A stretch of DNA of 64,000 nucleotides. It comes from Polyangiaceae bacterium. Its GTDB lineage: Bacteria > Myxococcota_A > Polyangia > Polyangiales > Polyangiaceae. Position numbers and translations under genes: made by a program. How positions within the stretch are numbered: position 1 is the first letter of the stretch; each line of letters opens with the position of its first letter. The stretch spans positions 657,501 through 721,500 of the forward strand of contig JAHBVX010000001.1 in NCBI GenBank assembly GCA_019637295.1. Direction: 5' to 3'. The notes beneath the pieces were generated by a model. The model was not told the DNA's origin. It did not search any database and worked only from the letters and a program-made list of their open reading frames with translations. Shown piece by piece: positions 1-64,000 of the stretch.

Positions 1-131
1 TCCGAGCGTACGACCCGGGCCGATTCCAGGGGGCATGGGCAAACGATACTCCGAAAAGCCGTTGCTTGCGCAATTTGAACGGACTCCCAGGGCGTCCTGG
101 GCCCCGCTCGCCCGCCACGGATTGCGGGATT
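1..131. other. Left window edge, no gene recognised
   Basis: No credible reading frame, tRNA or repeat was seen here. The stretch lies downstream of the minus-strand gene ending at 132. Open frames crossing it have no domain content and run antisense to that gene. Confidence 0.5.
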
Positions 132-737
132 TCAGCCCTCCGGGGGGTCTTCGCGGCAGAGCAGGAACCAGGCGTTCATCGCCGAGCCGCCCTTGTAGGC
201 GCGCCCGATTGAGACGTGCTCGCTCACTTTCCGCATGTAGTCCTTCATCCCGGCGTACACGAAACGCCCCAGCCGCGCTTCGTTGGGGATGATGTCCGGC
301 CAGGAGTCGGGCTTCTTCGGCGGCAGGCGCGTGTAGTCGATGACGTAGGCGCCCGGGGGAGCTTCTTCGTCGTCCGTCCCGTGGGCGACGTAATAGCCGG
401 GGCCAACGGCGAACCCCACGTCCGAGTGGTTGTAGCCCCAGAGCTCGCCGGAGTCGTCGTCCGATAGACAGAACCGCTTCTGGAAGAAGTTGAACGCCGG
501 CAGCGTGTTCTTGCCGTGGCAGATCACCTCGCGCAGCGGCTCCAGGCCCGAGGGAACGAACAGGGACGCGTCCGCGGGCTGGTCGGCGAACAGGTCCCAC
601 AGCTCGCGCTGCTCCTTGGCTTCTATGCTCATGGCGGTGGCCAGTCGGCTCTTGGGATCCATCGCGTCGAGCGCCTGCGAGAGGCGCGCCTTCTGGTGAT
701 CGTCGCGGTGACCCAAGAGCAGCGTTCGAAACTTCAC
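132..737 (-). CDS. Hypothetical cytoplasmic protein, 201 aa
   Basis: I do not recognise this family. The protein has no signal peptide or membrane segment. It carries several aromatic-rich stretches in its middle (NFFQKRFC, ELWGYNHSD, GPGYYVAHG) and ends in a Cys-containing tail, which suggests a folded soluble domain. The GTG start is supported by a purine-rich ribosome site at 744-754, six bases upstream. The lipoprotein gene at 757-1521 lies upstream on the same strand with about 19 bp between them, so the two are probably co-transcribed. Function is unknown. Confidence is for the gene, not for a role. Confidence 0.75.
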   Translation of the reverse strand: MKFRTLLLGHRDDHQKARLSQALDAMDPKSRLATAMSIEAKEQRELWDLFADQPADASLFVPSGLEPLREVICHGKNTLPAFNFFQKRFCLSDDDSGELWGYNHSDVGFAVGPGYYVAHGTDDEEAPPGAYVIDYTRLPPKKPDSWPDIIPNEARLGRFVYAGMKDYMRKVSEHVSIGRAYKGGSAMNAWFLLCREDPPEG

Positions 738-743
738 GTCCGG

Positions 744-754
744 TTCCCTTCCTT
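744..754 (-). promoter_or_regulatory. Ribosome-binding site deciding a GTG start
   Basis: On the minus strand this reads AAGGAAGGGAA, six bases before the GTG at 737-735. It supports GTG as the start of the 201-residue hypothetical protein rather than a later ATG. Confidence 0.6.
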
Positions 755-756
755 GC

Positions 757-1521
757 TCAGAGCTTCACCTTGCGCCCCGCGATGGGCGTCTCTAGCAGCA
801 GCACGAAGGCGTCGAAGCTCACGCCCTCGATCTTCTTCGTGGATGCGGCCAGGTCGTAAGCGAGCCCCCACTCGATTTCGTCCGCGGCGGAGATGAACAG
901 CGTCGAGGAGTCTTTGCAGCCTTTGGCCAGACGCTCGATGGTCTCCCCCGTCATGGTCAGGTCTGGCCCCGCGAAGCCCTTGGGCCGTCGCATGGCCAAG
1001 CCTCCGGCCAGCCTCCAGGACGCCGTGCTGCGGTCGCTCAGCACCATGGTCACTACCGAACACGGCGCGGCGCTCTTGGCGCTACCCAGCGGGGTGAACG
1101 CGAGCTCCTTGGGATACTCCTCGCGCGTGTCCGTCTTGATGAGCACCTTGGCGACGGACACCTTCTCGAGCGCGCCCAGCATCGTCACGACGTGCTCGAG
1201 CTTCGCCTTGCGGATCACGCTGAGCGCGACCTCCTTGCCGCTCAGCTCGCTCTTCACTTGACTCAGCTCCTCGTCGAGCTTCTGCCGGCCCTCGGGCTTG
1301 TCGAGCAACACGCGGCTGAAGCCGACCTTCGGCCCCAGATCGTCGATGGCGAGCGCCGGCGGCCCGGGAGGCTTGGGCACCTCGGTCACCGCGGGGGGAG
1401 CGACGGTCTCCTTGGGCGGAGGCTCGAAGGGGTTCTTCGGCTTCTCGCTGTCGTCGCAGCCAACGACCAGCGCCAAGACCAGGCACGACGACGCTAGCGC
1501 TCTCGGTTGCATCGCGGCCAT
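757..1521 (-). CDS. Putative lipoprotein, 254 aa
   Basis: Residues 1-21 form a short basic and hydrophobic signal ending in the lipobox Val-Val-Gly before Cys22, so export and lipid anchoring are likely. A Pro-rich linker (about 25-58) follows, then a globular part of about 190 residues with two cysteines (PCSVV and KGCKD) that could pair. No family is recognised. An alternative ATG at 1512 keeps the same signal. The gene directly precedes the 201-residue protein ending at 132 on the same strand, so an operon is plausible. Confidence 0.75.
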   Translation of the reverse strand: MAAMQPRALASSCLVLALVVGCDDSEKPKNPFEPPPKETVAPPAVTEVPKPPGPPALAIDDLGPKVGFSRVLLDKPEGRQKLDEELSQVKSELSGKEVALSVIRKAKLEHVVTMLGALEKVSVAKVLIKTDTREEYPKELAFTPLGSAKSAAPCSVVTMVLSDRSTASWRLAGGLAMRRPKGFAGPDLTMTGETIERLAKGCKDSSTLFISAADEIEWGLAYDLAASTKKIEGVSFDAFVLLLETPIAGRKVKL

Positions 1522-1571
1522 TGAAACGTCCGTTGGGCGCCCGGGTCAAGCGCGACCCCGGGGCGCGCACC

Positions 1572-2366
1572 TCAAGAGAGGTCTTCGCACTGACTGACGG
1601 TCACGCCGAGATCGAGCTCGGCCACGCACTTGCCCACGCTGGCGCCGATGCCGAAGGCGCAAACGCCGCTCGAGCACTCGTCGTTGGACGCGCAGTTCGT
1701 CGCACCCGCCGACTTCGCCACGCAAATCGAGGAGCCATTCACCTCGCTGCAGCGCAAGGATTCGGCGCAGGGCTGCGTCTCCGAGCAGGCGCTGCCCTCC
1801 TTGATGCGCGTCAAGCAGTTGTTGCCGTCGCAGTAGTGGGTACTCGGGCAGATGAGCTGTGGCTCGCCGCAGGGGTCCCCACCCCCGACGGTCACCGGCA
1901 GCTGGCACGTGCCTGAGGGCTCGCCCGGGCGCACGATGCAGTCGAAGCCGTCGACCGTGTCGCAGTCCGAGCGCTTTACGCACGCCGAGCCCGCGCCGAT
2001 GGGCCCGCGGCTGAGGGTATTGCAGGGAGCGCCAAAGTCTCGCACCACCGCGAGCTCCGCCGCGGTCAGCTTGGCGTCCTGGTACGCGCTCTTGACGTAC
2101 TCGACGCACGCCTTGGCGTCGTCCGGCGCGTAGTTGTCCGGCAGGTTCGCCAGGCAGTAGTTGGTCTGCGACTGCACGCAGGCATCCGTGTCGGCGCCGC
2201 CGCCGGAGCACTTGCCGACCACGGCGGGGTTGCAGGCGGCCTTGGCCCACTGCGTACAGAAGGAGTGCTCCGTCGCGTAGGGGTTGACCGCTAGCTCTCC
2301 ATCCTTCTTGCTGGAGCAAGCGACCACGGCGAGCAACAACGAAATATGGGCTGCGAAGCGCTTCAT
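1572..2366 (-). CDS. Cys-rich putative lipoprotein, 264 aa
   Basis: The start at 2366 gives MKRFAAH followed by a hydrophobic core and a lipobox ending at Cys17. An upstream in-frame start at 2387 would put acidic residues before the signal and is less likely. The mature protein has regularly spaced cysteines, including CDTVDGFDC, CGEPQLIC and CSETQPC, a pattern common in secreted Myxococcota proteins where they probably form disulphides. Function is unknown. The gene is divergent from the CPBP protease at 2451, leaving 84 bp for both promoters. Confidence 0.75.
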   Translation of the reverse strand: MKRFAAHISLLLAVVACSSKKDGELAVNPYATEHSFCTQWAKAACNPAVVGKCSGGGADTDACVQSQTNYCLANLPDNYAPDDAKACVEYVKSAYQDAKLTAAELAVVRDFGAPCNTLSRGPIGAGSACVKRSDCDTVDGFDCIVRPGEPSGTCQLPVTVGGGDPCGEPQLICPSTHYCDGNNCLTRIKEGSACSETQPCAESLRCSEVNGSSICVAKSAGATNCASNDECSSGVCAFGIGASVGKCVAELDLGVTVSQCEDLS

Positions 2367-2450
2367 GTTCAGCTCCGACGATAGCAAACGCGCGAGGGGC
2401 AGGCACGAAACCGGACCATCGCGCCTCGGGCAGGGTACAGTTGGCGCTCA

Positions 2451-3302
2451 GTGGGCGACAAAAAGCCGGCCTTGACCCCGCCCGTAGCGCTCGCCATCTG
2501 GCTCAGCTCCGGGATGGTGTTGGTCTTCGCCGGCGTGCTCGTGGGCCTGGCGGCGGCGGGGTCGGTGGCAGCGTCCGGCGGCAAAGCGTCGGAAATCCTG
2601 ACGGATCCCGCGCGCTCACCGCTACTGAACAGCCCCTTCTGGATCGCGGCGGGCACCCTCGGCAACGAGCTGGCGGTCGGGCTCGCGCTCGTCGGGTGGT
2701 GGTTCTTGCTCCGGCCGGAGCGGCGGCTGGCCTTGCCCCTCGCGCGGCCCACCGCCCGCGGCGTCTCCGGGGCGCTGCTGGTGACCTTCGGCATCGCGCC
2801 CTGGGCGCAGGCGGCCGGCGAGCTGGTCCATCGACTGGTCCAGAACGACATCACGGCGTCCAAGATCGTGATCGCAGCGGCCCGAGGGGCGACCAGCGGA
2901 GAGCTGGTGTTTCTCCTGTTCTGCATCGCGGTCATGCCAGCGCTGATCGAGGAAGCGCTCTTTCGCGGCCTGATCACCGCGGCGTTCCGGCCATCGTTCT
3001 GGTTGTCGTTGCTGGTGCCGAGCGTGATGTTCGGCTTGTTCCACCTCGAGCCCACTCAGGCCGCGGGCACCATCTTGCTCGGCATCGCGTTCGCGCTTGC
3101 GCGGCTGTGCACGGGCTCGCTCACGGCTGCCATGATCGCCCACGGCGTCTACAACGCTACCGTGGTCTTGGCCGTGCGCTACTCCCAGGATGTGGCCACG
3201 AGCGAGATCACCTTGCCTCCGCTGCTCGGCGGCGCGCTCTTGGCTGCGTGGGGCACGGGGCTGCTCCTGCGCGAGCGGCAAGAGTTGGCGCCAGCGCTCT
3301 GA
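2451..3302 (+). CDS. CPBP-family intramembrane metalloprotease
   Basis: This is a multi-spanning membrane protein of 283 residues. The three CPBP (Abi, Rce1-like) signatures are present: E167-E168 with R172 (IEEALFRG), the FGLFH motif at 194-198, and the HGVYN motif at 231-235. These supply the Glu and His residues of the intramembrane active site in this family. Family members cleave prenylated or other membrane substrates or act in bacteriocin immunity; the substrate here cannot be told. The start is GTG at 2451. The gene converges with the HupE-like gene with only 5 bp between the stop codons. Confidence 0.85.
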   Translation: MGDKKPALTPPVALAIWLSSGMVLVFAGVLVGLAAAGSVAASGGKASEILTDPARSPLLNSPFWIAAGTLGNELAVGLALVGWWFLLRPERRLALPLARPTARGVSGALLVTFGIAPWAQAAGELVHRLVQNDITASKIVIAAARGATSGELVFLLFCIAVMPALIEEALFRGLITAAFRPSFWLSLLVPSVMFGLFHLEPTQAAGTILLGIAFALARLCTGSLTAAMIAHGVYNATVVLAVRYSQDVATSEITLPPLLGGALLAAWGTGLLLRERQELAPAL

Positions 3303-3307
3303 GCGCC

Positions 3308-4432
3308 TCAGATCCCGAGCTCGAGCGCGAACACTCGGTCGATCAGCCACGCGCTGCCCACGAGCGCGATCAGCACGCTCGTGGGGCGGGTGACGTAGCG
3401 CTCGTAGCTCGTGCGTCGAGCGAGCAGGAGCAAGAGCGGAAGCAACACGAGCACGAGCGCGAGCTGCGCCAGCTCGATGCCCAGGTTGAAGCCCAAGAGT
3501 GCCCACAGCTGTCCGCGTCGCGGCAGCTCCGTGTCCGCGAGCACCGTGGCGAAGCCGAAGCCGTGCACTAGGCCGAAGACCGTGGCCGTAGCCAGCCGGT
3601 AGCGTGGCCTCGCGACCAGCGCGTTCTCGACCGCGACGACGATCACGCTCAGCGCTATGGCGCTCTCCGTGAGGCGCGAGTCCACTCGCACGATGTCGAG
3701 GGCGGCGAGCCCCAGCGTCAGCGAGTGGCCGAGGGTGAAGCCCGTGGCGACCAGGGCCGTGTGACGCAGCACGCGCCAACCGGACTCCGTGGCGCCCGTC
3801 CGCGCCGCTGCGATCAGGAGCGCGAGCACGAACAAGACGTGATCCGGCCCGCCGAAGACGTGCACGGCGCCCAGGCCCAGGAAGCTCGAGATCACCTCGC
3901 CGATCCGGGGTGGCGTGCCCACGTCGCGCTCCTCCAGGCCGAGCCGGAACACCCACGCTCGCGAGTCGATGGCGCACACCACCTCGCTGGAGGGCTCCAC
4001 ATCCATGCGGAACGTGTTGCGCAGCGTGACCGGGCCCGGCGGGCAGTGAAAGCGCACGTGGGCGACGACCGTGCGCGCGCTCTCACGGGACTGCAGCTCG
4101 ATGTGTTCCGGCTCGAAGCGGCACGGCCCGTTCGGCGTCCAAGCGGTGACCCGGTCTTCGAGCGCCTGCATCAGCCGTGGCTCGGCCTCCCGCAGCTCCG
4201 CGTCGCTCGGCGTGCGCGACGAGAGCGCGATCACGGGCACCAGATGCTCGGCGGCCGTCTCCACCGAGACGTCTAGGCCGCCTGCGGCGGTGCGCACGGT
4301 GCAGTAGCTGCGGCCCTGCTGGTGCGCCTCGGCGACGGCAGGCGCGAGCAGTACGCACGCGAGCAGCAAGAGCGCCATCGCTGCGCGGGGGATGCCGCTG
4401 CGTCGAGAGCTCGCGAGCGCTGGGCTCCTCAT
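3308..4432 (-). CDS. HupE/UreJ-type membrane protein with exported N-terminal domain
   Basis: With the start at 4432 the protein has 374 residues: a signal peptide to about residue 36, an extracytoplasmic beta-rich domain to about 175, then six or so membrane helices. The membrane part carries the HupE/UreJ_2 signatures GGPDH (194-198), LGHSLTL (234-240) and GLVHGFGFA (287-295), whose His and Asp residues are thought to handle Ni or Co in characterised relatives. No urease or hydrogenase gene is nearby, so the role is more likely general metal permeation or an uncharacterised envelope function. An upstream GTG at 4519 lies inside the right arm of an inverted repeat and is unlikely to be used. 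Confidence 0.8.
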   Translation of the reverse strand: MRSPALASSRRSGIPRAAMALLLLACVLLAPAVAEAHQQGRSYCTVRTAAGGLDVSVETAAEHLVPVIALSSRTPSDAELREAEPRLMQALEDRVTAWTPNGPCRFEPEHIELQSRESARTVVAHVRFHCPPGPVTLRNTFRMDVEPSSEVVCAIDSRAWVFRLGLEERDVGTPPRIGEVISSFLGLGAVHVFGGPDHVLFVLALLIAAARTGATESGWRVLRHTALVATGFTLGHSLTLGLAALDIVRVDSRLTESAIALSVIVVAVENALVARPRYRLATATVFGLVHGFGFATVLADTELPRRGQLWALLGFNLGIELAQLALVLVLLPLLLLLARRTSYERYVTRPTSVLIALVGSAWLIDRVFALELGI

Positions 4433-4485
4433 GCCGAGGATTGAAGCGTCAAGCGGCCAGCCCCGCCAAGTGGGGCGACAGCCTT

Positions 4486-4535
4486 TTGTTGGCTCGACGC
4501 GGCGCCGGCGCGTCGTCACCGCGTCGAACCAACAA
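4486..4535. repeat. 17-bp inverted repeat in the hupE-like leader
   Basis: The arms are 4486-4502 and 4519-4535 (TTGTTGGCTCGACGCGG against its near-perfect complement), with one mismatch and a 16-nt loop. In the minus-strand RNA the mismatch becomes a G-U pair, so the stem is fully paired in the leader of the HupE-like gene, 54 nt before its start. The esterase gene starts 67 bp away on the other strand. It may be a regulatory RNA hairpin or a protein-binding operator. There is no clear U-tract for simple termination. Confidence 0.6.
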
Positions 4536-4602
4536 GAAAACGTCCTCGATCCGCCCGCTGTGTCTTGGCGCTGGGCGAGCCCGAGTTACGCTCTGTGCCA
4601 GC

Positions 4603-5484
4603 ATGCAACGTCGGACTTTCGGGAAGGTGGTGGGGGCAGCAGCGCTGGGCTTGGCGTTGCCTGCGCGCGCGACGACGCCCGCGAGCGAGCACTTGGTGCA
4701 GCACGATCTGAAGCTCGACGGGGACGCCCGGCTCGCGCGGCGCGCGCTGTTGCTCGTGCCCCGCGACGCGCCCGCGGACACACCCTTGTCGCTGCTGGTG
4801 CTCCTGCACGGGCTCGGCGAGACCGGCAACGAACAGCTCGGCATCCATGCCTGGGGCGACCGCTATGGGCTTGTGACCAGCTACGACCGACTGCGCGCCG
4901 CCCCCATCGCGCGGACGATGCCCAAGCTGCGCTACTTGACCGACGCGCACCTGGCCCAGCTCAATGCGTCCCTCGTGCAGCGGCCGTTCGGCCCCGTCGC
5001 GCTCGTGTGTCCGGTGACGCCGAATCCGTACAAGCCAGGCCCGTCGGATCGCGTCATCGAGCGCTACGGGGATTGGCTCGAGAAGACGCTCCTGCCCGCC
5101 GTGCGGGAGCGGGTGAACGTAGAGAGCGTCGGGCTCGACGGCTGCTCCCTCGGAGGCTTCGTGGGTATCGAGCTGTTCCTGCGCAAGCCGGAGCTGTTCG
5201 CGACTTTTGGCGGTGTGCAGTCGGCCTTCAGCGCGCCGGCGGCGCTGCGCTACGCCGAGCGCCTCGCCGAGACCATCTCGCGGGTGGGGCCGCGCCCCGT
5301 ACGTCTCGGCACCAGCAGCGAAGATCCGTACCGAAACGCCAACGAAGTGATGAGCAAGCGCCTGCACGAGCTCGGCGTACCGAACGTGCTGAGCGTGCTG
5401 CCGGGGCCGCACAATCAGCCATGGTTACGCGAGATTGGTACGCTCGACATGCTGCTCTGGCACCAGCGGCAGCTGGCCCGGTAG
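4603..5484 (+). CDS. Exported alpha/beta-hydrolase (esterase-like)
   Basis: The protein has 293 residues and an N-terminal RRTFGK followed by a short hydrophobic segment and Ala-Arg-Ala, which fits a Tat-type signal. The alpha/beta-hydrolase features are the oxyanion strand with HG at 69-70, a nucleophile elbow GCSLGG with Ser182, and a late His270 in GPHNQPW. The acid is probably near residues 239-241. It resembles the esterase D/PHB depolymerase-like group in layout, but the substrate is not identifiable. The ATG at 4603 is preferred over the long upstream open frame because it alone yields the export signal. Confidence 0.75.
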   Translation: MQRRTFGKVVGAAALGLALPARATTPASEHLVQHDLKLDGDARLARRALLLVPRDAPADTPLSLLVLLHGLGETGNEQLGIHAWGDRYGLVTSYDRLRAAPIARTMPKLRYLTDAHLAQLNASLVQRPFGPVALVCPVTPNPYKPGPSDRVIERYGDWLEKTLLPAVRERVNVESVGLDGCSLGGFVGIELFLRKPELFATFGGVQSAFSAPAALRYAERLAETISRVGPRPVRLGTSSEDPYRNANEVMSKRLHELGVPNVLSVLPGPHNQPWLREIGTLDMLLWHQRQLAR

Positions 5485-5529
5485 CGCGAGGCGCTTTGCG
5501 GCGGGAGGGGGGCGCCGTATCATTGACGG

Positions 5530-6870
5530 ATGCGGAGCTGGGCTTGGGCTGTGGGGTGTTTGAGTCTCGTGGTAGCCTGCGGAGGGTCCGACGATGTGCA
5601 GTTCGGGGTGACGGATGCGTCCGTGGGCGGCGGCGCCGCCGTGGGCGGCAGCGGCGGTGGCAGCGCGGGTAGCGGGGGAGTCCCCGCCGGAGGCAGCGGC
5701 GGCTCGTCGGGCACGACGGGCGGCAGCGCCGGCGTGAGCGGGAGCGGCGGCTCTTCGGGGGCAACCGGCGGTAGCGCGGGCGTGAGCGGCAGCGGCGGCT
5801 CGGCGGTGGGCGGCGGCGGCAGCGGCGGCGTGAGCACCGGAGGGACTGGCGGCACCGGCGGCGTCGTGACTGGCGGCACCGGCGGCGTCGTGACTGGCGG
5901 CACCGGCGGCGTCGTGACTGGCGGCACCGGCGGCGTCGTGACTGGCGGCACCGGCGGCGTCGTGACGGGTGGCACCGGCGGCGTCGTGACGGGTGGCTCG
6001 GGCGGCACCGGCGGTGTCACCGGCGGCACGGGCGGCGTCGTGACCGGCGGCACGGGCGGAACCGGCGGCACCGCGCCGTGCGATGGCTCCGCGACCGTGA
6101 CCAACGTCACGATCAACAACACGACCACCACGCCCTACTCCACGGCTCCCCTCACGGCTCTGACGATCTCGGCGGACTACACGCTCAGCGTGCCCGCTTC
6201 CTGCTCGAACTGCCGCACCCAGCTGGTCGCCGGCTTCGCCATGGCGGGCTACGGCACCGTCGCCGGCAGCGAGTGCATCGCGGACGAGGTGCCGGCCACG
6301 TGCCCCGCGACCTCCAGCGGGACCACCGAGTTCAAGCTGACGGCGCCGCAGCATCCGGGCAACTACCAGATCCGGTGGCGGCGCTACAACGCGGCGGACT
6401 GCAACGCGGCGCGGGCGCTGTTCGAGCAGTCCTTCAACTACACCGGGGCACTGATCGGCACCGTGCAGGTGAACGTGCCGGCGTGTGGTTCCCTCGTGCA
6501 CCTGGTGCAGAACGCCAGCCTGAACGGCGGGGGCAACGAGCTCACGGTCGCGCCCGGAGCCAGCGTGGGGCTGACCGCGAATCGCGCGCTCAGTCAGCTC
6601 TCCGGATGCCCGGCGTGCATCGCGCAGATCGTGGTGGGTCTGCATGGCAACGCGGGTACGGGGCTGAGCTGCCTGTACAGCGGCATCCCCACGACGTGCC
6701 CGCTGTTCACCTCGGGCAATGGAGCGCTCACGTTCCAGGCTCCCGCGGCGCCCGGAGTGTACACCGTGCGATCCAAGACCGCGCTCGAGCAGAACTGCAC
6801 CAACGCGGTGAGCAACTACGGCGCGGGCGGCGCTCGCGAGGCGACCTTCGCCGTGCTTCGCGTGCAGTGA
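5530..6870 (+). CDS. Gly-rich repeat lipoprotein with duplicated Cys domain
   Basis: The protein has 446 residues: a lipobox ending at Cys17, then a long Gly/Thr/Val/Ser linker (about 35-183), then two homologous modules of about 125 residues. Module 1 has CSNCRTQLVAGF near 224 and module 2 has CPACIAQIVVGL near 359; each is followed by a second Cys pair and a Pro-Gly-x-Tyr strand, so the C-terminal half is an internal duplication. The linker includes six near-identical 24-bp units. The architecture suggests a surface lipoprotein whose sensing or binding head is held away from the outer membrane. The head family is not recognised. Confidence 0.8.
   Translation: MRSWAWAVGCLSLVVACGGSDDVQFGVTDASVGGGAAVGGSGGGSAGSGGVPAGGSGGSSGTTGGSAGVSGSGGSSGATGGSAGVSGSGGSAVGGGGSGGVSTGGTGGTGGVVTGGTGGVVTGGTGGVVTGGTGGVVTGGTGGVVTGGTGGVVTGGSGGTGGVTGGTGGVVTGGTGGTGGTAPCDGSATVTNVTINNTTTTPYSTAPLTALTISADYTLSVPASCSNCRTQLVAGFAMAGYGTVAGSECIADEVPATCPATSSGTTEFKLTAPQHPGNYQIRWRRYNAADCNAARALFEQSFNYTGALIGTVQVNVPACGSLVHLVQNASLNGGGNELTVAPGASVGLTANRALSQLSGCPACIAQIVVGLHGNAGTGLSCLYSGIPTTCPLFTSGNGALTFQAPAAPGVYTVRSKTALEQNCTNAVSNYGAGGAREATFAVLRVQ
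5848..5991 (+). repeat. Six tandem 24-bp units encoding GGTGGVVT
   Basis: The unit GGCGGCACCGGCGGCGTCGT plus GACT/GACG repeats six times with one or two changes per unit. Because 24 is a multiple of three, changes in copy number lengthen or shorten the lipoprotein linker without a frameshift. More degenerate Gly repeats continue on both sides. Confidence 0.9.
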
Positions 6871-6878
6871 GCGCCCCG

Positions 6879-7328
6879 CTACTTCAGGGCATCGATGGCG
6901 GCGGGCCCCTCGGTGTCCGGCTCCTCGCGCTGCGTCTCGCGTAGCCGCAACAGCGCCCAGCCGCTCGCGACCGCGCCGACCAGCTCCGCGGCCGTGAACA
7001 GGTACACCACGGCGCCGGGTGAGCCGTCGATCACCACGGAGGTGATACGCCCAGCGAGCAAGCCCACGAAGGTGAGCAGCGTCGCGAGCAGCGCGGGGCC
7101 GACCCAGGGACGATGTACCGCGCCGACCAGAAAGAAGACGCCCAGCCCCACCGCGAGCCCGCCGTACACCGCGCGCACGTCGCTCTTGGCGGAGGTCGCC
7201 TCGAGCGTGATGTCCGCGTAGCCAGCCACTGTGGCGGGCGAGAGCAACGCAGCCAAGCCGATGCCCACGTACAAGAGTCCGATGGCGGCGAGCACGCCGC
7301 GTGCGACTGAGGTTCGCGCTCTCGCCAT
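6879..7328 (-). CDS. DUF4345-like small membrane protein
   Basis: The protein has 149 residues and four predicted membrane helices with short loops. The order and motifs (an N-terminal GxxxLxxP-like segment, VRAVYGGLAVGLG in the second helix) fit the DUF4345 family. It has no known catalytic role. It converges with the lipoprotein gene ending at 6870 and is divergent from the acyl-CoA synthetase at 7435, with about 106 bp for the two promoters. Confidence 0.65.
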   Translation of the reverse strand: MARARTSVARGVLAAIGLLYVGIGLAALLSPATVAGYADITLEATSAKSDVRAVYGGLAVGLGVFFLVGAVHRPWVGPALLATLLTFVGLLAGRITSVVIDGSPGAVVYLFTAAELVGAVASGWALLRLRETQREEPDTEGPAAIDALK

Positions 7329-7434
7329 GGCGGGAGCTTAGCGCGCCACGCGCAGAGGGACCGTGGAATTGCGCTGCGCCGAGCCCACGGCGCTTGCAGG
7401 CGCCCCCAAGGAGTGCCAAAGCCACGCGGCGAGT

Positions 7435-8937
7435 ATGACCACGAGCAACTTGGTCGAGCGCTTCATGAACCTGTCCGCCACGCGCAGCGCGGCGCTGGCG
7501 GTGATCGACGACCACGAGCAGGTGACCTTCGCTACGCTTGGCGAGCGGGCTCGACGCGTCGCGTCTCGCCTGCAAAGCGAAGGGCTCGCCGGCGAGCGGG
7601 TCGCATTGCTCTGCAGCCAGGGGTCGCGCTGGTTGGAGGGCTTCTTCGGGATCGTGCTGGCCGGCGGCACAGCCGTGCCCCTCAGCCACCTGCACCCGCA
7701 ACCCGAGCAGCGCTGGTTCGTAGAGGTGTCTCGCGCTCGGGCGATCGTCGCGACGCGCGAGTTCTCCGAGCACGCGCGCACGCTGGGCGGCTGCGCCGTC
7801 CATCAGGTGGAGCAGCTGCGGGAGGGCCACGCCAGGTCGCTCCCGGTACCGGAGGGCAACGCGCCCGGGTTGATCCTGTACACCAGCGGAACGACCGGGA
7901 AGCCCAAGGGTGCGCTGATCAGTCACGAGAACCTCGACTCGCTGGCGCGCCTGGTGGCCGCGGCGTGGCAGTGGCGACCGGACGACGTGCTCTTGCACAG
8001 TCTTCCACTGCATCACTTGCACGGGTTGGGCATCGCGCTGATGGTGTCACTCCTGTCGGGTAGCACGACGCGGGTGCGCGAGCGCTTCGTCGCGCAGCAG
8101 CTGTGGGACGACATGGCTCAGGCCAGTGTGCTCATGGGCGTGCCCACCATGCACAAGCGACTGCTCGAAGCGTTCGACGGTGCAGCCTCCCGCGACCGTG
8201 CGCGCTGGGAGCGCAACGCCGCGCGGCTGCGACTGATCACCAGCGGCTCGGCCGCGCTGCCCACCACCGTCGGCGAGCGCTGGCAGACGCTCACCGGCAG
8301 CTACCCGCTCGAACGCTTCGGCATGACGGAGATCGGCGTCGGCACCAGCAATCCCGTGGCGGGCCCCCGCCTGCCCGGCACCTGCGGCCCGGTGCTGCCC
8401 GGTATGGAGGTGCGCATCGTCGGCGACGGCGGTCGCGACGCCGCGCCCGGCGAGTCCGGCGAGATCTGGATCCGTGGACCGAGCGTGTTCTCGGGCTACG
8501 ACGACAACGAGAGCGCGACGCGCGAAGCCTTCGCGGACGGCTGGTTTCGGAGCGGGGACACAGCCACCTGGGTCTCGGGCAACTATCTCAAGATCCTGGG
8601 CCGAACCAGCGTGGATATCCTGAAGAGCGGCGGCTACAAACTCTCGGCGCTCGAGATCGAGGAGGCGCTGCGCGAGCACCCTGCCATCGCCGACGTGGCA
8701 GTGGTCGGAGTGCCCGACGAGACCTGGGGTGAAGTCGCCGTCGCGGCTGTGCTCCTCGAGCCCGGGTTCACGCTGAGCGAAGACGAGGTGCGAGCCTGGG
8801 CCAAGGAGCGCATCGCGTCGTACAAGGTGCCCAAGCGCGTGATCGTGTTCGACGAGCTGCCGCGTAACCCCGTCGGCAAAGTCGTCAAGCCCGAGCTCGC
8901 GCGCTGGCTGCGCGCGGCAGGGGTGGGCCGCCCCTGA
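7435..8937 (+). CDS. Acyl-CoA synthetase, ACSF3/MatB-like
   Basis: This is a 500-residue member of the AMP-forming acyl-CoA synthetase superfamily, which activates a carboxylic acid with ATP and transfers it to CoA. It has the phosphate loop YTSGTTGKPKG (149-159), the GMTEIG motif near 296, the hinge GWFRSGDTA near 369, GRTSVDILKSGGYK near 387 and the catalytic C-terminal Lys in NPVGKVVK at 482. The stretch after GMTEIG (SNPVAGPRLPGTCG, LPGMEVRIV) resembles malonyl-CoA synthetases (MatB, mammalian ACSF3), so malonate or a methylmalonate-type substrate is inferred. Its stop codon abuts the stop of the convergent gene at 8938. Confidence 0.85.
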   Translation: MTTSNLVERFMNLSATRSAALAVIDDHEQVTFATLGERARRVASRLQSEGLAGERVALLCSQGSRWLEGFFGIVLAGGTAVPLSHLHPQPEQRWFVEVSRARAIVATREFSEHARTLGGCAVHQVEQLREGHARSLPVPEGNAPGLILYTSGTTGKPKGALISHENLDSLARLVAAAWQWRPDDVLLHSLPLHHLHGLGIALMVSLLSGSTTRVRERFVAQQLWDDMAQASVLMGVPTMHKRLLEAFDGAASRDRARWERNAARLRLITSGSAALPTTVGERWQTLTGSYPLERFGMTEIGVGTSNPVAGPRLPGTCGPVLPGMEVRIVGDGGRDAAPGESGEIWIRGPSVFSGYDDNESATREAFADGWFRSGDTATWVSGNYLKILGRTSVDILKSGGYKLSALEIEEALREHPAIADVAVVGVPDETWGEVAVAAVLLEPGFTLSEDEVRAWAKERIASYKVPKRVIVFDELPRNPVGKVVKPELARWLRAAGVGRP

Positions 8938-9915
8938 TCAGGGCCCCGTGATCGTCGCCGGCGGGGTCGCGTTCTTCGCTCCGCTCACCGTCGTACCGGA
9001 GAACGTGATCTGGGCGTTGCCCGCCGCCTTGGCCGCCGCCTCGCTGCCGGCGACGGTACCGCCGCTGACGGTCACCTTGGCGTTGCCCTTGGCCTCGATG
9101 CCGACCGGCGCGGTGATGACGACGTTCTTCAGCGTGAGCTGGCAGTTGGCCTCGGCGACGATGGCAGAACCGCTCGCGATCGTCGCGGTCACCTTCTCCA
9201 GCGAGACTTTGTCGTTGCCCTTGCAGGTGAAGGTGCTCGTCCCATCCCAGGCTCCCGCCTTGGCCGTGCCGGTCGCGCCACTTCCGGTACCCACCACGTA
9301 CACGACGTAGATGATGATGGCCGCGATGATGGCGACCACGAACAGGATCGCGCCGCAGCCTATGGCCCACCACACCAGCTTGCTCTTGACCTTGTCCTTG
9401 GCCTGCTCGCCCAGGCTGTCCATGTCCAGGCCGCCATCGGTGCTGGCGTTCACCTTGAAGCCGCCGATGTTCATCTTCGCGCGCACTTCGTAGTTGCTCG
9501 GATCCAGTCGCTCCTGAGCCTGCTGCGCGAAGGCGTTCTTCATCGCGCTCATCGGATCCGCGGGCATCGGCCCCCCGTACGCCTGCGGCGGCGGCGGCGA
9601 GTCCATGGACAGTTGCAGCTGAAGGCCAGTGATCGTAACGCCCAGGTCCTGGGTGTTGCACTGCGCGATGATCTCCTGGGAGTAGTAGGGCAAGCTCCCG
9701 GGCATCGTCTGCACCGCGACCTGTTGTGACGACAGCTTCTGGTCCAGCAGCCGGCTCACGGTCTGCAGTAGCCGTCCTTGGAGCTGCGGGAGCACCCCGC
9801 TCGGGTCCCCCGCGCACTGGAAGGTGAAGGTGCCCGCGAGCGCGCCAGTCACCTGCTGCCGAGTGGCAGGGTCCATCATCGGGCCGATTCGTCCGCCGAG
9901 CTGTCCGGTGTGCAT
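8938..9915 (-). CDS. Single-span membrane protein with repetitive C-terminal domain
   Basis: The protein has 325 residues. Residues 1-105 form a helical/beta domain loosely reminiscent of an SPFH/band-7 fold; a short Pro/Gly linker and an amphipathic region follow, then one strong membrane helix at 181-209. The last 110 residues are rich in repeated Thr/Val/Ala/Asn strands (NAKVTVSGG, NAQITFSGT), suggesting a small beta-helix or pectate-lyase-like stack outside the membrane. No family is firmly recognised. Its promoter region lies next to repeat copy 1. The stop codon directly abuts the stop of the acyl-CoA synthetase. Confidence 0.65.
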   Translation of the reverse strand: MHTGQLGGRIGPMMDPATRQQVTGALAGTFTFQCAGDPSGVLPQLQGRLLQTVSRLLDQKLSSQQVAVQTMPGSLPYYSQEIIAQCNTQDLGVTITGLQLQLSMDSPPPPQAYGGPMPADPMSAMKNAFAQQAQERLDPSNYEVRAKMNIGGFKVNASTDGGLDMDSLGEQAKDKVKSKLVWWAIGCGAILFVVAIIAAIIIYVVYVVGTGSGATGTAKAGAWDGTSTFTCKGNDKVSLEKVTATIASGSAIVAEANCQLTLKNVVITAPVGIEAKGNAKVTVSGGTVAGSEAAAKAAGNAQITFSGTTVSGAKNATPPATITGP

Positions 9916-9956
9916 GGCGCGGGACGCTCCGTCCGCCGCGGCGCGCCTGCAATCAG

Positions 9957-9979
9957 AAATTTCTGGGCCGGCGCGGCCC
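9957..9979 (-). terminator. Possible terminator hairpin downstream of metF and repeat copy 1
   Basis: On the minus strand GGGCCG and CGGCCC (9965-9979) form a six-pair stem with a three-base loop, followed by AGAAATTTCT. The AT-rich tail is short and self-complementary, so termination is only a possibility. Confidence 0.3.
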
Positions 9980-9995
9980 TCGGAATTTTCGCGGC

Positions 9996-10130
9996 CTCGA
10001 GAGCTGTCGAATTACCGACAGCTCTTTCATTCTTTCACCGGGGAGGCACGCGCCTCCCCGCCCCGCCGAAGCGAATTCGTCGGGGCGGAGCCCCACGGCG
10101 CGAACTGGGTCGATTCCTGACAGCCCTTCA
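9996..10130 (-). repeat. Interspersed structured repeat, copy 1 (135 bp)
   Basis: This is the diverged copy of a three-member family. In the minus-strand sense it begins with the TGA stop of metF (10130-10128) and continues AGGGCTGTCAGGAATCGACC, then shows hairpins with arms at 10076-10085/10061-10070, 10052-10059/10040-10047 (identical to the other copies) and a terminal one at 10016-10025/10000-10009, ending in CTCGAG. Against copies 2 and 3 it lacks about 16 bp around the small GAA-loop hairpin. Base changes in the stems include one compensated pair. Confidence 0.9.
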
Positions 10131-10988
10131 GCGCAGGGCTTCCAGGATCTGCACCGTGGCGGGCGAGCGGTTGAGCGTATAGAAGTGGATGCCGGCGGCG
10201 CCCCCGTCGAGCAGCGCGCGGCACTGACGGATGGCGTGCTCCACACCGATCTGCTTGACCGTCTCGGCGTCGCCGTCACAGCTCTCGAGGCGATGCAAGA
10301 GCGCCTCCGGGATCCGTGCGCCGCACATCGCCGTGAAACGCTTGATTTGCTTGAGGTTCGTAACCGGCATGATGCCCGCGATGATCGGGCAGGTGATGCC
10401 GACGCCTCGCGCGCGCGCGACGAAGTCGAAGAAGTCGTGCTCGTCGAAGAAGAGCTGGCTGACCAAGAACTCCGCGCCCGCTTCGACCTTGCGCTTGAGG
10501 TTGGCGAGATCCGTCGCGGCGTCCGGCGCTTCAGGGTGCTTCTCGGGGTAGCAGGCGGCGGCGACGGTGAATCGGTAGCGCTCGTGGATGAACTGCACCA
10601 GCTCGCTGGCGTGGCTGAAGCCACCCTCGGTGACGACGAAGTGGTCCACGTTCTTGGGCGGATCCCCGCGCAGCGCCAGGACGTTGTCGATCCCCCCGTC
10701 GCGCAGCTGGTCGAGTACCTGAGCGATGTCCTCGCGGGTGGCGCCGACGCACGTCAGGTGCGCCATGCTCTCGATGCCCGTCTCGCGCTGGATGCGGCAC
10801 ACGAGATCGACGGTGAGCTTGCGCGTGCCGCCGCCCGCGCCGTAGGTCACGGAGACGAAAGTCGGCCGGTAGGGCTTCAGATGCGCGACCGTCTCGAACA
10901 GGGTGTCGCGACCCGCCTCGTCCCTGGGCGGGAAGAACTCGAACGAGAAGGAGGGCTCGGGGCTCGAGAGTTTGTCGACGATCTTCAT
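10128..10988 (-). CDS. metF: Methylenetetrahydrofolate reductase
   Basis: MetF reduces 5,10-methylene-THF to 5-methyl-THF with an FAD cofactor, supplying methyl groups for methionine synthesis. The 286-residue protein has the usual single-domain bacterial length and the family motifs FEFFPPRD (16-23, with the catalytic Glu17), TYGAGG (48-53), HLTC (77-80) and LRGDPP (106-111). The start at 10988 is chosen because these motifs begin right after it; the longer frame adds 40 low-complexity residues. Its TGA stop is the first codon of repeat copy 1. A core-MetE gene lies 31 kb away rather than beside it. Confidence 0.93.
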   Translation of the reverse strand: MKIVDKLSSPEPSFSFEFFPPRDEAGRDTLFETVAHLKPYRPTFVSVTYGAGGGTRKLTVDLVCRIQRETGIESMAHLTCVGATREDIAQVLDQLRDGGIDNVLALRGDPPKNVDHFVVTEGGFSHASELVQFIHERYRFTVAAACYPEKHPEAPDAATDLANLKRKVEAGAEFLVSQLFFDEHDFFDFVARARGVGITCPIIAGIMPVTNLKQIKRFTAMCGARIPEALLHRLESCDGDAETVKQIGVEHAIRQCRALLDGGAAGIHFYTLNRSPATVQILEALR

Positions 10989-11052
10989 GCCGTGGCTCGA
11001 AGGGGCGGACCGTAGCGCCGGCCCCTCGAAATGAAAAGGACTCGAGCGCCGT

Positions 11053-12576
11053 TCAGCCGAGGCCGCGCAGCGCCGGTGGGAGATGGGACAACTCGAGCCG
11101 GGGAGCACCCGCCAGCTCGCGCGCGGCTCGGACGCAGGCCTCGAGCTCAGGCAGATTCCCGGGCCAGGTGTGACGCGCGAGCGCTAGCGCCGCGGCGGCG
11201 TCCAGCGTGACGTCGCCGGCGGACTGTCGCCCGAGCACGCGCACCAACAAAGTCCCGAGGTCGGCCAAGCGGTGTCTGAGCGGTGGTAGCGAGCAACGAA
11301 ACCCACCGAAGCGCTGCAGCAACTCGGGTGCACCCTGAGCCGCGTAGCAGTGCGCGTAGGACGCGCGCGAGGTCGCCAGCACGCGCACCTCTGGCACAAC
11401 GAGGAGCAGCGCTGCGAGGCGGGCGCGGTGCTCCGGTAGTAGTTCGTCCACGGTCTCGAGGAGCAACGCTCCGCCGCGAGCGCGGGCGACCTCGCGCTCC
11501 AGTTCGACGACATCGGTGTCCGTGGCGCGCAGGACGACCAGCGGCCCAGGTCGACCCGAGATGCCGTGCAGTTCTCGGGCGAGCGCGGACTTGCCAACAC
11601 CGGCTTCACCCTCGATCCAGACGTCCTGAGCCGAGCCCGCGACGCGCAGCAAGTCCCGCTCCAGGGCGCGCAGTTCGGGCAGTACGCTCCCCAACAGCGA
11701 GGCCGGCTCCGCCCGCGCGTCGACCTCCGGGTCGAGCCCGGTGATCCGCTGGTGAGTACCCAGCGTGAGCAGGGTGTGCCCGACCTCGAGCACGTCTCCC
11801 ATGGCGAGGGCCTGTCGTCCCTGAACGCGTTTGCCGTCGAGCCAGGTGCCGTTGCTGGAGCCCAGATCCTCCACCGTCCAGCGCTCTCCGTCGAGCACCA
11901 GGCGTGCATGCCGGCGCGAGAGCGCGTCTCCGGGCAACGTGAGCAGCACCTGACCTGCCTTGCCGTCCGGGGCGTGCGTCACGCGACGCTCGGTGCCTCG
12001 TCCGATGTGAACCGCACGAACCCCGACCAGGCTCACCGCTGCGCCCAGATCCCGCGGCGCATCGGCGCGGAGGATGACGAAGAGATGCGGAAGCGTCGCG
12101 TTCATCGCGCCGCCGCGCGAGCTGTCCACGTCCGTGCTTGGTACCTCGCTCTCGGGCACTGGTATCGAGAACAGAGAGCCGAGCGCTGCGCGTGCCTGGG
12201 TCTGTCGCTCGGTGTCGAGCAGCGTCTCGGTGAGCGAGATGGACGCCACCGGCTCGGCCGCCGCGACGAAGCGGAACCCCTTGCCGCGCACCGTGCGCAG
12301 GACCGCCGGCTCTGTCGAGCTGTCACCGAGCGCGCGGCGCGCGGCGCTGACAGCCTGACTGAGGGATGCCTCGGACACGGCCACTCCGCTCCACAGCTCC
12401 CGCAGGAGCTCGTCCTTGGTGACCACCCGATCCCGATGGCGGGCCAAGTAGACGATCAGATCCAGCACTTTGGGCTGCACGGCGAGCGCAGCGCCGCCTC
12501 GGCGTAGCTCGAAGGTGCCCTCGTCGAGCTCGAACTCGCCGAACCGGAGCAGCAAAGGGCTCGGAATCTGGCTCAT
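11053..12576 (-). CDS. Winged-helix + FHA + AAA (sigma-54-activator-like) regulator
   Basis: The protein has 507 residues in three parts. Residues 8-106 are an OmpR/CadC-type winged helix ending in RTVRGKGFRF. Residues 185-275 are an FHA phosphothreonine-binding domain with GR (192-193), SRRH (220-223) and SNGTW (241-245). Residues 295-500 are an AAA module with Walker A GEAGVGKS (323-330), a degenerate Walker B near 370-378 and a final WPGNLPELEAC helix as in sigma-54 activators, but the GAFTGA loop that contacts sigma-54 is not visible. It probably responds to Ser/Thr kinase signalling. It is divergent from the secreted protease at 12745, a likely target. Confidence 0.8.
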   Translation of the reverse strand: MSQIPSPLLLRFGEFELDEGTFELRRGGAALAVQPKVLDLIVYLARHRDRVVTKDELLRELWSGVAVSEASLSQAVSAARRALGDSSTEPAVLRTVRGKGFRFVAAAEPVASISLTETLLDTERQTQARAALGSLFSIPVPESEVPSTDVDSSRGGAMNATLPHLFVILRADAPRDLGAAVSLVGVRAVHIGRGTERRVTHAPDGKAGQVLLTLPGDALSRRHARLVLDGERWTVEDLGSSNGTWLDGKRVQGRQALAMGDVLEVGHTLLTLGTHQRITGLDPEVDARAEPASLLGSVLPELRALERDLLRVAGSAQDVWIEGEAGVGKSALARELHGISGRPGPLVVLRATDTDVVELEREVARARGGALLLETVDELLPEHRARLAALLLVVPEVRVLATSRASYAHCYAAQGAPELLQRFGGFRCSLPPLRHRLADLGTLLVRVLGRQSAGDVTLDAAAALALARHTWPGNLPELEACVRAARELAGAPRLELSHLPPALRGLG

Positions 12577-12732
12577 CGGAGCGGCAGCAGTATCACGCGG
12601 CCAGCCCAGCTGCGAACCGGCCAGGCGGCCAGTGCGGCCAGACTTCAGGTGGCGCTGAGGGAATCTTCAGCCTCCGCTCAAGCAGCCCCGTCGCTCCGTC
12701 ACCACGCTGACCCGTGCCCCAACAGACACTCG

Positions 12733-12739
12733 AGGAGGC
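12733..12739 (+). promoter_or_regulatory. Strong ribosome-binding site of the protease gene
   Basis: GAGGAGG lies five bases before the ATG at 12745, an unusually good match for this region. The 168-bp spacer between the divergent regulator and protease genes also holds their promoters, but no clear -35/-10 pair is visible. Confidence 0.6.
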
Positions 12740-12744
12740 AATAG

Positions 12745-15246
12745 ATGCGATCGATTCGACTAGGACTTGTGACTTCTTTGCTCGTGGCCCTCACCGCGAG
12801 CTGCACGGTGACACTCGGCGAGAAGGACGACGGCGCGGGCGGCGGCGCAGCGGCCGGAGGCAGCGGTGGTAGCGCTGGCGGCAGCGCGAGAGTCGAGGTC
12901 GATCCGTCGATTGGAGTCGACGACGGGGTGCTGCCGGCGTTCGACGCGGGCGGCCCCGCGCGACGCGTCGCCACGGTGATCACCAGCGCAGGCAACACCA
13001 TGCAGCTGATCGAGAACGAACTCCTGGTCGCCACCGCGTCGCCGGGCCAGCTCGAGGCCTTCGTTGCGCGCCGCGGTGCGACGGTGTTGGGCAGCTACGA
13101 CCTCGCGTCCGCGGGCGACACGTCAGGCGTGGTCTATCACGCCGTGCGCGTGAACCCCGCCAAGGCTACGGCGGGCGAGCTCGAGAGTGTGCTCGCGGAC
13201 GTGCAGGGTACGCCCAGCAAGGTCACGGCCTCGAGCGAGGCCGCTGTCGCGACGCTGGCCGTGTTCGCGTCCGAGTCGAAGGCTGGGCTGGCCGTGTTCC
13301 CCAACTTCGTGTGGCAGAAGGACGGCATCGCGGATCGCAGCACTGCAGACGCTCCGGCCGCGTCCGGCGCTCACGCCGCGGACTACACGCCGAACGCCTT
13401 CGAGTGGCCCTACATGCGACGCGGCGGCGCGCTGGACATCGGCGTCGCCGAAGCGTGGCGGGTGCTCGAGGCTCACGGCAAACACACGGCGCGAGTCCCT
13501 GTCTTGATCCTGGACGCGGGGTTTCGCAACAACGACCTGCCCGCGGACACGGTGCTGGTGGGCGGCACCAGCTGGGATCAGCCGAATGGGGGGATGTGCT
13601 GCAACGGTACCTGCGCTTGCCCTTGGCACGGAACCGGCGCTGCACGCACGGTTGCTGGGGTGCCCGACAACGAGTTCGGCGCAGCAGGGTCCGGAGGTCC
13701 CGTCGCGCGTCCGTTCCTGCTGCAGTCACCGCGCGAGAACTTCTTCGATTTCTTGGAGTACACCTTCGGCCTCATCGCCGGCGTCGCGTCCGCCCCCATC
13801 GTCAGCATCAGCGCCAGCACCACCATCGACCAATGGGTGTGCGACGTCTCCGGGTTCTTCCTGGGAGAGAATGGCGTGTGCGTGCTGCCTCATCGCTTGG
13901 GAGCGTCGCTGCGAGCAGCCAACGTCCTGCTCGTCTCGAGCGCCGGCAACAACCCCGCTCGGGACCTGGACTCCGGGGATTTCACGCTGCCCTGCGAGAT
14001 GACGGGGACCATCTGCGTCGGTGGCATGAACTGGAGCGCGCCGACCCTCTCCGGCGGCTCCACGCGCGCCTCGAAGCGCGCCGCGGGCGCGATCGACATC
14101 TACGCTCCCTTCGAGCTGTGGGTGGGCCCCGACCCGGCCGACCCGACCACCAACCAGGCGACGATCTTCTCGGGGACGAGCGCGTCGGCGCCGTTCGTCG
14201 CGGGCGTAGCGGCGCTGATCAAGGCCGCCAACCCGGGCCTCTCGGCCGGGGGCATCGAGTCGGTGCTGCTGTCGAGCGCGCACGTGGGCAACTCGAGCCA
14301 GGTTCATCGCTGGGTGAACGCCTACGGGGCGGTGCGCCAAGCCGTCGGCGGGGACGCGCCTCCCTTTCTCCGCATCCTGCAGCCCATCGACGGGACCAGC
14401 GCGCCACGGCTCGCCGCGCCGATGAAGTTCATCGCTGATCTGGAGGTCCCCTCCGGCAGCGCGAGCGTGACCTGGAGCAGCAACCTCGACGGTCCGCTCG
14501 GCACGGGAGCCGAGGCCACCTACACCGGCCTCCTGTCCTTCGGTACCCACGTCATCACCGCGACGGTCACCGCCGCCGGGCTCACCCACACGGCGACCTC
14601 GTCCCTGACGCTCACGAACACCGCGCCGGTAGCGACCATCCTCGCGCCCGCGGTCGGGTCGCAGTTCTACGTCAGTCAGGCCATCTCGCTCTTGGGGCAG
14701 AGCTACGATCAAAACGAGGCCGGCACGACGCTCGCCAACTCTCAGGTGACTTGGCTGTTGAACGGCACGCCGCTCGGCACGGGACACGCTCGGGACATCG
14801 CGCCGAGCTCACTGTCCGTGGGCTACCACACGCTGACCTTCCGAGTGAGCGACGGCACCCACACTCACGACGCCAGCCGCGTGGTGCAGGTGCTGAGTAA
14901 CCCCGCGAACTTGCCGCCGGTGATCGGCGTCATCAGCCCCGCCAGCGGCACCAACCTCGGCTACGCGGATGTGCTCGTGGGCGGCAAGTGGGTCAAGCAG
15001 GTGAACCTGAGCACGACGGCGACGGATCCGGACGGCCCGGTGCTGCCGGACTCTGCCTTCACGTGGAAGACGACCTACTCGGACGGGGGCTCACCCGTGA
15101 CGCTGAACCTGGGCACCGGCAAGAGCATCCTGGCGAACCTGCCGGGCGTGTGCAACTCGGTGCAGCACCTCGTGACGGTCACCGTCACCGACGGCACTAC
15201 CCCGGTGAACAAGAGCGTGACCTACGTGGTGCACACCCTCTGCTGA
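12745..15246 (+). CDS. Subtilisin-like (S8) serine protease lipoprotein
   Basis: The 833-residue protein starts with a signal and a lipobox cysteine (TASC) followed by a Gly/Ser linker. A propeptide-like region precedes the peptidase domain (about 245-535), whose triad is visible: Asp257 in LILDAGF, His295 in CPWHGTG and Ser479 in GTSASAPF; the oxyanion Asn is in SSAGNN. Residues from about 545 onward are beta-rich Ig/PKD-like modules with PxxG-type repeats, probably for substrate or surface binding. It is likely exposed at the outer membrane or released. The gene is divergent from a winged-helix/FHA regulator, suggesting a dedicated control pair. Confidence 0.85.
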   Translation: MRSIRLGLVTSLLVALTASCTVTLGEKDDGAGGGAAAGGSGGSAGGSARVEVDPSIGVDDGVLPAFDAGGPARRVATVITSAGNTMQLIENELLVATASPGQLEAFVARRGATVLGSYDLASAGDTSGVVYHAVRVNPAKATAGELESVLADVQGTPSKVTASSEAAVATLAVFASESKAGLAVFPNFVWQKDGIADRSTADAPAASGAHAADYTPNAFEWPYMRRGGALDIGVAEAWRVLEAHGKHTARVPVLILDAGFRNNDLPADTVLVGGTSWDQPNGGMCCNGTCACPWHGTGAARTVAGVPDNEFGAAGSGGPVARPFLLQSPRENFFDFLEYTFGLIAGVASAPIVSISASTTIDQWVCDVSGFFLGENGVCVLPHRLGASLRAANVLLVSSAGNNPARDLDSGDFTLPCEMTGTICVGGMNWSAPTLSGGSTRASKRAAGAIDIYAPFELWVGPDPADPTTNQATIFSGTSASAPFVAGVAALIKAANPGLSAGGIESVLLSSAHVGNSSQVHRWVNAYGAVRQAVGGDAPPFLRILQPIDGTSAPRLAAPMKFIADLEVPSGSASVTWSSNLDGPLGTGAEATYTGLLSFGTHVITATVTAAGLTHTATSSLTLTNTAPVATILAPAVGSQFYVSQAISLLGQSYDQNEAGTTLANSQVTWLLNGTPLGTGHARDIAPSSLSVGYHTLTFRVSDGTHTHDASRVVQVLSNPANLPPVIGVISPASGTNLGYADVLVGGKWVKQVNLSTTATDPDGPVLPDSAFTWKTTYSDGGSPVTLNLGTGKSILANLPGVCNSVQHLVTVTVTDGTTPVNKSVTYVVHTLC

Positions 15247-15267
15247 CGGCGCCCCTCTCGCGCACGG

Positions 15268-15300
15268 CGCCGCGAGCTTCTCCTCGAGAGGCTCGCGGCG
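15268..15300. terminator. Hairpin between convergent genes
   Basis: CGCCGCGAGC (15268-15277) pairs with GCTCGCGGCG (15291-15300) to form a ten-pair stem with a 13-nt loop between the stops of the protease and the convergent lipoprotein gene. There is no U-tract, so it could act as a bidirectional block or mRNA end stabiliser rather than a classical intrinsic terminator. Confidence 0.5.
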
Positions 15301-15318
15301 TCGCGCTCGTGGTGCGGT

Positions 15319-16041
15319 TCAGTCCTGGCAGGGAATCGTGCAAACGCAGATGTGATTGTCCAGACACCGGTAGCCCTTGGGGCAGGGCGACGCCTCGCAG
15401 GCGGACGGGAATCCGCGGTCCGACTTGCACACGTCCGAGCACTTGGGCTTGCTACCCTGGGACGGCGCGGCGGCGCCGCCCGCACCCGCGCCGGCATCGA
15501 ACGTGATACCCGGCGCGGGTGCGCCTTTGGGCCAAGTCGCCGTGAGGGTGCGTCGGCCTCGCTCCGTCCAGTCGAAGGCGATCTTCGCGTCCAGCCCTTC
15601 GCGCAGCGGGAGCACGACGCTCGACACCCCCTTGGCGTCATAGGTGAAGAACTCGGCGTTCTTCTTGGGCTGCACCAGGGTCACTGCCTGGATCTGCGGC
15701 GGAGAGCTGCCCGTGGTTCGGCAGCTCACGCGCAGCCACTCGCGCACCCGTTTCGTCTCGCAGCCCAGGGGGCCCGAGTGGCGCACGGAGATCTCGGAGC
15801 TCTGCCACCGTGGGCGGCTTGCTCCGCTCCGTCGGGATGCCCCGGGGAACGATCTGCTTGGCGATGGACTCGAGCTCGCTTGCCTCGACCTCTGGCTCGG
15901 CGCTGCTCGGCGCCGCGCTCGGCGCCGGGTCGGTCGTCGGTGGCGTTGCGCTGGCCACTGGTGCCGTGTCGTCCGCGCCACCCTTGCACGCCAGAAGTCC
16001 CAGCAGCACGAGCACTGCCGGCGCCGGCCAGGTGCGGGGCG

Positions 16042-16045
<4 letters not shown>
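15319..16045 (-). pseudogene. Lipoprotein gene interrupted by an apparent frameshift
   Basis: The GTG start at 16045 overlaps the upstream stop by four bases (GTGA) and opens a clear lipoprotein signal (VLLGLLAC) with an acidic Pro/Ala linker, reaching GIPTERSKPPTVAE. That frame then loses sense, while another frame picks up at SSEISVRHSG and continues to a Cys-rich C-terminus ending at 15319. The break lies near 15797-15806, at a CTC/TCC run. Restoring it (one base removed or two added) gives about 241 residues. It could be a true mutation, a sequencing error or, less likely, programmed shifting. The family is unknown. Confidence 0.65.
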
Positions 16046-16995
<950 letters not shown>

Positions 16996-17166
16996 GGCGA
17001 CACCGTAAGGGCAACGACCTCCCGACTCCAGGGAATAGGCCGAATCGACCCCTCCCGAGGGCCCCGCCGGAAATTCCCTGCTTGGAGAGCCGCCTTACAC
17101 GACCGGTGACCTCTGCATTTTGCGCCCTGGCTCGGCCGCACCTTCCGGATAAGCTCCGGCGGCTCG

Positions 17167-18432
17167 ATGGACGTCTCCCCCGAACCCAGCTGGAGCGGGT
17201 CCCATCGGCCCCGTGAGTTCCTGTACTGGCGGAACCGCGACCGGCCCTGGGCGCGAGCCCTTCGCTCGGGCCTGCGAGCGCTGCTCGGCTTCGACCCCGC
17301 ACCCCCGGACGAGCTCGTGCGCACCCTCGCGGCCATGTACTACGACGCCGACCCCCTCGCGGAGGCGTTCGTCGACGAGGTGTACCTCGCGCAGAGCAGC
17401 GCGCGAGGCCGCGAGCTGCTCGACCGCGCGCTCGCGGTGGGCATCGACGCCATGGACGACGCGCCGGAGTCGCTTCGCCTCCTGTTCCGGGACATCGAGC
17501 GCGCGCCCGAGTGGCTCGACGCCGAGCAGGTCGAGCTCGGAGCGCGCGTGTTTCGTCGCTACGGCACGACGGTGTTCGACTTCGCCGGCGCCATCACCCT
17601 GGCGGGCTACTCCGAGTCCTCCGTGGCCAAACCGCTGGTGCTCAGCGGTGGCTACGTGGGCCAGTCCACCAAGCGCCGCTTCCTGGAGACGGCTGCCTTT
17701 TGGATTGCCGTATCGGAACCGGGCGGTCTGCTCCCGGGCGCGCCGGGTCGCGCGAGCGCGCTGCGGGTGCGCATCATGCACGTCTTCGTGCGTCGCCGGC
17801 TGCTCGCGCACCCCGAGTGGGATCTCGAGGCGTGGGGCGTACCGATCAGTCAGGCCGACGCACTGCTCACGTTGATGGGCGGCAGCTTCGCGCCGGGGGT
17901 GGCGCTCCATGCGCTCGGCTTCCGCACGAGCCGCCGAGAGATCGAGGCGTTGATGCACTACTGGCGCTACGTGGGGCATCTGATGGGCGTGCGCCCCCGT
18001 TGGTACCCCGAGACGCTGCGCGAGGCGGTGCAGCTCAGCTATGTCACCGCGGTGAAGGGCGCCGGGCGCGCGGGCGAAGACGGCCGCCGCCTGTGCCAGT
18101 CCTACGTCGCCGCGTTCGAGCCGGAGCCGACGCCCTCGCTGGCCGAGAAGGTGCGCCGGGTGCTCGAGCATCGACTGCACCGCGCCACGACGCGCTTGTT
18201 CCTGCCGCCGTGGCTCTACGCCAGAAATGGGCTCCCGCCGGCCGGGCTGTGGACGCTGTACCCGCTGCTCGTGTTCCCACCGCTGTTCGCCCTGGAGACC
18301 GCGCGCCGACGGAGCCCGCGACTGGAGGCGCTCGTCGACCGCGTCGCTCGCGCACAGCGCCGTCGTTGGCTCCTTCGTCACCTGGGCACGGAGCGCGCGG
18401 AGTATAGACCCTCCGAGAGACTCACGAGATGA
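17167..18432 (+). CDS. MpaB/Lcp-like oxygenase family protein (DUF2236)
   Basis: The protein has 421 residues and the layout of the MpaB/latex-clearing-protein family, haem proteins that include the rubber oxygenase Lcp. The key segment LRVRIMHVFVRRRL (199-212) matches the family pattern with the proximal haem ligand, here His205. An N-terminal WRNRDRPW and several Arg/His-rich helices are also typical. There is no signal peptide, unlike secreted rubber oxygenases, so an intracellular or membrane-associated oxidation of an unknown substrate is more likely. The TGA stop is the first codon of repeat copy 2. Confidence 0.75.
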   Translation: MDVSPEPSWSGSHRPREFLYWRNRDRPWARALRSGLRALLGFDPAPPDELVRTLAAMYYDADPLAEAFVDEVYLAQSSARGRELLDRALAVGIDAMDDAPESLRLLFRDIERAPEWLDAEQVELGARVFRRYGTTVFDFAGAITLAGYSESSVAKPLVLSGGYVGQSTKRRFLETAAFWIAVSEPGGLLPGAPGRASALRVRIMHVFVRRRLLAHPEWDLEAWGVPISQADALLTLMGGSFAPGVALHALGFRTSRREIEALMHYWRYVGHLMGVRPRWYPETLREAVQLSYVTAVKGAGRAGEDGRRLCQSYVAAFEPEPTPSLAEKVRRVLEHRLHRATTRLFLPPWLYARNGLPPAGLWTLYPLLVFPPLFALETARRRSPRLEALVDRVARAQRRRWLLRHLGTERAEYRPSERLTR

Positions 18433-18580
18433 AGGTCTGTCAAGAATTGACCCAGTTCATGCTGGCGAAGCCGGCCCGCGTGGGGTGGGGCCCCAACGAA
18501 TTCACTTCGTTGGGGCGGGGAGGCGCGTGCCTCCCCGGCGACAGAATGAAAGAGCTGTCGAATCTTCGACAGCTCTTGAG
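18430..18580 (+). repeat. Interspersed structured repeat, copy 2 (151 bp)
   Basis: It begins at the TGA stop of the MpaB-like gene (18430-18432), continues AGGTCTGTCAAGAATTGACC and ends in TTGAG. Five hairpins are visible: 18439-18451 (GTCAA/TTGAC, GAA loop), 18461-18475 (GCTGGC/GCCGGC, GAA loop), 18491-18515 (CCCCAACGAA/TTCGTTGGGG), 18517-18536 (GGGGAGGC/GCCTCCCC) and 18551-18576 (AGAGCTGTCGAA/TTCGACAGCTCT). It differs from copy 3 at three positions only. The next gene, on the same strand, starts 49 bp after it. Confidence 0.95.
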
Positions 18581-18629
18581 CAGTCGACATCGAGGCTCGC
18601 CTTCACTAGGCAGGCGCTGGAGGTAAGGG

Positions 18630-19655
18630 ATGAAGGCCATATGGATCGCTCGCCACGGCGGGCCGAACGTGCTCGAGGTTCGCACCACGCCGGATCCGGC
18701 GGCTGGGCCTGGCGAGGTGCGCATTCGCGTGAAGGCCGTGGGGCTCAACTTCGCCGAGGTGATGGCGCGTCAGGGGCTCTACCCGGACGCGCCCAAGCCG
18801 CCCTGCATCGTGGGCTACGAAGGCGCGGGCGAGATCGACGAACTCGGGAGCGGCGTCACGGGCTTCTCGGTCGGCGATCGCGTCTTGTACATGAAGCAGT
18901 TCGGGGCGCATGCGGACGTCGTCACCGTGCCCGCGGACCAGGCGTTCCGCATGCCAGCGGCGATGGACTTCGTGACCGCGGCGGCGCTGCCCGTCGTCTA
19001 TCTGACCGCATATCACATGCTGTTTCGCATCGCGCGCATCCGCGGCGGGGAGCACGTGCTCGTGCACATGGCCGCCGGGGGCGTGGGCACCGCGGCGCTC
19101 CAGCTGTGTCGCACCGTGCCTGGCGTCGTCACCTACGGCACCGCGAGCGCGAAGAAGCACGACGCGGTCCGTGAGCATGGCTGCCATCACCCCATCGACT
19201 ATCGCAGCCTGGACTACGCCGACGAAGTGCGTCGGCTCACCTCTGGGCGCGGCGTGGACGTCGTGCTCGATCCCCTCGGCGGCGCAGACTGGAAGAAGGG
19301 CTACTCGCTGCTCGCGCCCGCGGGCATGCTCATCGCGTTCGGCATGGCCAACGTGAACACCGGCGGCAAGCGCCGGCTCTTCCACGTGCTCGGCACCGTC
19401 GCCCGCGTGCCGCGCTTCAGCCCCATGAAGCTGATGAACGACAACCGCGCGGTGGCCGGAGTGAACATGGGGCACCTGTTCGGCGAGCTTCCGATGCTGA
19501 CCGGCGAGATGGCCGAGCTCATGGCGCTATACGAGGCGGGCAAGATCGCTCCGCTGATCAGCGCGACGTACCCCTTCTCTCGAGTGAGCGAGGCGCACGC
19601 GGACCTCGAGTACGGCAAGAACGTGGGCAAGGTCGTGCTGGTGCCGGACGACTGA
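18630..19655 (+). CDS. Zinc-independent medium-chain reductase, VAT1/quinone-oxidoreductase-like
   Basis: The protein has 341 residues, typical of the MDR superfamily. It has the GroES-like N-terminal domain (GLNFAEVMARQGLYPDAP near 38-55, GYEGAGEID near 62) and a Rossmann NADPH site (AAGGVGTAALQ near 148-158). The catalytic and structural zinc ligands are absent. The overall pattern, including the C-terminal PLISATYPFSRVSEAHADLE, fits quinone oxidoreductases and the VAT-1 branch. A strong ribosome site GGAGG-TAAGGG precedes the ATG. Copy 2 of the repeat separates it from the oxygenase gene; both may be read from one promoter. Confidence 0.85.
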   Translation: MKAIWIARHGGPNVLEVRTTPDPAAGPGEVRIRVKAVGLNFAEVMARQGLYPDAPKPPCIVGYEGAGEIDELGSGVTGFSVGDRVLYMKQFGAHADVVTVPADQAFRMPAAMDFVTAAALPVVYLTAYHMLFRIARIRGGEHVLVHMAAGGVGTAALQLCRTVPGVVTYGTASAKKHDAVREHGCHHPIDYRSLDYADEVRRLTSGRGVDVVLDPLGGADWKKGYSLLAPAGMLIAFGMANVNTGGKRRLFHVLGTVARVPRFSPMKLMNDNRAVAGVNMGHLFGELPMLTGEMAELMALYEAGKIAPLISATYPFSRVSEAHADLEYGKNVGKVVLVPDD

Positions 19656-19705
19656 GCGCGCTGGCCGTTGACTCCCGGGCGATCTGCCGACAGCGTTCGC
19701 CACCC

Positions 19706-21433
19706 ATGGCCGATCCGAGCCTCACCCTGGAGCGACTCTTCCGCGACGCGATCGTGGCCGCGTTCGGCCCCGAGCAGGGCGCGGTCGACCCCCTGCTCAG
19801 ACCCTCGCAGTTCGCCGACTACCAGGTCAACGCGGCGCTCGGTCTGGCGAAGGTGCTCGAGCGCCCGCCCCGGCAGGTCGCTGAGCAGATCCTGGCCGGC
19901 CTGCCGCTCGGCGGTGCGATCGCGAGCGCGGAGATCGCCGGGCCGGGCTTCATCAACGTCGTGCTCTCGAACGAGTTCCTCTCGGGTGCGGTGCGCGACG
20001 TCGCCGAGAGCGGAAACCTTGGACTCGAGCCGACGGCGAACCCCGACGTCGTCGTGATCGACTACTCGTCACCCAACGTCGCCAAGGAGATGCACGTCGG
20101 GCACTTGCGCAGTACGATCATCGGCGACGCGATCGCGCGTGTGCTCGAAGCGCGTGGTCACCGGGTCATCCGACAGAATCACTTCGGGGACTGGGGCACA
20201 CCCTTCGGCATGCTGATCGAGCATCTCCTCGACGGGGGCGCCGAGGCAGCGGAGCACTCGGTCTCGGATCTGAACGCGTTCTACAGGGCGGCCCGCGCGA
20301 AGTTCGACTCGGATCCCCAGTTCGCGGAGCGCAGCCGCCAGCGCGTGGTCCTCCTACAGTCCGGCGACCCGGGCACGCTGCAGATGTGGCAGCAGTTGGT
20401 GCAGGCCTCGCAGGCCTACTTCGAGCGCATCTACGCGCTGCTCGGCGTGGGGCTGCGAGGCGAGCACAATGCGGGCGAGAGCATCTACAACCCCCGCCTC
20501 GCCGGCGTCGTCGCCGCGCTGACGGAGCAGGGGCTCGCGGTCGAGGACGACGGCGCCATGTGCGTCTTTCCGCCGGGGTTCAAGGGGCGAGACGACAAGC
20601 CCCTCCCGCTCATCATCCGCAAGAAGGACGGGGGCTACGGCTACGCGACCACCGATCTGGCCGCGGTGCGCTACCGCACGGTCGAGCTCGGGGGCACGCG
20701 TCTCATCTACGTCCTCGGCTCACCTCAGAGCCAGCACCTGCAGATGGTGTTCTCCGCCGCGGCCCTCGCCGGCTGGCTCGCTCCGCCGGCGCGCGCCGAG
20801 CATGTCGCGTTCGGCTCGGTGCTGGGCGCGGATGGCAAGATGTTCAAGACTCGGGATGGCGAGGTGGTGCGCCTGGTGGACCTGCTCGACGACGCGGTGC
20901 GACGCGCCAAGAGCGTCGTCCACGAGAAGAACCCCGAGCTGTCGGAGGACGAGCAGGCGCAGATCGCGCGCATCGTCGGGATCGGGGCCGTGAAGTACGC
21001 GGATCTGTCGAGCGATCGCATCAAGGACTACGTGTTCGACTACGATCGGATGCTCGCGTTCGAGGGCAACACAGCGCCGTATCTGCAGTACGCCCACGCG
21101 CGCTGTCGCTCGATCTTGCGCAAGGCGGAGGTCGAGCTGCCCAGCGCCTCGGCGGCGCACATCGAGACGCCGGAGGAGAGGGCGCTCGCGCTCGCCCTCC
21201 TGTCCTTCCCGAGCGTCGTCGCCGCGGTCGAGGACAGCCTCGAGCCCCACAGGCTGTGCGGCTACTTGTTCGCCCTCGCCACCACCTTCTCCACGTTCTT
21301 CCAGAGCTGCCCGGTGCTCAAGGCGAACAGCCCTGCCGAGCGGGACTCGCGGCTCGTGCTCACGGACCTGACCGCCCGCACCCTGTCCGCGGGCCTCGGG
21401 CTGCTGGGCATCGTCGCGCCGGACCGAATGTGA
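19706..21433 (+). CDS. argS: Arginyl-tRNA synthetase
   Basis: ArgS charges tRNA-Arg with arginine. The protein has 575 residues, normal for the family, with an N-terminal Add1-type domain, the HIGH-class signature HVGH (130-133, within VAKEMHVGHLRST), and a KMSKS-equivalent GKMFKTR at 377-383. The C-terminal DALR-type anticodon-binding domain covers about 445-575 (YAHARCRSI near its start). It is followed by mpl after 7 bp, so the two are co-transcribed. Confidence 0.96.
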   Translation: MADPSLTLERLFRDAIVAAFGPEQGAVDPLLRPSQFADYQVNAALGLAKVLERPPRQVAEQILAGLPLGGAIASAEIAGPGFINVVLSNEFLSGAVRDVAESGNLGLEPTANPDVVVIDYSSPNVAKEMHVGHLRSTIIGDAIARVLEARGHRVIRQNHFGDWGTPFGMLIEHLLDGGAEAAEHSVSDLNAFYRAARAKFDSDPQFAERSRQRVVLLQSGDPGTLQMWQQLVQASQAYFERIYALLGVGLRGEHNAGESIYNPRLAGVVAALTEQGLAVEDDGAMCVFPPGFKGRDDKPLPLIIRKKDGGYGYATTDLAAVRYRTVELGGTRLIYVLGSPQSQHLQMVFSAAALAGWLAPPARAEHVAFGSVLGADGKMFKTRDGEVVRLVDLLDDAVRRAKSVVHEKNPELSEDEQAQIARIVGIGAVKYADLSSDRIKDYVFDYDRMLAFEGNTAPYLQYAHARCRSILRKAEVELPSASAAHIETPEERALALALLSFPSVVAAVEDSLEPHRLCGYLFALATTFSTFFQSCPVLKANSPAERDSRLVLTDLTARTLSAGLGLLGIVAPDRM

Positions 21434-21440
21434 GCCCGTC

Positions 21441-22931
21441 ATGAAGATCCACGTCGTCGCCGTCGCAGGCACGGGCATGGGCGCCCTCGCGGGCCTGCTC
21501 CAGAGCCTCGGACACGACGTGTCCGGCAGCGACGTGGCGTTCGATCCGCCGATGGGGCCTGCCCTCGCGTCCTGGGGTGTGCGTTGTCTGTCGGGCTTCG
21601 ACGCGGCGCACCTGGAGCCCGCTCCAGAGTTGGTCGTGGTGGGCAACGTTTGCCGGCGGGACAACCCGGAGGCCGTGGCCGCCTTCGCGCGTGGACTCGA
21701 CGTCACGCACATCGCCGGGGCCCTCGACCGGCTCGTATTTCCAGGCACCTCGCCGCTGGTAGTCGCGGGCACCCACGGCAAGACGACCACCAGCGCGATG
21801 GCGGCGTGGCTGCTCGAGTCTGCGGGCCGGCAACCGGGATTCCTGATCGGCGGACTGCCGAAGAACTTCGACACGAGCTTTCGTGCCGCCCCGACGCGGC
21901 CGCGTCGCCTCGACACCGAGGGGCGCCTCAGGAGCGCGCCCTTCGTGATCGAAGGGGACGAGTACGACACGGCCTACTTCGAGAAGACGGCGAAGTTCCT
22001 GCACTATCGCGCGGAGGTCGCGATCCTGACCAGCATCGAGCACGACCACATCGACATCTACCCTACGCTCGAGAGCTATCTCGAGGCCTTCGACCGCTTC
22101 GTCGCCAAGCTTCCGGAAGATGGGCTCGTCGTCGCCAACGCCGCGGACAAGCGTGTGGTCGAGTGCGTGAATCGCTCCGCGCGCTGCACCGTCGCGTGGT
22201 ACGCGCTCGAGGGCGAGGAGACCTTCGGCATGCCGCCGCACTGGCTCGCTGCCCCAGCGGAGCTCGGCGCGCGGGAGACCACCTTCGACTTGTACGCGGG
22301 TGGCGTCGCCTGTGGCCGCTTCGCGCTGCGCGCGCCGGGGCGCCACAACCTGAAGAACGCGCTAGCGGCGGTTGGCGCCGTCGCGCAGGGCTACGGCGCG
22401 AGGCTCGATGCGCTCGGTCCCGCGCTGGTGCAGTTCGCGGGCGTGCGTCGCCGGCAGGACCTCATCGGCGAGCCCCGCGGTATCGCGGTCTATGACGACT
22501 TTGCGCACCACCCCACCGCGGTGGACGAGACCCTGCGTGCGCTTCGCCAGCGGCATCCCGAGGGGCGGCTGCTGGCGGTGTTCGAGCCCCGCAGCGCCAC
22601 CGCCTGCCGCAACCTTCACCAGCACGCGTACGAGCAGTGCTGGGGCGCCGCCGATGAAGTGCATCTGGCGCCGCTCGGTCGCGAGGGTCTCGCGGCGGAC
22701 GAGCGCCTGGACACCGAGCGCGTCGTGGGCGCGCTCGCCGCGCAGCAGAAGCCCGCGCACGCCCACCGCTCCATCGACTCGGTGATCGCTGCGGTCGTCG
22801 CGAGCGCGAAGCCGGGGGACGTCGTCGCGCTGCTGTCCAACGGTGCGTTCGGCGGGATCTACGGCAAACTCCTGGAGGCGCTCCAGCGAGGAGCGGACTC
22901 GAGCAGCGCTTCCGCTCCGCCGAGCCGCTGA
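21441..22931 (+). CDS. mpl: UDP-MurNAc:tripeptide ligase (Mpl)
   Basis: Mpl joins recycled L-Ala-gamma-D-Glu-meso-Dap tripeptide to UDP-N-acetylmuramate, salvaging peptidoglycan. The protein has 496 residues. The first residues MKIHVVAVAGTGMGALAGLL form the MurC/Mpl-type nucleotide-sugar site; GTHGKTT (110-116) is the ATP loop; EGDEYDTAYFEKTAKFLHY is the Mpl-specific stretch that separates it from MurC. The Mur ligase C-terminal domain follows (AVFEPRSATACRN, LLSNGAFGGIYGKL). It lies in an apparent operon behind argS. With several peptidoglycan hydrolases downstream in the window it fits active wall turnover. Confidence 0.95.
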   Translation: MKIHVVAVAGTGMGALAGLLQSLGHDVSGSDVAFDPPMGPALASWGVRCLSGFDAAHLEPAPELVVVGNVCRRDNPEAVAAFARGLDVTHIAGALDRLVFPGTSPLVVAGTHGKTTTSAMAAWLLESAGRQPGFLIGGLPKNFDTSFRAAPTRPRRLDTEGRLRSAPFVIEGDEYDTAYFEKTAKFLHYRAEVAILTSIEHDHIDIYPTLESYLEAFDRFVAKLPEDGLVVANAADKRVVECVNRSARCTVAWYALEGEETFGMPPHWLAAPAELGARETTFDLYAGGVACGRFALRAPGRHNLKNALAAVGAVAQGYGARLDALGPALVQFAGVRRRQDLIGEPRGIAVYDDFAHHPTAVDETLRALRQRHPEGRLLAVFEPRSATACRNLHQHAYEQCWGAADEVHLAPLGREGLAADERLDTERVVGALAAQQKPAHAHRSIDSVIAAVVASAKPGDVVALLSNGAFGGIYGKLLEALQRGADSSSASAPPSR

Positions 22932-23008
22932 GCGCGCGGGAGTCGCCCCGGTCTTGTCCTCCGTCGGGTTCGATGGCAGAAGCGGGCCCCAACTCATCGG
23001 CCCACGCG

Positions 23009-23014
23009 AAGGAG
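23009..23014 (+). promoter_or_regulatory. Ribosome-binding site deciding a GTG start
   Basis: AAGGAG lies seven bases before the GTG at 23022 and supports that start for the YchJ-like gene. Confidence 0.6.
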
Positions 23015-23021
23015 CCTCATC

Positions 23022-23513
23022 GTGCCTTGTGTCTGCGGAATAGGCGAGTCCACCGAGACCCACTGCCAACCCATCATCGCCGGCGAGAGGCCGGCGGAGA
23101 CCGCCGAGGCGCTGATGCGCGCCCGGTACACGGCCTATGCCCTGGGTGAGGTGGACTTCGTACTCTCGACGCACACCCCCGAGGCCGCGAAGGACGTGGA
23201 CCGGGAGAGCACGGAGCTGTGGGCCAAGCAGAGCCAGTGGCTCGGGCTCGAGATCGTGGCGACCGAGGCCGGCGGGCCCACGGACGAGGCGGGGATGGTG
23301 GAGTTCATCGCCCGCTACAAGATCAAGAACGTGACGGTGGACCACCGGGAGCGTGCGCGCTTCGAGAAGCACGGGGGCCGCTGGCTCTTCGCCGAGGGCG
23401 AGCAGATCGCCGGACCGCCGGTGACGCGGGAGGGGCCCAAGGTCGGTCGCAACGACCCCTGCCACTGCGGCAGTGGCAAGAAGTTCAAGAAGTGCCACGG
23501 CAAGGCCGCGTGA
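23022..23513 (+). CDS. YchJ-family protein with C-terminal SEC-C zinc motif
   Basis: The protein has 163 residues. It opens with a YchJ-type Cys motif (CVCG...C...PIIAG), followed by an NTF2-like domain of about 100 residues ([22 protein letters not shown], then FIARYKIK). It ends with a complete SEC-C motif ([17 protein letters not shown]), as in the tail of SecA, which binds zinc. The molecular role of YchJ proteins is unknown; zinc binding and a protein-interaction role are inferred. It stands alone between mpl and the large receiver/TPR gene, and lacks an obvious partner. Confidence 0.85.
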
Positions 23514-23581
23514 CGGACTGAACGTACGCGCACCCGATCCACGAACTAGCCCGCGGCGTAAAACCACGTAACAATGTCGTA

Positions 23582-26317
23582 ATGGCAGCGGGCGAGGACC
23601 GGCCCAGCGGGCTATTGCCCCCGCCGCCCACGCCGCGTGCGCTGCGGCCGGACGCGGAGACCGTGCGCCCTTCGGCGCTCGAATCGGGCGTGCTCGAGAG
23701 CCTGTTCGACACTCCGCTCGAGCCCCCGAAGCCGTTTCGTCCACAGGGCGCGCTCGGCGGATTCGCGCCCGCGGCGGCCGATACGGCCCGACCGGCCCCC
23801 GCGCCTCCGACCCGCCGGCCGCCGTCCCTGCGGCCGGTGTCGGTGGTGCCGCGCAATCAACGTTCGTCCCAAGAGCCCGCCGTCTTGGTGGTCGGAGCGA
23901 CGCAGGCCTTCCTCGACGGGCTCGAGCCTGCGCTCGCGCGTCATCGTGTGTATGTCGAGACCTGCGCCGTGGACGACGTGGCCAGCGCTGTCGTGATCAC
24001 CGCTCCGGACCTCGTCGTGCTCGCTGGTGACGTGGCGCGCGAAGGTGGAACCGCGGTGCTCGCGCGGCTAGCGAGCTCACCCCACAGCTCGGTGGTGCCC
24101 GTCGTGCTGCTCACGGACGACGCCGCCCTCGAGGCGCGCCTGCGCGCGTTTCGTCATGGCGCCGCCGCAGTGATCCCCAAGAGCGCCAGCATGGACGGTA
24201 TCGCGGAGCGCATCGCGTCGCTCGCTCGCGAGATCCCCGACCGCGGCGGCTCCACCCTCGGAGACGTGGGCGAAGCCACGCTGTCGGAGCTGGTCGAGGC
24301 GCTCACCAAGGAGCTTCGCACGGGCATCCTGAGCGTTCACACCCGCAGCGGTCCGGATGAAGAAGCCGTGCGGCTCGTGCTCGGCGCCGGCCGGCCGCTC
24401 TCGGATGCCATCGAAGACTTCGTCGAGCGGGTGCGCGGGCAGGTGGTGATGGCCGAGCCCTTGCGCTACGAGTTCGACGAACGCGCGGGCGGCACCGTCC
24501 AGCTCCTGGGCGCAGATCTCAACGTTCCCCGCGCCGGCGAGGAGGACATCGCCGGGCTTCGGATCCTACTGGCAGACGACGACACCGCGCGCGCCGACGC
24601 GGTGACGCAGGAGCTGCGGGAGCGCGGCGTGACGGTGGTGGTCACGGATCTCGATCCCGCGTCCACGCGTTTCACGCGCTTGCGCCAGCTCGACCCGGCG
24701 ATTCTCCTGATCGGCGAGCAGCAAGCGCGCGGCGTGGGCTACGAGCTGATGCGCAAGCTCCGGCGCGATTCGCGCTTGCGCTGGTCCTCCTTACTCGTCG
24801 TGCGCTGGAACGAGGTGTGGACCGAGGAGTCATCGGTGCCCGCGGTCGAGCGCATCCTTGGCACCCTGGCCACCCTCGCGGAGCCCGAGCAGTCTGCGCG
24901 CCAGCGCGCAGACGCGGGCGTACAGTTCGATACACGCCTGGAGATCATGGGGCCCGCGCGCCTCTTGCGCGCGCTGGCCTCCACCACTCGCGCGCTACGC
25001 GTCACCGTGAGCAACCCGCGGCTGCAGGTCCAGATCGATCTGGCCCAGGGGCTGGTGGTGGGTGCGGTCGCTCACACCCTGGACGAGTCCACGCGGGTGC
25101 TCGAGGGTGTCACCGCGCTGGCTGGTCTGCTCGTGCTGTCTTCGGGCCGCGTGAACATCACGCCCGTCGAGCAACCCGCCACCGCCAACGTCATGGCCAC
25201 CGTGGACGTCGCCCTCAACCAGGCCGACGCCGAGCCTCCCCCCATCGCGCCGAGCGTGCCCGCGCCCCGTCGCGCCGCGGCACGCGAAGCCGCGCCATCG
25301 ATGGCCACCCTGGAGGCGCCGCCGGCCGCTCGCAAGAAGGGGCTGCCCTGGCCTCTGCTGCTCGGGGCCGGCGGTGCGCTCGCTGTGATCGCGTCCGTGT
25401 TGGTCGGGCTGACAGTGCTCAAACCCCCCGCGGGGCCAGCGGCGCCATCCCCCCCGGCGAGCGCCGAGGCTCCCCCGGTGGTGGCCGAGGCCAAACCCCC
25501 CGAAGCGAAGCCAGCGCCCTCCGCGACTGCCACGAACGCCGAGCTGCCAGCTGCGGAGGCGCCGGGGGCGGGCGACGCGCTGGTCACTGCGCCGGATTGC
25601 GGCAAGCTGCTCGGCGATCTGGGTCCGCCGGTGGGCACGTATCCCGGCGCCGCCTACGCGCAGCTGCGGGCGGCGCGCAAGGCGCTGATGCGCGGTGATC
25701 TCGACGAGACCCAGCGTTGTTACTGCCGCGCGCTTCGCTTCGACGCGGAGAACGTGCAGACTCACGTCGAGATGAGTCGCCTCATGGTCCTGCGTCGCGA
25801 CTCGACCGCCGCGGTGAACGCCGCCCGCGACGCGGTGCGACGCGCCGCGGACGATCGCTCGGCGCTGCTCGCGCTCGGCGACGCCTTGGCCCTGAGCGGG
25901 GAATACTCCCAGGCCAAGGAGCCGCTCTTGCGAGGATTCGGCGTTGCGCCGAGCGATGAACCTGCTCGCCTGTCGGTCGCGCGGGCGCAGGCGGGCTTGG
26001 CCGACAAGGCCGCCCGACGCCGGGATCACGCCAACGAGGAGCGCTTCTTTCGTCGAGCCTACACCTTGGCCCCGGACGCCCCGACGTCAGCGGGCATCTC
26101 GCGCGCGCTCGCGGCCCAGGGGCATCGAGCGGCCGCCCTGGTGTGGGCACGCAAGGCCGTCACCCTCGCTGGCGCGCGCACGACCCACCACGTCGTGCTC
26201 GGGGACCTGCTGCACGAATCGGGGAAGAAGGCCGAGGCGCTCAGCGTGTGGAAGGGCGCGGCGGAGAAGGACCCCGAAGACACCGAGCTTCGAGCGCGCC
26301 TCTTGGGCTCTCGCTGA
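23582..26317 (+). CDS. Membrane-anchored double pseudo-receiver / DUF4388 / TPR protein
   Basis: The protein has 911 residues. A Pro-rich N-terminus (1-95) precedes a receiver-like domain (about 98-215), a DUF4388/PATAN-like domain (about 225-320), a second receiver (about 324-440), a second DUF4388-like region (about 450-545), a membrane helix at about 587-612, a Pro/Ala linker and a TPR array (about 680-905). Both receivers lack the phospho-acceptor Asp: VVLAGD and LLIGEQ stand where LLLD is usual, although the second keeps an acidic DDD pocket. It is therefore probably a scaffold, perhaps for motility or polarity proteins, rather than a phosphorelay output. Confidence 0.75.
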   Translation: MAAGEDRPSGLLPPPPTPRALRPDAETVRPSALESGVLESLFDTPLEPPKPFRPQGALGGFAPAAADTARPAPAPPTRRPPSLRPVSVVPRNQRSSQEPAVLVVGATQAFLDGLEPALARHRVYVETCAVDDVASAVVITAPDLVVLAGDVAREGGTAVLARLASSPHSSVVPVVLLTDDAALEARLRAFRHGAAAVIPKSASMDGIAERIASLAREIPDRGGSTLGDVGEATLSELVEALTKELRTGILSVHTRSGPDEEAVRLVLGAGRPLSDAIEDFVERVRGQVVMAEPLRYEFDERAGGTVQLLGADLNVPRAGEEDIAGLRILLADDDTARADAVTQELRERGVTVVVTDLDPASTRFTRLRQLDPAILLIGEQQARGVGYELMRKLRRDSRLRWSSLLVVRWNEVWTEESSVPAVERILGTLATLAEPEQSARQRADAGVQFDTRLEIMGPARLLRALASTTRALRVTVSNPRLQVQIDLAQGLVVGAVAHTLDESTRVLEGVTALAGLLVLSSGRVNITPVEQPATANVMATVDVALNQADAEPPPIAPSVPAPRRAAAREAAPSMATLEAPPAARKKGLPWPLLLGAGGALAVIASVLVGLTVLKPPAGPAAPSPPASAEAPPVVAEAKPPEAKPAPSATATNAELPAAEAPGAGDALVTAPDCGKLLGDLGPPVGTYPGAAYAQLRAARKALMRGDLDETQRCYCRALRFDAENVQTHVEMSRLMVLRRDSTAAVNAARDAVRRAADDRSALLALGDALALSGEYSQAKEPLLRGFGVAPSDEPARLSVARAQAGLADKAARRRDHANEERFFRRAYTLAPDAPTSAGISRALAAQGHRAAALVWARKAVTLAGARTTHHVVLGDLLHESGKKAEALSVWKGAAEKDPEDTELRARLLGSR

Positions 26318-26324
26318 GCGTGGC

Positions 26325-28334
26325 TCAGAGCGTGCAGCCGCAGTAAGCGTTGCCGTCCGCCTCGAGCGTACAGAGGTAGTCCCAGCTGTGCTCGCAGCAG
26401 TAGGGGTCGCGCTTGCAGACTGCCTCGGCGCACGACGAACACGTCGCGGGAAGCGCGCCGCCCGTCGCGCACTCCGAGTGCGCACAATTGTTCGGACCAC
26501 CCGCGCACTCGGCGGCGCAGGCGTTGCCGGGATAGAGCGCCAGCTCCGTGAGGCAAGCGTCGTCCCAGGCTACGCCGCAGCAGCTCGGCCGCTGTAGGCA
26601 AATGGCGTGAGCGCACGGGCTACACTCGGGATCGAGCGGCGCGCCGGTCTGACACACGCTGTGCTCGCAGGTGCCCGTCGTGGGAGGCTCGCACTGGATG
26701 GTACGTGGAGCGCCGCCGAGCAGGCGGGGCTGACCTTTGCCCGAGTCGAAGGCGTAGGCGTACAGCCGGTGGCTCAACCCATCCATCAGCTCGCTGGGGG
26801 GCGCGACGATGAAGCCTATTGCACACTCGGGATCCTCCGGGCACAGCTCCGAGCGGCGATGATTGGCGACCACCACGAGGGACGGATCCGTCTGTTCGAG
26901 CGGTTTGTCGATGGTGAACGCGACCCGAATCGACCCGTTCGGGTAGTTCGGGTCACGCGCCCAGCCGGAGAACTCGCTGCAGGACACCTCCTCGAGCTCG
27001 CCGATCGGATCCTCCTCCTCGGCGGCGTCGTTCACGAGCTTGCGACGGATGGGCACGTAGGCTGCTCCGATGGAGCGTACGCGGTGGACGCAGCCGAGCT
27101 GACAGTTGGCGCACTCGTACACCAGGGCCTGACCGTTGCCCATCCACTGCTCGAACAGCACGATGTGCCCGCCGCTCTGCCCGCGATATACCAGCGCGTC
27201 GCCGCGCTGTAGTTCGTCGCGGCTCGCCAGCTTGAGCCAATCTCGCTCTTCGTAGCGGAACGTGTGGGTGGTGTAGCGCTGGGACGAGCCGATCCGCTCG
27301 GTCACCGGGCGCGGTCCGGGCGCTTGCCAGACCTGCTGCACGAAGCCCGAGCAATCCGCGCCCCACTCGGGCCCGCCGGGGCTCGCCGCGTGACACGAGG
27401 GCTCTGCGCACACGGCGTTGCAGACGCCCGGGTGCGAGACGCCGTTCGGATCCCATGACGACCCGCCGTACCAGTACGAGTAGCCGACGCCGCTCCGCGC
27501 GATCCCCAGGATCTCGTCGCGCGTCATGGGCTGCAAGGTCGAGGATGTCGGGGGCTCGGGTGTGGGGTCCGGCAGCTGCGGCGCCTGCTGTGACGGTGGA
27601 GGCACCTGCTGAGCCGGTGGAGCACCCGCGCACGTGCCGCCGCTCGCGGTCGCGATCTCGATGTCCGCGCCGTAGTAGAAGCGCAGGATGTCCACGAAGT
27701 TCTTGCCGCCGTTCTCCAGACACACTGAACCATTCTGCGACATGCAGCCCCGGTTCTGTCCGAACACGCTGAGGTTCTTCGGGACGTAGCCGAGGGTAGT
27801 CATCTTCACGGCGGCGCCCGTCTTGCCGTCGTTGTAGGTGATGTAGTTCTCGTTGTAGCCGCCCGGGCTGCCGACGCACGCTGGCCCGCTCGTGTTCGGG
27901 TTGCCGTTGACGTAGAAGCCGTAGGTGACCTGACCGCCGTACGCCAAGTACTGATAGCGGGTCGCTTCCACCGCTTGGTAGTGCAGCGGCCCTGGGGTGC
28001 GGTTGCAGGTGTACGCCTGACACGCCTGTCCATCGCAGATGGAGCCGTCGCCCAGACCCTCCCAGTACGCCACCGACCGGGCCGCGATGGCTTGCGCCTT
28101 GAGCGTCTCGATGCCGGCGCTCGCGGCCGCCTCGCACGCGATCACGCGGGGGAGGTAGTCCGTCTCGAGGTCCTTCGTGCCCTTGCCGATGACGTTGATC
28201 TGACACAGCGGCGCCGAGGGCGTGGCCACGCGCTGTCGCAGGAGCTCTGCGCTCTCGTCAGGCGAGGCGCCCTGGTCCCCGCAGGCCGGAGCGAGCAGGA
28301 GCAGGAAGCCTAGGCGGCGTCGCGCGGCGGTCAC
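26325..28334 (-). CDS. SpoIID/LytB + NlpC/P60 fusion with Cys-rich tail
   Basis: The GTG start at 28334 overlaps the preceding stop by four bases (GTGA), giving 669 residues with a hydrophobic N-terminus and a weak lipobox at Cys18. Residues about 45-220 match the SpoIID/LytB domain (LETDYLPRVIACEAA, LKAQAIAARS), found in peptidoglycan-binding amidase enhancers and glycan-chain lyases. Residues about 270-430 are NlpC/P60-like, with Cys328 in GADCSGF and His in GGHIVLFEQW. The last 110 residues hold two CxHxxC...CC repeats common in myxobacterial exoproteins. The two wall-acting domains in one chain suggest coordinated glycan and peptide cleavage. Confidence 0.85.
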   Translation of the reverse strand: MTAARRRLGFLLLLAPACGDQGASPDESAELLRQRVATPSAPLCQINVIGKGTKDLETDYLPRVIACEAAASAGIETLKAQAIAARSVAYWEGLGDGSICDGQACQAYTCNRTPGPLHYQAVEATRYQYLAYGGQVTYGFYVNGNPNTSGPACVGSPGGYNENYITYNDGKTGAAVKMTTLGYVPKNLSVFGQNRGCMSQNGSVCLENGGKNFVDILRFYYGADIEIATASGGTCAGAPPAQQVPPPSQQAPQLPDPTPEPPTSSTLQPMTRDEILGIARSGVGYSYWYGGSSWDPNGVSHPGVCNAVCAEPSCHAASPGGPEWGADCSGFVQQVWQAPGPRPVTERIGSSQRYTTHTFRYEERDWLKLASRDELQRGDALVYRGQSGGHIVLFEQWMGNGQALVYECANCQLGCVHRVRSIGAAYVPIRRKLVNDAAEEEDPIGELEEVSCSEFSGWARDPNYPNGSIRVAFTIDKPLEQTDPSLVVVANHRRSELCPEDPECAIGFIVAPPSELMDGLSHRLYAYAFDSGKGQPRLLGGAPRTIQCEPPTTGTCEHSVCQTGAPLDPECSPCAHAICLQRPSCCGVAWDDACLTELALYPGNACAAECAGGPNNCAHSECATGGALPATCSSCAEAVCKRDPYCCEHSWDYLCTLEADGNAYCGCTL

Positions 28335-29254
28335 GGCGCCACCTCCCGTACCTGCACGCCCTTGGCGTCTACCGTGAGCCAGCGCAGCGAGCCGCTCGGC
28401 GAGAGGCGAACCCAGCGGAAGCTCTCCTCGACGCTGCTGCTGCCTCCGAGCTCCCGGCGCCTCAGCTCGGCGCCTGTCTCGGCGTGGAGCACCACGAGGG
28501 TGATGCTCTCCGCGCCGCCCACGTCCGTGCTCACGCCGAAGCGCACCGCGAGGTAGAGCTCCGGTGCCTGCTGGCTCGCGAGCAAGCGGAAGTCGATGGG
28601 CGCGCTGCTGAGCGCGACCGACGCCAGGTTCGCCTTCGGGCCTCCAGCAGCCGGTCGCCGCGCCACCGTCACCGGGCCGCCCGGGCTGCGCGTCGCTTCG
28701 TACAGCCACTGCCCCGCGCGCGCCGTGCCGGGCTCGGCTTGGGGCGGAGCGACGGCTCCGGTCGCGTCGCCGATGCGCACACGATAGCTCCCGTCCACCT
28801 CGACCCACACGCCGCTCTCGTCCGCGTCGAGCGCAGTCACCCGTCCGGGCTCGACTCCCAGGGGCGACAGCTCGATCTTGGACTGCTCGCTACCCTGCGC
28901 GTCGACGAACACCACGGCCCGCGACGCGAAGGGGTCGAGCAGCGCGTAGCCGCCGCCCTCGAGCAGCGCCAGATCTTCGAACGGGCGCGCTGGCAGCTTC
29001 ACCGCGCCCTTGGCGCTGCTGCCTTCGAACCGCACCACTCGCGCGCTCACCTGATCCAAGATGTGGACTCGGCCGTCGGCGCCCACGACGAACGAGCGCG
29101 CGCCGATGGGCGCGCCTTCGTCCGGAACGTCGCGCGCGATCTGCCCGTTGCCGGCGCCCCAGCCCGGACTCGGGATCGGCCGGCGCTCCGGATCGGAAGC
29201 TGAGTTGCAGGACGCGAGCAGCAACGCTGCGCACGCCCAAGGCAGTGACCTCAT
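28331..29254 (-). CDS. Propeller-like lipoprotein coupled to the SpoIID/NlpC gene
   Basis: The protein has 307 residues with a clean lipobox (LLASC, Cys16). The rest is built of repeated short strands with Asp/Gly turns (FVVGADGRVHILD, YALLDPFASRAVVFVD, VWVEVDGSYRV), as in a six- or seven-bladed beta-propeller. Its stop overlaps the GTG of the SpoIID/NlpC gene (28331-28334), so the two products are made together and probably interact in the envelope. No enzymatic residues are evident. Confidence 0.75.
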   Translation of the reverse strand: MRSLPWACAALLLASCNSASDPERRPIPSPGWGAGNGQIARDVPDEGAPIGARSFVVGADGRVHILDQVSARVVRFEGSSAKGAVKLPARPFEDLALLEGGGYALLDPFASRAVVFVDAQGSEQSKIELSPLGVEPGRVTALDADESGVWVEVDGSYRVRIGDATGAVAPPQAEPGTARAGQWLYEATRSPGGPVTVARRPAAGGPKANLASVALSSAPIDFRLLASQQAPELYLAVRFGVSTDVGGAESITLVVLHAETGAELRRRELGGSSSVEESFRWVRLSPSGSLRWLTVDAKGVQVREVAP

Positions 29255-29348
29255 ACCGGGACTCTAGCAGCAGGGTCCCCGGGTTCTGGCCGAGATCGTG
29301 ACGCGCGAGGTCGCTAGCCGTGCCGTCGGAATTTTCCAAGCTCGCGGC

Positions 29349-30158
29349 TCAGGGGATGATGCGCTCGGGATCCCCGAGGAACTCGAAGTGCATCGTGTCC
29401 TCGAGGGTATCCCGGCCGAGCCAGTAGAAGCCGTAGCGCTCGAAGGCGTCGATCCAGCAGGCGGTGAGCTCGGTCTTCTCTTCGACCTTCTTCACGTCCT
29501 TCTTGCAGTACCGATGGTTCGGCCAGGGATCCACGCAGCCGCAGCAAGGGTTGCGCTCGGGATCGATGTCGATGGCGATGCCGAACAGGTGATTGGACAC
29601 CTCGCCGCCGCGGTAGGTGTTCGCCTGTCGGAAGCCCCCGATGGCCTTCGGGACATAGCGACGACCCTTCGCGTTGCACGTCTTCCGAATGCGCGTCTCC
29701 ACGCAAGACAGCGCGGGCGCCACCTTCTCGTGCACCTGGATGGGCAGCCCCAAGAAGCGCACGGACTTCGCGTAGGCGTAGGCGTTCTTCGGGTTGAGCT
29801 TCTCGAAGGGCACGCCGTCGAGCCGGCCGTAGTGCTCGACGCGATACTTCACGGCGCGCTGATGCGGCAGCGCCTGCAGCTGACCTTTGACCACGAAGCT
29901 CTCGCGCTTGAGAAAAGGCTTGGCCTTCTGCACGCGACACACGCCCTTGAACACCTTGGGCTTGGACTCTCTCGGCGGCTGCTCCCGCGGCGCAGTCACC
30001 CGAGCCTCTCGCTTGGGCTTGCTCTGCTTCTTCTGCGACTTGGCGCTCGCCGGCGACGCCGCGCTCCCGGGGGGCGCCTGCTGAGCCGCGCTGGTGGCGG
30101 CGGCGGCGCTGGCGCCGAGGGCGGCGACCAGCAGGAGGCGGAGGAGACGGGGGCGCAT
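29349..30158 (-). CDS. M15-type (VanY/L-Ala-D-Glu peptidase-like) exported peptidase
   Basis: The protein has 269 residues with a signal peptide to about residue 24 and a Lys/Pro-rich linker (35-68). The C-terminal half has the zinc site of the M15 peptidases: SNHLFGIAIDID (His190 and Asp197) and DTMHFEF (His257). Insertions with cysteines (CVETRIRKTC, NPCCGC) are unusual for the family and may form disulphides. Such enzymes cut peptidoglycan stem peptides. It lies beside the SpoIID/NlpC gene pair and opposite the globin/3D-domain pair, consistent with a wall-remodelling cluster. Confidence 0.82.
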   Translation of the reverse strand: MRPRLLRLLLVAALGASAAAATSAAQQAPPGSAASPASAKSQKKQSKPKREARVTAPREQPPRESKPKVFKGVCRVQKAKPFLKRESFVVKGQLQALPHQRAVKYRVEHYGRLDGVPFEKLNPKNAYAYAKSVRFLGLPIQVHEKVAPALSCVETRIRKTCNAKGRRYVPKAIGGFRQANTYRGGEVSNHLFGIAIDIDPERNPCCGCVDPWPNHRYCKKDVKKVEEKTELTACWIDAFERYGFYWLGRDTLEDTMHFEFLGDPERIIP

Positions 30159-30284
30159 CGCGGCTACAAAGCCCCCGAATGTGGGCTTCGAGCCCGAGGC
30201 CTAGCGCGACCGGCGGGTCCTGACAAGAAAAGCGGGGGACGGTCTCTTGGCCAACCCGGGCCGAGTCGGCCAGATTAAGGGCCG

Positions 30285-30740
30285 ATGGATCAGCCATCCC
30301 TCTTCGAGCAGCTCGGCGGCGAGCCCGCCTTGCGCCAGATCATCGCGCGCTTCGTCGAGCGCGTGACGAACGACGTGATGATCGGGTTCTTCTTTCGCAA
30401 CGTGGACCGGGCTCGCCTCGAGGAGAAAGAGTACGAGTTCGCCGCCGAACACCTCGGTGCGGACGTGAAGTACACTGGGCGTCCGATCCGCCAAGCGCAC
30501 GCGGCGCACCCCATCATGGGCGGGCAGTTCATGCGGCGCCTTCAGCTCCTGAAAGAGACCCTCGCGGAACACGACGCGCCCGCCGCGGTGGTGGAGCACT
30601 GGATCGAACACACGAACGCCTTGCGCTCGCAGGTCACGCGAGACACGGATGGGCGCTGCGATCCGGTCGCCGCCGTGGAGCGCGTGCGCGAGCTGGTCCC
30701 AGGTCGCCAGAGGTCATTCGACGAGGAGTCCGAGCCATGA
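30285..30740 (+). CDS. Truncated haemoglobin
   Basis: The protein has 151 residues. It starts with the globin pattern SLFEQLGGEPALRQIIARF and has the family stretch GRPIRQAHAAHPIMGGQF, where His72 is the likely proximal haem ligand, followed by the G and H helices. Truncated globins bind O2 or NO and often act in NO detoxification or redox sensing. The group cannot be fixed by eye. It overlaps the downstream 3D-domain gene by four bases (ATGA), a surprising partner. A 126-bp spacer separates it from the divergent M15 peptidase gene. Confidence 0.85.
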   Translation: MDQPSLFEQLGGEPALRQIIARFVERVTNDVMIGFFFRNVDRARLEEKEYEFAAEHLGADVKYTGRPIRQAHAAHPIMGGQFMRRLQLLKETLAEHDAPAAVVEHWIEHTNALRSQVTRDTDGRCDPVAAVERVRELVPGRQRSFDEESEP

Positions 30741-31567
30741 GGGGACACTGGATTTCGCTGCTGCTGAGCACGGGCTGCGCCACCGCCGGCTCGAGCTGGA
30801 TCAGTGAGCCCCTCTCGGGGGACGACGCCGAAGAGTGGAGCGAGGTCTACTCGCGCCCCATGAACGCGGCGCCACCGAACACGTCCCGTCGGCCCCCGCC
30901 ACCCCGGCAGCCCAGCGCGCGCACCCTGTCCGAGCTTCCGCCCCTCGAGCGCCCGGCCGTGCAACCGAACGCCAAGCTCGAGGGCAAGGTGCTCGGGAAG
31001 TTCCGCAACACCTACTACGATTTTCCGAGCGAGACGGACTACTCGGGCAACGAGGTGCCGCTCATGAACGCCACCTGTCGCCCGATCAAGAACGTGCCCA
31101 AGGAGTTTCACGATCGCGTGTGTGTGCAGGGCAGCGGCATGCTCGCCAGCGGCTCGACGGTGAGCTTCAACCGCCGCGACTGCGAGTGCGCGAGCGTCTG
31201 CCCGCGGACCAACCAGCGAATCTGCTTCGACGAGCTCGATAAGCAACGCTTCCCCTGGGGTCGCGGCGCCACCGGGGGCGCGATCACGCCGCTGCTCAGC
31301 GTCGCGGTGGACTCGGACGTCGTGCCTCTCGGCACTCCCATTTACATCCCCGAGTACGACGGGCTCGCGCGGGACGCCGCGCAGTCCTCCTACCACGACG
31401 GCTGCTTCATCGCTCAGGATCGCGGGCTGAAGGTCAAGGGCAAGCACGTCGACGTGTTCACTGGACACGAGTCCGTGACCAAGCTGTGGAACCGCTTGGT
31501 GCCCAGCAACGAAGGAGTCACCGTCGTGCTCGAGAGCCCGCGCTGCGCTCGGGCGACCACGCCGTGA
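30737..31567 (+). CDS. 3D-domain lipoprotein (MltA-like peptidoglycan lyase module)
   Basis: The protein has 276 residues, with a short signal and Cys14 as a possible (non-ideal) lipid attachment site. After a Pro-rich linker there is a domain with the 3D (Asp-Asp-Asp) signature: VAVDSDVVPLGTPIYIPEYDG, then IAQDRGLKVKGKHVDVF, giving the three conserved Asp residues. The 3D fold is the catalytic core of MltA and of resuscitation-type lytic transglycosylases. Cysteines (CECASVC, TNQRIC) are extra. The ATG overlaps the globin stop, so the two are coupled. Confidence 0.8.
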   Translation: MRGHWISLLLSTGCATAGSSWISEPLSGDDAEEWSEVYSRPMNAAPPNTSRRPPPPRQPSARTLSELPPLERPAVQPNAKLEGKVLGKFRNTYYDFPSETDYSGNEVPLMNATCRPIKNVPKEFHDRVCVQGSGMLASGSTVSFNRRDCECASVCPRTNQRICFDELDKQRFPWGRGATGGAITPLLSVAVDSDVVPLGTPIYIPEYDGLARDAAQSSYHDGCFIAQDRGLKVKGKHVDVFTGHESVTKLWNRLVPSNEGVTVVLESPRCARATTP

Positions 31568-31672
31568 GGTCCTCGCGCGCTCTGGTTCTTGCCAGACGCG
31601 GAAGCGACGCGGCGCGCTCCAGCAGTCGCAGGGCGAACTCGGGTCCCCGCGCCACCCGCCGCGTCATCGGGC

Positions 31673-31720
31673 TTGCCACCAAGGTTTGCCACCAAGCAAA
31701 TATATGCTAAATCAAATGTC
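31673..31720 (+). promoter_or_regulatory. AT-rich leader with an 11-bp direct repeat before the transposase gene
   Basis: TTGCCACCAAG occurs at 31673-31683 and again at 31686-31696, followed by a 24-bp AT-rich stretch that includes TATATGCTAAAT. This is by far the most AT-rich patch nearby and contrasts with its surroundings. It may hold the promoter of the transposase gene or mark an insertion junction. No ribosome site is seen. Confidence 0.45.
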
Positions 31721-32500
31721 ATGCGTACCATGCGTGATTCACGGGGGAATCGGCCAGCGCGCGCGGGGTCCGTCGCGTGGGGTGGCGCGCGACCAGGAGC
31801 CGGGCGCAAGCGGTCCGGACCGCGCCCTCGCGTGCCCCACCTATCGCGCGCCACGTTTTCGTCCAATCGACCGCTGCACGTCACGCTACGAATGCGGGAC
31901 GACGTCCCTTCGCTGCGCCGCCGGGGCACGTTTTCCGTCGTGCATCGCGTGCTGACTGCGGCGAAAGAGCGCTTTGGCACGCGCATCTGCCACTACTCGG
32001 TGCAGAGCAATCACATCCACTTGATCATTGAGGCCCGCGGCAAACCATCGCTCGCGCGAGCGCTGCAGGGTTTCGGTATCCGTCTGGCCAAACGTCTCAA
32101 CGCGCGCCTTGGGCGCCGAGGCGCCGTACTGGCGGACCGCTACCACTCGCGTGCGCTCACCTCGCCGCGAGACGTGAGGACCGTTCTACGCTACGTGCTC
32201 GGCAACTTCCGGAAGCACGACGAGCGGGCACATCGCTTCGCGTTCTTGGACCCGTTTTCGTCGGCGCTCTGGTTCGACGGCCTCCGCGGCGCGCGTGGTG
32301 TCGAGCCGGCGTACGTGCTGCTCGCCAAGCCCGAGTGGGCGCCGCTCGGCCGTGCGGACCCTCGTCTCACCGGTCGCGGCCCGGAGGTCGCCGCGCCGCG
32401 CACGACATGGCTACGCAGCAGCTGGCGGCGTCATGGTCTCATCGGGCACGACGAGCGTCCGGCCACTCGCGTCACTCGCGCTTCACCCCGTCCGCGCTGA
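31721..32500 (+). CDS. REP-associated tyrosine transposase (RAYT, Y1_Tnp family)
   Basis: The protein has 259 residues. The N-terminus has GGARPGAGRKR, a basic motif common at the start of RAYTs. The Y1 transposase domain follows: RPLHVTLRMRDD, then the HUH motif HIH (98-100) in SNHIHLIIEA, and the catalytic tyrosine probably Tyr158 in RYVLGNFRKH. RAYTs cut single-stranded palindromes and are thought to spread REP-type repeats. The last 29 bp overlap the convergent TPR gene, so the C-terminal tail is built over existing sequence. No flanking palindrome pair was recognised next to it. Confidence 0.85.
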   Translation: MRTMRDSRGNRPARAGSVAWGGARPGAGRKRSGPRPRVPHLSRATFSSNRPLHVTLRMRDDVPSLRRRGTFSVVHRVLTAAKERFGTRICHYSVQSNHIHLIIEARGKPSLARALQGFGIRLAKRLNARLGRRGAVLADRYHSRALTSPRDVRTVLRYVLGNFRKHDERAHRFAFLDPFSSALWFDGLRGARGVEPAYVLLAKPEWAPLGRADPRLTGRGPEVAAPRTTWLRSSWRRHGLIGHDERPATRVTRASPRPR

Positions 32501-33407
32501 CGGCCGGTGGCGCCAGTGCGGGCTCGGGGGGCGCGGGGGGCGGCGTGGCCAGCAGCGACTTGGCGCGCTCCACGCGTTCATCGCTCTCGGAGGTGATCTC
32601 GATCAGCTTCTTCAGGTGATGCCCCGCCTCGTCCTTCGCGCCGATGGAGTGGGTGAGCGCGACCAGGTTGTAGCGAGAGTCCGCGTGCTTGGGCGCCTCC
32701 GCGAGCACCTTGAGGTACGCCTCGCGCGCTTCGCGGTACTTGCCCTCTGCACCGGCGACGACCGCGAGGTTGTACAGCGCGTCCACGTCGCGTGGGTCCT
32801 GCTGAACCATCTTGGTGAACTGCTCGCGAGCTTGCGCCATGTCGCCCCGCCGGTACGCGAGCAACCCGAGCAGCAGGCGCGCCGGCTGCTCGCGCCCCCG
32901 GGTCAAGGCGCTCTGGGCGAGCTCGTGCACCTTGGGGTCTCCCTCGGCGTTGGCGACGTGGGCCAGCGCATAGGTCGCCGCGCCGTTCTCGGCATCCCGG
33001 CCGAGCGCGTCCTGCGCCTGCACCCGCGCGCCCTCGTGATCGCCAGCGCGCGCCAGCGCTTCGGCGCGAAGTCCGGCGATGCGGGGCGACGCGGCGCACT
33101 CCGCGTCGAGCTTGCCCGCGAACTCGAGGCTCGCTTGGTGCAGGTTGCGCCGCAGCGCAAGCTCGAGGCTAGTCGCGGCGCACTGACAGTCCACGGCGCC
33201 CGCGCACGCGGCGAGCACGCGCTCCGAGTCCCCAGCGTAGCCGGCCACGGTGAGGGCGGAGACCAACGCCTCCGCGGAGCCGGGGTCGCCAGCGCCGCCG
33301 CGCTTGAACACGAGCAGCGTGATCCCCGCGATGGCGACGACGGCAGCAGCGACGATGGGGATGACCCGGGAGGAGGACGGCTTGGTCACGACGGGGACTC
33401 TACCCAT
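32472..33407 (-). CDS. Membrane-anchored TPR protein
   Basis: The protein has 311 residues. After a short cytoplasmic start, one membrane helix spans about 15-34, and the outer part is mostly TPR-like helix pairs (about 125-285, for example ATYALAHVANAEGD, DALYNLAVVAGAEGKYREA). A CDCQCAA cluster sits near residue 75. It probably serves as a periplasmic scaffold. Its 3' end overlaps the convergent transposase gene by 29 bp. Confidence 0.75.
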   Translation of the reverse strand: MGRVPVVTKPSSSRVIPIVAAAVVAIAGITLLVFKRGGAGDPGSAEALVSALTVAGYAGDSERVLAACAGAVDCQCAATSLELALRRNLHQASLEFAGKLDAECAASPRIAGLRAEALARAGDHEGARVQAQDALGRDAENGAATYALAHVANAEGDPKVHELAQSALTRGREQPARLLLGLLAYRRGDMAQAREQFTKMVQQDPRDVDALYNLAVVAGAEGKYREAREAYLKVLAEAPKHADSRYNLVALTHSIGAKDEAGHHLKKLIEITSESDERVERAKSLLATPPPAPPEPALAPPAVSADGVKRE

Positions 33408-33432
33408 CTGCCGGCCGAAATTGGAATCGACG

Positions 33433-34602
33433 TCAGCGGCGCTTCCGGCGCGCCCGCTTGGCGGCGTTCTTGGCGTCCCGGACCGTCGGCCTCGGCTGGC
33501 TCGCGAGCGCGGCGACGGCGAAGCCGATGTTCTCGCTCACCCGGGCGCGCTCGCCCTCCGGCAACCTCCCGCTCGCCAGCAGGTGTTGGCCGGCCGCCCG
33601 GCACTCCTCGTGGCGCCCAACGTAGAACGCCGAGACGCACAGCTCGTCCAGGGCGCGCCAGTCGTACACCGTGCGATCCAGGAACAAGATGTCGTCCGTG
33701 AGCGGGAGCTCGGCGGCCTGCCGCGCGAACAAGTAGGCCTTGGCGTACTGCTGCCGCTGACGGAAGTGGCGAGCCAGTTCGCACAGCGGCTCGGCGCGAG
33801 CGGGACGGAACTGAAACGCGTCCAGGTATGCCGCGAGCGCCGGCGCGAAGTCGCCGCCCGAGCGCTCGAGCAGCACCGCGACCTGGAACAGGGAATACCA
33901 GACCTCCTGGTCCCAGCCGCCCATCGCGACGCGCCGTCGATAGGTGTCGATCGCGAGCTCGAGCTGATCCGAGTCACGATAGCTCTGCGCCAGATAGAAG
34001 ACGTAGCGCGAGTTGTCAGGCTCCTGCTCCAGAGCCTGCTTCAACACCTCCGCGTCGCGCCGGTACTTGGCCTTCGGATCGACGTTGCGAGCGCTGTCGA
34101 AGAAGCCGCGGCAGACCAGCCCCTCGAGCTTCTGCGTAGTGTGCGGCTCGTCGCACTGGATCACCTCGTGGAGCACGCCCACGTAGCGCCAGGGCAACCG
34201 GCTCCGAACGAGCTGCGTCAAGTAGAACGACCCGTGCGGCCCCCCGGCTTCGTGCCGCACCAGGTACTCGTCGGCGTCGAGCCGCGGCATGGCAAAGCCC
34301 GGCTCGGCCGAGAGCACCTCGTCCGCGTCGATGATCAGGCAGTAGTCGGCGCGCCCGCGCGCCAGCTCCAGCGCCTCGCTGCGGTTGTGACCGAAATTCT
34401 TCCAAGGCCGCTCGTGAAGCTCGCCGGGCACGTCCGCGAGCAGCTCGCGGATGAGCGCCTGCGTGCCGTCCGTGGAGCCCGTGTCCACGATCACCCAGTG
34501 GTGGATGAAGGGCCTCACCGAGTCGAGGCAGCGCCGAATGACGTGCGACTCATCCTTGACGATCATGTTGAGGCAGATCGTCGGGGGCTGCGCGAGACTC
34601 AC
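33433..34602 (-). CDS. Family 2 glycosyltransferase with TPR-like C-terminus
   Basis: The GTG start at 34602 overlaps the upstream stop (GTGA), giving 389 residues. The first half is a GT-A fold: ICLNMIVKDESHVIRRCLDSV, DTGSTDGT (40-47) for the nucleotide, NFGHNRSEA and the metal-binding DADE (92-95). The second half has helical repeats (about 205-340) as in the TPR-fused GT2 proteins, and a Lys/Arg-rich tail. The donor and acceptor sugars are unknown; a glycan or glycoprotein role is likely. It is coupled to the small membrane protein upstream. Confidence 0.85.
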   Translation of the reverse strand: MSLAQPPTICLNMIVKDESHVIRRCLDSVRPFIHHWVIVDTGSTDGTQALIRELLADVPGELHERPWKNFGHNRSEALELARGRADYCLIIDADEVLSAEPGFAMPRLDADEYLVRHEAGGPHGSFYLTQLVRSRLPWRYVGVLHEVIQCDEPHTTQKLEGLVCRGFFDSARNVDPKAKYRRDAEVLKQALEQEPDNSRYVFYLAQSYRDSDQLELAIDTYRRRVAMGGWDQEVWYSLFQVAVLLERSGGDFAPALAAYLDAFQFRPARAEPLCELARHFRQRQQYAKAYLFARQAAELPLTDDILFLDRTVYDWRALDELCVSAFYVGRHEECRAAGQHLLASGRLPEGERARVSENIGFAVAALASQPRPTVRDAKNAAKRARRKRR

Positions 34603-35069
34603 GGGAGAGTGAACTCGACGGTGACCTGAGTGGGCGCGGCGGCCGGAGGCACGGGCAGGTCTGCAAGCGCCTGAGTGACGCAGTTGCCCAGCCCCTCGCG
34701 AAAAGCATCCCGTTCCTCGGAAATGCCGAACGCCGCGACGCCAGCAGTCCCCACCGTCCCGTTCCAGGTCAGCTTCACGCTTCGGGGCTCGGGGTTGGAT
34801 GCGGCGGGGCCATCCCAGCACTTTTGCTTCAGCATGGCGCGGCGCGCCTCAATGGCGGCTTTGACCTTACCCTCGACCGCAGTCCGATCCGGAGCAATCG
34901 CTGCCGACACTGGGGTCTGGATGGCGGACGGAGCGCTGGTAGGCGCGTCACCGCCGCTCGAAGAACCTGAATGGACCTGCCGTTCTCGGGACTGCAGCCC
35001 GAAGTACAGGCCGAGAGCAATGAGCGCGCTCCCTCCCAGTACGGCGAGGGGAAGAGATTTCTCGTTCAT
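34599..35069 (-). CDS. Small single-span membrane protein coupled to the GT2 gene
   Basis: The start at 35069 gives 156 residues with one membrane helix at about 6-25, then a Ser/Pro-rich linker and an outer domain with a Cys pair (QKCW and GNCVT) and a conserved-looking VKLTWNGTVG strand. This resembles the C-terminal domain found in AgmX/TonB-like myxobacterial proteins, but the match is uncertain. Its stop overlaps the GTG of the glycosyltransferase (34599-34602), so the two are made together. Confidence 0.65.
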   Translation of the reverse strand: MNEKSLPLAVLGGSALIALGLYFGLQSRERQVHSGSSSGGDAPTSAPSAIQTPVSAAIAPDRTAVEGKVKAAIEARRAMLKQKCWDGPAASNPEPRSVKLTWNGTVGTAGVAAFGISEERDAFREGLGNCVTQALADLPVPPAAAPTQVTVEFTLP

Positions 35070-35124
35070 GAGCGCAACGGCGCGCGCCGCCGTGAACTGC
35101 GACGCGCGCCGCGATGGTAGAGGA

Positions 35125-36204
35125 CTACTGGTTGTACACCAGTGCGGTGGTGTAGCCCCACTCGTTACTGTTCCAGTTCGCGTTGCTGTCGGCCGTAAGA
35201 CCGCACAACCCGACGGTGTAGGTACCAGTGAGGGGACCCACGACTGCACTCAGTCCCATGGGGACGCGAGTGCCGGACGTCGTCTGGAGGTTGTACGTCC
35301 CGCCGCCAACCTGGGTTGGGGTGCCTGCGCTGGAGGACAAGCGATAGCACATCCACAGGCGGAGCTGGCCGGCCGAGGCGTTGCTGGTACCAAACGCCTT
35401 CATCGAATCCACGAGCGCGCGCTGCGTGGCGGTCAGCGTGACGTTCACCGTCGGTCCGAGGAACTGGAGCGTCCCTGATGGCGTGTTGCCCGGTCCGGTG
35501 GAGAACGCCGAACTCACCACGCCGCTCGGCCCCGTCGGACCCGTCGGACCTGTCGGACCTGCCGGACCTACGAGACCCTGAATGCCCTGCGGACCGGTTG
35601 CGCCGGGGGCACCCTGCGGACCCGTCGGCCCGACCGCGCCGGCGGCACCCTGCGCGCCCTGCGCGCCCTGCGGACCCGTGGGACCAGCCGGACCCTGCGG
35701 ACCCTGCGGACCCGTCGGACCCGTCGCGCCTACGCCGCCGGGGCCAACCCACTGGCCGCTGGCGTTGATCACCGTCGTGCCGTTGACGCTCACGCTGGTC
35801 GGCGTGATGTCGCCCACCGCGTTGTTCGCCATCAGCGCGTAGGGAACGCTGACCAGCGCCTGACGGGGAGTCATCTCCGCGTCGGTGCCGACCTTCACGG
35901 CCAGGTAGCGGGTCGAGCCGTCGAACACGCTGGCCGGGATCGCCGTGGCCTCGCCGAGGCGCGCGGAGAAGTAACCGTCGTCGAGCGTGACGTTCTGGGT
36001 CTCGGTCCACAGGGCGGTGCCGCCCGTCGCCGCGCCGTACACGGAGAACTGGATGGAGACGGTGCCGGTGGCCGGTGAGCCGGTGCTGGTGAAGAGCCTG
36101 CCCTGCTGGGTCAGGACGCTGGGGACCGCCGAGGACGCCGCCGAAGCGACGAACAGCGAGGCGGCCAGAGAAGCTGCGGAGAGGATGCCAAGTTTGCGTG
36201 CCAT
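35125..36204 (-). CDS. Secreted collagen-like (Gly-X-Y) protein
   Basis: The protein has 359 residues with a signal peptide to about residue 25. Residues 28-150 form a beta-rich domain also found in tail-fibre-like exoproteins ([41 protein letters not shown]). Residues 154-228 are about 25 uninterrupted Gly-X-Y triplets rich in Pro, Thr, Gln and Ala, which can form a collagen triple helix. A C-terminal globular domain (230-359) may drive trimerisation or binding. It is probably an extracellular fibre. The downstream small gene lies 55 bp away. Confidence 0.82.
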
Positions 36205-36234
36205 GTTCTATTCAACCTTCGATTCAGAGGAAAA

Positions 36235-36684
36235 TCATTCTGCCGCGCCGATGAACCCGCCCTCGAGGCGGTAGTTCGTCGACGTCGAGACCCCGTTGCC
36301 GCCAGGGCTGTCCCCGGTGGTGAGAACCAACCGATAGTTGGTGCTGGTCATGACCGTGCCGCCGGAGACGACCGCCAGGACCGAGGCCGAGGAGCCAGGC
36401 GAGCCACCCGTGCCGCCGCCGGTCCCGCCCGCGCCGGCTTGACCGCCCGCGCCGGCTTGGCCTCCGGTGGCGCCGGTGCCACCCGCGCCTCCCGTTGCTC
36501 CGCCGGTGCCGCCGGTTGCGCCGCCGGTACCTCCGAAGTTGAGCCCGCCGGAGCCGCCAGCGCCACCGCTGCCACCTCCACCGGGTGAGGGGCTCGCTCC
36601 GTCGTCACCGCCGCAAGCCAGCAGCGACGTGCTGGCGACGGCGACCCCGAAGAGCAACCCCAAGGTTACTGTTTTGGATCTCAA
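36235..36684 (-). CDS. Gly-rich lipoprotein
   Basis: The TTG at 36684 follows a strong ribosome site and gives a signal with lipobox (SLLAC), whereas the ATG at 36711 would add nine basic residues and lies inside a hairpin. The mature protein of about 125 residues is mostly Gly/Thr/Ala repeats, then two copies of a short STNYRL strand motif (TMTSTNYRLVL, VSTSTNYRLEGG). It is encoded just upstream of the collagen-like gene on the same strand (30 bp), so the two are likely co-expressed surface proteins. Confidence 0.7.
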   Translation of the reverse strand: MRSKTVTLGLLFGVAVASTSLLACGGDDGASPSPGGGGSGGAGGSGGLNFGGTGGATGGTGGATGGAGGTGATGGQAGAGGQAGAGGTGGGTGGSPGSSASVLAVVSGGTVMTSTNYRLVLTTGDSPGGNGVSTSTNYRLEGGFIGAAE

Positions 36685-36690
36685 GAGTTC

Positions 36691-36725
36691 CTGCCTTCCT
36701 CGGCCAGCCACCCGCTGGCCCGAGG
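36691..36725 (-). promoter_or_regulatory. Ribosome site next to a hairpin before a TTG start
   Basis: On the minus strand AGGAAGGCAG (36700-36691) precedes the TTG at 36684. A stem formed by 36698-36708 and 36714-36725 (CCTCGGCCAGC against its complement, one bulge, CACCC loop) takes up the first three bases of that site. The hairpin could tune translation of the Gly-rich lipoprotein. Confidence 0.45.
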
Positions 36726-36855
36726 CGAGATGAAGCTCCCGAGCTGGCCGCGACGCAAGCCGCCCGGGCGGCCCGCTCGAAGCAGCGTGAATTAGTCTAG
36801 AGGATTCCAGCGTTTGTATCGGCGGCGCCGCCGCCCAGGCGGAGCCTCACCAGCG

Positions 36856-38829
36856 TCAAGTGCACTGCCCCGCGCCGTTGCAGGTCTTGTTGCCCACGCA
36901 CTCGTTGTCCGGATCCGTGCCCGCGGGGCTCGGCGTGCAGGTGCCCAGGTTGCCCGCGAGGTTACAGCGTTGGCAGGTGCCGCTGCACGCGGTGTTGCAG
37001 CAGCGACCATCCACACAGAAGCCGCTCGCGCAGTCCGCCGCGGCGGAGCACGTCTTGCCGTTGACGCACTTGCTGCAGCTCGCGCTGCTGCCGCAGTCGA
37101 CGTCCGCCTCGGTGCCGTTCTTGATTCCATCCGAGCAGGTCTGACACGCCGCGCCCGCGCAGGTGTAGGGCGAGGAGCACGCGGTCTCGGCGCCCACGAC
37201 GCACTGCCCGGCGCCGTTGCAGGTGTCCGCGGCGTAATGTGTGCCGCCGACGCAGGACGCCGCCTTGCACACGGTCCCGCTCGCGTGCATCTGGCAGCCG
37301 CCGCCCCCGCACATGCCCGTCGTGCCGCAGGTCGAGGCGGCTGTCGCGGGGCACTCGTTGTCCGGATCCGTGCCGGTGGTGACGTTGGCGCAGGTGCCGG
37401 TGGTCATCCCCGTCCTGTTGGAGGTGCAGGCCTGGCACGTGCCCGTGCAGGCCGCGTTGCAGCACACCCCGTCCGCGCAGAACCCGCTGGCGCAGTCACT
37501 CCCGGCGAGGCAGGTGAGCCCCAGCGCGCACTTGGGGCAGACGCCGCCGCAGTCGATGCCCGTCTCGGTGCCGCTCTTGAAGCCGTTCTTGCAGCCGCAC
37601 TGCCCGCCGCTGCAGGTGTCCCCCGGGTCGCACGTGCCGCAGTTCAGCGTGGTGCCGCAGCCGTCGCTCAACGTCCCGCAGCTGCGATTCTGCGCCGCGC
37701 AGGTCGTGGGCGTGCAGCAGCTCCCGAACTGATTGCACACCATGCCGCTACCGCAGCTCGTGCCTGCCGGCATGTAGCTGTGCTGCGCCGACGTGCCCAC
37801 GCACTGGTCGCTGGTGCAGGGATTGTTGTCGTTCGGGAGATCGAGCGGGTCTGCTTGGTAGGTGGTCGACCCGGAGCCGTTGCAGACCAGGACGCGACAG
37901 TCTCCGGCCACCTGCTCGCTCGCGGGCAGCGGCGTGCCGCTGGGCACGTAGGCCGAGGTACAGCTGCCCGCCTCGCACGTCGCGGTCGAGCACGTGCCGG
38001 AGCCGCTGCTGGTGCAGTCGCTGTTCGCGACGCACTGCACGCACTTGCCCTTTCCGTCGCACACCCAGCTGCCCGAGCAGCTCGTGCCGGCGGGCAGCGG
38101 CTCGTTCACGGGCAGTCCGGAGGCGCTGCAGATGCCGACGGTACACTCGACGCCGTCGTCCGGCACGTCGAACGGATCGGCCGCGTCCACGTCCTTGCCG
38201 TTGTCGCAGCGTCGCTCCTTGCAGTCGCCTTCGGTCTGGCTGACGCCGGGCGTCGGCATCCCCGAGAGTCCCACGTGGTTGCACTTCCCGGAAGCGCCAC
38301 ACTCTGGCAAGTCGCAAGGCAGGCAAGCGTCGTCCGTGCAGGAGTTCTCGTCGTCGCACACGTCTGCCGGGCTGAGCAGGCTGCACAGCACCAGGCATTG
38401 CCCCTTGGTACACTTGCCGGTGCCCTTACCGACGACGCACTTGCTGCCCTCGAGCTTGGCGGTGTGCACCGGCGCGCCATTGAGGCACGAGTCCTGGGTG
38501 CACTGTTCGCCGTCGTCGAACACATCGCCGTCGTCGTTCACCAGCGTCGGTTGGCCTTTGGTGCAGACCACCTTCTTGCAGTCCCCCGGCGTCTGCTCCT
38601 TCGCGTCGGCGTCGGGGACCACAGCGTTCGTGCAGTAGCCCACGACGCAGCGGTCGAGGGTGCAGGCGTTGCCGTCGTCGCAGTCGTTGTCCGCAAGACA
38701 TCCCTTGCCGGCGTCGACTCCGCCATCTCCCCCGCTCGGTTCGTCGCCGTCGCTGCCGCCGCAACCCACTGCCAAGAGCGCTGCCGCGCCGAGCGCCAAC
38801 GTCCATCGTGCCCAAATCATCCCACGCAT
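36856..38829 (-). CDS. Large Cys-rich repeat lipoprotein
   Basis: The protein has 657 residues with a lipobox (LLAVGC). It is composed of Cys-rich modules of 30-60 residues, for example CLADNDCDDGNACTLDRC, CNAACTGTCQAC and DGIKNGTEADVDCG, the last type appearing several times. Such modules are widespread in secreted myxobacterial proteins and probably form disulphide knots. The central part has Asp-rich DxDxD-like turns that may bind calcium. There is no catalytic signature. It is probably a surface adhesin-like protein. Confidence 0.8.
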   Translation of the reverse strand: MRGMIWARWTLALGAAALLAVGCGGSDGDEPSGGDGGVDAGKGCLADNDCDDGNACTLDRCVVGYCTNAVVPDADAKEQTPGDCKKVVCTKGQPTLVNDDGDVFDDGEQCTQDSCLNGAPVHTAKLEGSKCVVGKGTGKCTKGQCLVLCSLLSPADVCDDENSCTDDACLPCDLPECGASGKCNHVGLSGMPTPGVSQTEGDCKERRCDNGKDVDAADPFDVPDDGVECTVGICSASGLPVNEPLPAGTSCSGSWVCDGKGKCVQCVANSDCTSSGSGTCSTATCEAGSCTSAYVPSGTPLPASEQVAGDCRVLVCNGSGSTTYQADPLDLPNDNNPCTSDQCVGTSAQHSYMPAGTSCGSGMVCNQFGSCCTPTTCAAQNRSCGTLSDGCGTTLNCGTCDPGDTCSGGQCGCKNGFKSGTETGIDCGGVCPKCALGLTCLAGSDCASGFCADGVCCNAACTGTCQACTSNRTGMTTGTCANVTTGTDPDNECPATAASTCGTTGMCGGGGCQMHASGTVCKAASCVGGTHYAADTCNGAGQCVVGAETACSSPYTCAGAACQTCSDGIKNGTEADVDCGSSASCSKCVNGKTCSAAADCASGFCVDGRCCNTACSGTCQRCNLAGNLGTCTPSPAGTDPDNECVGNKTCNGAGQCT

Positions 38830-38932
38830 GACTCGACCCTAGCACGAACGCCAGCTCGTCTCGCACCACATCCGCTAGTCGTGGCCCCGGGAAGGACTCC
38901 GCGCAGGCGCGCGTATGACGCTCGCAGGTCGG

Positions 38933-40705
38933 TCAGACGCGGGCACGCCGCGGGTGCAAGCCAAAGCCCGGCGGCGCGGCGACGGGCTCTCCACGCAGCT
39001 CCGCGAGCACCTCGCTCGGCAGCGGGAACCAGCGCAGGTGCTCGAAGTCCGGCGACAGCGCGGGGGCGTCCGCGCTGATGGACTCGGGGTTGGCGCGCAC
39101 CTCGTCGATCAAGCGTCGCGCCTCGTCGAGGTAGCCCTCGAGCACCCACTCGGGCTCGGTGGCGTGACGCGTCCCGTACTGCAGCGTGCCGCCGCGATAG
39201 GACAGATCCGCCAGGCGCATGGGCGGTCGCGGCCGAGCGTCCCGGTGGTGCCACTTGCCGCTGCTGCGGTCGAACGCGTACAAGGGCAGCAGCAGGTACC
39301 CCGCCGTAGCCACCAGCTCCACGGCCTTGACGATGAAGTCGAACACCGCCTCCGACAGGAAGTAGTTGAAGTTCACCCGCACCCAGCCGGGCTTGATGCC
39401 CTCGCAGCCGGTCAGGATCTCCCGCTCGAACTCCTGGCTGGTCTGTAGGTCGATGCCCAGCAGTCGGTGGCCGTAGGGGCCGGCGCAGGAGCAGCCGCTG
39501 CGCGCCTGGATGCCGAACAGGTCGTTGAGCAGGGCGGCGACGTAGTCGTGGTGCAGGTAGCCCGCGCCGTGCCGAACCACGAAGGAGACGATGCTCAGGC
39601 GCCACTTCTCCAGGTTGCCCAGGATCTCGATGTTCGGGTGCGTGGACCAGGCCTTGATGGCGCGTACGATGAAGTCCCGCTCGCGCTGCTTGATGGCGTC
39701 GATGCCCACCGCCTCCTTGAGCTGGAACACGAGCCCGGCGCGGATCGAGCCCACGATGTCCGGCGTGCCACCCTCTTCGCGCACCTCGGGCTCCGACAGG
39801 TACACGTGGCTCTTTGGGTTGACGTAAGAGACCGTCCCGCCACCCGGGACGGCGGGCACGCTGTTGGTGAGCAGGTGCCGCTTGGCGACGAGCACTCCCG
39901 GCGTGCCGGGGCCGCCGATCATCTTGTGGGGCGAGATGAAGATCGCGTCCTTGTAGATCAGGTCCCCGCCCGGCAGGTCGTCCCGCATGTTCATCTCGAT
40001 CTTCACGTAGGGCCCGGCCGCCGCGAAGTCCCAGAACGAGAGCGCGCCGTGGCGGTGGAGCAGCGCCGCGATGTTGCGTGTGTCCGAGCCGATGCCCGTC
40101 ACGTTGCTGGCCGCCGAGAAGCTGCCGATCTTGAGCGGGCGCTCCGCATGACGCACGAGCTCCCGCTCGAGATGCGCCAGATCGATGCGACCGTCGGAGT
40201 CCTCGTCGATGGTGATGACGTCGGCGATGGACTCGCGCCAAGGCAGCTCGTTGCTATGATGCTCGTAGAAGCCGATGAACACGACCGGGCGCTGCCCGGG
40301 CGGGATGTGCTGGCTCAGGCCGTAGCGCAGGTCGAGCTCCCGCGGGATGCGCAGGTTCATCACGTCGATGAGCTTCGCGATGGCGCCCGTCGCGCCCGAG
40401 CCGCAGAAGATCACCGCGTCGCGCTCGTCTGCGCCCACCGCGCGTCGGATGACCTCGCGAGCGTCCTCGCGGAACCGTGACGTCTGCAGCCCCGTGCTCG
40501 AGCTCTCGGTGTGGGTGTTGGCGTAGCGGGGCAGCACCTCGTTGCGGATGAAGTCCTCGAGGAAGCTCAGGGAGCGTCCGCTGGCCGTGTAGTCCGCGTA
40601 GGTGATGCGGCGCGGGCCGAAGGGCCCGTCCATCACCTGGTCGTCGCCGATGATGGAGCTGCGGATGGTCTCGATCAGGCGGGCGGAGTCGGTCGGGTGG
40701 GTCAT
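38933..40705 (-). CDS. Class V aminotransferase (cysteine desulfurase-like) with C-terminal extension
   Basis: The start at 40705 gives 590 residues; the 27 upstream residues look untranslated. The PLP fold covers about 20-440: SSTGLQTSRFREDARE, CGSGATGAIAKL (cofactor phosphate), EHHSNELPW, and the Schiff-base Lys261 in ISPHKMIGG. A Cys-containing loop (RSGCSCAGPYGH) sits where desulfurases carry the active Cys. About 150 residues follow that are absent from IscS or SufS. The family resembles NifS-like transaminases of unknown substrate. It is divergent from the methyltransferase gene at 40876. Confidence 0.82.
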   Translation of the reverse strand: MTHPTDSARLIETIRSSIIGDDQVMDGPFGPRRITYADYTASGRSLSFLEDFIRNEVLPRYANTHTESSSTGLQTSRFREDAREVIRRAVGADERDAVIFCGSGATGAIAKLIDVMNLRIPRELDLRYGLSQHIPPGQRPVVFIGFYEHHSNELPWRESIADVITIDEDSDGRIDLAHLERELVRHAERPLKIGSFSAASNVTGIGSDTRNIAALLHRHGALSFWDFAAAGPYVKIEMNMRDDLPGGDLIYKDAIFISPHKMIGGPGTPGVLVAKRHLLTNSVPAVPGGGTVSYVNPKSHVYLSEPEVREEGGTPDIVGSIRAGLVFQLKEAVGIDAIKQRERDFIVRAIKAWSTHPNIEILGNLEKWRLSIVSFVVRHGAGYLHHDYVAALLNDLFGIQARSGCSCAGPYGHRLLGIDLQTSQEFEREILTGCEGIKPGWVRVNFNYFLSEAVFDFIVKAVELVATAGYLLLPLYAFDRSSGKWHHRDARPRPPMRLADLSYRGGTLQYGTRHATEPEWVLEGYLDEARRLIDEVRANPESISADAPALSPDFEHLRWFPLPSEVLAELRGEPVAAPPGFGLHPRRARV

Positions 40706-40875
40706 GGGGCGTCTGCAAACCTCACGCGGCGGTAGGCGCGCCGACGTCGCAGTCTGGCAGGGGCGGGCGGCGGCTACCACCGTCACGTAGCAGGCACCCC
40801 CTCGCGGGCGTGAGGCGTCCTCCGTCCCCGCCCCTCGCCTTCCGAACGGCGCGCGAGCGTGTATCCTGTCGCGCC

Positions 40876-41724
40876 ATGTCGGTCAGCCACCGCCAGCTTG
40901 CCAGCCGCACCGCCCTGATGGTGGCGGCGTATCGCGGCGCTGCCAGCGCGCGACCCGATGCGATCTGTCACGATCCCCACGCCGCCGCGCTGGCGGGCGA
41001 GGAGGGGCGCGAGATCGCCGCTCGCTTCAGCTCGACCTTCCCGGCGATGGAGCTGTGGGTGGCGCTGCGCACGGCGTTTCTCGACGCGCAAGTCGAGCGG
41101 TGGCTGAGCCAGGGCTCGGTTCAGGTCGTGATCCTCGGCGCGGGCTTCGACACCCGGGCCGCCCGGCTGGCGCGAGAGGGCGTGCGCTTCTTCGAGGTCG
41201 ATCACCCCGCGACCCAAGCGGACAAGCGACAGCGCCTCGCGCGCATCAGCGACTATCCCGCCACCGCAGCCCACTACGCGCCTTGCGACTTCGAGCGGGA
41301 CGAGCTCGTCGAATGCTTGCGGCAGAGCGGCTTCTCTACCGACCAGCCGGCGGTCGTACTCTGGGAGGGTGTGGTGCCGTATCTCACCGAGGTCGCGGTC
41401 CGAAAGACGCTGCACACCGTCGCGCACGAGCTGCACCCGCGCTCGGTGATCGCGTTCGACTACTTGATGAAGACCATGGTCGAGAGCCAGCGCTTGTCCG
41501 AGAGCGACGCGCGCACTCGCGCGCAGGTGGAAGAGCTCGGCGAGCCGCTGCGCTTCGGCACCAATCACCCGCTGCCCCTGCTCCACGAGGAGGGCTTCGG
41601 CCGCGTGCGCACGATCTCCTTCGACGAGATCGCGCTCGACTTTGGTGCGGGCTACGATCGCGCTCGTCAGTTTCGCTTCCAGCACGTCGCGCTGGCCAGC
41701 CGCGAAGCGGCGGTCATCGTCTGA
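40876..41724 (+). CDS. SAM-dependent methyltransferase, PPM/leucine carboxyl type
   Basis: The protein has 282 residues and the pattern of the TIGR00027/PPM methyltransferases: an N-terminal helical cap (TALMVAAYRGAAS), the SAM loop ILGAGFDTR (86-94), EVDHP for ribose binding, and WEGVVPYLTE near the substrate pocket. Such enzymes methylate carboxyl or hydroxyl groups of natural products or proteins; the target here is unknown. The ATG at 40876 is chosen over a 66-bp longer frame. Its TGA stop is the first codon of repeat copy 3. Confidence 0.85.
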   Translation: MSVSHRQLASRTALMVAAYRGAASARPDAICHDPHAAALAGEEGREIAARFSSTFPAMELWVALRTAFLDAQVERWLSQGSVQVVILGAGFDTRAARLAREGVRFFEVDHPATQADKRQRLARISDYPATAAHYAPCDFERDELVECLRQSGFSTDQPAVVLWEGVVPYLTEVAVRKTLHTVAHELHPRSVIAFDYLMKTMVESQRLSESDARTRAQVEELGEPLRFGTNHPLPLLHEEGFGRVRTISFDEIALDFGAGYDRARQFRFQHVALASREAAVIV

Positions 41725-41872
41725 AGGTCTGTCAAGAATTGACCCAGTTCATGCCGGCGAAGCCGGCCCGCGTGGGGTGGGGCCCCAACGAATTCACTTC
41801 GTTGGGGCGGGGAGGCGCGTGCCTCCCCGGCGACAGAATGAAAGAGCTGTCGATTCTTCGACAGCTCTCGAG
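41722..41872 (+). repeat. Interspersed structured repeat, copy 3 (151 bp)
   Basis: It begins at the TGA stop of the PPM methyltransferase gene (41722-41724) and ends CTCGAG, eight bases before the stop of the convergent MetE-like gene at 41881. It is identical to copy 2 except at three positions: one turns a G-U into a G-C pair in the small GAA hairpin (GCCGGC at 41753-41758), one is in the loop of the terminal hairpin (41843-41868), and one is in the last bases. It has no indels against copy 2. Confidence 0.95.
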
Positions 41873-41880
41873 GGAGCCCG

Positions 41881-43005
41881 CTACGGCGGGTCGCCGGCCC
41901 CTGCGGACGCCCCGAGCAGCTCGCGGCGCACGATGCTGGCGCCCTTCACCAGGGCAGCGAGCTTCTGGGCGGCGACGAAGCGGGGGAGCTGCTTCATGCC
42001 GCAGTCGGTGGTGACGGTCACTCGCTCGGCCGGCACGAAGGCCAGCACCTTGCGGATGCGCTCGGCCACCTGCTCGGGCTCCTCGATCTCGAGGGTGCGC
42101 ACGTCGATCACGCCGACGGCCACCTCCTTGTCCTTGGGCAGGTCCTTCAAGATGAAGGCGTCCTGCATCTCGCGGCACGCGAAGTCGAGCACGTACTGCC
42201 TGACGTTCACGTCGTAGTAGCGGTGAAGGATGTCGCCGTAGCCGGCGCGAGTCATGCCCTGCATGCGATTGCCCCAGGCGTTGCCAAGGCAAAAGTGCCA
42301 CGAGGTGTGCGCGCTCTCGGTGCCCGCCAGGGTGGCGTTCACGGTGCGGGCGACCCAGTCGAAGTCTTTCTCTCCGCTGAGGGTCGGGATCCACGCGCCG
42401 AGGTCCTCGAGCTGAATGTAGCTACAGCCTGCCTCGATCAGCGAGCGGATCTCGGCGTTGAAGATCTCCGCGAGCGCGGCGCTCAGCTGGTAGCGATCCT
42501 GGACTGGGCCGTCCACGAACACGGTGAGGGTAGAGAGCTGCACCGGACCGGCGCCGACACAGGCCTTGATGGGCCGCTTGGTGCGACTCTGGGCGATCGC
42601 GAACAGCTCCGCCATGCGGATGGGGCCGCCCCGGGGCTCCGCGTGCAGACCCACGCCGCCGGCCTCGTCGAGCGCCCACTCGTCGCGACCCTGAGCCTTC
42701 TTCCGCGCAGGATGCACGAGCTTCTCCTTGCCGAAGCCGTGGATGCGCTCGAGCCAGTACCAGAGGAAGGAGCCAATGCCCATCGAGTAGTCGTCGAACC
42801 ACATCTGACCGTCAGCCAGGATGTCGAGCCCTGCGCGCTCCTGGTCTGCGATGACGGCGCCGACGGCGTCCTCGAACGCCTCCTTGTGGTGGATGACCTT
42901 GAAGGCCTCGAGGATGTCGCGACCCTCGAGCTGGTGGCGAAACCAGCCGGGGCGCGGATAGGACCCGACCATCGTGGTGGGCAAGAGCGGTCTGTCCATG
43001 GGCAT
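41881..43005 (-). CDS. Core-MetE type cobalamin-independent methionine synthase-like protein
   Basis: The protein has 374 residues and corresponds only to the C-terminal catalytic barrel of MetE (full MetE is about 750). The zinc ligands are present: His237-x-Cys239 in SWHFCLGN and Cys335 in TTDCGMKQ. A MVGSYPRPGWF start and GGG-like turns fit homocysteine-binding barrels. Short core-MetE proteins in other bacteria take the methyl group from donors other than folate. A VOC protein gene lies directly upstream with six bases between. metF is 31 kb away. Confidence 0.8.
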   Translation of the reverse strand: MPMDRPLLPTTMVGSYPRPGWFRHQLEGRDILEAFKVIHHKEAFEDAVGAVIADQERAGLDILADGQMWFDDYSMGIGSFLWYWLERIHGFGKEKLVHPARKKAQGRDEWALDEAGGVGLHAEPRGGPIRMAELFAIAQSRTKRPIKACVGAGPVQLSTLTVFVDGPVQDRYQLSAALAEIFNAEIRSLIEAGCSYIQLEDLGAWIPTLSGEKDFDWVARTVNATLAGTESAHTSWHFCLGNAWGNRMQGMTRAGYGDILHRYYDVNVRQYVLDFACREMQDAFILKDLPKDKEVAVGVIDVRTLEIEEPEQVAERIRKVLAFVPAERVTVTTDCGMKQLPRFVAAQKLAALVKGASIVRRELLGASAGAGDPP

Positions 43006-43011
43006 GCTCCG

Positions 43012-43392
43012 TCAGGCCGTGTTCGAGTGCAGCGCCACGCGGTTGCCCTCGCTGTCGCGCAGGATGGCGCGAAAGCCGTGGGGGCCGAGCTGATGCTTCG
43101 GCGTCAGCACCGCGCCGCCGTGCTCCGTCGCTCGGGCGATCGCGTCGTCGAGCCGGCCATCGCAGTTCAGGTACAGCAAGATGCCCTTGTCCGACGGCGT
43201 GTTGTCGGTCGTCACGACCAAGCACCCACCCACGCCAGAGCTATCGTGCTCGAGCACGCCCATGGCGCCGCCGTCGAAATCCTCACGCGCGACCTCGCAA
43301 CTCAAGACTGCCCCGTAGAAGCGGATCGCTCGGTCGAGATCCGTGCAGGGTACATCGAACCAAACCGCTCGTGTCTTGCCGTTGGTGGTCAT
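43012..43392 (-). CDS. VOC-family (glyoxalase-fold) protein
   Basis: The start at 43392 gives 126 residues with the paired beta-alpha-beta-beta-beta layout of the VOC superfamily (VWFDVPCTDLDRAIRFYGAVL, then DKGILLYLNCDGRLDDAIARA, ILRDSEGNRVALHS). It resembles the small YaeR/CarF-like stand-alone members, often metal-dependent isomerases or binding proteins. The ligand is unknown. It precedes the core-MetE gene by six bases and is probably expressed with it. Confidence 0.8.
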   Translation of the reverse strand: MTTNGKTRAVWFDVPCTDLDRAIRFYGAVLSCEVAREDFDGGAMGVLEHDSSGVGGCLVVTTDNTPSDKGILLYLNCDGRLDDAIARATEHGGAVLTPKHQLGPHGFRAILRDSEGNRVALHSNTA

Positions 43393-43491
43393 CCGTCCTC
43401 CTCGATTCCCGGTAGTCTGGATGAGCGCGTCGGGCAAGTCAGCGAGCTCTCGCCGCGGAGTGTCCGGCCCCACGGCGTGGTCGCGAAACGC

Positions 43492-44469
43492 CTATTGTAC
43501 CTGAGTGAAGAAGTTCAGCTCGACGAGCGCCGGGGCGGAGGTGTTGCCGGCTCGATCCCGGGCCACCGCGGTGAGCTGGGCCGGGCCGGGCGGGAAGTCG
43601 GCGGCGTCGAGGACGACGGTGGGACTCTCGTCGGTCAAGTCCGCGACCGGCGTCTGGCCGACGAACAGCTCGATCCACGTGGGCCCGCCTTCTGGATCGC
43701 TCGCGCTGACCGTCACCTCGAACGCGCCGGAGAAGCTCTCGCCGCTCGTGGGGGCGGTGATCGAGACCAGCGGCGGGTTGGGATCGATCACGAGAGGGAA
43801 GGCGTGGATCCCCGACGTGTTGCCCGCGGCGTCCCAGGCCTGCGCGGAAGCGTTCCAGCTACCCTCCGGTAGTTCGCTCACCGGGATTTGCACCAGTACG
43901 TAGTCCCAGACATCGCCCACGGTGCTCGGGTAGCCTGGCCCGAGCTCCTGGACGAACTTGGTCGAATTCACGAGGAGCTCGACCCGCCCCACGACGTAGG
44001 CGTCGGCTACCCAGAACTCGAGGAAGGCGTTCGTTGCAGGAAGCTCCGTGGCGCCGAACTCGATCTTCGGAGGGGTGAGGTCCACCAGCACGTTCGAGCG
44101 CGTCCGTGTCGCGCGGCCGCCGCGCCGGTCGTGCACGGTGATCGACAACTCGCCCAGTCCCTCTCCGAGTTGCCAGCCCGTCAGGAAAGAGGTGCTCTTC
44201 TGGCCGCTGATCGGAAACTGGAAGGTGTTGGCGAACTCGACATCCATCCGCGCCAGGCCCGCTTCCGCGCTGGCCTCCACTGCGAACTGAGTGAACGGAC
44301 CGACCGGAGGGAAGCTGGGCAAGGTGATGGAGTCGACCCGCGGCGGCGGCGACGGGGGAGGAGGCTGCCAATCCCCGTCCGAGTCGGGGTCGCCTTGCAG
44401 GGTGCAGTCACCGTAGCAGCCCGCGCCACCGAGCAGTGCGAGCGCCACCAGGGCGCTCGTCAGTCTCAT
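43492..44469 (-). CDS. Ig-like repeat lipoprotein coupled to a propeller lipoprotein
   Basis: The ATG at 44469 overlaps the upstream stop (ATGA), giving 325 residues with a signal and Cys18. After a Pro-rich linker there are three Ig-like/cadherin-like beta modules, each with Pro-Pro and Asp-x-Asp turns (VDLTPPKIEF, IDPNPPLVSI and AVARDRAGNTS repeats). No enzyme motif is present. It is likely an exposed adhesion or scaffolding lipoprotein made together with the upstream LVIVD propeller protein. Confidence 0.75.
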   Translation of the reverse strand: MRLTSALVALALLGGAGCYGDCTLQGDPDSDGDWQPPPPSPPPRVDSITLPSFPPVGPFTQFAVEASAEAGLARMDVEFANTFQFPISGQKSTSFLTGWQLGEGLGELSITVHDRRGGRATRTRSNVLVDLTPPKIEFGATELPATNAFLEFWVADAYVVGRVELLVNSTKFVQELGPGYPSTVGDVWDYVLVQIPVSELPEGSWNASAQAWDAAGNTSGIHAFPLVIDPNPPLVSITAPTSGESFSGAFEVTVSASDPEGGPTWIELFVGQTPVADLTDESPTVVLDAADFPPGPAQLTAVARDRAGNTSAPALVELNFFTQVQ

Positions 44470-46649
44470 GGCTGACCTCCCAGCCCCAGAACCCCCAGCG
44501 CCGTGTTGCCGCCGCCCTGTCGCGCGTACACGCGCAGCCCGCGATCCGCGTCCGCGACGAACACGCGCCCGGCGTCGATGGCGACTCCGGTCGCGACACC
44601 CATGAACCCAATGGACTCCGTGATCGCCGGCGTCGGCGAGAGGCGCACCGTGACCAGCTGACTGCGGTACGTGGCGCGGTTCGCGGTGACCAGCACCGCG
44701 TGAGTCCCGTCGGCGGCGGCAGCCACGTAGCGTGCACCCGGCAGCGCGAGCTTGTGGGAGACGGCGCCCACGTGCACCGCCATGCCCGCCGCCCCTCCCA
44801 AGGACGCGACCTCGATCAACGCGCCCGTGGGCGAGCTGAACAGCAGGCGCTCCGGTACACCGAGACGCCACCGATTGGCATCCATCACGTCATCGGCGCC
44901 AAACACGCCGTGGCCGTCGAGCTCGCTCATCCCCGCCGCGCTGAGGCGGATGGAGCGTGGCCACTCGGGCGCCGCGACCACGACGTCGCCCGACAAGGCC
45001 ACAGCGCGCGCGGGGAGATTGGCCTGCCACCCTTTGAACTCCGCCGACGACGCGAGGGAGGACGTGTCGACGCGGACGAGCCCGTCGCGACTGGGCACTA
45101 CCACCGTGCTGCCTTGGGTAGTGAGACCTGCCGGGAACACGCCGAACGGAAGGTTCAGCACGTGATCCCCCTCGAGCGTCAGTTTGCCGTCAGCGCTCGC
45201 CACCACCCAGCGTCCGTCCTCCAGGAAGGCGCCCGCGATGGCGGTCGCCTGCACGCTCTCGCTCGGCCCGTCTGGCGCGGCCACGGGCATGTCTTGCGCG
45301 AGGAACAGGCCCCCGCGCTCACCGAGCACGAGCACGCGGCCGTTCTGCGCGGCGACCCCGGTGACCAACCTCGGCTCCTGGTAGCGGCCGATCAGGTCGA
45401 GCTCGAGCTTGGGCTCGCGGATGTCGATGGCCCTCAGGCCGATGCGCGCGGCGTCGCCGAAGGCGAACACGCGATCGGGCTGGACTAGAACTTGAATTGG
45501 GTCCTTGCCGATGGGGGGCGGTGGAGGCGGAGAGTAGGTGGACTCCCAGTCGACGACCTCCCAGGGCGGGTCCTGCGAACAATCCGGCTTCTTGGGCTCG
45601 ACCGGCGCCGGCGAGGGGAGTGTCCACCCCACGCACCCACCGCCGCTCTGCGACACGGGCACGGGCAACACACCCCACTCGCCGCCGGCCACGAACAGCA
45701 TGTCGTCGTTGGCGCGCACCCCACTCGCGTAGAAGGCCTCGTCGGGGACCTTTGGCATGCAGTGACCCCGGGCCTGGGGGGAGAGGGGATCGCTCACGTC
45801 GACGGCGATGGCTCCCCAGGTTCCGGCGGCCACGTACGCGTGGTCGCCCACCAGAGTGACGTCCTTGATTGGCGCCCGATTCGGCCCGGGTGGAGAGAGG
45901 TTCGCCAAGGGCGTGGTCGCCACTACCTCTCCGGTCTCGGGGTCGAGTATCAGCAGGCGATCGCAGGCGGCCACGAACAGATGCGACTCCCCGAGCACGC
46001 CCGCGGCCGCGATGGACGGCGTGGGGTGAACCGCCAGCAGCTCGGGTCCGAGACCCGCGAGGTCGACGACGGCCACACCCGCCTCCCCGAGCGCCACAGC
46101 CGCACGATCATCCGTGACCCGCACGCTCAGCGCGTAGCCGGGCAACGGCAGCTCATGCAGTAGCGCGGGATGGTCGGGGTTCTCGACATCGAGCACGAGC
46201 ATGCCGCGCTCGCCCGCGGCGAGCACCAGCTTGCCCCCGTGGGTGGCCGCGCCGATGGGATGCCCCAAACCTCCGATCAGCGTGCGGCGCGCGACAGCGG
46301 CGGGGTTCGTCACGTCCAGGGCCCACAGGTTCGTCGCGTCTACCGTAAAGAGCGTGTCGTCGATGACCGCGCCGTCTCGAAACATGGGCGCTCGCAGCAC
46401 GTTCAGGTCATCGACGCTCGTGATGCCGTCGCAGATCTCGTCGACGACGGTCCACGCGAGCGTCGTGTGGCCACACTGATCCGTGACCACGACGCCCTTC
46501 CACTTCGTCCCTGTCGGCGCCGGCTGACTCGGCGCGCTGGGCACCCCGGGATCGATCGGGGCGCCAGCGCCCAAGCTGTCCATGCTCACACTACAGCCCA
46601 CCGCAGCGAACACACCCGCTGCGGCAGCGATGACGATTGTTCGATTCAT
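44466..46649 (-). CDS. LVIVD-type beta-propeller lipoprotein
   Basis: The protein has 727 residues with a signal and a Cys at 19 as likely lipid site. Most of it is made of propeller blades with LVIVD-like repeats (LWALDVTNPAAVARR, MLVLDVENPDHPALL, AIAVDVSDPLSPQAR), plus a Cys-containing insert near 335-375 (QSGGGCVG, PDCSQDP). A second propeller occupies the C-terminal third. Such proteins are surface or periplasmic. It overlaps the downstream Ig-like lipoprotein by four bases. A 212-bp spacer separates it from the divergent carboxylase gene. Confidence 0.78.
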   Translation of the reverse strand: MNRTIVIAAAAGVFAAVGCSVSMDSLGAGAPIDPGVPSAPSQPAPTGTKWKGVVVTDQCGHTTLAWTVVDEICDGITSVDDLNVLRAPMFRDGAVIDDTLFTVDATNLWALDVTNPAAVARRTLIGGLGHPIGAATHGGKLVLAAGERGMLVLDVENPDHPALLHELPLPGYALSVRVTDDRAAVALGEAGVAVVDLAGLGPELLAVHPTPSIAAAGVLGESHLFVAACDRLLILDPETGEVVATTPLANLSPPGPNRAPIKDVTLVGDHAYVAAGTWGAIAVDVSDPLSPQARGHCMPKVPDEAFYASGVRANDDMLFVAGGEWGVLPVPVSQSGGGCVGWTLPSPAPVEPKKPDCSQDPPWEVVDWESTYSPPPPPPIGKDPIQVLVQPDRVFAFGDAARIGLRAIDIREPKLELDLIGRYQEPRLVTGVAAQNGRVLVLGERGGLFLAQDMPVAAPDGPSESVQATAIAGAFLEDGRWVVASADGKLTLEGDHVLNLPFGVFPAGLTTQGSTVVVPSRDGLVRVDTSSLASSAEFKGWQANLPARAVALSGDVVVAAPEWPRSIRLSAAGMSELDGHGVFGADDVMDANRWRLGVPERLLFSSPTGALIEVASLGGAAGMAVHVGAVSHKLALPGARYVAAAADGTHAVLVTANRATYRSQLVTVRLSPTPAITESIGFMGVATGVAIDAGRVFVADADRGLRVYARQGGGNTALGVLGLGGQP

Positions 46650-46861
46650 CGCCGCCTCCCTTGCGCGCCCGCCGCGCTGTGACCCGTCGGGACGGTTGCA
46701 TCAAATGTGCCGCTGCTACGTCGCATGGTAATTCGCGCAATTGAGGGGCGAGCCTCGGGGTCACACCCTGACACGAGAGTCACGGTCCCGCGTTCGCGCC
46801 GGTTCCGCGCTGAACCGACAGCGAGACGACCGTCGCTGACCGCCGGGGGAGCGATGGGGTA
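46650..46861. other. Intergenic spacer between divergent genes
   Basis: This 212-bp spacer serves two divergent genes. It contains TTGCATCAAATG and a mildly AT-rich AATTCGCGCAATT palindrome-like site near 46730-46742. No convincing promoter pair or hairpin is visible. Confidence 0.4.
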
Positions 46862-48433
46862 ATGATCGCGCCCATGACCAGCATGCGAGACCGGGTGGCG
46901 GAGCTGCACGAGCGCCGGGCGAAGGTGAAGGAGATGGGCGGGGAGGCGAAGATCGCGAAGCACCACGCGCGCGGCAAGCTCACGGCGCGGGAGCGCATGG
47001 CGCTCTTGTTCGACGAGGGGCAGTTCATCGAGGTGGGCATCCACGGCACCGAGATGGGCCCGGTCGCGGACTTCGTGCCGGCGGACGCGGTGGTGTGCGG
47101 CTGGGGCAAGGTGGACGGACGCGACGTGGCCGCGGCGGCCTACGACTTCACGGTCAAGGGCGGCTCCATCGGCATGGTGGGCGAGACGAAGGTGACGCGC
47201 ATGCGCGAGCTGGCGCTGCGCTGCCGTATGCCCATGGTGTGGCTGGTGGACTCGGCGGGCGCGCGCATCGATCCGAAGGCGGGCGGTGATCCAGACCAGA
47301 TCTCGCTGTTCGCTGGCAGCGGGCACCTGTTTCGCGAGCAGGTGATCATGAGCGGCGTGGTGCCCATGGTGGCGGCCATGATGGGGCCGGGGATGGCGGG
47401 CACGGCGTACATCCCGGCGCTCGCGGACTTCGTCCCCATGGTCAAGGGCACCAGCAGCATGGCGCTGGGCGGCCCGCCCCTGGTCAAGGCCATGACCAAC
47501 CAGGACGTGACGGAGCAAGAGCTCGGCGGCTCGCGCGTGCACTGCGAGGTCAGCGGCGTGGGTGATCTCGAGGTGGACAGCGACGCCGAGTGCATCGCCG
47601 TGATCAAGCGCTATCTGTCGTTCATGCCGCGACACGCGGGCGAGCGGCCGCCCATCGCGACCTGCAGCGATCCCATCGACCGCGCGGACGACGAGCTGCT
47701 CGACCTGGTGCCCGACAGCCAGCGCAAGACCTACGACATGGTCGAGGTGATTCGCCGCCTCGTGGACGGCGGCGAGTGGCTCGATCTGAAGCCGCGCTGG
47801 GCGCGCTCGATCATCACGTGTCTCGCGCGATTCGGCGGCCGCCCGGCGGGCATCGTGGCCAACAATCCCAAGCAAGGTGGCGGCATCCTGGACAGCGACA
47901 GCGCCGACAAGGCCGCGCGCTTCATCCAGCTCTGCGATGCGTTCTCCATTCCGCTCGTGTTCTTGATGGACGTGCCGGGCTTCTGGGTGGGCAAGGACCA
48001 CGAGCACGGCGGCATCATCCGCCACGGCGCGAAGATGCTGCACGCGATGGCGTCGGCCACGGTGCCCAAGCTCACGGTGGTGACGCGCAAGGGCTACGGC
48101 GCGGGCTACTACGTGATGGCGGGGCGCGCCTTCGAGCCGGACCTGCTCGTCGCCTGGCCGGGCGCGGAGATCAGCGTGATGGGCGCGGACGGCATGGTCG
48201 GCATCGCCGGGCAGAAGCTGTTCCCGGACGGTGAGCCGCCGGCGGACGTGAAGAAGCAGATCACCGCGATGATTCAGAGACACATCGACATCTACAAAGT
48301 CGCGGGCTTCGCGCTGACGGACGACGTGATCGATCCGCGCGAGACTCGCTACCTGCTGTGTCGCGCCCTCGAGATGAGCTGGGACCGGGTGGTGGAGCGG
48401 CCGGCGCGCAAGCACGGCGTGATGCCGGTGTGA
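46862..48433 (+). CDS. Acyl-CoA carboxylase beta (carboxyltransferase) subunit
   Basis: The protein has 523 residues and is collinear with propionyl-CoA/methylcrotonyl-CoA carboxylase beta subunits, which transfer CO2 from biotin to an acyl-CoA. The acyl-CoA half has RGKLTARERMALLFDEG and DSAGARID; the biotin half has FLMDVPGFWVGKDHEHGG, RKGYGAGYYVMAG and ISVMGADGMVGI. The chain-length preference (propionyl or longer) cannot be decided from the residues seen. No alpha (biotin carboxylase) subunit is encoded nearby, so it must pair with one encoded elsewhere. Confidence 0.88.
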   Translation: MIAPMTSMRDRVAELHERRAKVKEMGGEAKIAKHHARGKLTARERMALLFDEGQFIEVGIHGTEMGPVADFVPADAVVCGWGKVDGRDVAAAAYDFTVKGGSIGMVGETKVTRMRELALRCRMPMVWLVDSAGARIDPKAGGDPDQISLFAGSGHLFREQVIMSGVVPMVAAMMGPGMAGTAYIPALADFVPMVKGTSSMALGGPPLVKAMTNQDVTEQELGGSRVHCEVSGVGDLEVDSDAECIAVIKRYLSFMPRHAGERPPIATCSDPIDRADDELLDLVPDSQRKTYDMVEVIRRLVDGGEWLDLKPRWARSIITCLARFGGRPAGIVANNPKQGGGILDSDSADKAARFIQLCDAFSIPLVFLMDVPGFWVGKDHEHGGIIRHGAKMLHAMASATVPKLTVVTRKGYGAGYYVMAGRAFEPDLLVAWPGAEISVMGADGMVGIAGQKLFPDGEPPADVKKQITAMIQRHIDIYKVAGFALTDDVIDPRETRYLLCRALEMSWDRVVERPARKHGVMPV

Positions 48434-48438
48434 ACGCC

Positions 48439-48456
48439 GCGCCGGCCCCCCGGCGC
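48439..48456. terminator. Hairpin between convergent genes
   Basis: GCGCCGG (48439-48445) pairs with CCGGCGC (48450-48456) over a four-C loop just after the carboxylase stop. There is no U-tract. It may act in both directions between the convergent genes. Confidence 0.4.
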
Positions 48457-48474
48457 TGCCGCGTCTGACCGACC

Positions 48475-49548
48475 TCAGCGAAGGAGTGAGGCGTCGTAGC
48501 GCACGAGGTTGCCCGACCGCGACAGCGCGACGAGGTCGCCGTTGGGCGCGGCAGCCAGGGCGCCGAACTGGAGCCCGGTGGGGCGCCGGATCTGGAGCGA
48601 CGCCGCTCGACCTTGGGCGTCGATGCGCACGAGCTGGCGCCCGGCCTCGAACACGACTGAGCCATCGGGCATGCAGGCGAGGGTGGACTCGATGGACTCC
48701 CAAGAGCCCGCGATGGGCGTGAGGGAGCCGCGCGTGGGGTCGAACCAGAACGCGCTCGGACCGTGAGGACCGGTGATGACGACGCGACCGTCCGGCACGA
48801 AGGAGATGGCACGGAGCTTCAGCGGGTCGATACCCGCGGGCAGGGGCAGGGCCACGCGCTGTACCGGCAGGCCATCGGCGCCGACGCGCACCAGCTCGGC
48901 GCTGGCGGTGATCGCGTGCAGGCGCCCCTCGCGATCCGTGGCGATGGCGCCGTAGGTGCGGGCGGCCCGATCAGCGGGCAACGCGGGGCCGGCAGCGCCG
49001 CCGACGACGTGCAGGATCGCGCCGCCGAGGCTGGCGTAGAAGCCGCCGCGCGGGTCCGGCGCCAGGCCGGCGAGCTGCGCACGCGCCGCGGGTAGCGGCA
49101 AGTCGAGGATCGCCTGGGGGTTGCCGCTGGCGTCCACGCGCAGGGTCCGCCCGCTGCTCGAGCTCACGACGATGCTGCCGTCGCCGAGCACCGCGACGGC
49201 GTGATGGCCGTCCAGCGGAACGGCGGCGCGCGACAAGTCGACAGCCAGCCGCGCGTCGGGTAACGCGTCGCTCTCGCCTCCGAAGAAGTAGCTGCCCGCG
49301 AGCCCAGCCAGAACCATCAGCGCGAGCACGGCGGTCACCGCGAGCGACGACACCAGCAGGCGCGCGCCGCCGCGAACCACCACGCGGATCACCGGCTGGC
49401 CGGCGGCAGGCGCGCCATCGGCGCCAGAGCCCACACGCTCGATGCGCGACTGGGTGCGGCAGTGTGCGCAGGTGGCGAACGGCGCGCTGGGATCGATGCG
49501 CATGGGCGCACCGCACATGGGACAAGAGACGTCGACGAGCCGCGCCAT
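48475..49548 (-). CDS. Zinc-ribbon, membrane helix and beta-propeller protein (paralogue B)
   Basis: The protein has 357 residues. Cys9-x2-Cys12 and Cys27-x2-Cys30 form an N-terminal zinc ribbon (CPMCGAP, CAHCR); a membrane helix follows at about 63-90; the rest is a six-bladed propeller-like domain (about 110-355) with NHL-type repeats (GDGSIVVSSSSGRTLRVDASG, VPDGRVVITGPHG). The layout suggests a cytoplasmic metal-binding head and an outer sensing or binding domain. It directly follows its paralogue with a four-base gap and must be co-transcribed with it. Confidence 0.75.
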   Translation of the reverse strand: MARLVDVSCPMCGAPMRIDPSAPFATCAHCRTQSRIERVGSGADGAPAAGQPVIRVVVRGGARLLVSSLAVTAVLALMVLAGLAGSYFFGGESDALPDARLAVDLSRAAVPLDGHHAVAVLGDGSIVVSSSSGRTLRVDASGNPQAILDLPLPAARAQLAGLAPDPRGGFYASLGGAILHVVGGAAGPALPADRAARTYGAIATDREGRLHAITASAELVRVGADGLPVQRVALPLPAGIDPLKLRAISFVPDGRVVITGPHGPSAFWFDPTRGSLTPIAGSWESIESTLACMPDGSVVFEAGRQLVRIDAQGRAASLQIRRPTGLQFGALAAAPNGDLVALSRSGNLVRYDASLLR

Positions 49549-49552
49549 CAGC

Positions 49553-50599
49553 TCACCATCGCTTGCTGGCGTTCTCCCAGCGCAAGAGGTCTCCCGCGGA
49601 GGTGACGACCATCAGCGTGTCCGCGGCGGTGCGCAGCACCTCGCAGAGCTCGGTCGAGTCCCGGCGCACACGGGGTCCTTCGAGCTCGCTGAAGCTCGGG
49701 TCGAGAAACACGAGCCAGCTCGCATAGCCGAGCACCGCGCGATCGCCGTCCAGCACGGCGAAGCTCGTGTAACGACCACCGCCCCCGGGCGCGTGGCGGC
49801 GCAAGAGCTCGCCCCCGGCCGACAGCACGTAGAGCGCGGGCGCGCCGTCGGGCGCGATCCACACCTTGCCCTGCGCGTCGATGACCATGTGGGAACAGCC
49901 GTGGTGGCGCGCGTCGTGCTTCACGACGGGCTGCTTCCAACGCGAGCGCAGCGCGCGCGCCGCGTCGAGCTGCACGACGTCGTCGCCGGTGGTCATCATC
50001 CACAAAGCGTCGTCCGCGGGGGCAACGGCCAGGCAGCGCGCGTGCTCGCCCTCGGGCAGCACGCTCAGGCGGCGACGCTCGGTCATGGCGGGCGCGACGT
50101 ACTCGATGAGCTCGTTGCCCTGGCTCACGTACACGCGACCCGCGCGGTCCGCCGCCATGCCGTGGGTGCCGCCGGCGCGGGCGACCGGCTGCGCGTCGTG
50201 CGGTGCGATGGGCAGCGGCGCCGAGCCGAGCCACTTGCCCTCGCGATCGACGGCGCACAGTCGGTCGTACCGGCACGCGAGCCACACGTCACCGTCGTGC
50301 AGCGCCGCGGCGCGTACCGGCACCACGTCGGCCTCGTGCTCCCGCAGCGACGTGACGCGATCGGCGTTGCTGCGATTGGCCAGCTCTTCGATCGTGAGCG
50401 CGCCTCCCACCAGCAGTGTCAGCCCGCCGAACAGCGCGCCGAGGATCAGCCCAATCGAGGGACCGCTGGGCTCCGCGACGGGCCGTGCGACGGGGGTGAC
50501 GGCGCCGCAGAACGGGCAGGTGGTCTCGCGCGCGAGTTCGAGGTCTTGCTCGAGCGGCGCGCCGCACGAGGCGCAGGGTGTGACGACGAGGCGAGCCAC
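49553..50599 (-). CDS. Zinc-ribbon, membrane helix and beta-propeller protein (paralogue A)
   Basis: The protein has 348 residues with the same architecture as its neighbour: Cys9-x2-Cys12 and Cys28-x2-Cys31 zinc ribbon (MARLVVTPCASCG, CPFCG), a membrane helix at about 48-70, and a propeller-like outer domain (for example GDVWLACRYDRL, GRVYVSQGNELIEYV). The two proteins share the MARLV start and Cys spacing, so the pair arose by tandem duplication. No function is known for either. It is divergent from the GT-B-like gene. Confidence 0.75.
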   Translation of the reverse strand: MARLVVTPCASCGAPLEQDLELARETTCPFCGAVTPVARPVAEPSGPSIGLILGALFGGLTLLVGGALTIEELANRSNADRVTSLREHEADVVPVRAAALHDGDVWLACRYDRLCAVDREGKWLGSAPLPIAPHDAQPVARAGGTHGMAADRAGRVYVSQGNELIEYVAPAMTERRRLSVLPEGEHARCLAVAPADDALWMMTTGDDVVQLDAARALRSRWKQPVVKHDARHHGCSHMVIDAQGKVWIAPDGAPALYVLSAGGELLRRHAPGGGGRYTSFAVLDGDRAVLGYASWLVFLDPSFSELEGPRVRRDSTELCEVLRTAADTLMVVTSAGDLLRWENASKRW

Positions 50600-50682
50600 G
50601 CTCCGCCACAGTAGCGAAACGCGCGCGAGGGCGGCAGCCCCTACGCTTGCGGGTTGGTGATCCGCCCTCTACCCTGGCCGCG

Positions 50683-52173
50683 ATGCCCAGGCTCCCGCCC
50701 AGCGATCACGCGCTGCACGACGGAGCCCACAGCCTCGAGCCGTTGCGGGGGGCCCTCCGCGAAGCGACGGGCGGTCGCTGGCAGCTGTCCGGCGTGCTCC
50801 GGCGGGGGGACGCCGTGCTGCTCTCCTTGGTCGATCCGGAAGTGGGCGAGCTGGTCCTCGAGATGGGCTGGAAGACGTATGCACGTTCGTCCTATTGCTC
50901 CAGCGGGGGTGTGGGCGTGTCGTATCGCGGGCAACTCGATGCCTCGCAGCGGAGGCGACTGGACGACGTGTGGCCGAAGGTCGCCTCCGAAGCGCGCGCG
51001 CTGCTCGAGTCCGCTTCCCAACCTGGCTTTCCGTCCAGCGCCGACGCTCCTGACGCGGACGACGCGCTCGAGGCCCTGCGAGCCGAGTTCGGGGTTCGGC
51101 TCGCAGACTTGCCCCTCGAGCTCGACGTCGACGCGCAACACGCGGAGTGGGACCGGGTTCGGGAGCTCGGCTCGCGACCCCGTGTGCTGCTCCTCACCTC
51201 GCCGAACAAGAAGTACCACGAGCAGGCCGTGCTCGAGTTCTTCGACGCTCTGCCCTGTGAGCGCTTGGATTGCATCGTGCTTCCTCCCAGTGAACGCAGT
51301 ACGCGACCGAGCCTTCGGCGGGGGCGATACCTCGCCTCACTGAAGGAAGCGACCCCGGGCGACTACCACTACGTCATCGCCCTCGAAGGCGCTTCGACGC
51401 TGCTGATGGCCGCGCAGACCGTGGGCGCGACGCCGGTGTACCTGGGCAGCGGCCACCACGACCTCTTGGACGATCCCCGTGGCCGCCGCCGTCGCGTGCG
51501 ACAGGCCATGGCCTGCGCCCAGCTCGTGTCGGTCTACGGTACCTTTCGCCACACCTACTCCGAATCGGACTACATGTGCGTGTTGGGCACCCGGGTGGAC
51601 CTCCGCCTGAGCGTGTGCTTGCCCCCGAACACCGAGCGACACTACCGGCTCCCCGAGCGCCCGGTGTTCCCCTACCTCGTGCTCGGCGGCGGCGATCGCG
51701 ACTACCGGCCGCTCTTACAGTGCGCGGACGTATTCGACGGGGCTCGCGTCGTCGTCACCACTGCCCAGCGAGGGCGCGACGAGTCCGCTCGTCGCAACAC
51801 CCTGGGTCTGGACGCGCTGGAGCGCGATCCCCGCTTCTTGTGCGTCAGCTGGCTCAAAGAGGACCTGTACGCCAAGCTGCTGCTCCACAGCCGGGTGGTG
51901 CTCGTGCCGGCACGCGGGACCGTGCCCGGAGACTACACGTCGATCGCCGATGCCGCTTGGCACGGCAAGCCGACGCTCACACCCCGTTGCCCTCGGACGC
52001 AGCACCTGCAGGGCCGAGTGCGCTTCTTCGGCGACTCCACGGAGCTGGGGCGTGAGCTGCGCGCGCTCCGAGACCCAGCGCGGTACGCCGCCGTCGCCGC
52101 CGAGACGCTCGCATCCGCGCGCGCGAACCACGATCTGTACGAGCTGTTGTTCGCGTGCGCGATGCAGCTCTGA
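50683..52173 (+). CDS. GT-B-like glycosyltransferase-fold protein
   Basis: The protein has 496 residues. The N-terminal 150 residues are unfamiliar. From about 165 onward the chain follows a GT-B pattern: RPRVLLLTSPNKKYHEQAV, then a LVLGGGDRDYRPLLQCADVF strand-loop near 345, VVVTTAQ, VVLVPARGTVPGDYTSIADAAWHGKPTLT near 420-450 (the sugar-nucleotide-binding segment of GT4-type enzymes). The usual E-x7-E is degenerate. A sugar transfer role is likely but not certain. The gene stands alone between the propeller pair and the convergent lipoprotein. Confidence 0.6.
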   Translation: MPRLPPSDHALHDGAHSLEPLRGALREATGGRWQLSGVLRRGDAVLLSLVDPEVGELVLEMGWKTYARSSYCSSGGVGVSYRGQLDASQRRRLDDVWPKVASEARALLESASQPGFPSSADAPDADDALEALRAEFGVRLADLPLELDVDAQHAEWDRVRELGSRPRVLLLTSPNKKYHEQAVLEFFDALPCERLDCIVLPPSERSTRPSLRRGRYLASLKEATPGDYHYVIALEGASTLLMAAQTVGATPVYLGSGHHDLLDDPRGRRRRVRQAMACAQLVSVYGTFRHTYSESDYMCVLGTRVDLRLSVCLPPNTERHYRLPERPVFPYLVLGGGDRDYRPLLQCADVFDGARVVVTTAQRGRDESARRNTLGLDALERDPRFLCVSWLKEDLYAKLLLHSRVVLVPARGTVPGDYTSIADAAWHGKPTLTPRCPRTQHLQGRVRFFGDSTELGRELRALRDPARYAAVAAETLASARANHDLYELLFACAMQL

Positions 52174-52195
52174 GTCTGCCGCGTCTGCTCCGCGA

Positions 52196-55183
52196 TCACT
52201 CGTTCGGCTTACAGCTGATCTCCAGGTTCCAGGCGTGGAGCACCGGGGCGGAGTAGCCGTCGCTCGACGGCAAGAGGTGCGAGCGGATGCGCACGAAGCG
52301 GTTGTCGCGAGGTCGGCCGGCGCTCAGCAGCGTGGAGTCGACCACCGCCGCGCCGTTCTGCGTGTCCACGGGGGTAGTCTTCGCCGAGGCGTGCTGTCCG
52401 GTCACCGCCGCCGGTCCCGGCGGGTTGGAGAACCGGAGCTGATCTTCGGGCGCGGTGGCGAGCCCCGCCTGGGTGGTGGCCGTCGTGACGTAGTAGTTGA
52501 TGCGCGAGTCGTTGGGTGTGGTCGCGGTCCAGGACCAGTGTCCCCACACCGGCTTGGTGCCCGCGGGACAGGCCTGGGCCGCGTCGTACTCGCGCACGAA
52601 GTTGCCGGCGGTGTACTGCGGTGGCGGCGGCGGCGGGAGCGACGGCAGCGTCTCGATCGTGGAGGTGTTGGGCGACCAGCGGAAGTCGTCGAGCAGCACC
52701 GTGGAGTCCCAGACGCGGTCCCCGGTGTCCCAGATCGAGTAGTGCAGGGTGAAGGTCTCGCCCGGGTTGACCGGCGCGGTGGTGACCAGCCAGCCGGTGG
52801 CGCCGCCGCACACCTGCCCGCCGCAGCTGCCGTCGAAGCCGGTGCCGGCGAGGTGAGCGTGCGTGGGCGTGGCGCTGGTCGTGCCGGGGATCGAGAAGAA
52901 GCCGGCGTTCACGCTCACCGGGTTGTTGTTGGCATCGAAGGAGATGTTCTTGTCCGCGAAGGGATTGAGCAGGCCGCTGTACAGCGCGATGAACGAGTCG
53001 TTGTACGCCGTACACACCCACTCCGGGTACTCGGTGGAGAAGAAGTCGAACTTGTACGAGAACGAGAGCGCGTTCGTCGGCGCGCGGATGGTCAGCCGCA
53101 GGCCGCAGGAGTCGTGCGCGGCGGAGCCGTTCGGGCAGCCGGCGGCGCTCTTGGGGAAGCCCGCGGGCGGCGTGACGGTGTGACCCGACTGGTAGCTGGC
53201 CACCTGGCCGTTGGGGTTGATGTAGCCCGGATCGTTCGCGTCGCGAGCGGTGCCCGACGAGAACACGGCCATGTTCGCGCCGAACTGCGGCGTGTTGTTC
53301 GCGCCCCACAGCGAGGTGATGGCCCGCTGGCGGTTGTCGCTGCACGCCGAGCCGTCCGCCCGCACCAGCTCGGCGCTGATCACGCCCCAGGTCTTGGCCG
53401 CGCCCGAGGCGCTGGCGGTAGTGAACCGGCACAGATCGACGGCGCGCGCGTACTGTAGCGGGTCGTCGCTCGCGAAGGTCAGGCCCGTGTCGCACGACGC
53501 CACGGCGTCGTCCGGCGTGCCGCTGCAGTCCTCGTCGACGCCGTTGCCCGGGAAGTCGTAGGCGCCCGGGTTGATGGTGGGGTCGCAGTCCTTGCAGTCG
53601 CCCTGGGCGAAGGAGTAGCCGTCGCCGTCGTGATCCATGGCGTCCGCCCAGCAGAAGCGGCACTGGTTGGTGGCCGAGTCGATGGCGCAGGACGCGCCCC
53701 CGCAAGCGGTCCCGATCAGGTTCACGCAGTTGGGGCCCCAGCTGGCCGAGCAGCACGTGGGGTCGATGGCGCATACCGCGGAGACGCAGCTCGTGCTCGG
53801 CGTGGTGCACACGCCGCCCACGCAGGCCGATGACGAGCAGCAGGGCTGGCTCGGAGAGCAGGCCGCGCCGGGGGGGTTACAGGCAGGCGCGGGGACCAGC
53901 TCGGTGATCAGGATGTCATCGAGGCTCCAGCCACCGTTGACAACGACCCAGTCGGACTGCAGCTGGAAGCGCAGCCGGAACTGGGTGCTCTTGTAGGCGC
54001 TGACGTCGAAGCTCAGGGACTTCCACGTACCCACGTTGTCGCTGGTCGAGTAGATTTGGCTCCAGCTCGTGCCGTTGTTGTTCGACACGTAAATGCGCCC
54101 GAAGTCGTAGTTGGGCTCGAACCGCTCCCAGCTCCGCAGCGTCAGGGTCATGGTCCCTGGCCCCGTGAGGTTGATGGTCGGACTGAGGAAGCTCCAGTTC
54201 GCGTTGTTCGGGTAGCTACCGCCGATCACCGTGCCCGCGAGGCGGTTGTCTGCGGTGGGGGTCGTGTCCGTGCTCGGGTCGCCCGAGCCGCCGGCGGCCA
54301 CCCCGATGGACCAACCCCCCAGTGTCCACCCTTGGGCGTTGAGGTTACTGAAGGTCTCCTCGAAGCGAACCGCGGGGACGGTGGGCGGCGGCACCTGGCA
54401 CGTGCCCGAAACACACGACAGCCCATAGCAGCACGGCGCGGCGCCCGGGCAGGCGGTGCCGTTGCTGAGGCACTGGGTGGCGGTGGCCGAGTCGCAGCCC
54501 GCCGTGAGCGCCCCGCCGGTCTCGCACACGTGGTGCGCGCAGTTGCCGATGCTGCCGCCGGTACAGGCCGAGACGGGCGGCGGGCCGGCGTCCCCCAGGG
54601 GGATGGACAGGCCGCCGTCGACCTCGACGATGCCGTTGCCCGGATCGCCCAGGCCGCCCGGGGTGTCCGGCCAGGTCATGCAGTACGGATCGCACGGATT
54701 GGCCGTGCACGCGCTGGGCGGACCCAGCGCGGTGGGCTTGCTCTTCGTCTTTGGGTCCCCACCCGGCAGCAGCGTGACGGAGTTGTTGATGACGCAGCTG
54801 CCCCACACGCCGCCCTGGCAGATGGTCTCGCCGTAGCCGCAGGTCACCTGCTCGCCTACCTGGCTCTCGACCTGACCGCAGTCGGCGCGCTGACCCTCGG
54901 TGCTGCAGGGGCAGCCGGGCCGAGGCTTGTTGCAGGCGTAGCACTCGTAGGTGACGCTCGGATCCGCGTCGTCGCAGTCGGTGCCCGCGGCGCAGCCGTC
55001 GCCGTAGCCGTCGCCGTCCTCGTCCACGCAAGTGCCGCCCTGCCCGCCGCTGCCGCTCATGCCCGGCAGCGGGTCCTTGTCGCTGCAGGCGAGGGGGGCC
55101 GCTGCGACGGCCGCGAGCACAGCGAGCACGGACAGCGACCGTCGTTGCTCCCGAATCCAGCTGAACAATGCGTGCGCTCTCAC
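52196..55183 (-). CDS. Choice-of-anchor L lipoprotein with MopE-type calcium repeats
   Basis: The protein has 995 residues with a signal and Cys33 as likely lipid site. Residues 50-75 are a MopE/thrombospondin-like acidic repeat (CVDEDGDGYGDGC); a second (DHDGDGYSFAQGDCKDCDPT) follows near 525. Residues about 280-430 resemble a MAM/jelly-roll domain (SFLSPTINLTGPGTMTLTL, LDDILI). A CCS...CC Cys module is at about 440-510. Residues about 560-850 form a choice-of-anchor L domain (LSFSYKFDFFSTEYPEW, LDDFRW). It is a large surface protein, perhaps an adhesin or metal-binding exoprotein. It is followed by a smaller lipoprotein gene upstream. Confidence 0.82.
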   Translation of the reverse strand: MRAHALFSWIREQRRSLSVLAVLAAVAAAPLACSDKDPLPGMSGSGGQGGTCVDEDGDGYGDGCAAGTDCDDADPSVTYECYACNKPRPGCPCSTEGQRADCGQVESQVGEQVTCGYGETICQGGVWGSCVINNSVTLLPGGDPKTKSKPTALGPPSACTANPCDPYCMTWPDTPGGLGDPGNGIVEVDGGLSIPLGDAGPPPVSACTGGSIGNCAHHVCETGGALTAGCDSATATQCLSNGTACPGAAPCCYGLSCVSGTCQVPPPTVPAVRFEETFSNLNAQGWTLGGWSIGVAAGGSGDPSTDTTPTADNRLAGTVIGGSYPNNANWSFLSPTINLTGPGTMTLTLRSWERFEPNYDFGRIYVSNNNGTSWSQIYSTSDNVGTWKSLSFDVSAYKSTQFRLRFQLQSDWVVVNGGWSLDDILITELVPAPACNPPGAACSPSQPCCSSSACVGGVCTTPSTSCVSAVCAIDPTCCSASWGPNCVNLIGTACGGASCAIDSATNQCRFCWADAMDHDGDGYSFAQGDCKDCDPTINPGAYDFPGNGVDEDCSGTPDDAVASCDTGLTFASDDPLQYARAVDLCRFTTASASGAAKTWGVISAELVRADGSACSDNRQRAITSLWGANNTPQFGANMAVFSSGTARDANDPGYINPNGQVASYQSGHTVTPPAGFPKSAAGCPNGSAAHDSCGLRLTIRAPTNALSFSYKFDFFSTEYPEWVCTAYNDSFIALYSGLLNPFADKNISFDANNNPVSVNAGFFSIPGTTSATPTHAHLAGTGFDGSCGGQVCGGATGWLVTTAPVNPGETFTLHYSIWDTGDRVWDSTVLLDDFRWSPNTSTIETLPSLPPPPPPQYTAGNFVREYDAAQACPAGTKPVWGHWSWTATTPNDSRINYYVTTATTQAGLATAPEDQLRFSNPPGPAAVTGQHASAKTTPVDTQNGAAVVDSTLLSAGRPRDNRFVRIRSHLLPSSDGYSAPVLHAWNLEISCKPNE

Positions 55184-55196
55184 GGGGGGCCTCCTC

Positions 55197-56048
55197 CTAC
55201 AGTGAGCCGAAGTCGAAGTCCGTCGCTTGCGCGGGGAACAACATCCGAAGCTGCCACCCCTCCGCGCTGCCCTGCCCGCCGCCGCCCAGCGGCCCTGCCA
55301 GGGCGGCGATGGTGGTCGCGCCCGAGGCCAGCGCGAGGGATACGCTCCCCTGCGACGCCGGAATGAACGCGTCGACCGTCGCGACGAGCGACTGACAGTT
55401 CGAGGCCGTACTCGCGCTGACCGTCACCTTCGTGAGCTCCACGTACACGGTGCCGTTCTGGTCCTCGAGCTGGAGCCAGGCCTTGGGGATCTCGTCCTTC
55501 GAGGCGAACCCACCTTGCTTCAGCACCAGCCCGACGAGCGCCGGACTCTTGCCTGACGGGAAGACCTGCTTGAAGCCGCCGCTCTCGGTCTCGGTCGCCG
55601 ACACCGTGACTTGTCCGCCGGGCTTTGCCAGCAGCACGATGGTCAGCGGGTGCTCGCCGTAGTCGTACGTGAGCGCGCTGAGCTCCTTGGCGAGCTCTTT
55701 CGGTGTGGGCTGGACGAAAGCCGCGCCGGTGGCTCGAAATGCGAGCGCGCCGCTGCAGGCAACGTCGATCGGCACCACCGGCGGCGCCCCCGCCGCTCCC
55801 GCGCTGCCCGCAACTCCCCCGGCTCCGCTGCTGCCTGCGACTCCCCCAGCCCCCCCGCTGCTGCCCGCGCTGCCGCCTGCTCCGCCGGTCGCGCCGCCCC
55901 CGCTGCCCCCGCCACCGCCGGTCGCGCCGCTGCCCCCGCTCCCGGGTGCGGCTCTGGGCCGGCTCTCGTCTCCACCGCAGGCGACGAGGGACAAGGAGAC
56001 CAGCAGGCTCAGGGCGAGGCGCACCCGGATCGAGACCATCGTGGCCAC
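55197..56048 (-). CDS. Gly-rich lipoprotein, 283 aa
   Basis: The signal ends in the lipobox SLVAC (near Cys24), followed by a 65-residue Gly/Ser/Ala linker. The outer domain (about 95-283) has a possible disulphide between DVACSGALAF and ASNCQSL and is beta-rich (LTIVLLAKPGGQVTVSATE). No family is recognised. It lies 13 bp upstream of the choice-of-anchor L gene and is probably co-transcribed, implying that both go to the same surface. A start at 56039 (MVSIRV) is equally possible. Confidence 0.72.
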   Translation of the reverse strand: MATMVSIRVRLALSLLVSLSLVACGGDESRPRAAPGSGGSGATGGGGGSGGGATGGAGGSAGSSGGAGGVAGSSGAGGVAGSAGAAGAPPVVPIDVACSGALAFRATGAAFVQPTPKELAKELSALTYDYGEHPLTIVLLAKPGGQVTVSATETESGGFKQVFPSGKSPALVGLVLKQGGFASKDEIPKAWLQLEDQNGTVYVELTKVTVSASTASNCQSLVATVDAFIPASQGSVSLALASGATTIAALAGPLGGGGQGSAEGWQLRMLFPAQATDFDFGSL

Positions 56049-56233
56049 TATAGCAAGTCGCGTACCCTGCCAACAGCGGCCGGAGGACCCCGAGATCAGC
56101 GCGTAATTGGCGATACCGCTCGGGAATTGCCAGGCAACCGGCTACGCAACTTGTTCATAGCAACGCAGGATGTGATGAGGCACTGAACAGCCGTCGCGCG
56201 CTCCGCGTCGAGCGCGCGGTAGCCTCGGGCCTG

Positions 56234-57877
56234 ATGGGCCTGCTCGATCCGGAGCCGCTGCCGTACGACCCCCTCGAGTGGGAGAAGCTCCCGCTGCACG
56301 AGCGGGCGCGTCTGGTGTGTCTGGCCTGGGCCGAGCAGGGGTACGGGACGCCGCTCTTGATCTACGCCGTGTATGCGCTCAAGGTGGCGCTGTACGCGGG
56401 CGGGTGGCTGTTCTTCTGCACGCGCGACCCAGCGCTGTCCGCGGCCAACGTCGCCGACTGGGCGCTGTCGCCGATCGCGTTTCAGAAGGCCATCCTGTGG
56501 AGCATGCTGTTCGAGGGGCTGGGGCTCGGCTGCGGTAGCGGTCCGCTCACGGGGCGCTACGTCCCGCCCATCGGGGGCTTTCTGTATTTCTTGCGGCCCG
56601 GCACCACGAAGCTGCCGCTGTGGCCGAAGCTGCCCGTGCTCGGGGGCGACCGCCGCACGCTGCTCGACGTGGCCCTCTACGCGGGGCTGTGCTTCGCGCT
56701 GGTGCGCGCCCTGCTCGCGCCGCATCTCGACGCCCCCGCCGTCATCGCTGTCGCGCTCTTGGTGCCAGTGCTCGGCGTCGCGGACAAGACCGTGTTCCTG
56801 GCGCTGCGCGCGGAGCACTACTGGCTCACGGTGCTCTGCTTCGTCTTCGCACGTGACTGGATCGCCGGCGCGAAGTCGGTGCAGCTCGCGCTCTGGTTCT
56901 GGGCTGGCGTCTCGAAGCTCAACCACCACTTCCCCGCGGTGGTGTGCGTGATGACCAGCAACGGGCCCCTCACGCGTCGCGGCCCGCTGCGCCGCTGGGT
57001 GTACCGCGACTACCCGAACGACCTTCGGCCGTCCAAGCTTGCGGCTGGTATGGGGCACGCGGGCACCGCGCTCGAGCTCGGCGTGCCCATCATCTTGCTC
57101 CTCTCGCCCGGCGGCACCTCGCTCGTGGTCGGCCTCGCGCTGATGCTGGCGCTGCACCTGTACATCACCAGCAACGTGCCCATGGGCGTGCCCATCGAGT
57201 GGAACGTGATGGTCGTGTACGGCGCGTTCGCGCTGTTCTGGCAGCACCCCCAGACGCGCGCCTGGGACGTCGCGTCCCCGCCGCTCGCCCTCGCGCTCGT
57301 GACAGGCCTCATCGCCGTGCCGCTGCTCGGCAATCTGTTGCCCCGCGCGGTCTCGTTCCTGCTCGCCATGCGCTACTACGCCGGCAACTGGGCCTACAGC
57401 GTGTGGCTCTTTCGCGGCGAGAGCTACCGAAAGCTCGACCGCCTGACCAAGAGCTCCCCCTGGGTCTACGACCAGCTCGAGCGCCTGTACGATCACCCGA
57501 CGGCCGTCGGCTTGGGCAGCAAGGTGATGGGGTTTCGCATGATGCATCTGCACGGCCGCGCGCTTGGGGAGCTGCTCCCCAAGGCCGTCGACCGCCTTCA
57601 GGACTACACCTACGTGGACGGTGAGATCGTGGCGGGGCTCGTGCTCGGCTGGAACTTCGGCGATGGTCACCTGCACGACGAGCGGCTGCTCGCTGCCGTT
57701 CACTCGCAGTGCGGCTTCGAGCCCGGGGAGCTGCGCTGCATCTTCGTCGAATCGCAGCCCCTCTTCGGGGACACCCTCGCGTATCGCATCGCCGATGCCC
57801 AGAGCGGCGAGCTCGAGCGCGGTGAACTCCAGGTCAGCGACCTCTGTGCACGCCAGCCCTGGGAGGGTGCGCGCTGA
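56234..57877 (+). CDS. DUF3556 multi-spanning membrane protein
   Basis: The protein has 547 residues and the conserved pattern of DUF3556, better known from mycobacteria and other actinobacteria: an early RARLVCLAWAEQGYGTP, VYALKVALYAGGWLFF, FEGLGLGCGSGPLTGRYVPPIGGFLYFLRPGTTKLP, then FVFARDWIAGAK and YYAGNWAYSVWLFRG. About eight membrane helices lie in the first 390 residues, followed by a soluble C-terminal part (about 400-547). The function is unknown; membrane-lipid or polyketide handling has been suggested by neighbours in other genomes only. It is followed by a DUF3160 lipoprotein gene after 50 bp. Confidence 0.82.
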   Translation: MGLLDPEPLPYDPLEWEKLPLHERARLVCLAWAEQGYGTPLLIYAVYALKVALYAGGWLFFCTRDPALSAANVADWALSPIAFQKAILWSMLFEGLGLGCGSGPLTGRYVPPIGGFLYFLRPGTTKLPLWPKLPVLGGDRRTLLDVALYAGLCFALVRALLAPHLDAPAVIAVALLVPVLGVADKTVFLALRAEHYWLTVLCFVFARDWIAGAKSVQLALWFWAGVSKLNHHFPAVVCVMTSNGPLTRRGPLRRWVYRDYPNDLRPSKLAAGMGHAGTALELGVPIILLLSPGGTSLVVGLALMLALHLYITSNVPMGVPIEWNVMVVYGAFALFWQHPQTRAWDVASPPLALALVTGLIAVPLLGNLLPRAVSFLLAMRYYAGNWAYSVWLFRGESYRKLDRLTKSSPWVYDQLERLYDHPTAVGLGSKVMGFRMMHLHGRALGELLPKAVDRLQDYTYVDGEIVAGLVLGWNFGDGHLHDERLLAAVHSQCGFEPGELRCIFVESQPLFGDTLAYRIADAQSGELERGELQVSDLCARQPWEGAR

Positions 57878-57927
57878 GCGGGTGGCGCGAGCGTCACACT
57901 ACCGCGCGCCAGCCCGATGAGCCGGTC

Positions 57928-60483
57928 ATGCGGCAGCTCGCGCTGGCACTCGGACTCGGTATCGCGCTCATCCCTGGGGCCTGTGGTCCCGCGCCGCCCG
58001 TAGAACATGCGCCGCCCATGACGCCGCCTGCCGCGAGCAGGCTCGACGCGGGCCTCGTCGCGAGGGCGGACGCCAAGGCCGAAGCGCCCAAGCCCGAGGA
58101 CCCTCCCCCGCCCCTGGTCTACGACCTGGGTCCGGGCTATCGCGAGCGTCCGCGAGAGCCCGCCAATCTCTGTGAACCCGCCAGGTCGAACCTCGAGCGC
58201 ACCGCGGCCTCGTTGCTCGCCGCGCCGCCGTTGCCGCCGAGCGCGCGCTCCGTCACCGGTTGGGATCGCACGACCGAGCCGCTGTACCTGAAGCGCATGA
58301 CCGAGCGCTTCGGGCTCACGCCCAGCGAGCTTCAGCTCCTGAGACAGCATGGGTTCGTCGTGCTCGAGCGCGAATCGGCGAGCACCTACACCGACGCCTA
58401 TCACGAGATCTATCGCTCCGAGCTGCCGCTGTACGTGTCCGTAGACGCCATCCTGCACGCGGTGTTCCGCGGGCACGAGGCCATCTTGTCCAGGCTCGAG
58501 CGCGAGCTGCTAGAGCCCCAGCAGAAGGAGGTGCTCGATCGCCTGCACGCTTCGCTGCCCGCCGCGGCCGCGCGCTACCCCGGGGACACGACGCGTGATC
58601 TCGATCTGTACCTGACCGTCGCCCGCAGCTTCGCGCACGACGCCGCCATGGGCAGCGCGCTCTCGGACGCCACGGTGGCGAAGGACGCCGCCAGGCTCGT
58701 CGCGCTCGGCCGCGACTCGAGGGCACTGAGCGAGGTGGAGCTGTTCGGACGCCGCCGCGTGGTCGACTTCTCGCGCTACCTGCCCCGGGGCCGCTACGCC
58801 AAGCACGGGCTCGAGGCCTACTTCCGCAGCGCTACCTGGCTCGTGAACTTGGAGCTGAACCTGGTCAGTCGCGGGGGACGCAGCTCCGCGCCGGGCTTCA
58901 CTCCGGACACGCGCGAGACGCCGCGCGAAGCGCTGCTCGCGCTGAGCCTCGCGGACCTGGCCGAGCGCGCTGGCGCCCTGGGGGACGTGGAGAAGCTCGA
59001 GCGAACCTGGCAGGCCATCGCGGGCGATCGGGAGGACGTCGGGCTCGTGGAGCTGAGCCGGCTCCGCGCTCGCAGCGGGCTGGACCTGCGGGCCGCCGAC
59101 GCCTTCGAGCGTCTCCGGAAGGCGATCGGCGGACAGTACACGCGCACGACGCGGGTCCACTACATGCCCCAGGGCTCGCGACCGCTGCCGGCGATCGCCA
59201 CCTTCCTGGGACCGCGCATCACCCCGGACACGACGGCGATGGCGGGGCTAGTCCACGGCGACGTGCCGAGCCGCTTCGAGCTCGGGGCCGGAGACGTGGG
59301 CTACCTGCTCGGGCACGACCGCGCGGAGCCGCTGCTGCTACGCGAACAGCTCACCAGACACCCGGAGCTGAGGCCTGCCCTGGAGCGTGGCCGCGCAGCG
59401 CTCGCCGCCGCACCCCAGCGCGGGCTGTTCGGTTCCTGGCTCGGAGCCGTGCGCGCGCTGGCGTCGCGGCCCGAAGGCGCGCAGCCGAGCTTCGCGCGGA
59501 CCGGGGCCTTCTCGGACATGCGCCTCGGCTCTGCGCTCGTCGCCTACGGTCAGCTGCGACACGAATACGTGCTGATGGCCGCGCAAGCCTACGACGAGGG
59601 GGGCTGCGTCATCCCCGACGGCTTCGTCGACCCCGCGCCCGAGGTGTACGCCGCCATCGTACGCTACGCCGCGGAGGGTGCGACGCTGTCGCGTGGCCTC
59701 GGGCACGCCGACGCCGCGAGCTACTTCGAGCGCCTGGGCAGACGCGTGGCCGTGCTGCTCGCCATCGCGAGGCACCAGCTCGCGGGACAGCCGCTGCCCG
59801 AGGACGCAAAGCGCTGGATGTCCATGGTGGTGGAGATCCTGCCGCCGTCGAGCGAGGGCCCGGGCAGCTTCGACGGCTGGTATTTCGACCTGTTCGCGAC
59901 GACCAGCGACGCCTTCGAGACGCCCGCGTTCGTCAGCGACTACTACGCGTCAGCGAACACCGGCCGGGTGAGCCACCTGGGCGCCGAGCTGCCGCGCCTC
60001 GCGCTGTTCGTCGTCGATCACGAGGGAAGCCCGCGCGTCATGGTCGGCCCGGTGGCTCGGGGCTACGAAGCGCGAGCTCACAAACGGCTCACCGAGCGGG
60101 AGGTCCGGTCCGGGCGAGCCCGGCGCGAGTCACCGTGGACTCGCTCCTTCCTCGCGCCGGCGGGCCGCGCCCCCTCGCTCGCGCTCGAGATCACCAAGGC
60201 GGACTACGGCGCGGACGAGGCGAACGTCGAGATCAGCGTGCGTGGCGAGGCGGGGCCCTTGCTCATCACCTTGCTCGACCACCACCGCCGTCCCATCGCG
60301 TCCGCGACCACCGTCGTCGGTCCCGGGCTGACCAAGGTGCGCATGCGGCTCTCGGCGCGCGACGGCGAGCTGCCGAGTCCCGAGGCGTGGCAGGTGCGCC
60401 GCGGCAGCTTCACGCACTTTGCGACCATGCCCTACGGCTTGTACGCCGCGAAGATGACCCTGGGCGGCGCCAAGGAGCCGTGA
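57928..60483 (+). CDS. DUF3160 lipoprotein
   Basis: The protein has 851 residues with a signal and Cys19 as likely lipid site, a Pro-rich spacer and a large helical DUF3160-type domain (about 110-760): GFVVLERESASTYTDAYHEIYRSELPLYVSVDAILHAV is the recognisable signature. The end is beta-rich with an Arg-rich stretch near 715-735. DUF3160 proteins are exported and of unknown role. It lies downstream of the DUF3556 gene on the same strand (50 bp), so they may be one transcription unit. It converges with the helical hypothetical gene ending at 60516. Confidence 0.8.
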   Translation: MRQLALALGLGIALIPGACGPAPPVEHAPPMTPPAASRLDAGLVARADAKAEAPKPEDPPPPLVYDLGPGYRERPREPANLCEPARSNLERTAASLLAAPPLPPSARSVTGWDRTTEPLYLKRMTERFGLTPSELQLLRQHGFVVLERESASTYTDAYHEIYRSELPLYVSVDAILHAVFRGHEAILSRLERELLEPQQKEVLDRLHASLPAAAARYPGDTTRDLDLYLTVARSFAHDAAMGSALSDATVAKDAARLVALGRDSRALSEVELFGRRRVVDFSRYLPRGRYAKHGLEAYFRSATWLVNLELNLVSRGGRSSAPGFTPDTRETPREALLALSLADLAERAGALGDVEKLERTWQAIAGDREDVGLVELSRLRARSGLDLRAADAFERLRKAIGGQYTRTTRVHYMPQGSRPLPAIATFLGPRITPDTTAMAGLVHGDVPSRFELGAGDVGYLLGHDRAEPLLLREQLTRHPELRPALERGRAALAAAPQRGLFGSWLGAVRALASRPEGAQPSFARTGAFSDMRLGSALVAYGQLRHEYVLMAAQAYDEGGCVIPDGFVDPAPEVYAAIVRYAAEGATLSRGLGHADAASYFERLGRRVAVLLAIARHQLAGQPLPEDAKRWMSMVVEILPPSSEGPGSFDGWYFDLFATTSDAFETPAFVSDYYASANTGRVSHLGAELPRLALFVVDHEGSPRVMVGPVARGYEARAHKRLTEREVRSGRARRESPWTRSFLAPAGRAPSLALEITKADYGADEANVEISVRGEAGPLLITLLDHHRRPIASATTVVGPGLTKVRMRLSARDGELPSPEAWQVRRGSFTHFATMPYGLYAAKMTLGGAKEP

Positions 60484-60515
60484 CGCGTCCTCGCCGCGGC
60501 AGGGTCTCTTGGCTG

Positions 60516-61277
60516 CTAGCTGGGCTCCCCCAGCTCGACGGGGAACTCGCGCACCGTGAGCAGGTGCCGGGCCGCGGCGCCGGGTCTGCGAGGTAGGCGA
60601 CAGAAGTAGCGAAACGAGGTCGTCAGCGAGCCGAAGGTGCGCTCGAGCTCGGACCAGTGCGAGCTCTGAACGATGTTGGCCCGAAGCAGCACGCCGCCTG
60701 TCGGGTCGACGCGGAACCGGCGCACGACGTCGAGCAGGCGAGCGTGATAGTCGGGCTCCTCGACGATGGCGCCGATGGAGCGTTGCCGGGGGTGCGCGCC
60801 CGCGAGCATCTGCTCGAGCTGCCGCTCGAGCTCGTCGAGGCCGCCCTCGTGCGCGCTCAGCAGCTGCAGGTCGTAGAGCGGGTTGGCGTGCACCACCTGC
60901 ATCAGGTGGCCGATGATCACGTCGGCTTCGGAGGCGAGACCGACGGGATCCACCATGCTGGCCGGATCGTCGAGGACGCGCAGCAGCTGGTGAAAGCCGT
61001 AGTCAATCCCCTGGCTCCGGTAGTAGTCCGCAGCTGCGGGCGAGATCCAGAAGCGCAGCATGTCGATACCGCCGGTCACGAGCTGTACCCGCGTCGGGCG
61101 TCGTTCGACGATGCCGAGGCGCTCGAGCCGCTCGAGGCGAGCATCGACCACGCGTCCGCTGGTCACGCGGGAGAGCGCGCGAGCGAGGCGACGGAGCTTC
61201 AGCGCGAGCACGCGCGGTGGCCCGGCAGCGTCGCCGAGCAGCTTCAGCGCGGGCTCGCGATGGCGCGCGGTCTGCAT
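60516..61277 (-). CDS. Helical hypothetical protein, 253 aa
   Basis: With the start at 61277 the protein has no signal peptide. It is rich in helices with a basic N-terminus (LRRLARALSRVTSGRVVDARLERLERLGIVERRP), which looks like a winged-helix DNA-binding segment, followed by FWISPAAADYYRSQGIDYGFHQLLRVLDDPASM and an acidic helical middle. I have no named family for it. It could be a myxobacterial regulator. It is divergent from the exported gene at 61380. Confidence 0.65.
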   Translation of the reverse strand: MQTARHREPALKLLGDAAGPPRVLALKLRRLARALSRVTSGRVVDARLERLERLGIVERRPTRVQLVTGGIDMLRFWISPAAADYYRSQGIDYGFHQLLRVLDDPASMVDPVGLASEADVIIGHLMQVVHANPLYDLQLLSAHEGGLDELERQLEQMLAGAHPRQRSIGAIVEEPDYHARLLDVVRRFRVDPTGGVLLRANIVQSSHWSELERTFGSLTTSFRYFCRLPRRPGAAARHLLTVREFPVELGEPS

Positions 61278-61379
61278 GCCCGGCAGGATAGTTCGGACGG
61301 CGCGCGCCCGTCGAGTCGCCCGCTCGCTGGAGGGCGAGGCACGCTTGACCCTGCGCGGGTCTCCCCGCACTCTCGGGCA

Positions 61380-62252
61380 GTGAAGGTGTTGGCCAGTCGC
61401 GTCGTCGTGCTTGCTCTGCGCGCGAGCGTTTGCGCGGTCTGGCTCTCGGGCATGAGCTGCGAGCGGCCCGCTCGCGCGGCGCCCCCGTCGGGATCGCCGC
61501 CTCCAGCGCGAGCTCTCCCCCCGTACGTTCCGCCGATCATGCCGGCGTATGGCCCGCTGCCCGAGCGCGCGTCGGACGCGTCGGACGCGACGCCGGACGG
61601 AGCCGCGCCGGGCGCCGAGCCGGTCCCAGGAGACGATGCGGCCCTCCTGGAGTCGGCGTCACGCAAGATGCACCACCACGACGGCAAGGGTTGTCTCGAG
61701 GATCTCGCGCGGGTCTCTGTCCAGACTGCAGCCACGCGAGGCCTGCAGCTGATGCGCGCCCAGTGCGGGATGCTCGTCGGGCGCTGTCAGGCAGGAAAGA
61801 AGGTGCTCGCGGACTACTACGTCGCGCAGACGAACATGTCCGTCGCCCGCGCCGAACAGACAGCAGAACGTATGGGCGCGATCTACTGCCGCGGAGGCGA
61901 CTCGACGCCGCGAGACCGTCTGCTGAGGGCCCAGCACGAGCTGCAGAACGGCGCCTACCTGGACCCGCGCACCGACTGCGAGGCCAACGTGCAGCTCATC
62001 CGCAAGCTCGCGCCCAAGGTCTCAGCGCGAGACGAGGAAGACAGCGCGGTGACGGCCGTTCCCAAGTCGCTGTATCACATGGGCGCGTCGTGCCATGCGC
62101 GCGCAGGCGACTGCCAGGCGGCCTGGCGCACCTTCCGCGAGAACTACCCCAAGGAAGTCCTGGCCAAGGTGACGCCCGACATGCGGGACACGATCATGCG
62201 CAGCAACTTCGACTCGCTCGTTCAGCGGTGCAAGGGCGCGACGCTGCCCTGA
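61380..62252 (+). CDS. Exported putative lipoprotein with helical repeats
   Basis: The GTG start at 61380 gives 290 residues beginning with a hydrophobic signal (VVVLALRASVCAVWLSGMSC) and a Pro-rich linker to about 85. The C-terminal 190 residues are helical with spaced cysteines (KGCLEDL, AQCGML, GRCQAG, IYCRGG, SCHARAGDC, QRCKG) that resemble TPR-like helix pairs with disulphides. Longer upstream frames lie antisense to the neighbouring gene and are rejected. Function is unknown. It converges with the 198-residue gene with 13 bp between stops. Confidence 0.68.
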   Translation: MKVLASRVVVLALRASVCAVWLSGMSCERPARAAPPSGSPPPARALPPYVPPIMPAYGPLPERASDASDATPDGAAPGAEPVPGDDAALLESASRKMHHHDGKGCLEDLARVSVQTAATRGLQLMRAQCGMLVGRCQAGKKVLADYYVAQTNMSVARAEQTAERMGAIYCRGGDSTPRDRLLRAQHELQNGAYLDPRTDCEANVQLIRKLAPKVSARDEEDSAVTAVPKSLYHMGASCHARAGDCQAAWRTFRENYPKEVLAKVTPDMRDTIMRSNFDSLVQRCKGATLP

Positions 62253-62265
62253 GGGCGCTGGCGCA

Positions 62266-62862
62266 TCAGCACGGGCAGCCGGGCGTGCAAGGCAATGGGC
62301 AGTCTCCGGTCGGGGCCGGCGGCAACCCGAGCGGCGGAGACCAAGCGAAGGTGAGCCGCAGGCCGAGGGACAAGAGCGCCAGGGCGTCATCGTGCTCGTC
62401 CTTGCTGGGCGTCCACAGCAGCGACGCGCGCACGCGGAAGCTCGATCGCCGGTCGCTCAGGCCGAGGCCCGGGCCTACCTCGAGGCGCTCGAAGAAGTGC
62501 GCGCCGCCGTCGCCCAGGGAGGTGACGCCGAACACCGGACGCACCGTGAGCAGCGTGCGAAACGTCGGCGCGTCTTCACCGAACCACAGGCTGAGCTCGG
62601 GAGCGACGGCGAGCGCGCTCGGCGCGGCGCGCTCCCGGGGGTAGCCCAAGACGAGCGCGTCGAGCCCGACCATCGCGCCGATGCCGTCGGTGACGTAGGC
62701 GTCGAACGCGACGCCGAGGCCCAGGTCGTACGTCAGACGATCATCGCCTACGAGCCCCAGCGCCGTCGCGCGTAGCTCCCACTGCTGTGTGGCGTGACCG
62801 GGGCGACAGCACAACGCGCTCGCGGTCAGCGCGCACGCAGCTAGGACGCGACTCCCTACCAA
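62266..62862 (-). CDS. Putative outer-membrane beta-barrel protein, 198 aa
   Basis: The TTG at 62862 overlaps the preceding TAG stop (TTGGTAG) and opens a signal peptide ending near GHAT. The rest shows alternating hydrophobic strands with aromatic ends (LTYDLGLGVAFDAYV, ALAVAPELSLWFG, FRVRASLLWTP, LGLRLTFAWSP), as in a small eight-stranded outer-membrane barrel. The Cys-rich tail (CPLPCTPGCPC) is odd for a barrel. It is probably translated together with the upstream hydrolase gene. Confidence 0.6.
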   Translation of the reverse strand: MVGSRVLAACALTASALCCRPGHATQQWELRATALGLVGDDRLTYDLGLGVAFDAYVTDGIGAMVGLDALVLGYPRERAAPSALAVAPELSLWFGEDAPTFRTLLTVRPVFGVTSLGDGGAHFFERLEVGPGLGLSDRRSSFRVRASLLWTPSKDEHDDALALLSLGLRLTFAWSPPLGLPPAPTGDCPLPCTPGCPC

Positions 62863-63677
62863 CGGCTCACCGTCAGGTAGTGATCCGAGGCGGGCGTCTG
62901 ATGCGCCGCGAAGCTCGCGCCCGCGGGGGTCTCTCCTGCGACCAGGTGGTGATCGATGCACACGGAGCGAGTAGTGCGCACGGGGCTGCCCGCGTTGACG
63001 CGAGCGTTGACGTCGTACCACCGTGCGCCGTCGCCCATGCCGATGCGGATCAGGCGAGCATAGAGCCGGTAGTTTGCGCTCGCGCTGTCTCGGTAGGCTT
63101 CGATGGAATCGATGTTGAAGTCGCCGAGCAACAGCGTGCGGACGTTCCAGTTGCGGTTGATCCACTGGACGCAGGACACGATCGTGTCCAACCAGGACCA
63201 ACGGTAGCTGCCGAAGCGGTCATTCGAGTAGTCGTGCATGTGCGTGTTCACGATGGCGCGACGAGGTTCGCCTGGAACGGCTAGCAAAGCCGCGAGCACG
63301 CCCTTGTGCGCCAGGGAGTCCGGGATGGCGCCTCCTCGATACCGTACGAAGAACGAGTCCGCGACCGGACCCTTGACGCAGAGCACGAGCCCGGAGCTCA
63401 GCGGCATGCTCGGCACCGCGGGGACCCGCGGTACGAGCGCGCGCCACGCGCCGGTTCCCGAACGAAAGATGGACACGTTCGCGCGCACCGTCTCCGTCGG
63501 AGCGCTGCCGCAATAGCTCGCGAGTACGCGGTCCCGCTGCGCGGCCGTCCACACCTCCTGAAAGCCGATGGCCCGCAGCTCGGGATCCGCGGGCGAGACC
63601 AGTCCCTGGGCGAAGGCGATCGCCGGGCCCACGTCTCGTCCGCCGATGCCGAACACGTTGAAGGACGCGACTCTCAC
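62856..63677 (-). CDS. Endonuclease/exonuclease/phosphatase (EEP) family hydrolase
   Basis: The GTG at 63677 overlaps the upstream stop (GTGA), giving 273 residues. EEP motifs are present in order: ASFNVFG (Asn7), GFQEVW (Glu41), NTHMHD, LLGDFNID (Asp186 and Asn188) and SDHYLT (Asp265-His266). Members cut phosphodiesters or phosphomonoesters of nucleic acids, phospholipids or inositol phosphates. The absence of a signal peptide suggests a cytoplasmic substrate. The coupling to an aldonolactone-oxidase gene upstream and an outer-membrane protein gene downstream is unexpected. Confidence 0.82.
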   Translation of the reverse strand: MRVASFNVFGIGGRDVGPAIAFAQGLVSPADPELRAIGFQEVWTAAQRDRVLASYCGSAPTETVRANVSIFRSGTGAWRALVPRVPAVPSMPLSSGLVLCVKGPVADSFFVRYRGGAIPDSLAHKGVLAALLAVPGEPRRAIVNTHMHDYSNDRFGSYRWSWLDTIVSCVQWINRNWNVRTLLLGDFNIDSIEAYRDSASANYRLYARLIRIGMGDGARWYDVNARVNAGSPVRTTRSVCIDHHLVAGETPAGASFAAHQTPASDHYLTVSRW

Positions 63678-64000
63678 GAGGACCTCGGCTGGGACAGCCC
63701 GATGCGGTCGGTGAACGCTCCGTCGAAGGTGCCGTGCGGGTTCAGGGTTCCATAGACCCGGCGCCACGTGGCCCACTCCGGGTAGAGCGCGGCGATGGTG
63801 TGGGTGTCGCGGATGACATCGAGGTCGAGCCCCCAGTGCGGGCGCGCGGAGAAGCGACTCATGAACGCGTGCTGGTACTCGACGAGCATGCTCTGCGCGT
63901 AGCTCACGGCGGAGAACATCCCGATTTCCATCATCATGGTGGGGTGGCCGTGCTGCATGGCGAGCAGCGCGGGCGACTGCTTCACGAAGCGCAGGGTGAC
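63674..64000 (-). CDS. Aldonolactone oxidase (ALO) family, C-terminal part
   Basis: Only the last 108 residues are in the window; the frame stays open to the right edge. The stretch RFSARPHWGLDLDVIRDT followed by YPEWATWRRVYGTLNPHGTF is typical of the C-terminal ALO domain of FAD-linked D-arabinono-1,4-lactone and L-gulonolactone oxidases. The FAD domain lies outside the window. The stop overlaps the GTG of the EEP gene (63674-63677). Confidence 0.75.
   Translation of the reverse strand, partial: VTLRFVKQSPALLAMQHGHPTMMMEIGMFSAVSYAQSMLVEYQHAFMSRFSARPHWGLDLDVIRDTHTIAALYPEWATWRRVYGTLNPHGTFDGAFTDRIGLSQPRSS

What the first reader, a model, noticed from the sequence alone, without database searches (positions are those of the whole stretch)
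9996..41872. All three repeats start exactly at the TGA stop codon of the upstream gene, in sense orientation
Sequence similarity between copies begins at the TGA of metF (10130-10128), of the MpaB-like gene (18430-18432) and of the PPM methyltransferase (41722-41724). The bases before TGA share nothing. Zero-nucleotide spacing in three of three, always sense, suggests either insertion targeting at stop codons or a 3'-UTR module acquired with its stop codon. TGA is the commonest stop at this G+C, so the codon itself may be part of the target rather than of the element.
Basis: seen in the sequence. Interest (0 to 1): 0.9.

Follow-up and report, generated by a model that had tools for sequence, protein, structure and literature searches.

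The report
Mobile repeats sitting on stop codons
A family of about 59 short hairpin-forming mobile repeats in this myxobacterial genome sits almost without exception exactly on the TGA stop codon of the gene upstream, apparently because the repeat inserts at a short target that contains TGA and mainly insertions at gene ends survive.

Summary
The host genome has ~59 copies of the ~151-nt element. Of 55 with a recognisable left end, 50 begin exactly on the in-frame TGA of the upstream sense gene. A second genus shows the same (8 of 11). A same-genus genome lacks the element, and its orthologous genes end at or near the same codon, so genes are not truncated. No copy has a displaced stop behind its right end, so the TGA belongs to the target. 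The target reads RC|TGA (C 45/50, purine 44/50). The element is two unequal inverted terminal hairpins around a structured core, without target duplication: a REPIN/BIME-like repeat. Sister genera carry the same core with CTAG ends, mostly intergenic. Exactness follows largely from TGA in the target, loss of insertions inside genes, and a bias to the first ~30 nt after genes in sense orientation; RCTGA availability alone does not explain it (p~1e-11). Direct stop-codon recognition is not needed but not excluded. The genome's only Y1 transposase gene (RAYT-like) lies in this window; its link to the repeats is unproven. Qualitative precedent exists: GTAG REPs that supply TAG stops.

The parts
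9996..10130 (-). Copy 1 (135 nt, internally shortened, subfamily B): starts on the TGA of metF
10128..10130 (-). TGA stop of metF (MTHFR, PF02219) = left junction; orthologue in the same-genus genome G001 ends at the same codon with TAG and has no element
18430..18580 (+). Copy 2 (151 nt, subfamily A): starts on the TGA of the MPAB_Lcp-domain gene 17167-18432
41722..41872 (+). Copy 3 (151 nt, subfamily A): starts on the TGA of the LCM methyltransferase gene 40876-41724; right end 8 nt from the stop of the convergent gene 41881-43005
41729..41747 (+). Left terminal (imperfect) hairpin unit CTGTCAAGAATTGACCCAG, similar to the reverse complement of the right hairpin
   Evidence: sequence
41767..41830 (+). 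Structured core GTGGGGTGGGGCCCC-hairpin-GGGGCGGGGAGGCGCGTGCCTCCCC, shared with element families that have different ends in sister genera
41842..41869 (+). Right terminal perfect hairpin (12 bp) with hypervariable loop, followed by the fixed GAG end; lacks a U-tract
31892..32500 (+). RAYT-like Y1 (HUH) transposase gene, the only PF01797 match in the host genome; no element end near it; candidate mobiliser in trans

Best explanation
The repeat is a non-autonomous, REPIN/BIME-like mobile element: two unequal inverted terminal palindromes around a structured spacer. Its left end joins the target at RC|TGA and its right end is a fixed TTGAG. It leaves no target duplication, which suggests a single-strand Y1/HUH (RAYT or IS200/605-type) route [inferred]. 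The TGA is the host gene's own stop codon serving as part of the target [well supported]. In-frame exactness arises because (1) the target contains TGA, (2) insertions at the many other CTGA sites damage genes, promoters or operons and are lost, and (3) insertion or retention is biased to the first few tens of nucleotides after the coding sequence in sense orientation, often in short convergent gaps, so the only usable RCTGA is normally the stop itself [inferred from counts]. Once in place the perfect hairpin probably acts as a 3'-end structure (terminator or mRNA stabiliser), which makes such copies harmless or useful [inferred].
For: 50 of 55 left ends exactly on the sense in-frame TGA. Recent copies behave the same (21 of 23 at >=94% identity to the query), so slow loss at other sites is not the cause. 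-1 C 45/50 vs 104/206 (p=1e-7); -2 purine 44/50 vs 43/80 (p=5e-5). Right flank never begins with a stop (0/45). The right end TTGAG stays fixed when the left flank varies, so no TSD. Of 19 syntenic orthologues in G001, 11 end at the same codon and 16 within 3 codons. Convergent context 29/49 vs 44/203, p=9e-7, close to what RCTGA stops with room allow (70:58). Within 30 nt, RCTGA at stops vs elsewhere is 130:14, P(>=50/52)=0.11. Second genus g14: left ends on a TGA stop in L368, L372, L374, L376, L365, L375, L121, L179; not in L364, L370, L178. TnpA_REP is reported to cleave a CT dinucleotide next to REPs (PMC8266576), matching C|T here.
Against: No transposase is shown to move it. The RAYT-like gene is not flanked by the repeat, and PF01797 finds nothing in G022, G026, G005, G014 or G004, which carry related repeats, some very numerous. 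RCTGA availability without a 3' zone predicts only 46-55% at stops (P=4e-13 to 3e-11); the zone is an added assumption. In genus g14 the -1 base is not always C. Which stop codon stood at each site before insertion cannot be read from G001 (14 of 27 TGA vs 32 of 52 background). Two syntenic G001 genes run 13 and 43 codons longer.
Confidence: 0.58

Rival explanations
1. The insertion machinery senses translation stops or mRNA 3' ends directly, for example by inserting into mRNA (sense strand only) followed by reverse transcription, or into DNA exposed where the last ribosome leaves the transcript.
For: Sense orientation in 50 of 55; exact, in-frame position even in the youngest copies; excess over all tolerated RCTGA sites (P~1e-11); in co-directional gaps of 100 nt or more, where non-stop sense RCTGA outnumber stops 49:24, ten of ten such copies sit on the stop.
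Against: A ~30-nt 3' zone makes the counts ordinary. The only reverse transcriptase match in the genome is a short, weak group II-type one. Two copies are reversed 3' of a gene. Sister families with the same core but CTAG ends are mostly intergenic.
Confidence: 0.13
2. The element is kept at stop codons by function: a structured 3'-UTR (bidirectional terminator / RNA stabiliser) selected at its position, mobility being old or incidental.
For: Strong predicted folds (z=-6.5 RNA; -6.4 DNA for the terminal hairpin); convergent enrichment; REPs elsewhere lie next to both 3' ends of convergent genes (PMC3733652).
Against: Near-identical young copies show the same precision; upstream genes have unrelated functions; the same-genus genome lacks it at all examined sites; no U-tract; only two base pairs covary.
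Confidence: 0.14
3. MITE of an ordinary DDE insertion sequence with terminal inverted repeats.
For: Ends are imperfect inverted repeats (AGGTCTGTC-AAGAAT / AGAGCTGTCGAAGAAT); ~150 nt; related families have CTAG at both ends.
Against: No target duplication: the right TTGAG does not follow the left flank when that varies (L066, L080, L098, L109). No full-length element with these ends was found.
Confidence: 0.12
4. A module that carries its own stop codon and truncates or caps genes.
For: TGA is conserved at base 1 of nearly all copies.
Against: Orthologues without the element end at or near the same codon; no displaced stop behind the element (0/45); RC upstream of TGA belongs to the target.
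Confidence: 0.03

Closest known systems
REP dimers / BIMEs / REPINs
   Same: Short extragenic repeats of two inverted palindromes with a structured spacer; tens of copies; next to 3' ends and between convergent genes; short tag next to the palindrome. GTAG REP termini are reported to often provide a TAG stop to flanking ORFs (PMC3733652).
   Different: Tag is CTGA, not GTAG or CGTC; left hairpin weak, right one perfect; highly structured ~60-nt core shared among families with different ends; overlap with the stop is near-total, not merely frequent; no RAYT gene flanked by it.
IS200/IS605 family single-strand transposons
   Same: No target duplication; insertion next to a short fixed motif; subterminal hairpins; fixed right-end motif.
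   Different: No transposase in the element; target and cleavage not tested.
RAYT (TnpA_REP)
   Same: A single-copy Y1 gene exists in the window; reported CT cleavage fits C|TGA.
   Different: Weak match to the RAYT model (36.3 bits vs cut-off 80); not adjacent to copies; not detected in other genomes with related repeats.

Membership tests
REPIN / REP dimer | Two inverted REP palindromes separated by a spacer, many extragenic copies | tested here: met
   Left and right units are inverted and similar; 59 copies; folds
REPIN / REP dimer | GTAG (or CGTC) tag at the palindrome | tested here: not met
   Tag is CTGA left, TTGAG right
REPIN / REP dimer | Association with a RAYT gene | tested here: inconclusive
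   One RAYT-like gene in the genome, in this window, not flanked by repeats; absent by PF01797 from five genomes with related repeats
IS200/IS605-type mobility | No target-site duplication, fixed left target motif | tested here: met
   RC|TGA left; right end invariant irrespective of left flank
IS200/IS605-type mobility | Y1 transposase acts on these ends | not testable with these tools
   needs biochemistry
DDE-transposon MITE | Terminal inverted repeats flanked by target duplication | tested here: not met
   Imperfect inverted repeats yes, duplication no
Known structured RNA family (Rfam) | Match above gathering score | tested here: not met
   None in the window; only chance-level matches on the element
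Intrinsic terminator | GC-rich hairpin followed by U-tract | tested here: not met
   Hairpin ends in GAG without T-run

The most novel reading that the evidence does not exclude
A mobile element whose insertion machinery is coupled to translation termination or mRNA 3' ends, so that it lands in frame on stop codons as a genome-wide safe haven, in sense orientation.
Probability: 0.12. Interest if true: 0.9.

Novelty: new variant of a known kind. Interest (0 to 1): 0.55.

Why it matters
Stop codons are one of the few short sequences in a dense genome where an insertion can touch a gene without harming it. A repeat whose target contains TGA, and which is found there in nine of ten cases, shows how a selfish sequence can spread to dozens of sites at little cost, and gives a clean natural test of how REP-like repeats choose their sites. 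It also means many genes in this lineage carry an identical hairpin directly after the stop, with likely effects on transcript ends.

Tried and rejected
Rfam: no family. Group II intron link: one G014 copy is fused to a reverse-transcriptase fragment, but the same fragment exists elsewhere in G014 inside an intron-type ORF and no other copy shows it; taken as a rearrangement. RAYT flanked by the repeat: no ends near it; related genomes lack PF01797 matches. Target duplication (TGA...TGA): rejected because the right TTGAG is invariant. A longer target motif: nothing beyond RC|TGA (one marginal position). Loop triplet as a guide to the target: no visible relation with flanks. Covariation: only two pairs, because copies are too alike. 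Generality to CTAG-ended sister families: 5 of 25 assessable copies in G022 and about 1 of 12 in the G026-type genome lie on an exact TAG stop.

Full report
What was claimed and checked. The three repeats in the window begin at TGAAGG, on the TGA of metF (10130-10128, minus strand), of an MPAB_Lcp-domain gene (18430-18432) and of an LCM methyltransferase gene (41722-41724).

Genome-wide test. The window lies in a 7.65-Mb, 25-contig genome (G000). Element-internal searches, which cannot be biased by flanks, gave about 59 copies (fetched). A codon log-odds test of upstream frames and a simple gene caller place the upstream gene's TGA at element base 1 in 50 of 55 copies with a recognisable left end (49 of 54 by the strict criterion, plus L116). 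Orientation is sense in all of these. Exceptions are L073, L078, L086, L103 and L113. Gene calls come from a home-made caller; it reproduces the long ORFs of the window, but single short genes may be wrong.

Replication. A second genus of the same family (g14: G067, G068, G014) has diverged copies; recognisable left ends coincide with a TGA stop in eight of eleven. In G067 the sequence right after TGA has drifted while TGA stays, as expected for a working stop codon. Other genomes carry elements with the same core (GTGGGGTGGGGNCCCC-hairpin-GGGGCGGGGAGG..CCTCCCC) but different ends starting with CTAG. Those are mostly intergenic, with a minority on TAG stops.

Is the TGA from the host or the element? 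First, in G001 (same genus, no element) orthologues of 19 syntenic upstream genes end at the same codon in 11 cases and within 3 codons in 16; only two (pairs with L092 and L107) run clearly longer. Insertion thus did not as a rule truncate genes. Second, no right flank begins with a stop (0 of 45), so no original stop was pushed behind the element. Third, the two bases before TGA are biased to RC relative to other TGA stops. The junction is RC|TGA and TGA is target. G001 uses TGA in 14 of 27 of these genes against 32 of 52 elsewhere, so it cannot show which stop stood at each site before insertion.

Why so exact? In 800 kb of background, tolerated RCTGA sites (convergent gaps, or at least 30 nt before the next gene) are at stops in 46% when all orientations are counted and 55% in sense. 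Observing 50 of 54 or 50 of 52 is then improbable (4e-13, 3e-11). Restricting to sense sites within 30 nt of the stop gives 130 stops to 14 others, and the observation becomes ordinary (P=0.11). Recognition of a stop codon as such is therefore not required, but some bias to the immediate 3' end in sense orientation is. Selection explains part of it: convergent gaps here are short, and far sites in co-directional gaps may carry promoters. Ten of ten copies in co-directional gaps of 100 nt or more still sit on the stop although non-stop sense RCTGA are twice as common there, which leaves room for a true 3'-end preference at insertion.

Anatomy. The element has a weak left hairpin (CTGTCAAGAATTGACCCAG), a ~60-nt core of three helices and a perfect 12-bp right hairpin; the terminal units are inverted relatives of each other. 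There is no target duplication. Two subfamilies (22 and 26 full copies) differ by about 10%. This is the layout of REP dimers/BIMEs/REPINs, but the tag is CTGA rather than GTAG or CGTC.

Mobiliser. The only Y1_Tnp gene of the genome is, by coincidence or not, in this window (31892-32500), a weak match to NCBI's REP-associated tyrosine transposase model. TnpA_REP proteins are reported to cleave CT next to REPs (PMC8266576), which fits C|TGA. Against it: no element end lies near the gene, and PF01797 is not found in five genomes with related repeats. The assignment is a lead only.

Known ground. Di Nocera et al. [quoted passage not shown] The present case is the same kind of phenomenon with another stop codon, another element family and near-complete penetrance. 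Literature searches on myxobacterial REP/MITE repeats gave nothing describing this family, within a library of open papers only.

Noticed in passing
element positions 133-135 (window 41854-41856 in copy 3), all G000 copies: The loop triplet of the right terminal hairpin is by far the most variable part: among 22 near-identical subfamily-A copies these are the three most variable columns (1.2-1.3 bits vs mean 0.10), with about nine different triplets, while the stem is intact. Could reflect hairpin opening during transposition, or simply an unconstrained loop.
   Followed up: partly
L121 (G014:C5), position 1578 on: Left half of an element is fused to the middle of a group II intron reverse-transcriptase gene, a fragment also present at 99% in G014:C124.
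   Followed up: partly
L241-L320 (MAG RH-23may17-1049): About 80 or more stretches carry a related CTAGCAGG-ended repeat; many assembly contigs end inside it.
   Followed up: partly
window 31892-32500: Single-copy RAYT-like transposase gene with an N-terminal GGARPGAGRK motif; not flanked by repeats.
   Followed up: partly
window 5659-6111, 35518-35752, 16705-16872: Low-complexity coding tandem repeats (24-bp, 9/18-bp and 24-bp units).
   Followed up: no

Follow-up and report, generated by a model that had tools for sequence, protein, structure and literature searches.

The window, the whole 64,000-nucleotide stretch of Polyangiaceae DNA analysed here, contains three copies of an element of about 151 nt, identified by BLAST of the stretch against itself (Table 1). 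All three start on a stop codon, and the TAG stop of a convergent Meth_synt_2 gene lies 8 bp from the right end of copy 3. Two of the three adjoin methionine-pathway genes (metF and Meth_synt_2), which may be chance. The left end of copy 2, CTGAAG..CTGTC, is an imperfect inverted repeat of its right end, as seen in the sequence, the alignment and the DNA fold. Plasmid and phage collections gave no match to the element. A search of Rfam 15 gave no window match at the gathering threshold, and six related loci were likewise without a match at E <= 0.1; the best match at the element, RcsR1, scored 27.2 bits against a threshold of 60.

Table 1. Copies of the element in the window, their parts and the neighbouring genes
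Feature	Position	Strand	Basis and remarks
Element copy 1, subfamily B	9996-10130	-	Self-BLAST; 76% identity to copy 2, 16-nt deletion over hp1
TGA of copy 1, stop of metF (MTHFR)	10130-10128	-	ORF analysis
metF gene	10128-11108	-	Adjoins copy 1
MPAB_Lcp_cat gene (MpaB-type oxygenase) upstream of copy 2	17167-18432		ORF analysis, Pfam PF09995
Element copy 2, subfamily A, whole	18430-18580	+	Self-BLAST; 47-copy alignment, sharp ends
Left-end TGA of copy 2, in-frame stop of the upstream MPAB_Lcp_cat gene	18430-18432	+	ORF analysis, Pfam PF09995
Left hairpin GTCAA-GAA-TTGAC	18439-18451	+	Sequence, alignment, DNA fold
hp1, GCTGGC-GAA-GCCGGC	18461-18475	+	Sequence; triloop GAA or GGA
Conserved G-tract CGTGGGGTGGGG, 5' of hp2	18479-18490	+	Alignment, spacer census
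hp2, CCCCAACGAA-TTCAC-TTCGTTGGGG	18491-18515	+	Covariation analyses; strong covariation
hp3, GGGGAGGC-GCGT-GCCTCCCC	18517-18536	+	Covaries between genera; identical in all window copies
Right terminal hairpin, AAGAGCTGTCGA-ATCT-TCGACAGCTCTT	18550-18577	+	Loop hypervariable among otherwise near-identical copies
Y1 transposase gene	~31730-32500	+	Y1_Tnp match at 31916-32197
Element copy 3, subfamily A	41722-41872	+	Self-BLAST; 98% identity to copy 2
TGA of copy 3, stop of a leucine-carboxyl-methyltransferase-family gene	41722-41724	+	ORF analysis
Meth_synt_2 gene, convergent to copy 3	41881-43005	-	Stop codon TAG

Copy 2 folds far more stably than shuffled sequences, with z-scores of -8.8 for RNA, -8.2 for DNA and -6.5 for minus-strand RNA and none of 200 shuffles as stable in any of the three. 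A long-range helix in the RNA fold (UCUGUC/GACAGA) was dropped because it is not kept in subfamily B, which has GGCTGTC versus GGTGAAAG. Between positions 17900 and 19100, no U-tract terminator or terminator-like site is present on either strand, and no sigma-70-type promoter was found.

An earlier note on this DNA had proposed that stem-preserving differences among the three copies support a folded RNA or single-stranded DNA form. In hp2, copy 1 does replace an A-T by a G-C pair on both arms, reading CCCCGACGAA/TTCGGCGGGG, with the single A.G mismatch that the note named as an exception at the neighbouring pair. Likewise, the T18463-G18473 pair that copy 2 has in the GAA-loop hairpin (hp1) is replaced by C-G in copy 3, and hp3 has the same letters in all three copies, as claimed. 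The terminal hairpin, described as varying in its loop alone, also differs at its outermost pair (A18550-T18577), where copy 3 has C for T, and copy 1 proves to lack hp1 entirely. The three window copies nevertheless prove little, because the copy-1 marks are subfamily-wide: the hp2 changes are common to subfamily B (25 of 47 copies in the genome) and the A.G mismatch occurs in 24 copies, so that together they amount to a single compensated change and a single uncompensated one. It is the other genera that carry the weight, and genome-wide copy number, stop-codon anchoring and lineage-specific ends are beyond what the note could see.

The genome that contains the window (G000, 7.65 Mb) carries at least 47 copies with both ends and about 50 in all, according to a genome search. 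Aligned, the 47 two-ended copies form subfamily A (n = 22) and subfamily B (n = 25), with near-identical copies within each. Their terminal inverted repeats are imperfect (CTGAAGG.CTGTC versus CTCAAGAGCTGTC), and the right end is also palindromic on its own. The terminal motif GACAGCTCTNGA has 65 matches in this genome versus one for the reversed control; these are mainly element copies, mini hairpins or element-free sites, with neighbours annotated for part of them. Mini forms at C19:417691 (L118) and C24:73855 (L125) contain nothing but end hairpins, either one or two, at whose foot the left TGA stands. In subfamily A, the stems are nearly invariant while the tip loop of the terminal hairpin is hypervariable, three of its columns holding 24 of the 69 minority letters (8 per column versus 0.30 elsewhere).

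The copies are anchored to stop codons. For 43 of the 47, the left-end TGA serves as an in-frame stop with GC3 support, versus 14 of 516 other TGAs at the same loci, in a test that required an open frame of 75 codons or more and took gene ends from ORF and GC3 calls, not from annotation; four copies failed it. The left-end search pattern requires TGA, so stop type in this genome is partly a selection effect, whereas the reading frame is not. C precedes this TGA in 43 of 47 copies, compared with 89 of 168 TGA stops in the background. At the right end, 26 of the 47 copies have a convergent stop no more than 18 bp away. Many G000 copies have TGA on both sides, but the left and right stops differ in copies L249 and L252.

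Anchoring is also seen in other genera, among copies of which some have no callable neighbouring gene: on TAG in G022/G094, on TGA in G051/G004, on TAA, TGA or TAG in G081/G076/G079, and on TAG or TAA in G071. In one genus, represented by G081/G076/G079, the right hairpin arms match the stop of the convergent gene, as CTGAATG..CATTCAG, CTAAATG..CATTTAG or CTAGATG..CATCTAG. The junction between pyrE and purE, named from translated sequence and a tblastx match, shows gain or loss of the element with pyrE length unchanged: in G094 the element starts at the pyrE stop, and in G091 it is absent and pyrE ends at the matching codon. For the gene to the left of copy C12_1009109, the alignment with many relatives extends as far as the stop codon, so it was not truncated by the element. 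Insertion that truncates genes was rejected on these two grounds. The flanks of copy C12_635914 lie on one contig of the same-genus genome G001, 861 bp apart, and are not usable as a strict empty site.

Shorter relatives of the element were found by BLAST in five other Polyangiaceae genera. A covariance model of the core (R1, 70 nt, comprising hp2 and hp3) detects it in 31 of 108 Polyangiaceae genomes, representing 18 of 48 genera, and, in a phylum sample of 379, in four genomes outside the family (G226, G436, G130 and G206). Neither BLAST nor the core model found the element in G001. An exact core pattern searched in 84,980 species returned 33 stretches. All come from records titled Polyangiaceae, Labilithrix or Myxococcales, except for those of a single 'Proteobacteria' MAG, which has contigs agreeing with G022 contigs in length and position. 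In G071, contigs start or stop at the repeat, as is usual for recent identical copies. The core is common to the genera, with hairpin positions, hairpin lengths and many loop letters (TTCAC, GCGT) conserved across them and in a few other families. The end hairpins differ wholly between genera yet are palindromic in each, and left ends read CTGAAG in G000, CTAGAG in G022/G094 and TAGCAGG in G005/G071. Five loci in G022 and G071 (L220, L222, L232, L289 and L293) have copies or end hairpins arranged in tandem, and some of these share a terminal CTAG.

Comparison between genera also provides the covariation signal, whose absence from a larger alignment the earlier note had named as grounds for giving up its proposal. 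In a set of 12 hand-picked sequences from five genera, 8 of 18 pairs change on both sides, with a score of 0.269 versus 0.099 for shuffles and at most 0.071 for slid controls; one loop or spacer base was cut from the G004 and G005 rows, leaving the stems unaffected. A larger set of 94 matches (87 distinct sequences) was fitted to model R1 and leans towards that model; here both-sided change occurs in 16 of 18 core pairs (194 both-sided cells), 96.7% of core cells pair, and the score of 0.375 (shuffles 0.125, slid controls at most 0.079) is higher than that of any of the 500 shuffles or any slid control. The fold is thus real and maintained by paired changes.

The folded form proposed earlier stands to that extent, whereas RNA specifically is not demonstrated: both strands fold, and stem mismatches are about equally G.T (21) and A.C (18), which gives no indication that selection acts on a single transcript strand. 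A function as RNA is plausible without being proven, and the data would equally suit a DNA palindrome or template-switch repair. The heptamer GCGAAGC of hp1, also found as GCGGAGC, recurs in hp1 of many relatives. DNA of the form d(GCGNAGC) makes a very stable mini-hairpin, and these heptamers would fit a single-stranded DNA form. The pattern GGGG-N-GGGG stands on both sides of hp2 (18481-18490 and 18512-18520), and the single-base spacers of the two tracts are linked (the combinations are T/C in 36 sequences, A/A in 18 and T/A in one). Such paired tracts possibly reflect a G-quadruplex or direct-repeat homogenisation.

We consider copy 2 to be, on balance and with some reserve, one copy of a dispersed, non-coding, structured Polyangiaceae repeat of about 150 bp, which is REP- or MITE-like, mobile but non-autonomous, and situated at gene 3' ends. 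A conserved hairpin core (hp2 and hp3, with hp1 and the G-tract) is flanked by lineage-specific terminal palindromes. The element would settle with its end exactly on a gene stop, in G000 mostly the CTGA of the gene end, and it often fills the gap between convergent genes from stop to stop. It may thereby form the 3' end of one transcript or of both, where it probably acts as a hairpin that ends or protects the mRNA. Copy number, ends, stop anchoring, conservation of the fold and presence or absence at an orthologous junction are direct observations; transposition as the mode of spread, like any 3'-end function, is what we infer from them. Several observations weigh against this reading. No transposase is linked to the element, the lone Y1 transposase gene having no element beside it. 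No target-site duplication was shown, the left and right stops differing in L249 and L252, and tolerance of TGA, TAA and TAG would be odd for a sequence-specific transposase. The missing U-tract and the four copies that failed the stop-codon test also count against it.

Several known repeat families share features with the element. Inverted REP pairs constitute a mobile unit (PMC3116915), and many REP elements are found no more than 20 bp from the 3' ends of convergent ORFs (PMC3733652). Like REPs, BIMEs and REPINs, the element is short, palindromic, dispersed, intergenic, present in many copies and close to convergent gene ends. Unlike these GTAG/CGTC-tagged, RAYT-associated repeats, it has no tag at its foot, and a Y1 transposase was not found in most carriers tested; its core is structured and conserved across genera, and its ends start on the stop codon itself. 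What is new relative to known REPs near convergent 3' ends is the exact stop anchoring, the cross-genus core and the exchangeable ends. Bacterial MITEs are small, non-coding and multi-copy, with terminal inverted repeats and folded transcripts (reviewed in PMC10969869), and the element resembles Correia, ERIC, RUP, BOX and SPRITE in size, lack of coding capacity, copy number and terminal inverted repeats. In contrast to MITEs, no partner insertion sequence or target-site duplication was found for it, and its terminal repeats are exchanged between lineages around a core that persists.

Alternatively, the element may be a domesticated 3'-end RNA domain, either a bidirectional terminator or an mRNA-protecting structure under selection, spread mainly by duplication and gene conversion and not by transposition. 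We regard this as possible but rather unlikely. Exact stop-to-stop placement between convergent genes and a fold kept across genera argue for it, as does the fit of the right hairpin arms to the convergent gene's own stop in G081/G076/G079; on the minus strand, moreover, a pyrimidine-rich tract (TTCATTCTGTC) comes after the right hairpin. Bidirectional intrinsic terminators likewise place hairpins between the stops of convergent genes, and at least one report describes compensatory evolution of terminator stems (PMC5381666). The element differs from them, however, in having several hairpins, no classical U-tract and dispersed near-identical copies, and such copies at unrelated loci call for active spread. 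G.T mismatches do not exceed A.C, and the element is absent from G001 and most family members and is therefore not essential.

More speculatively, the element might dock at stop codons: a structured core with exchangeable terminal palindromes would insert at, or be kept only at, TGA, TAA or TAG, with an end hairpin matched to the codon, and so capture the 3' end of one gene, or of two genes simultaneously. If this tentative idea is true, it would be a mobile element targeted by translation or transcript ends and not by a fixed DNA word.

It is doubtful that the paired changes arose by replication template switching, that is, by quasi-palindrome correction in a selfish DNA palindrome, which would make them uninformative about RNA folding. 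Template switching in DNA replication can create, fix and maintain perfect stems (PMC8794818). The hypervariable tip loop on a nearly invariant stem in subfamily A, loop expansions in hp2 of G022 and mismatches without strand bias are consistent with such a process. Mutation alone, however, would not keep the core hairpin positions and lengths and the loop letters TTCAC and GCGT across genera, and some both-sided changes are single isolated pairs. As a caution, covariation in dispersed palindromes need not imply RNA.

The Y1 transposase gene in the window holds the only Y1_Tnp match in G000. It matches the model of REP-associated tyrosine transposases (NF047646) at 3.4e-9 and 36.7 bits, below the cut-off of 80, and may represent a weak RAYT relative by protein similarity. 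That the element is a REPIN mobilised by this transposase is very improbable: despite that resemblance and the REP-like size, palindromic ends and 3'-end placement (PMC3116915, PMC3733652), the gene lacks flanking copies of the element, no Y1_Tnp match was found in seven other carriers (G022, G071, which is 99% complete, G094, G004, G051, G005 and G002), and the left ends of G000, G022/G094 and G005/G071 lack a GTAG or CGTC tag at the foot of the hairpin.

The element gives a clear and testable family of structured repeats at 3' ends in Myxococcota, one that Rfam does not contain. Stop-to-stop placement and stop-matched hairpins raise the question of how the repeat finds stop codons, and the further question of whether mobile repeats supply bacterial mRNA 3' ends. 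Elsewhere in the window, positions 16738-16905 hold short tandem repeats (tcgcgtcgctcttgcccgacgcct, followed by a tcg run), which on the minus strand lie inside a 317-aa frame as KSDAKASG repeats and an Asp run.
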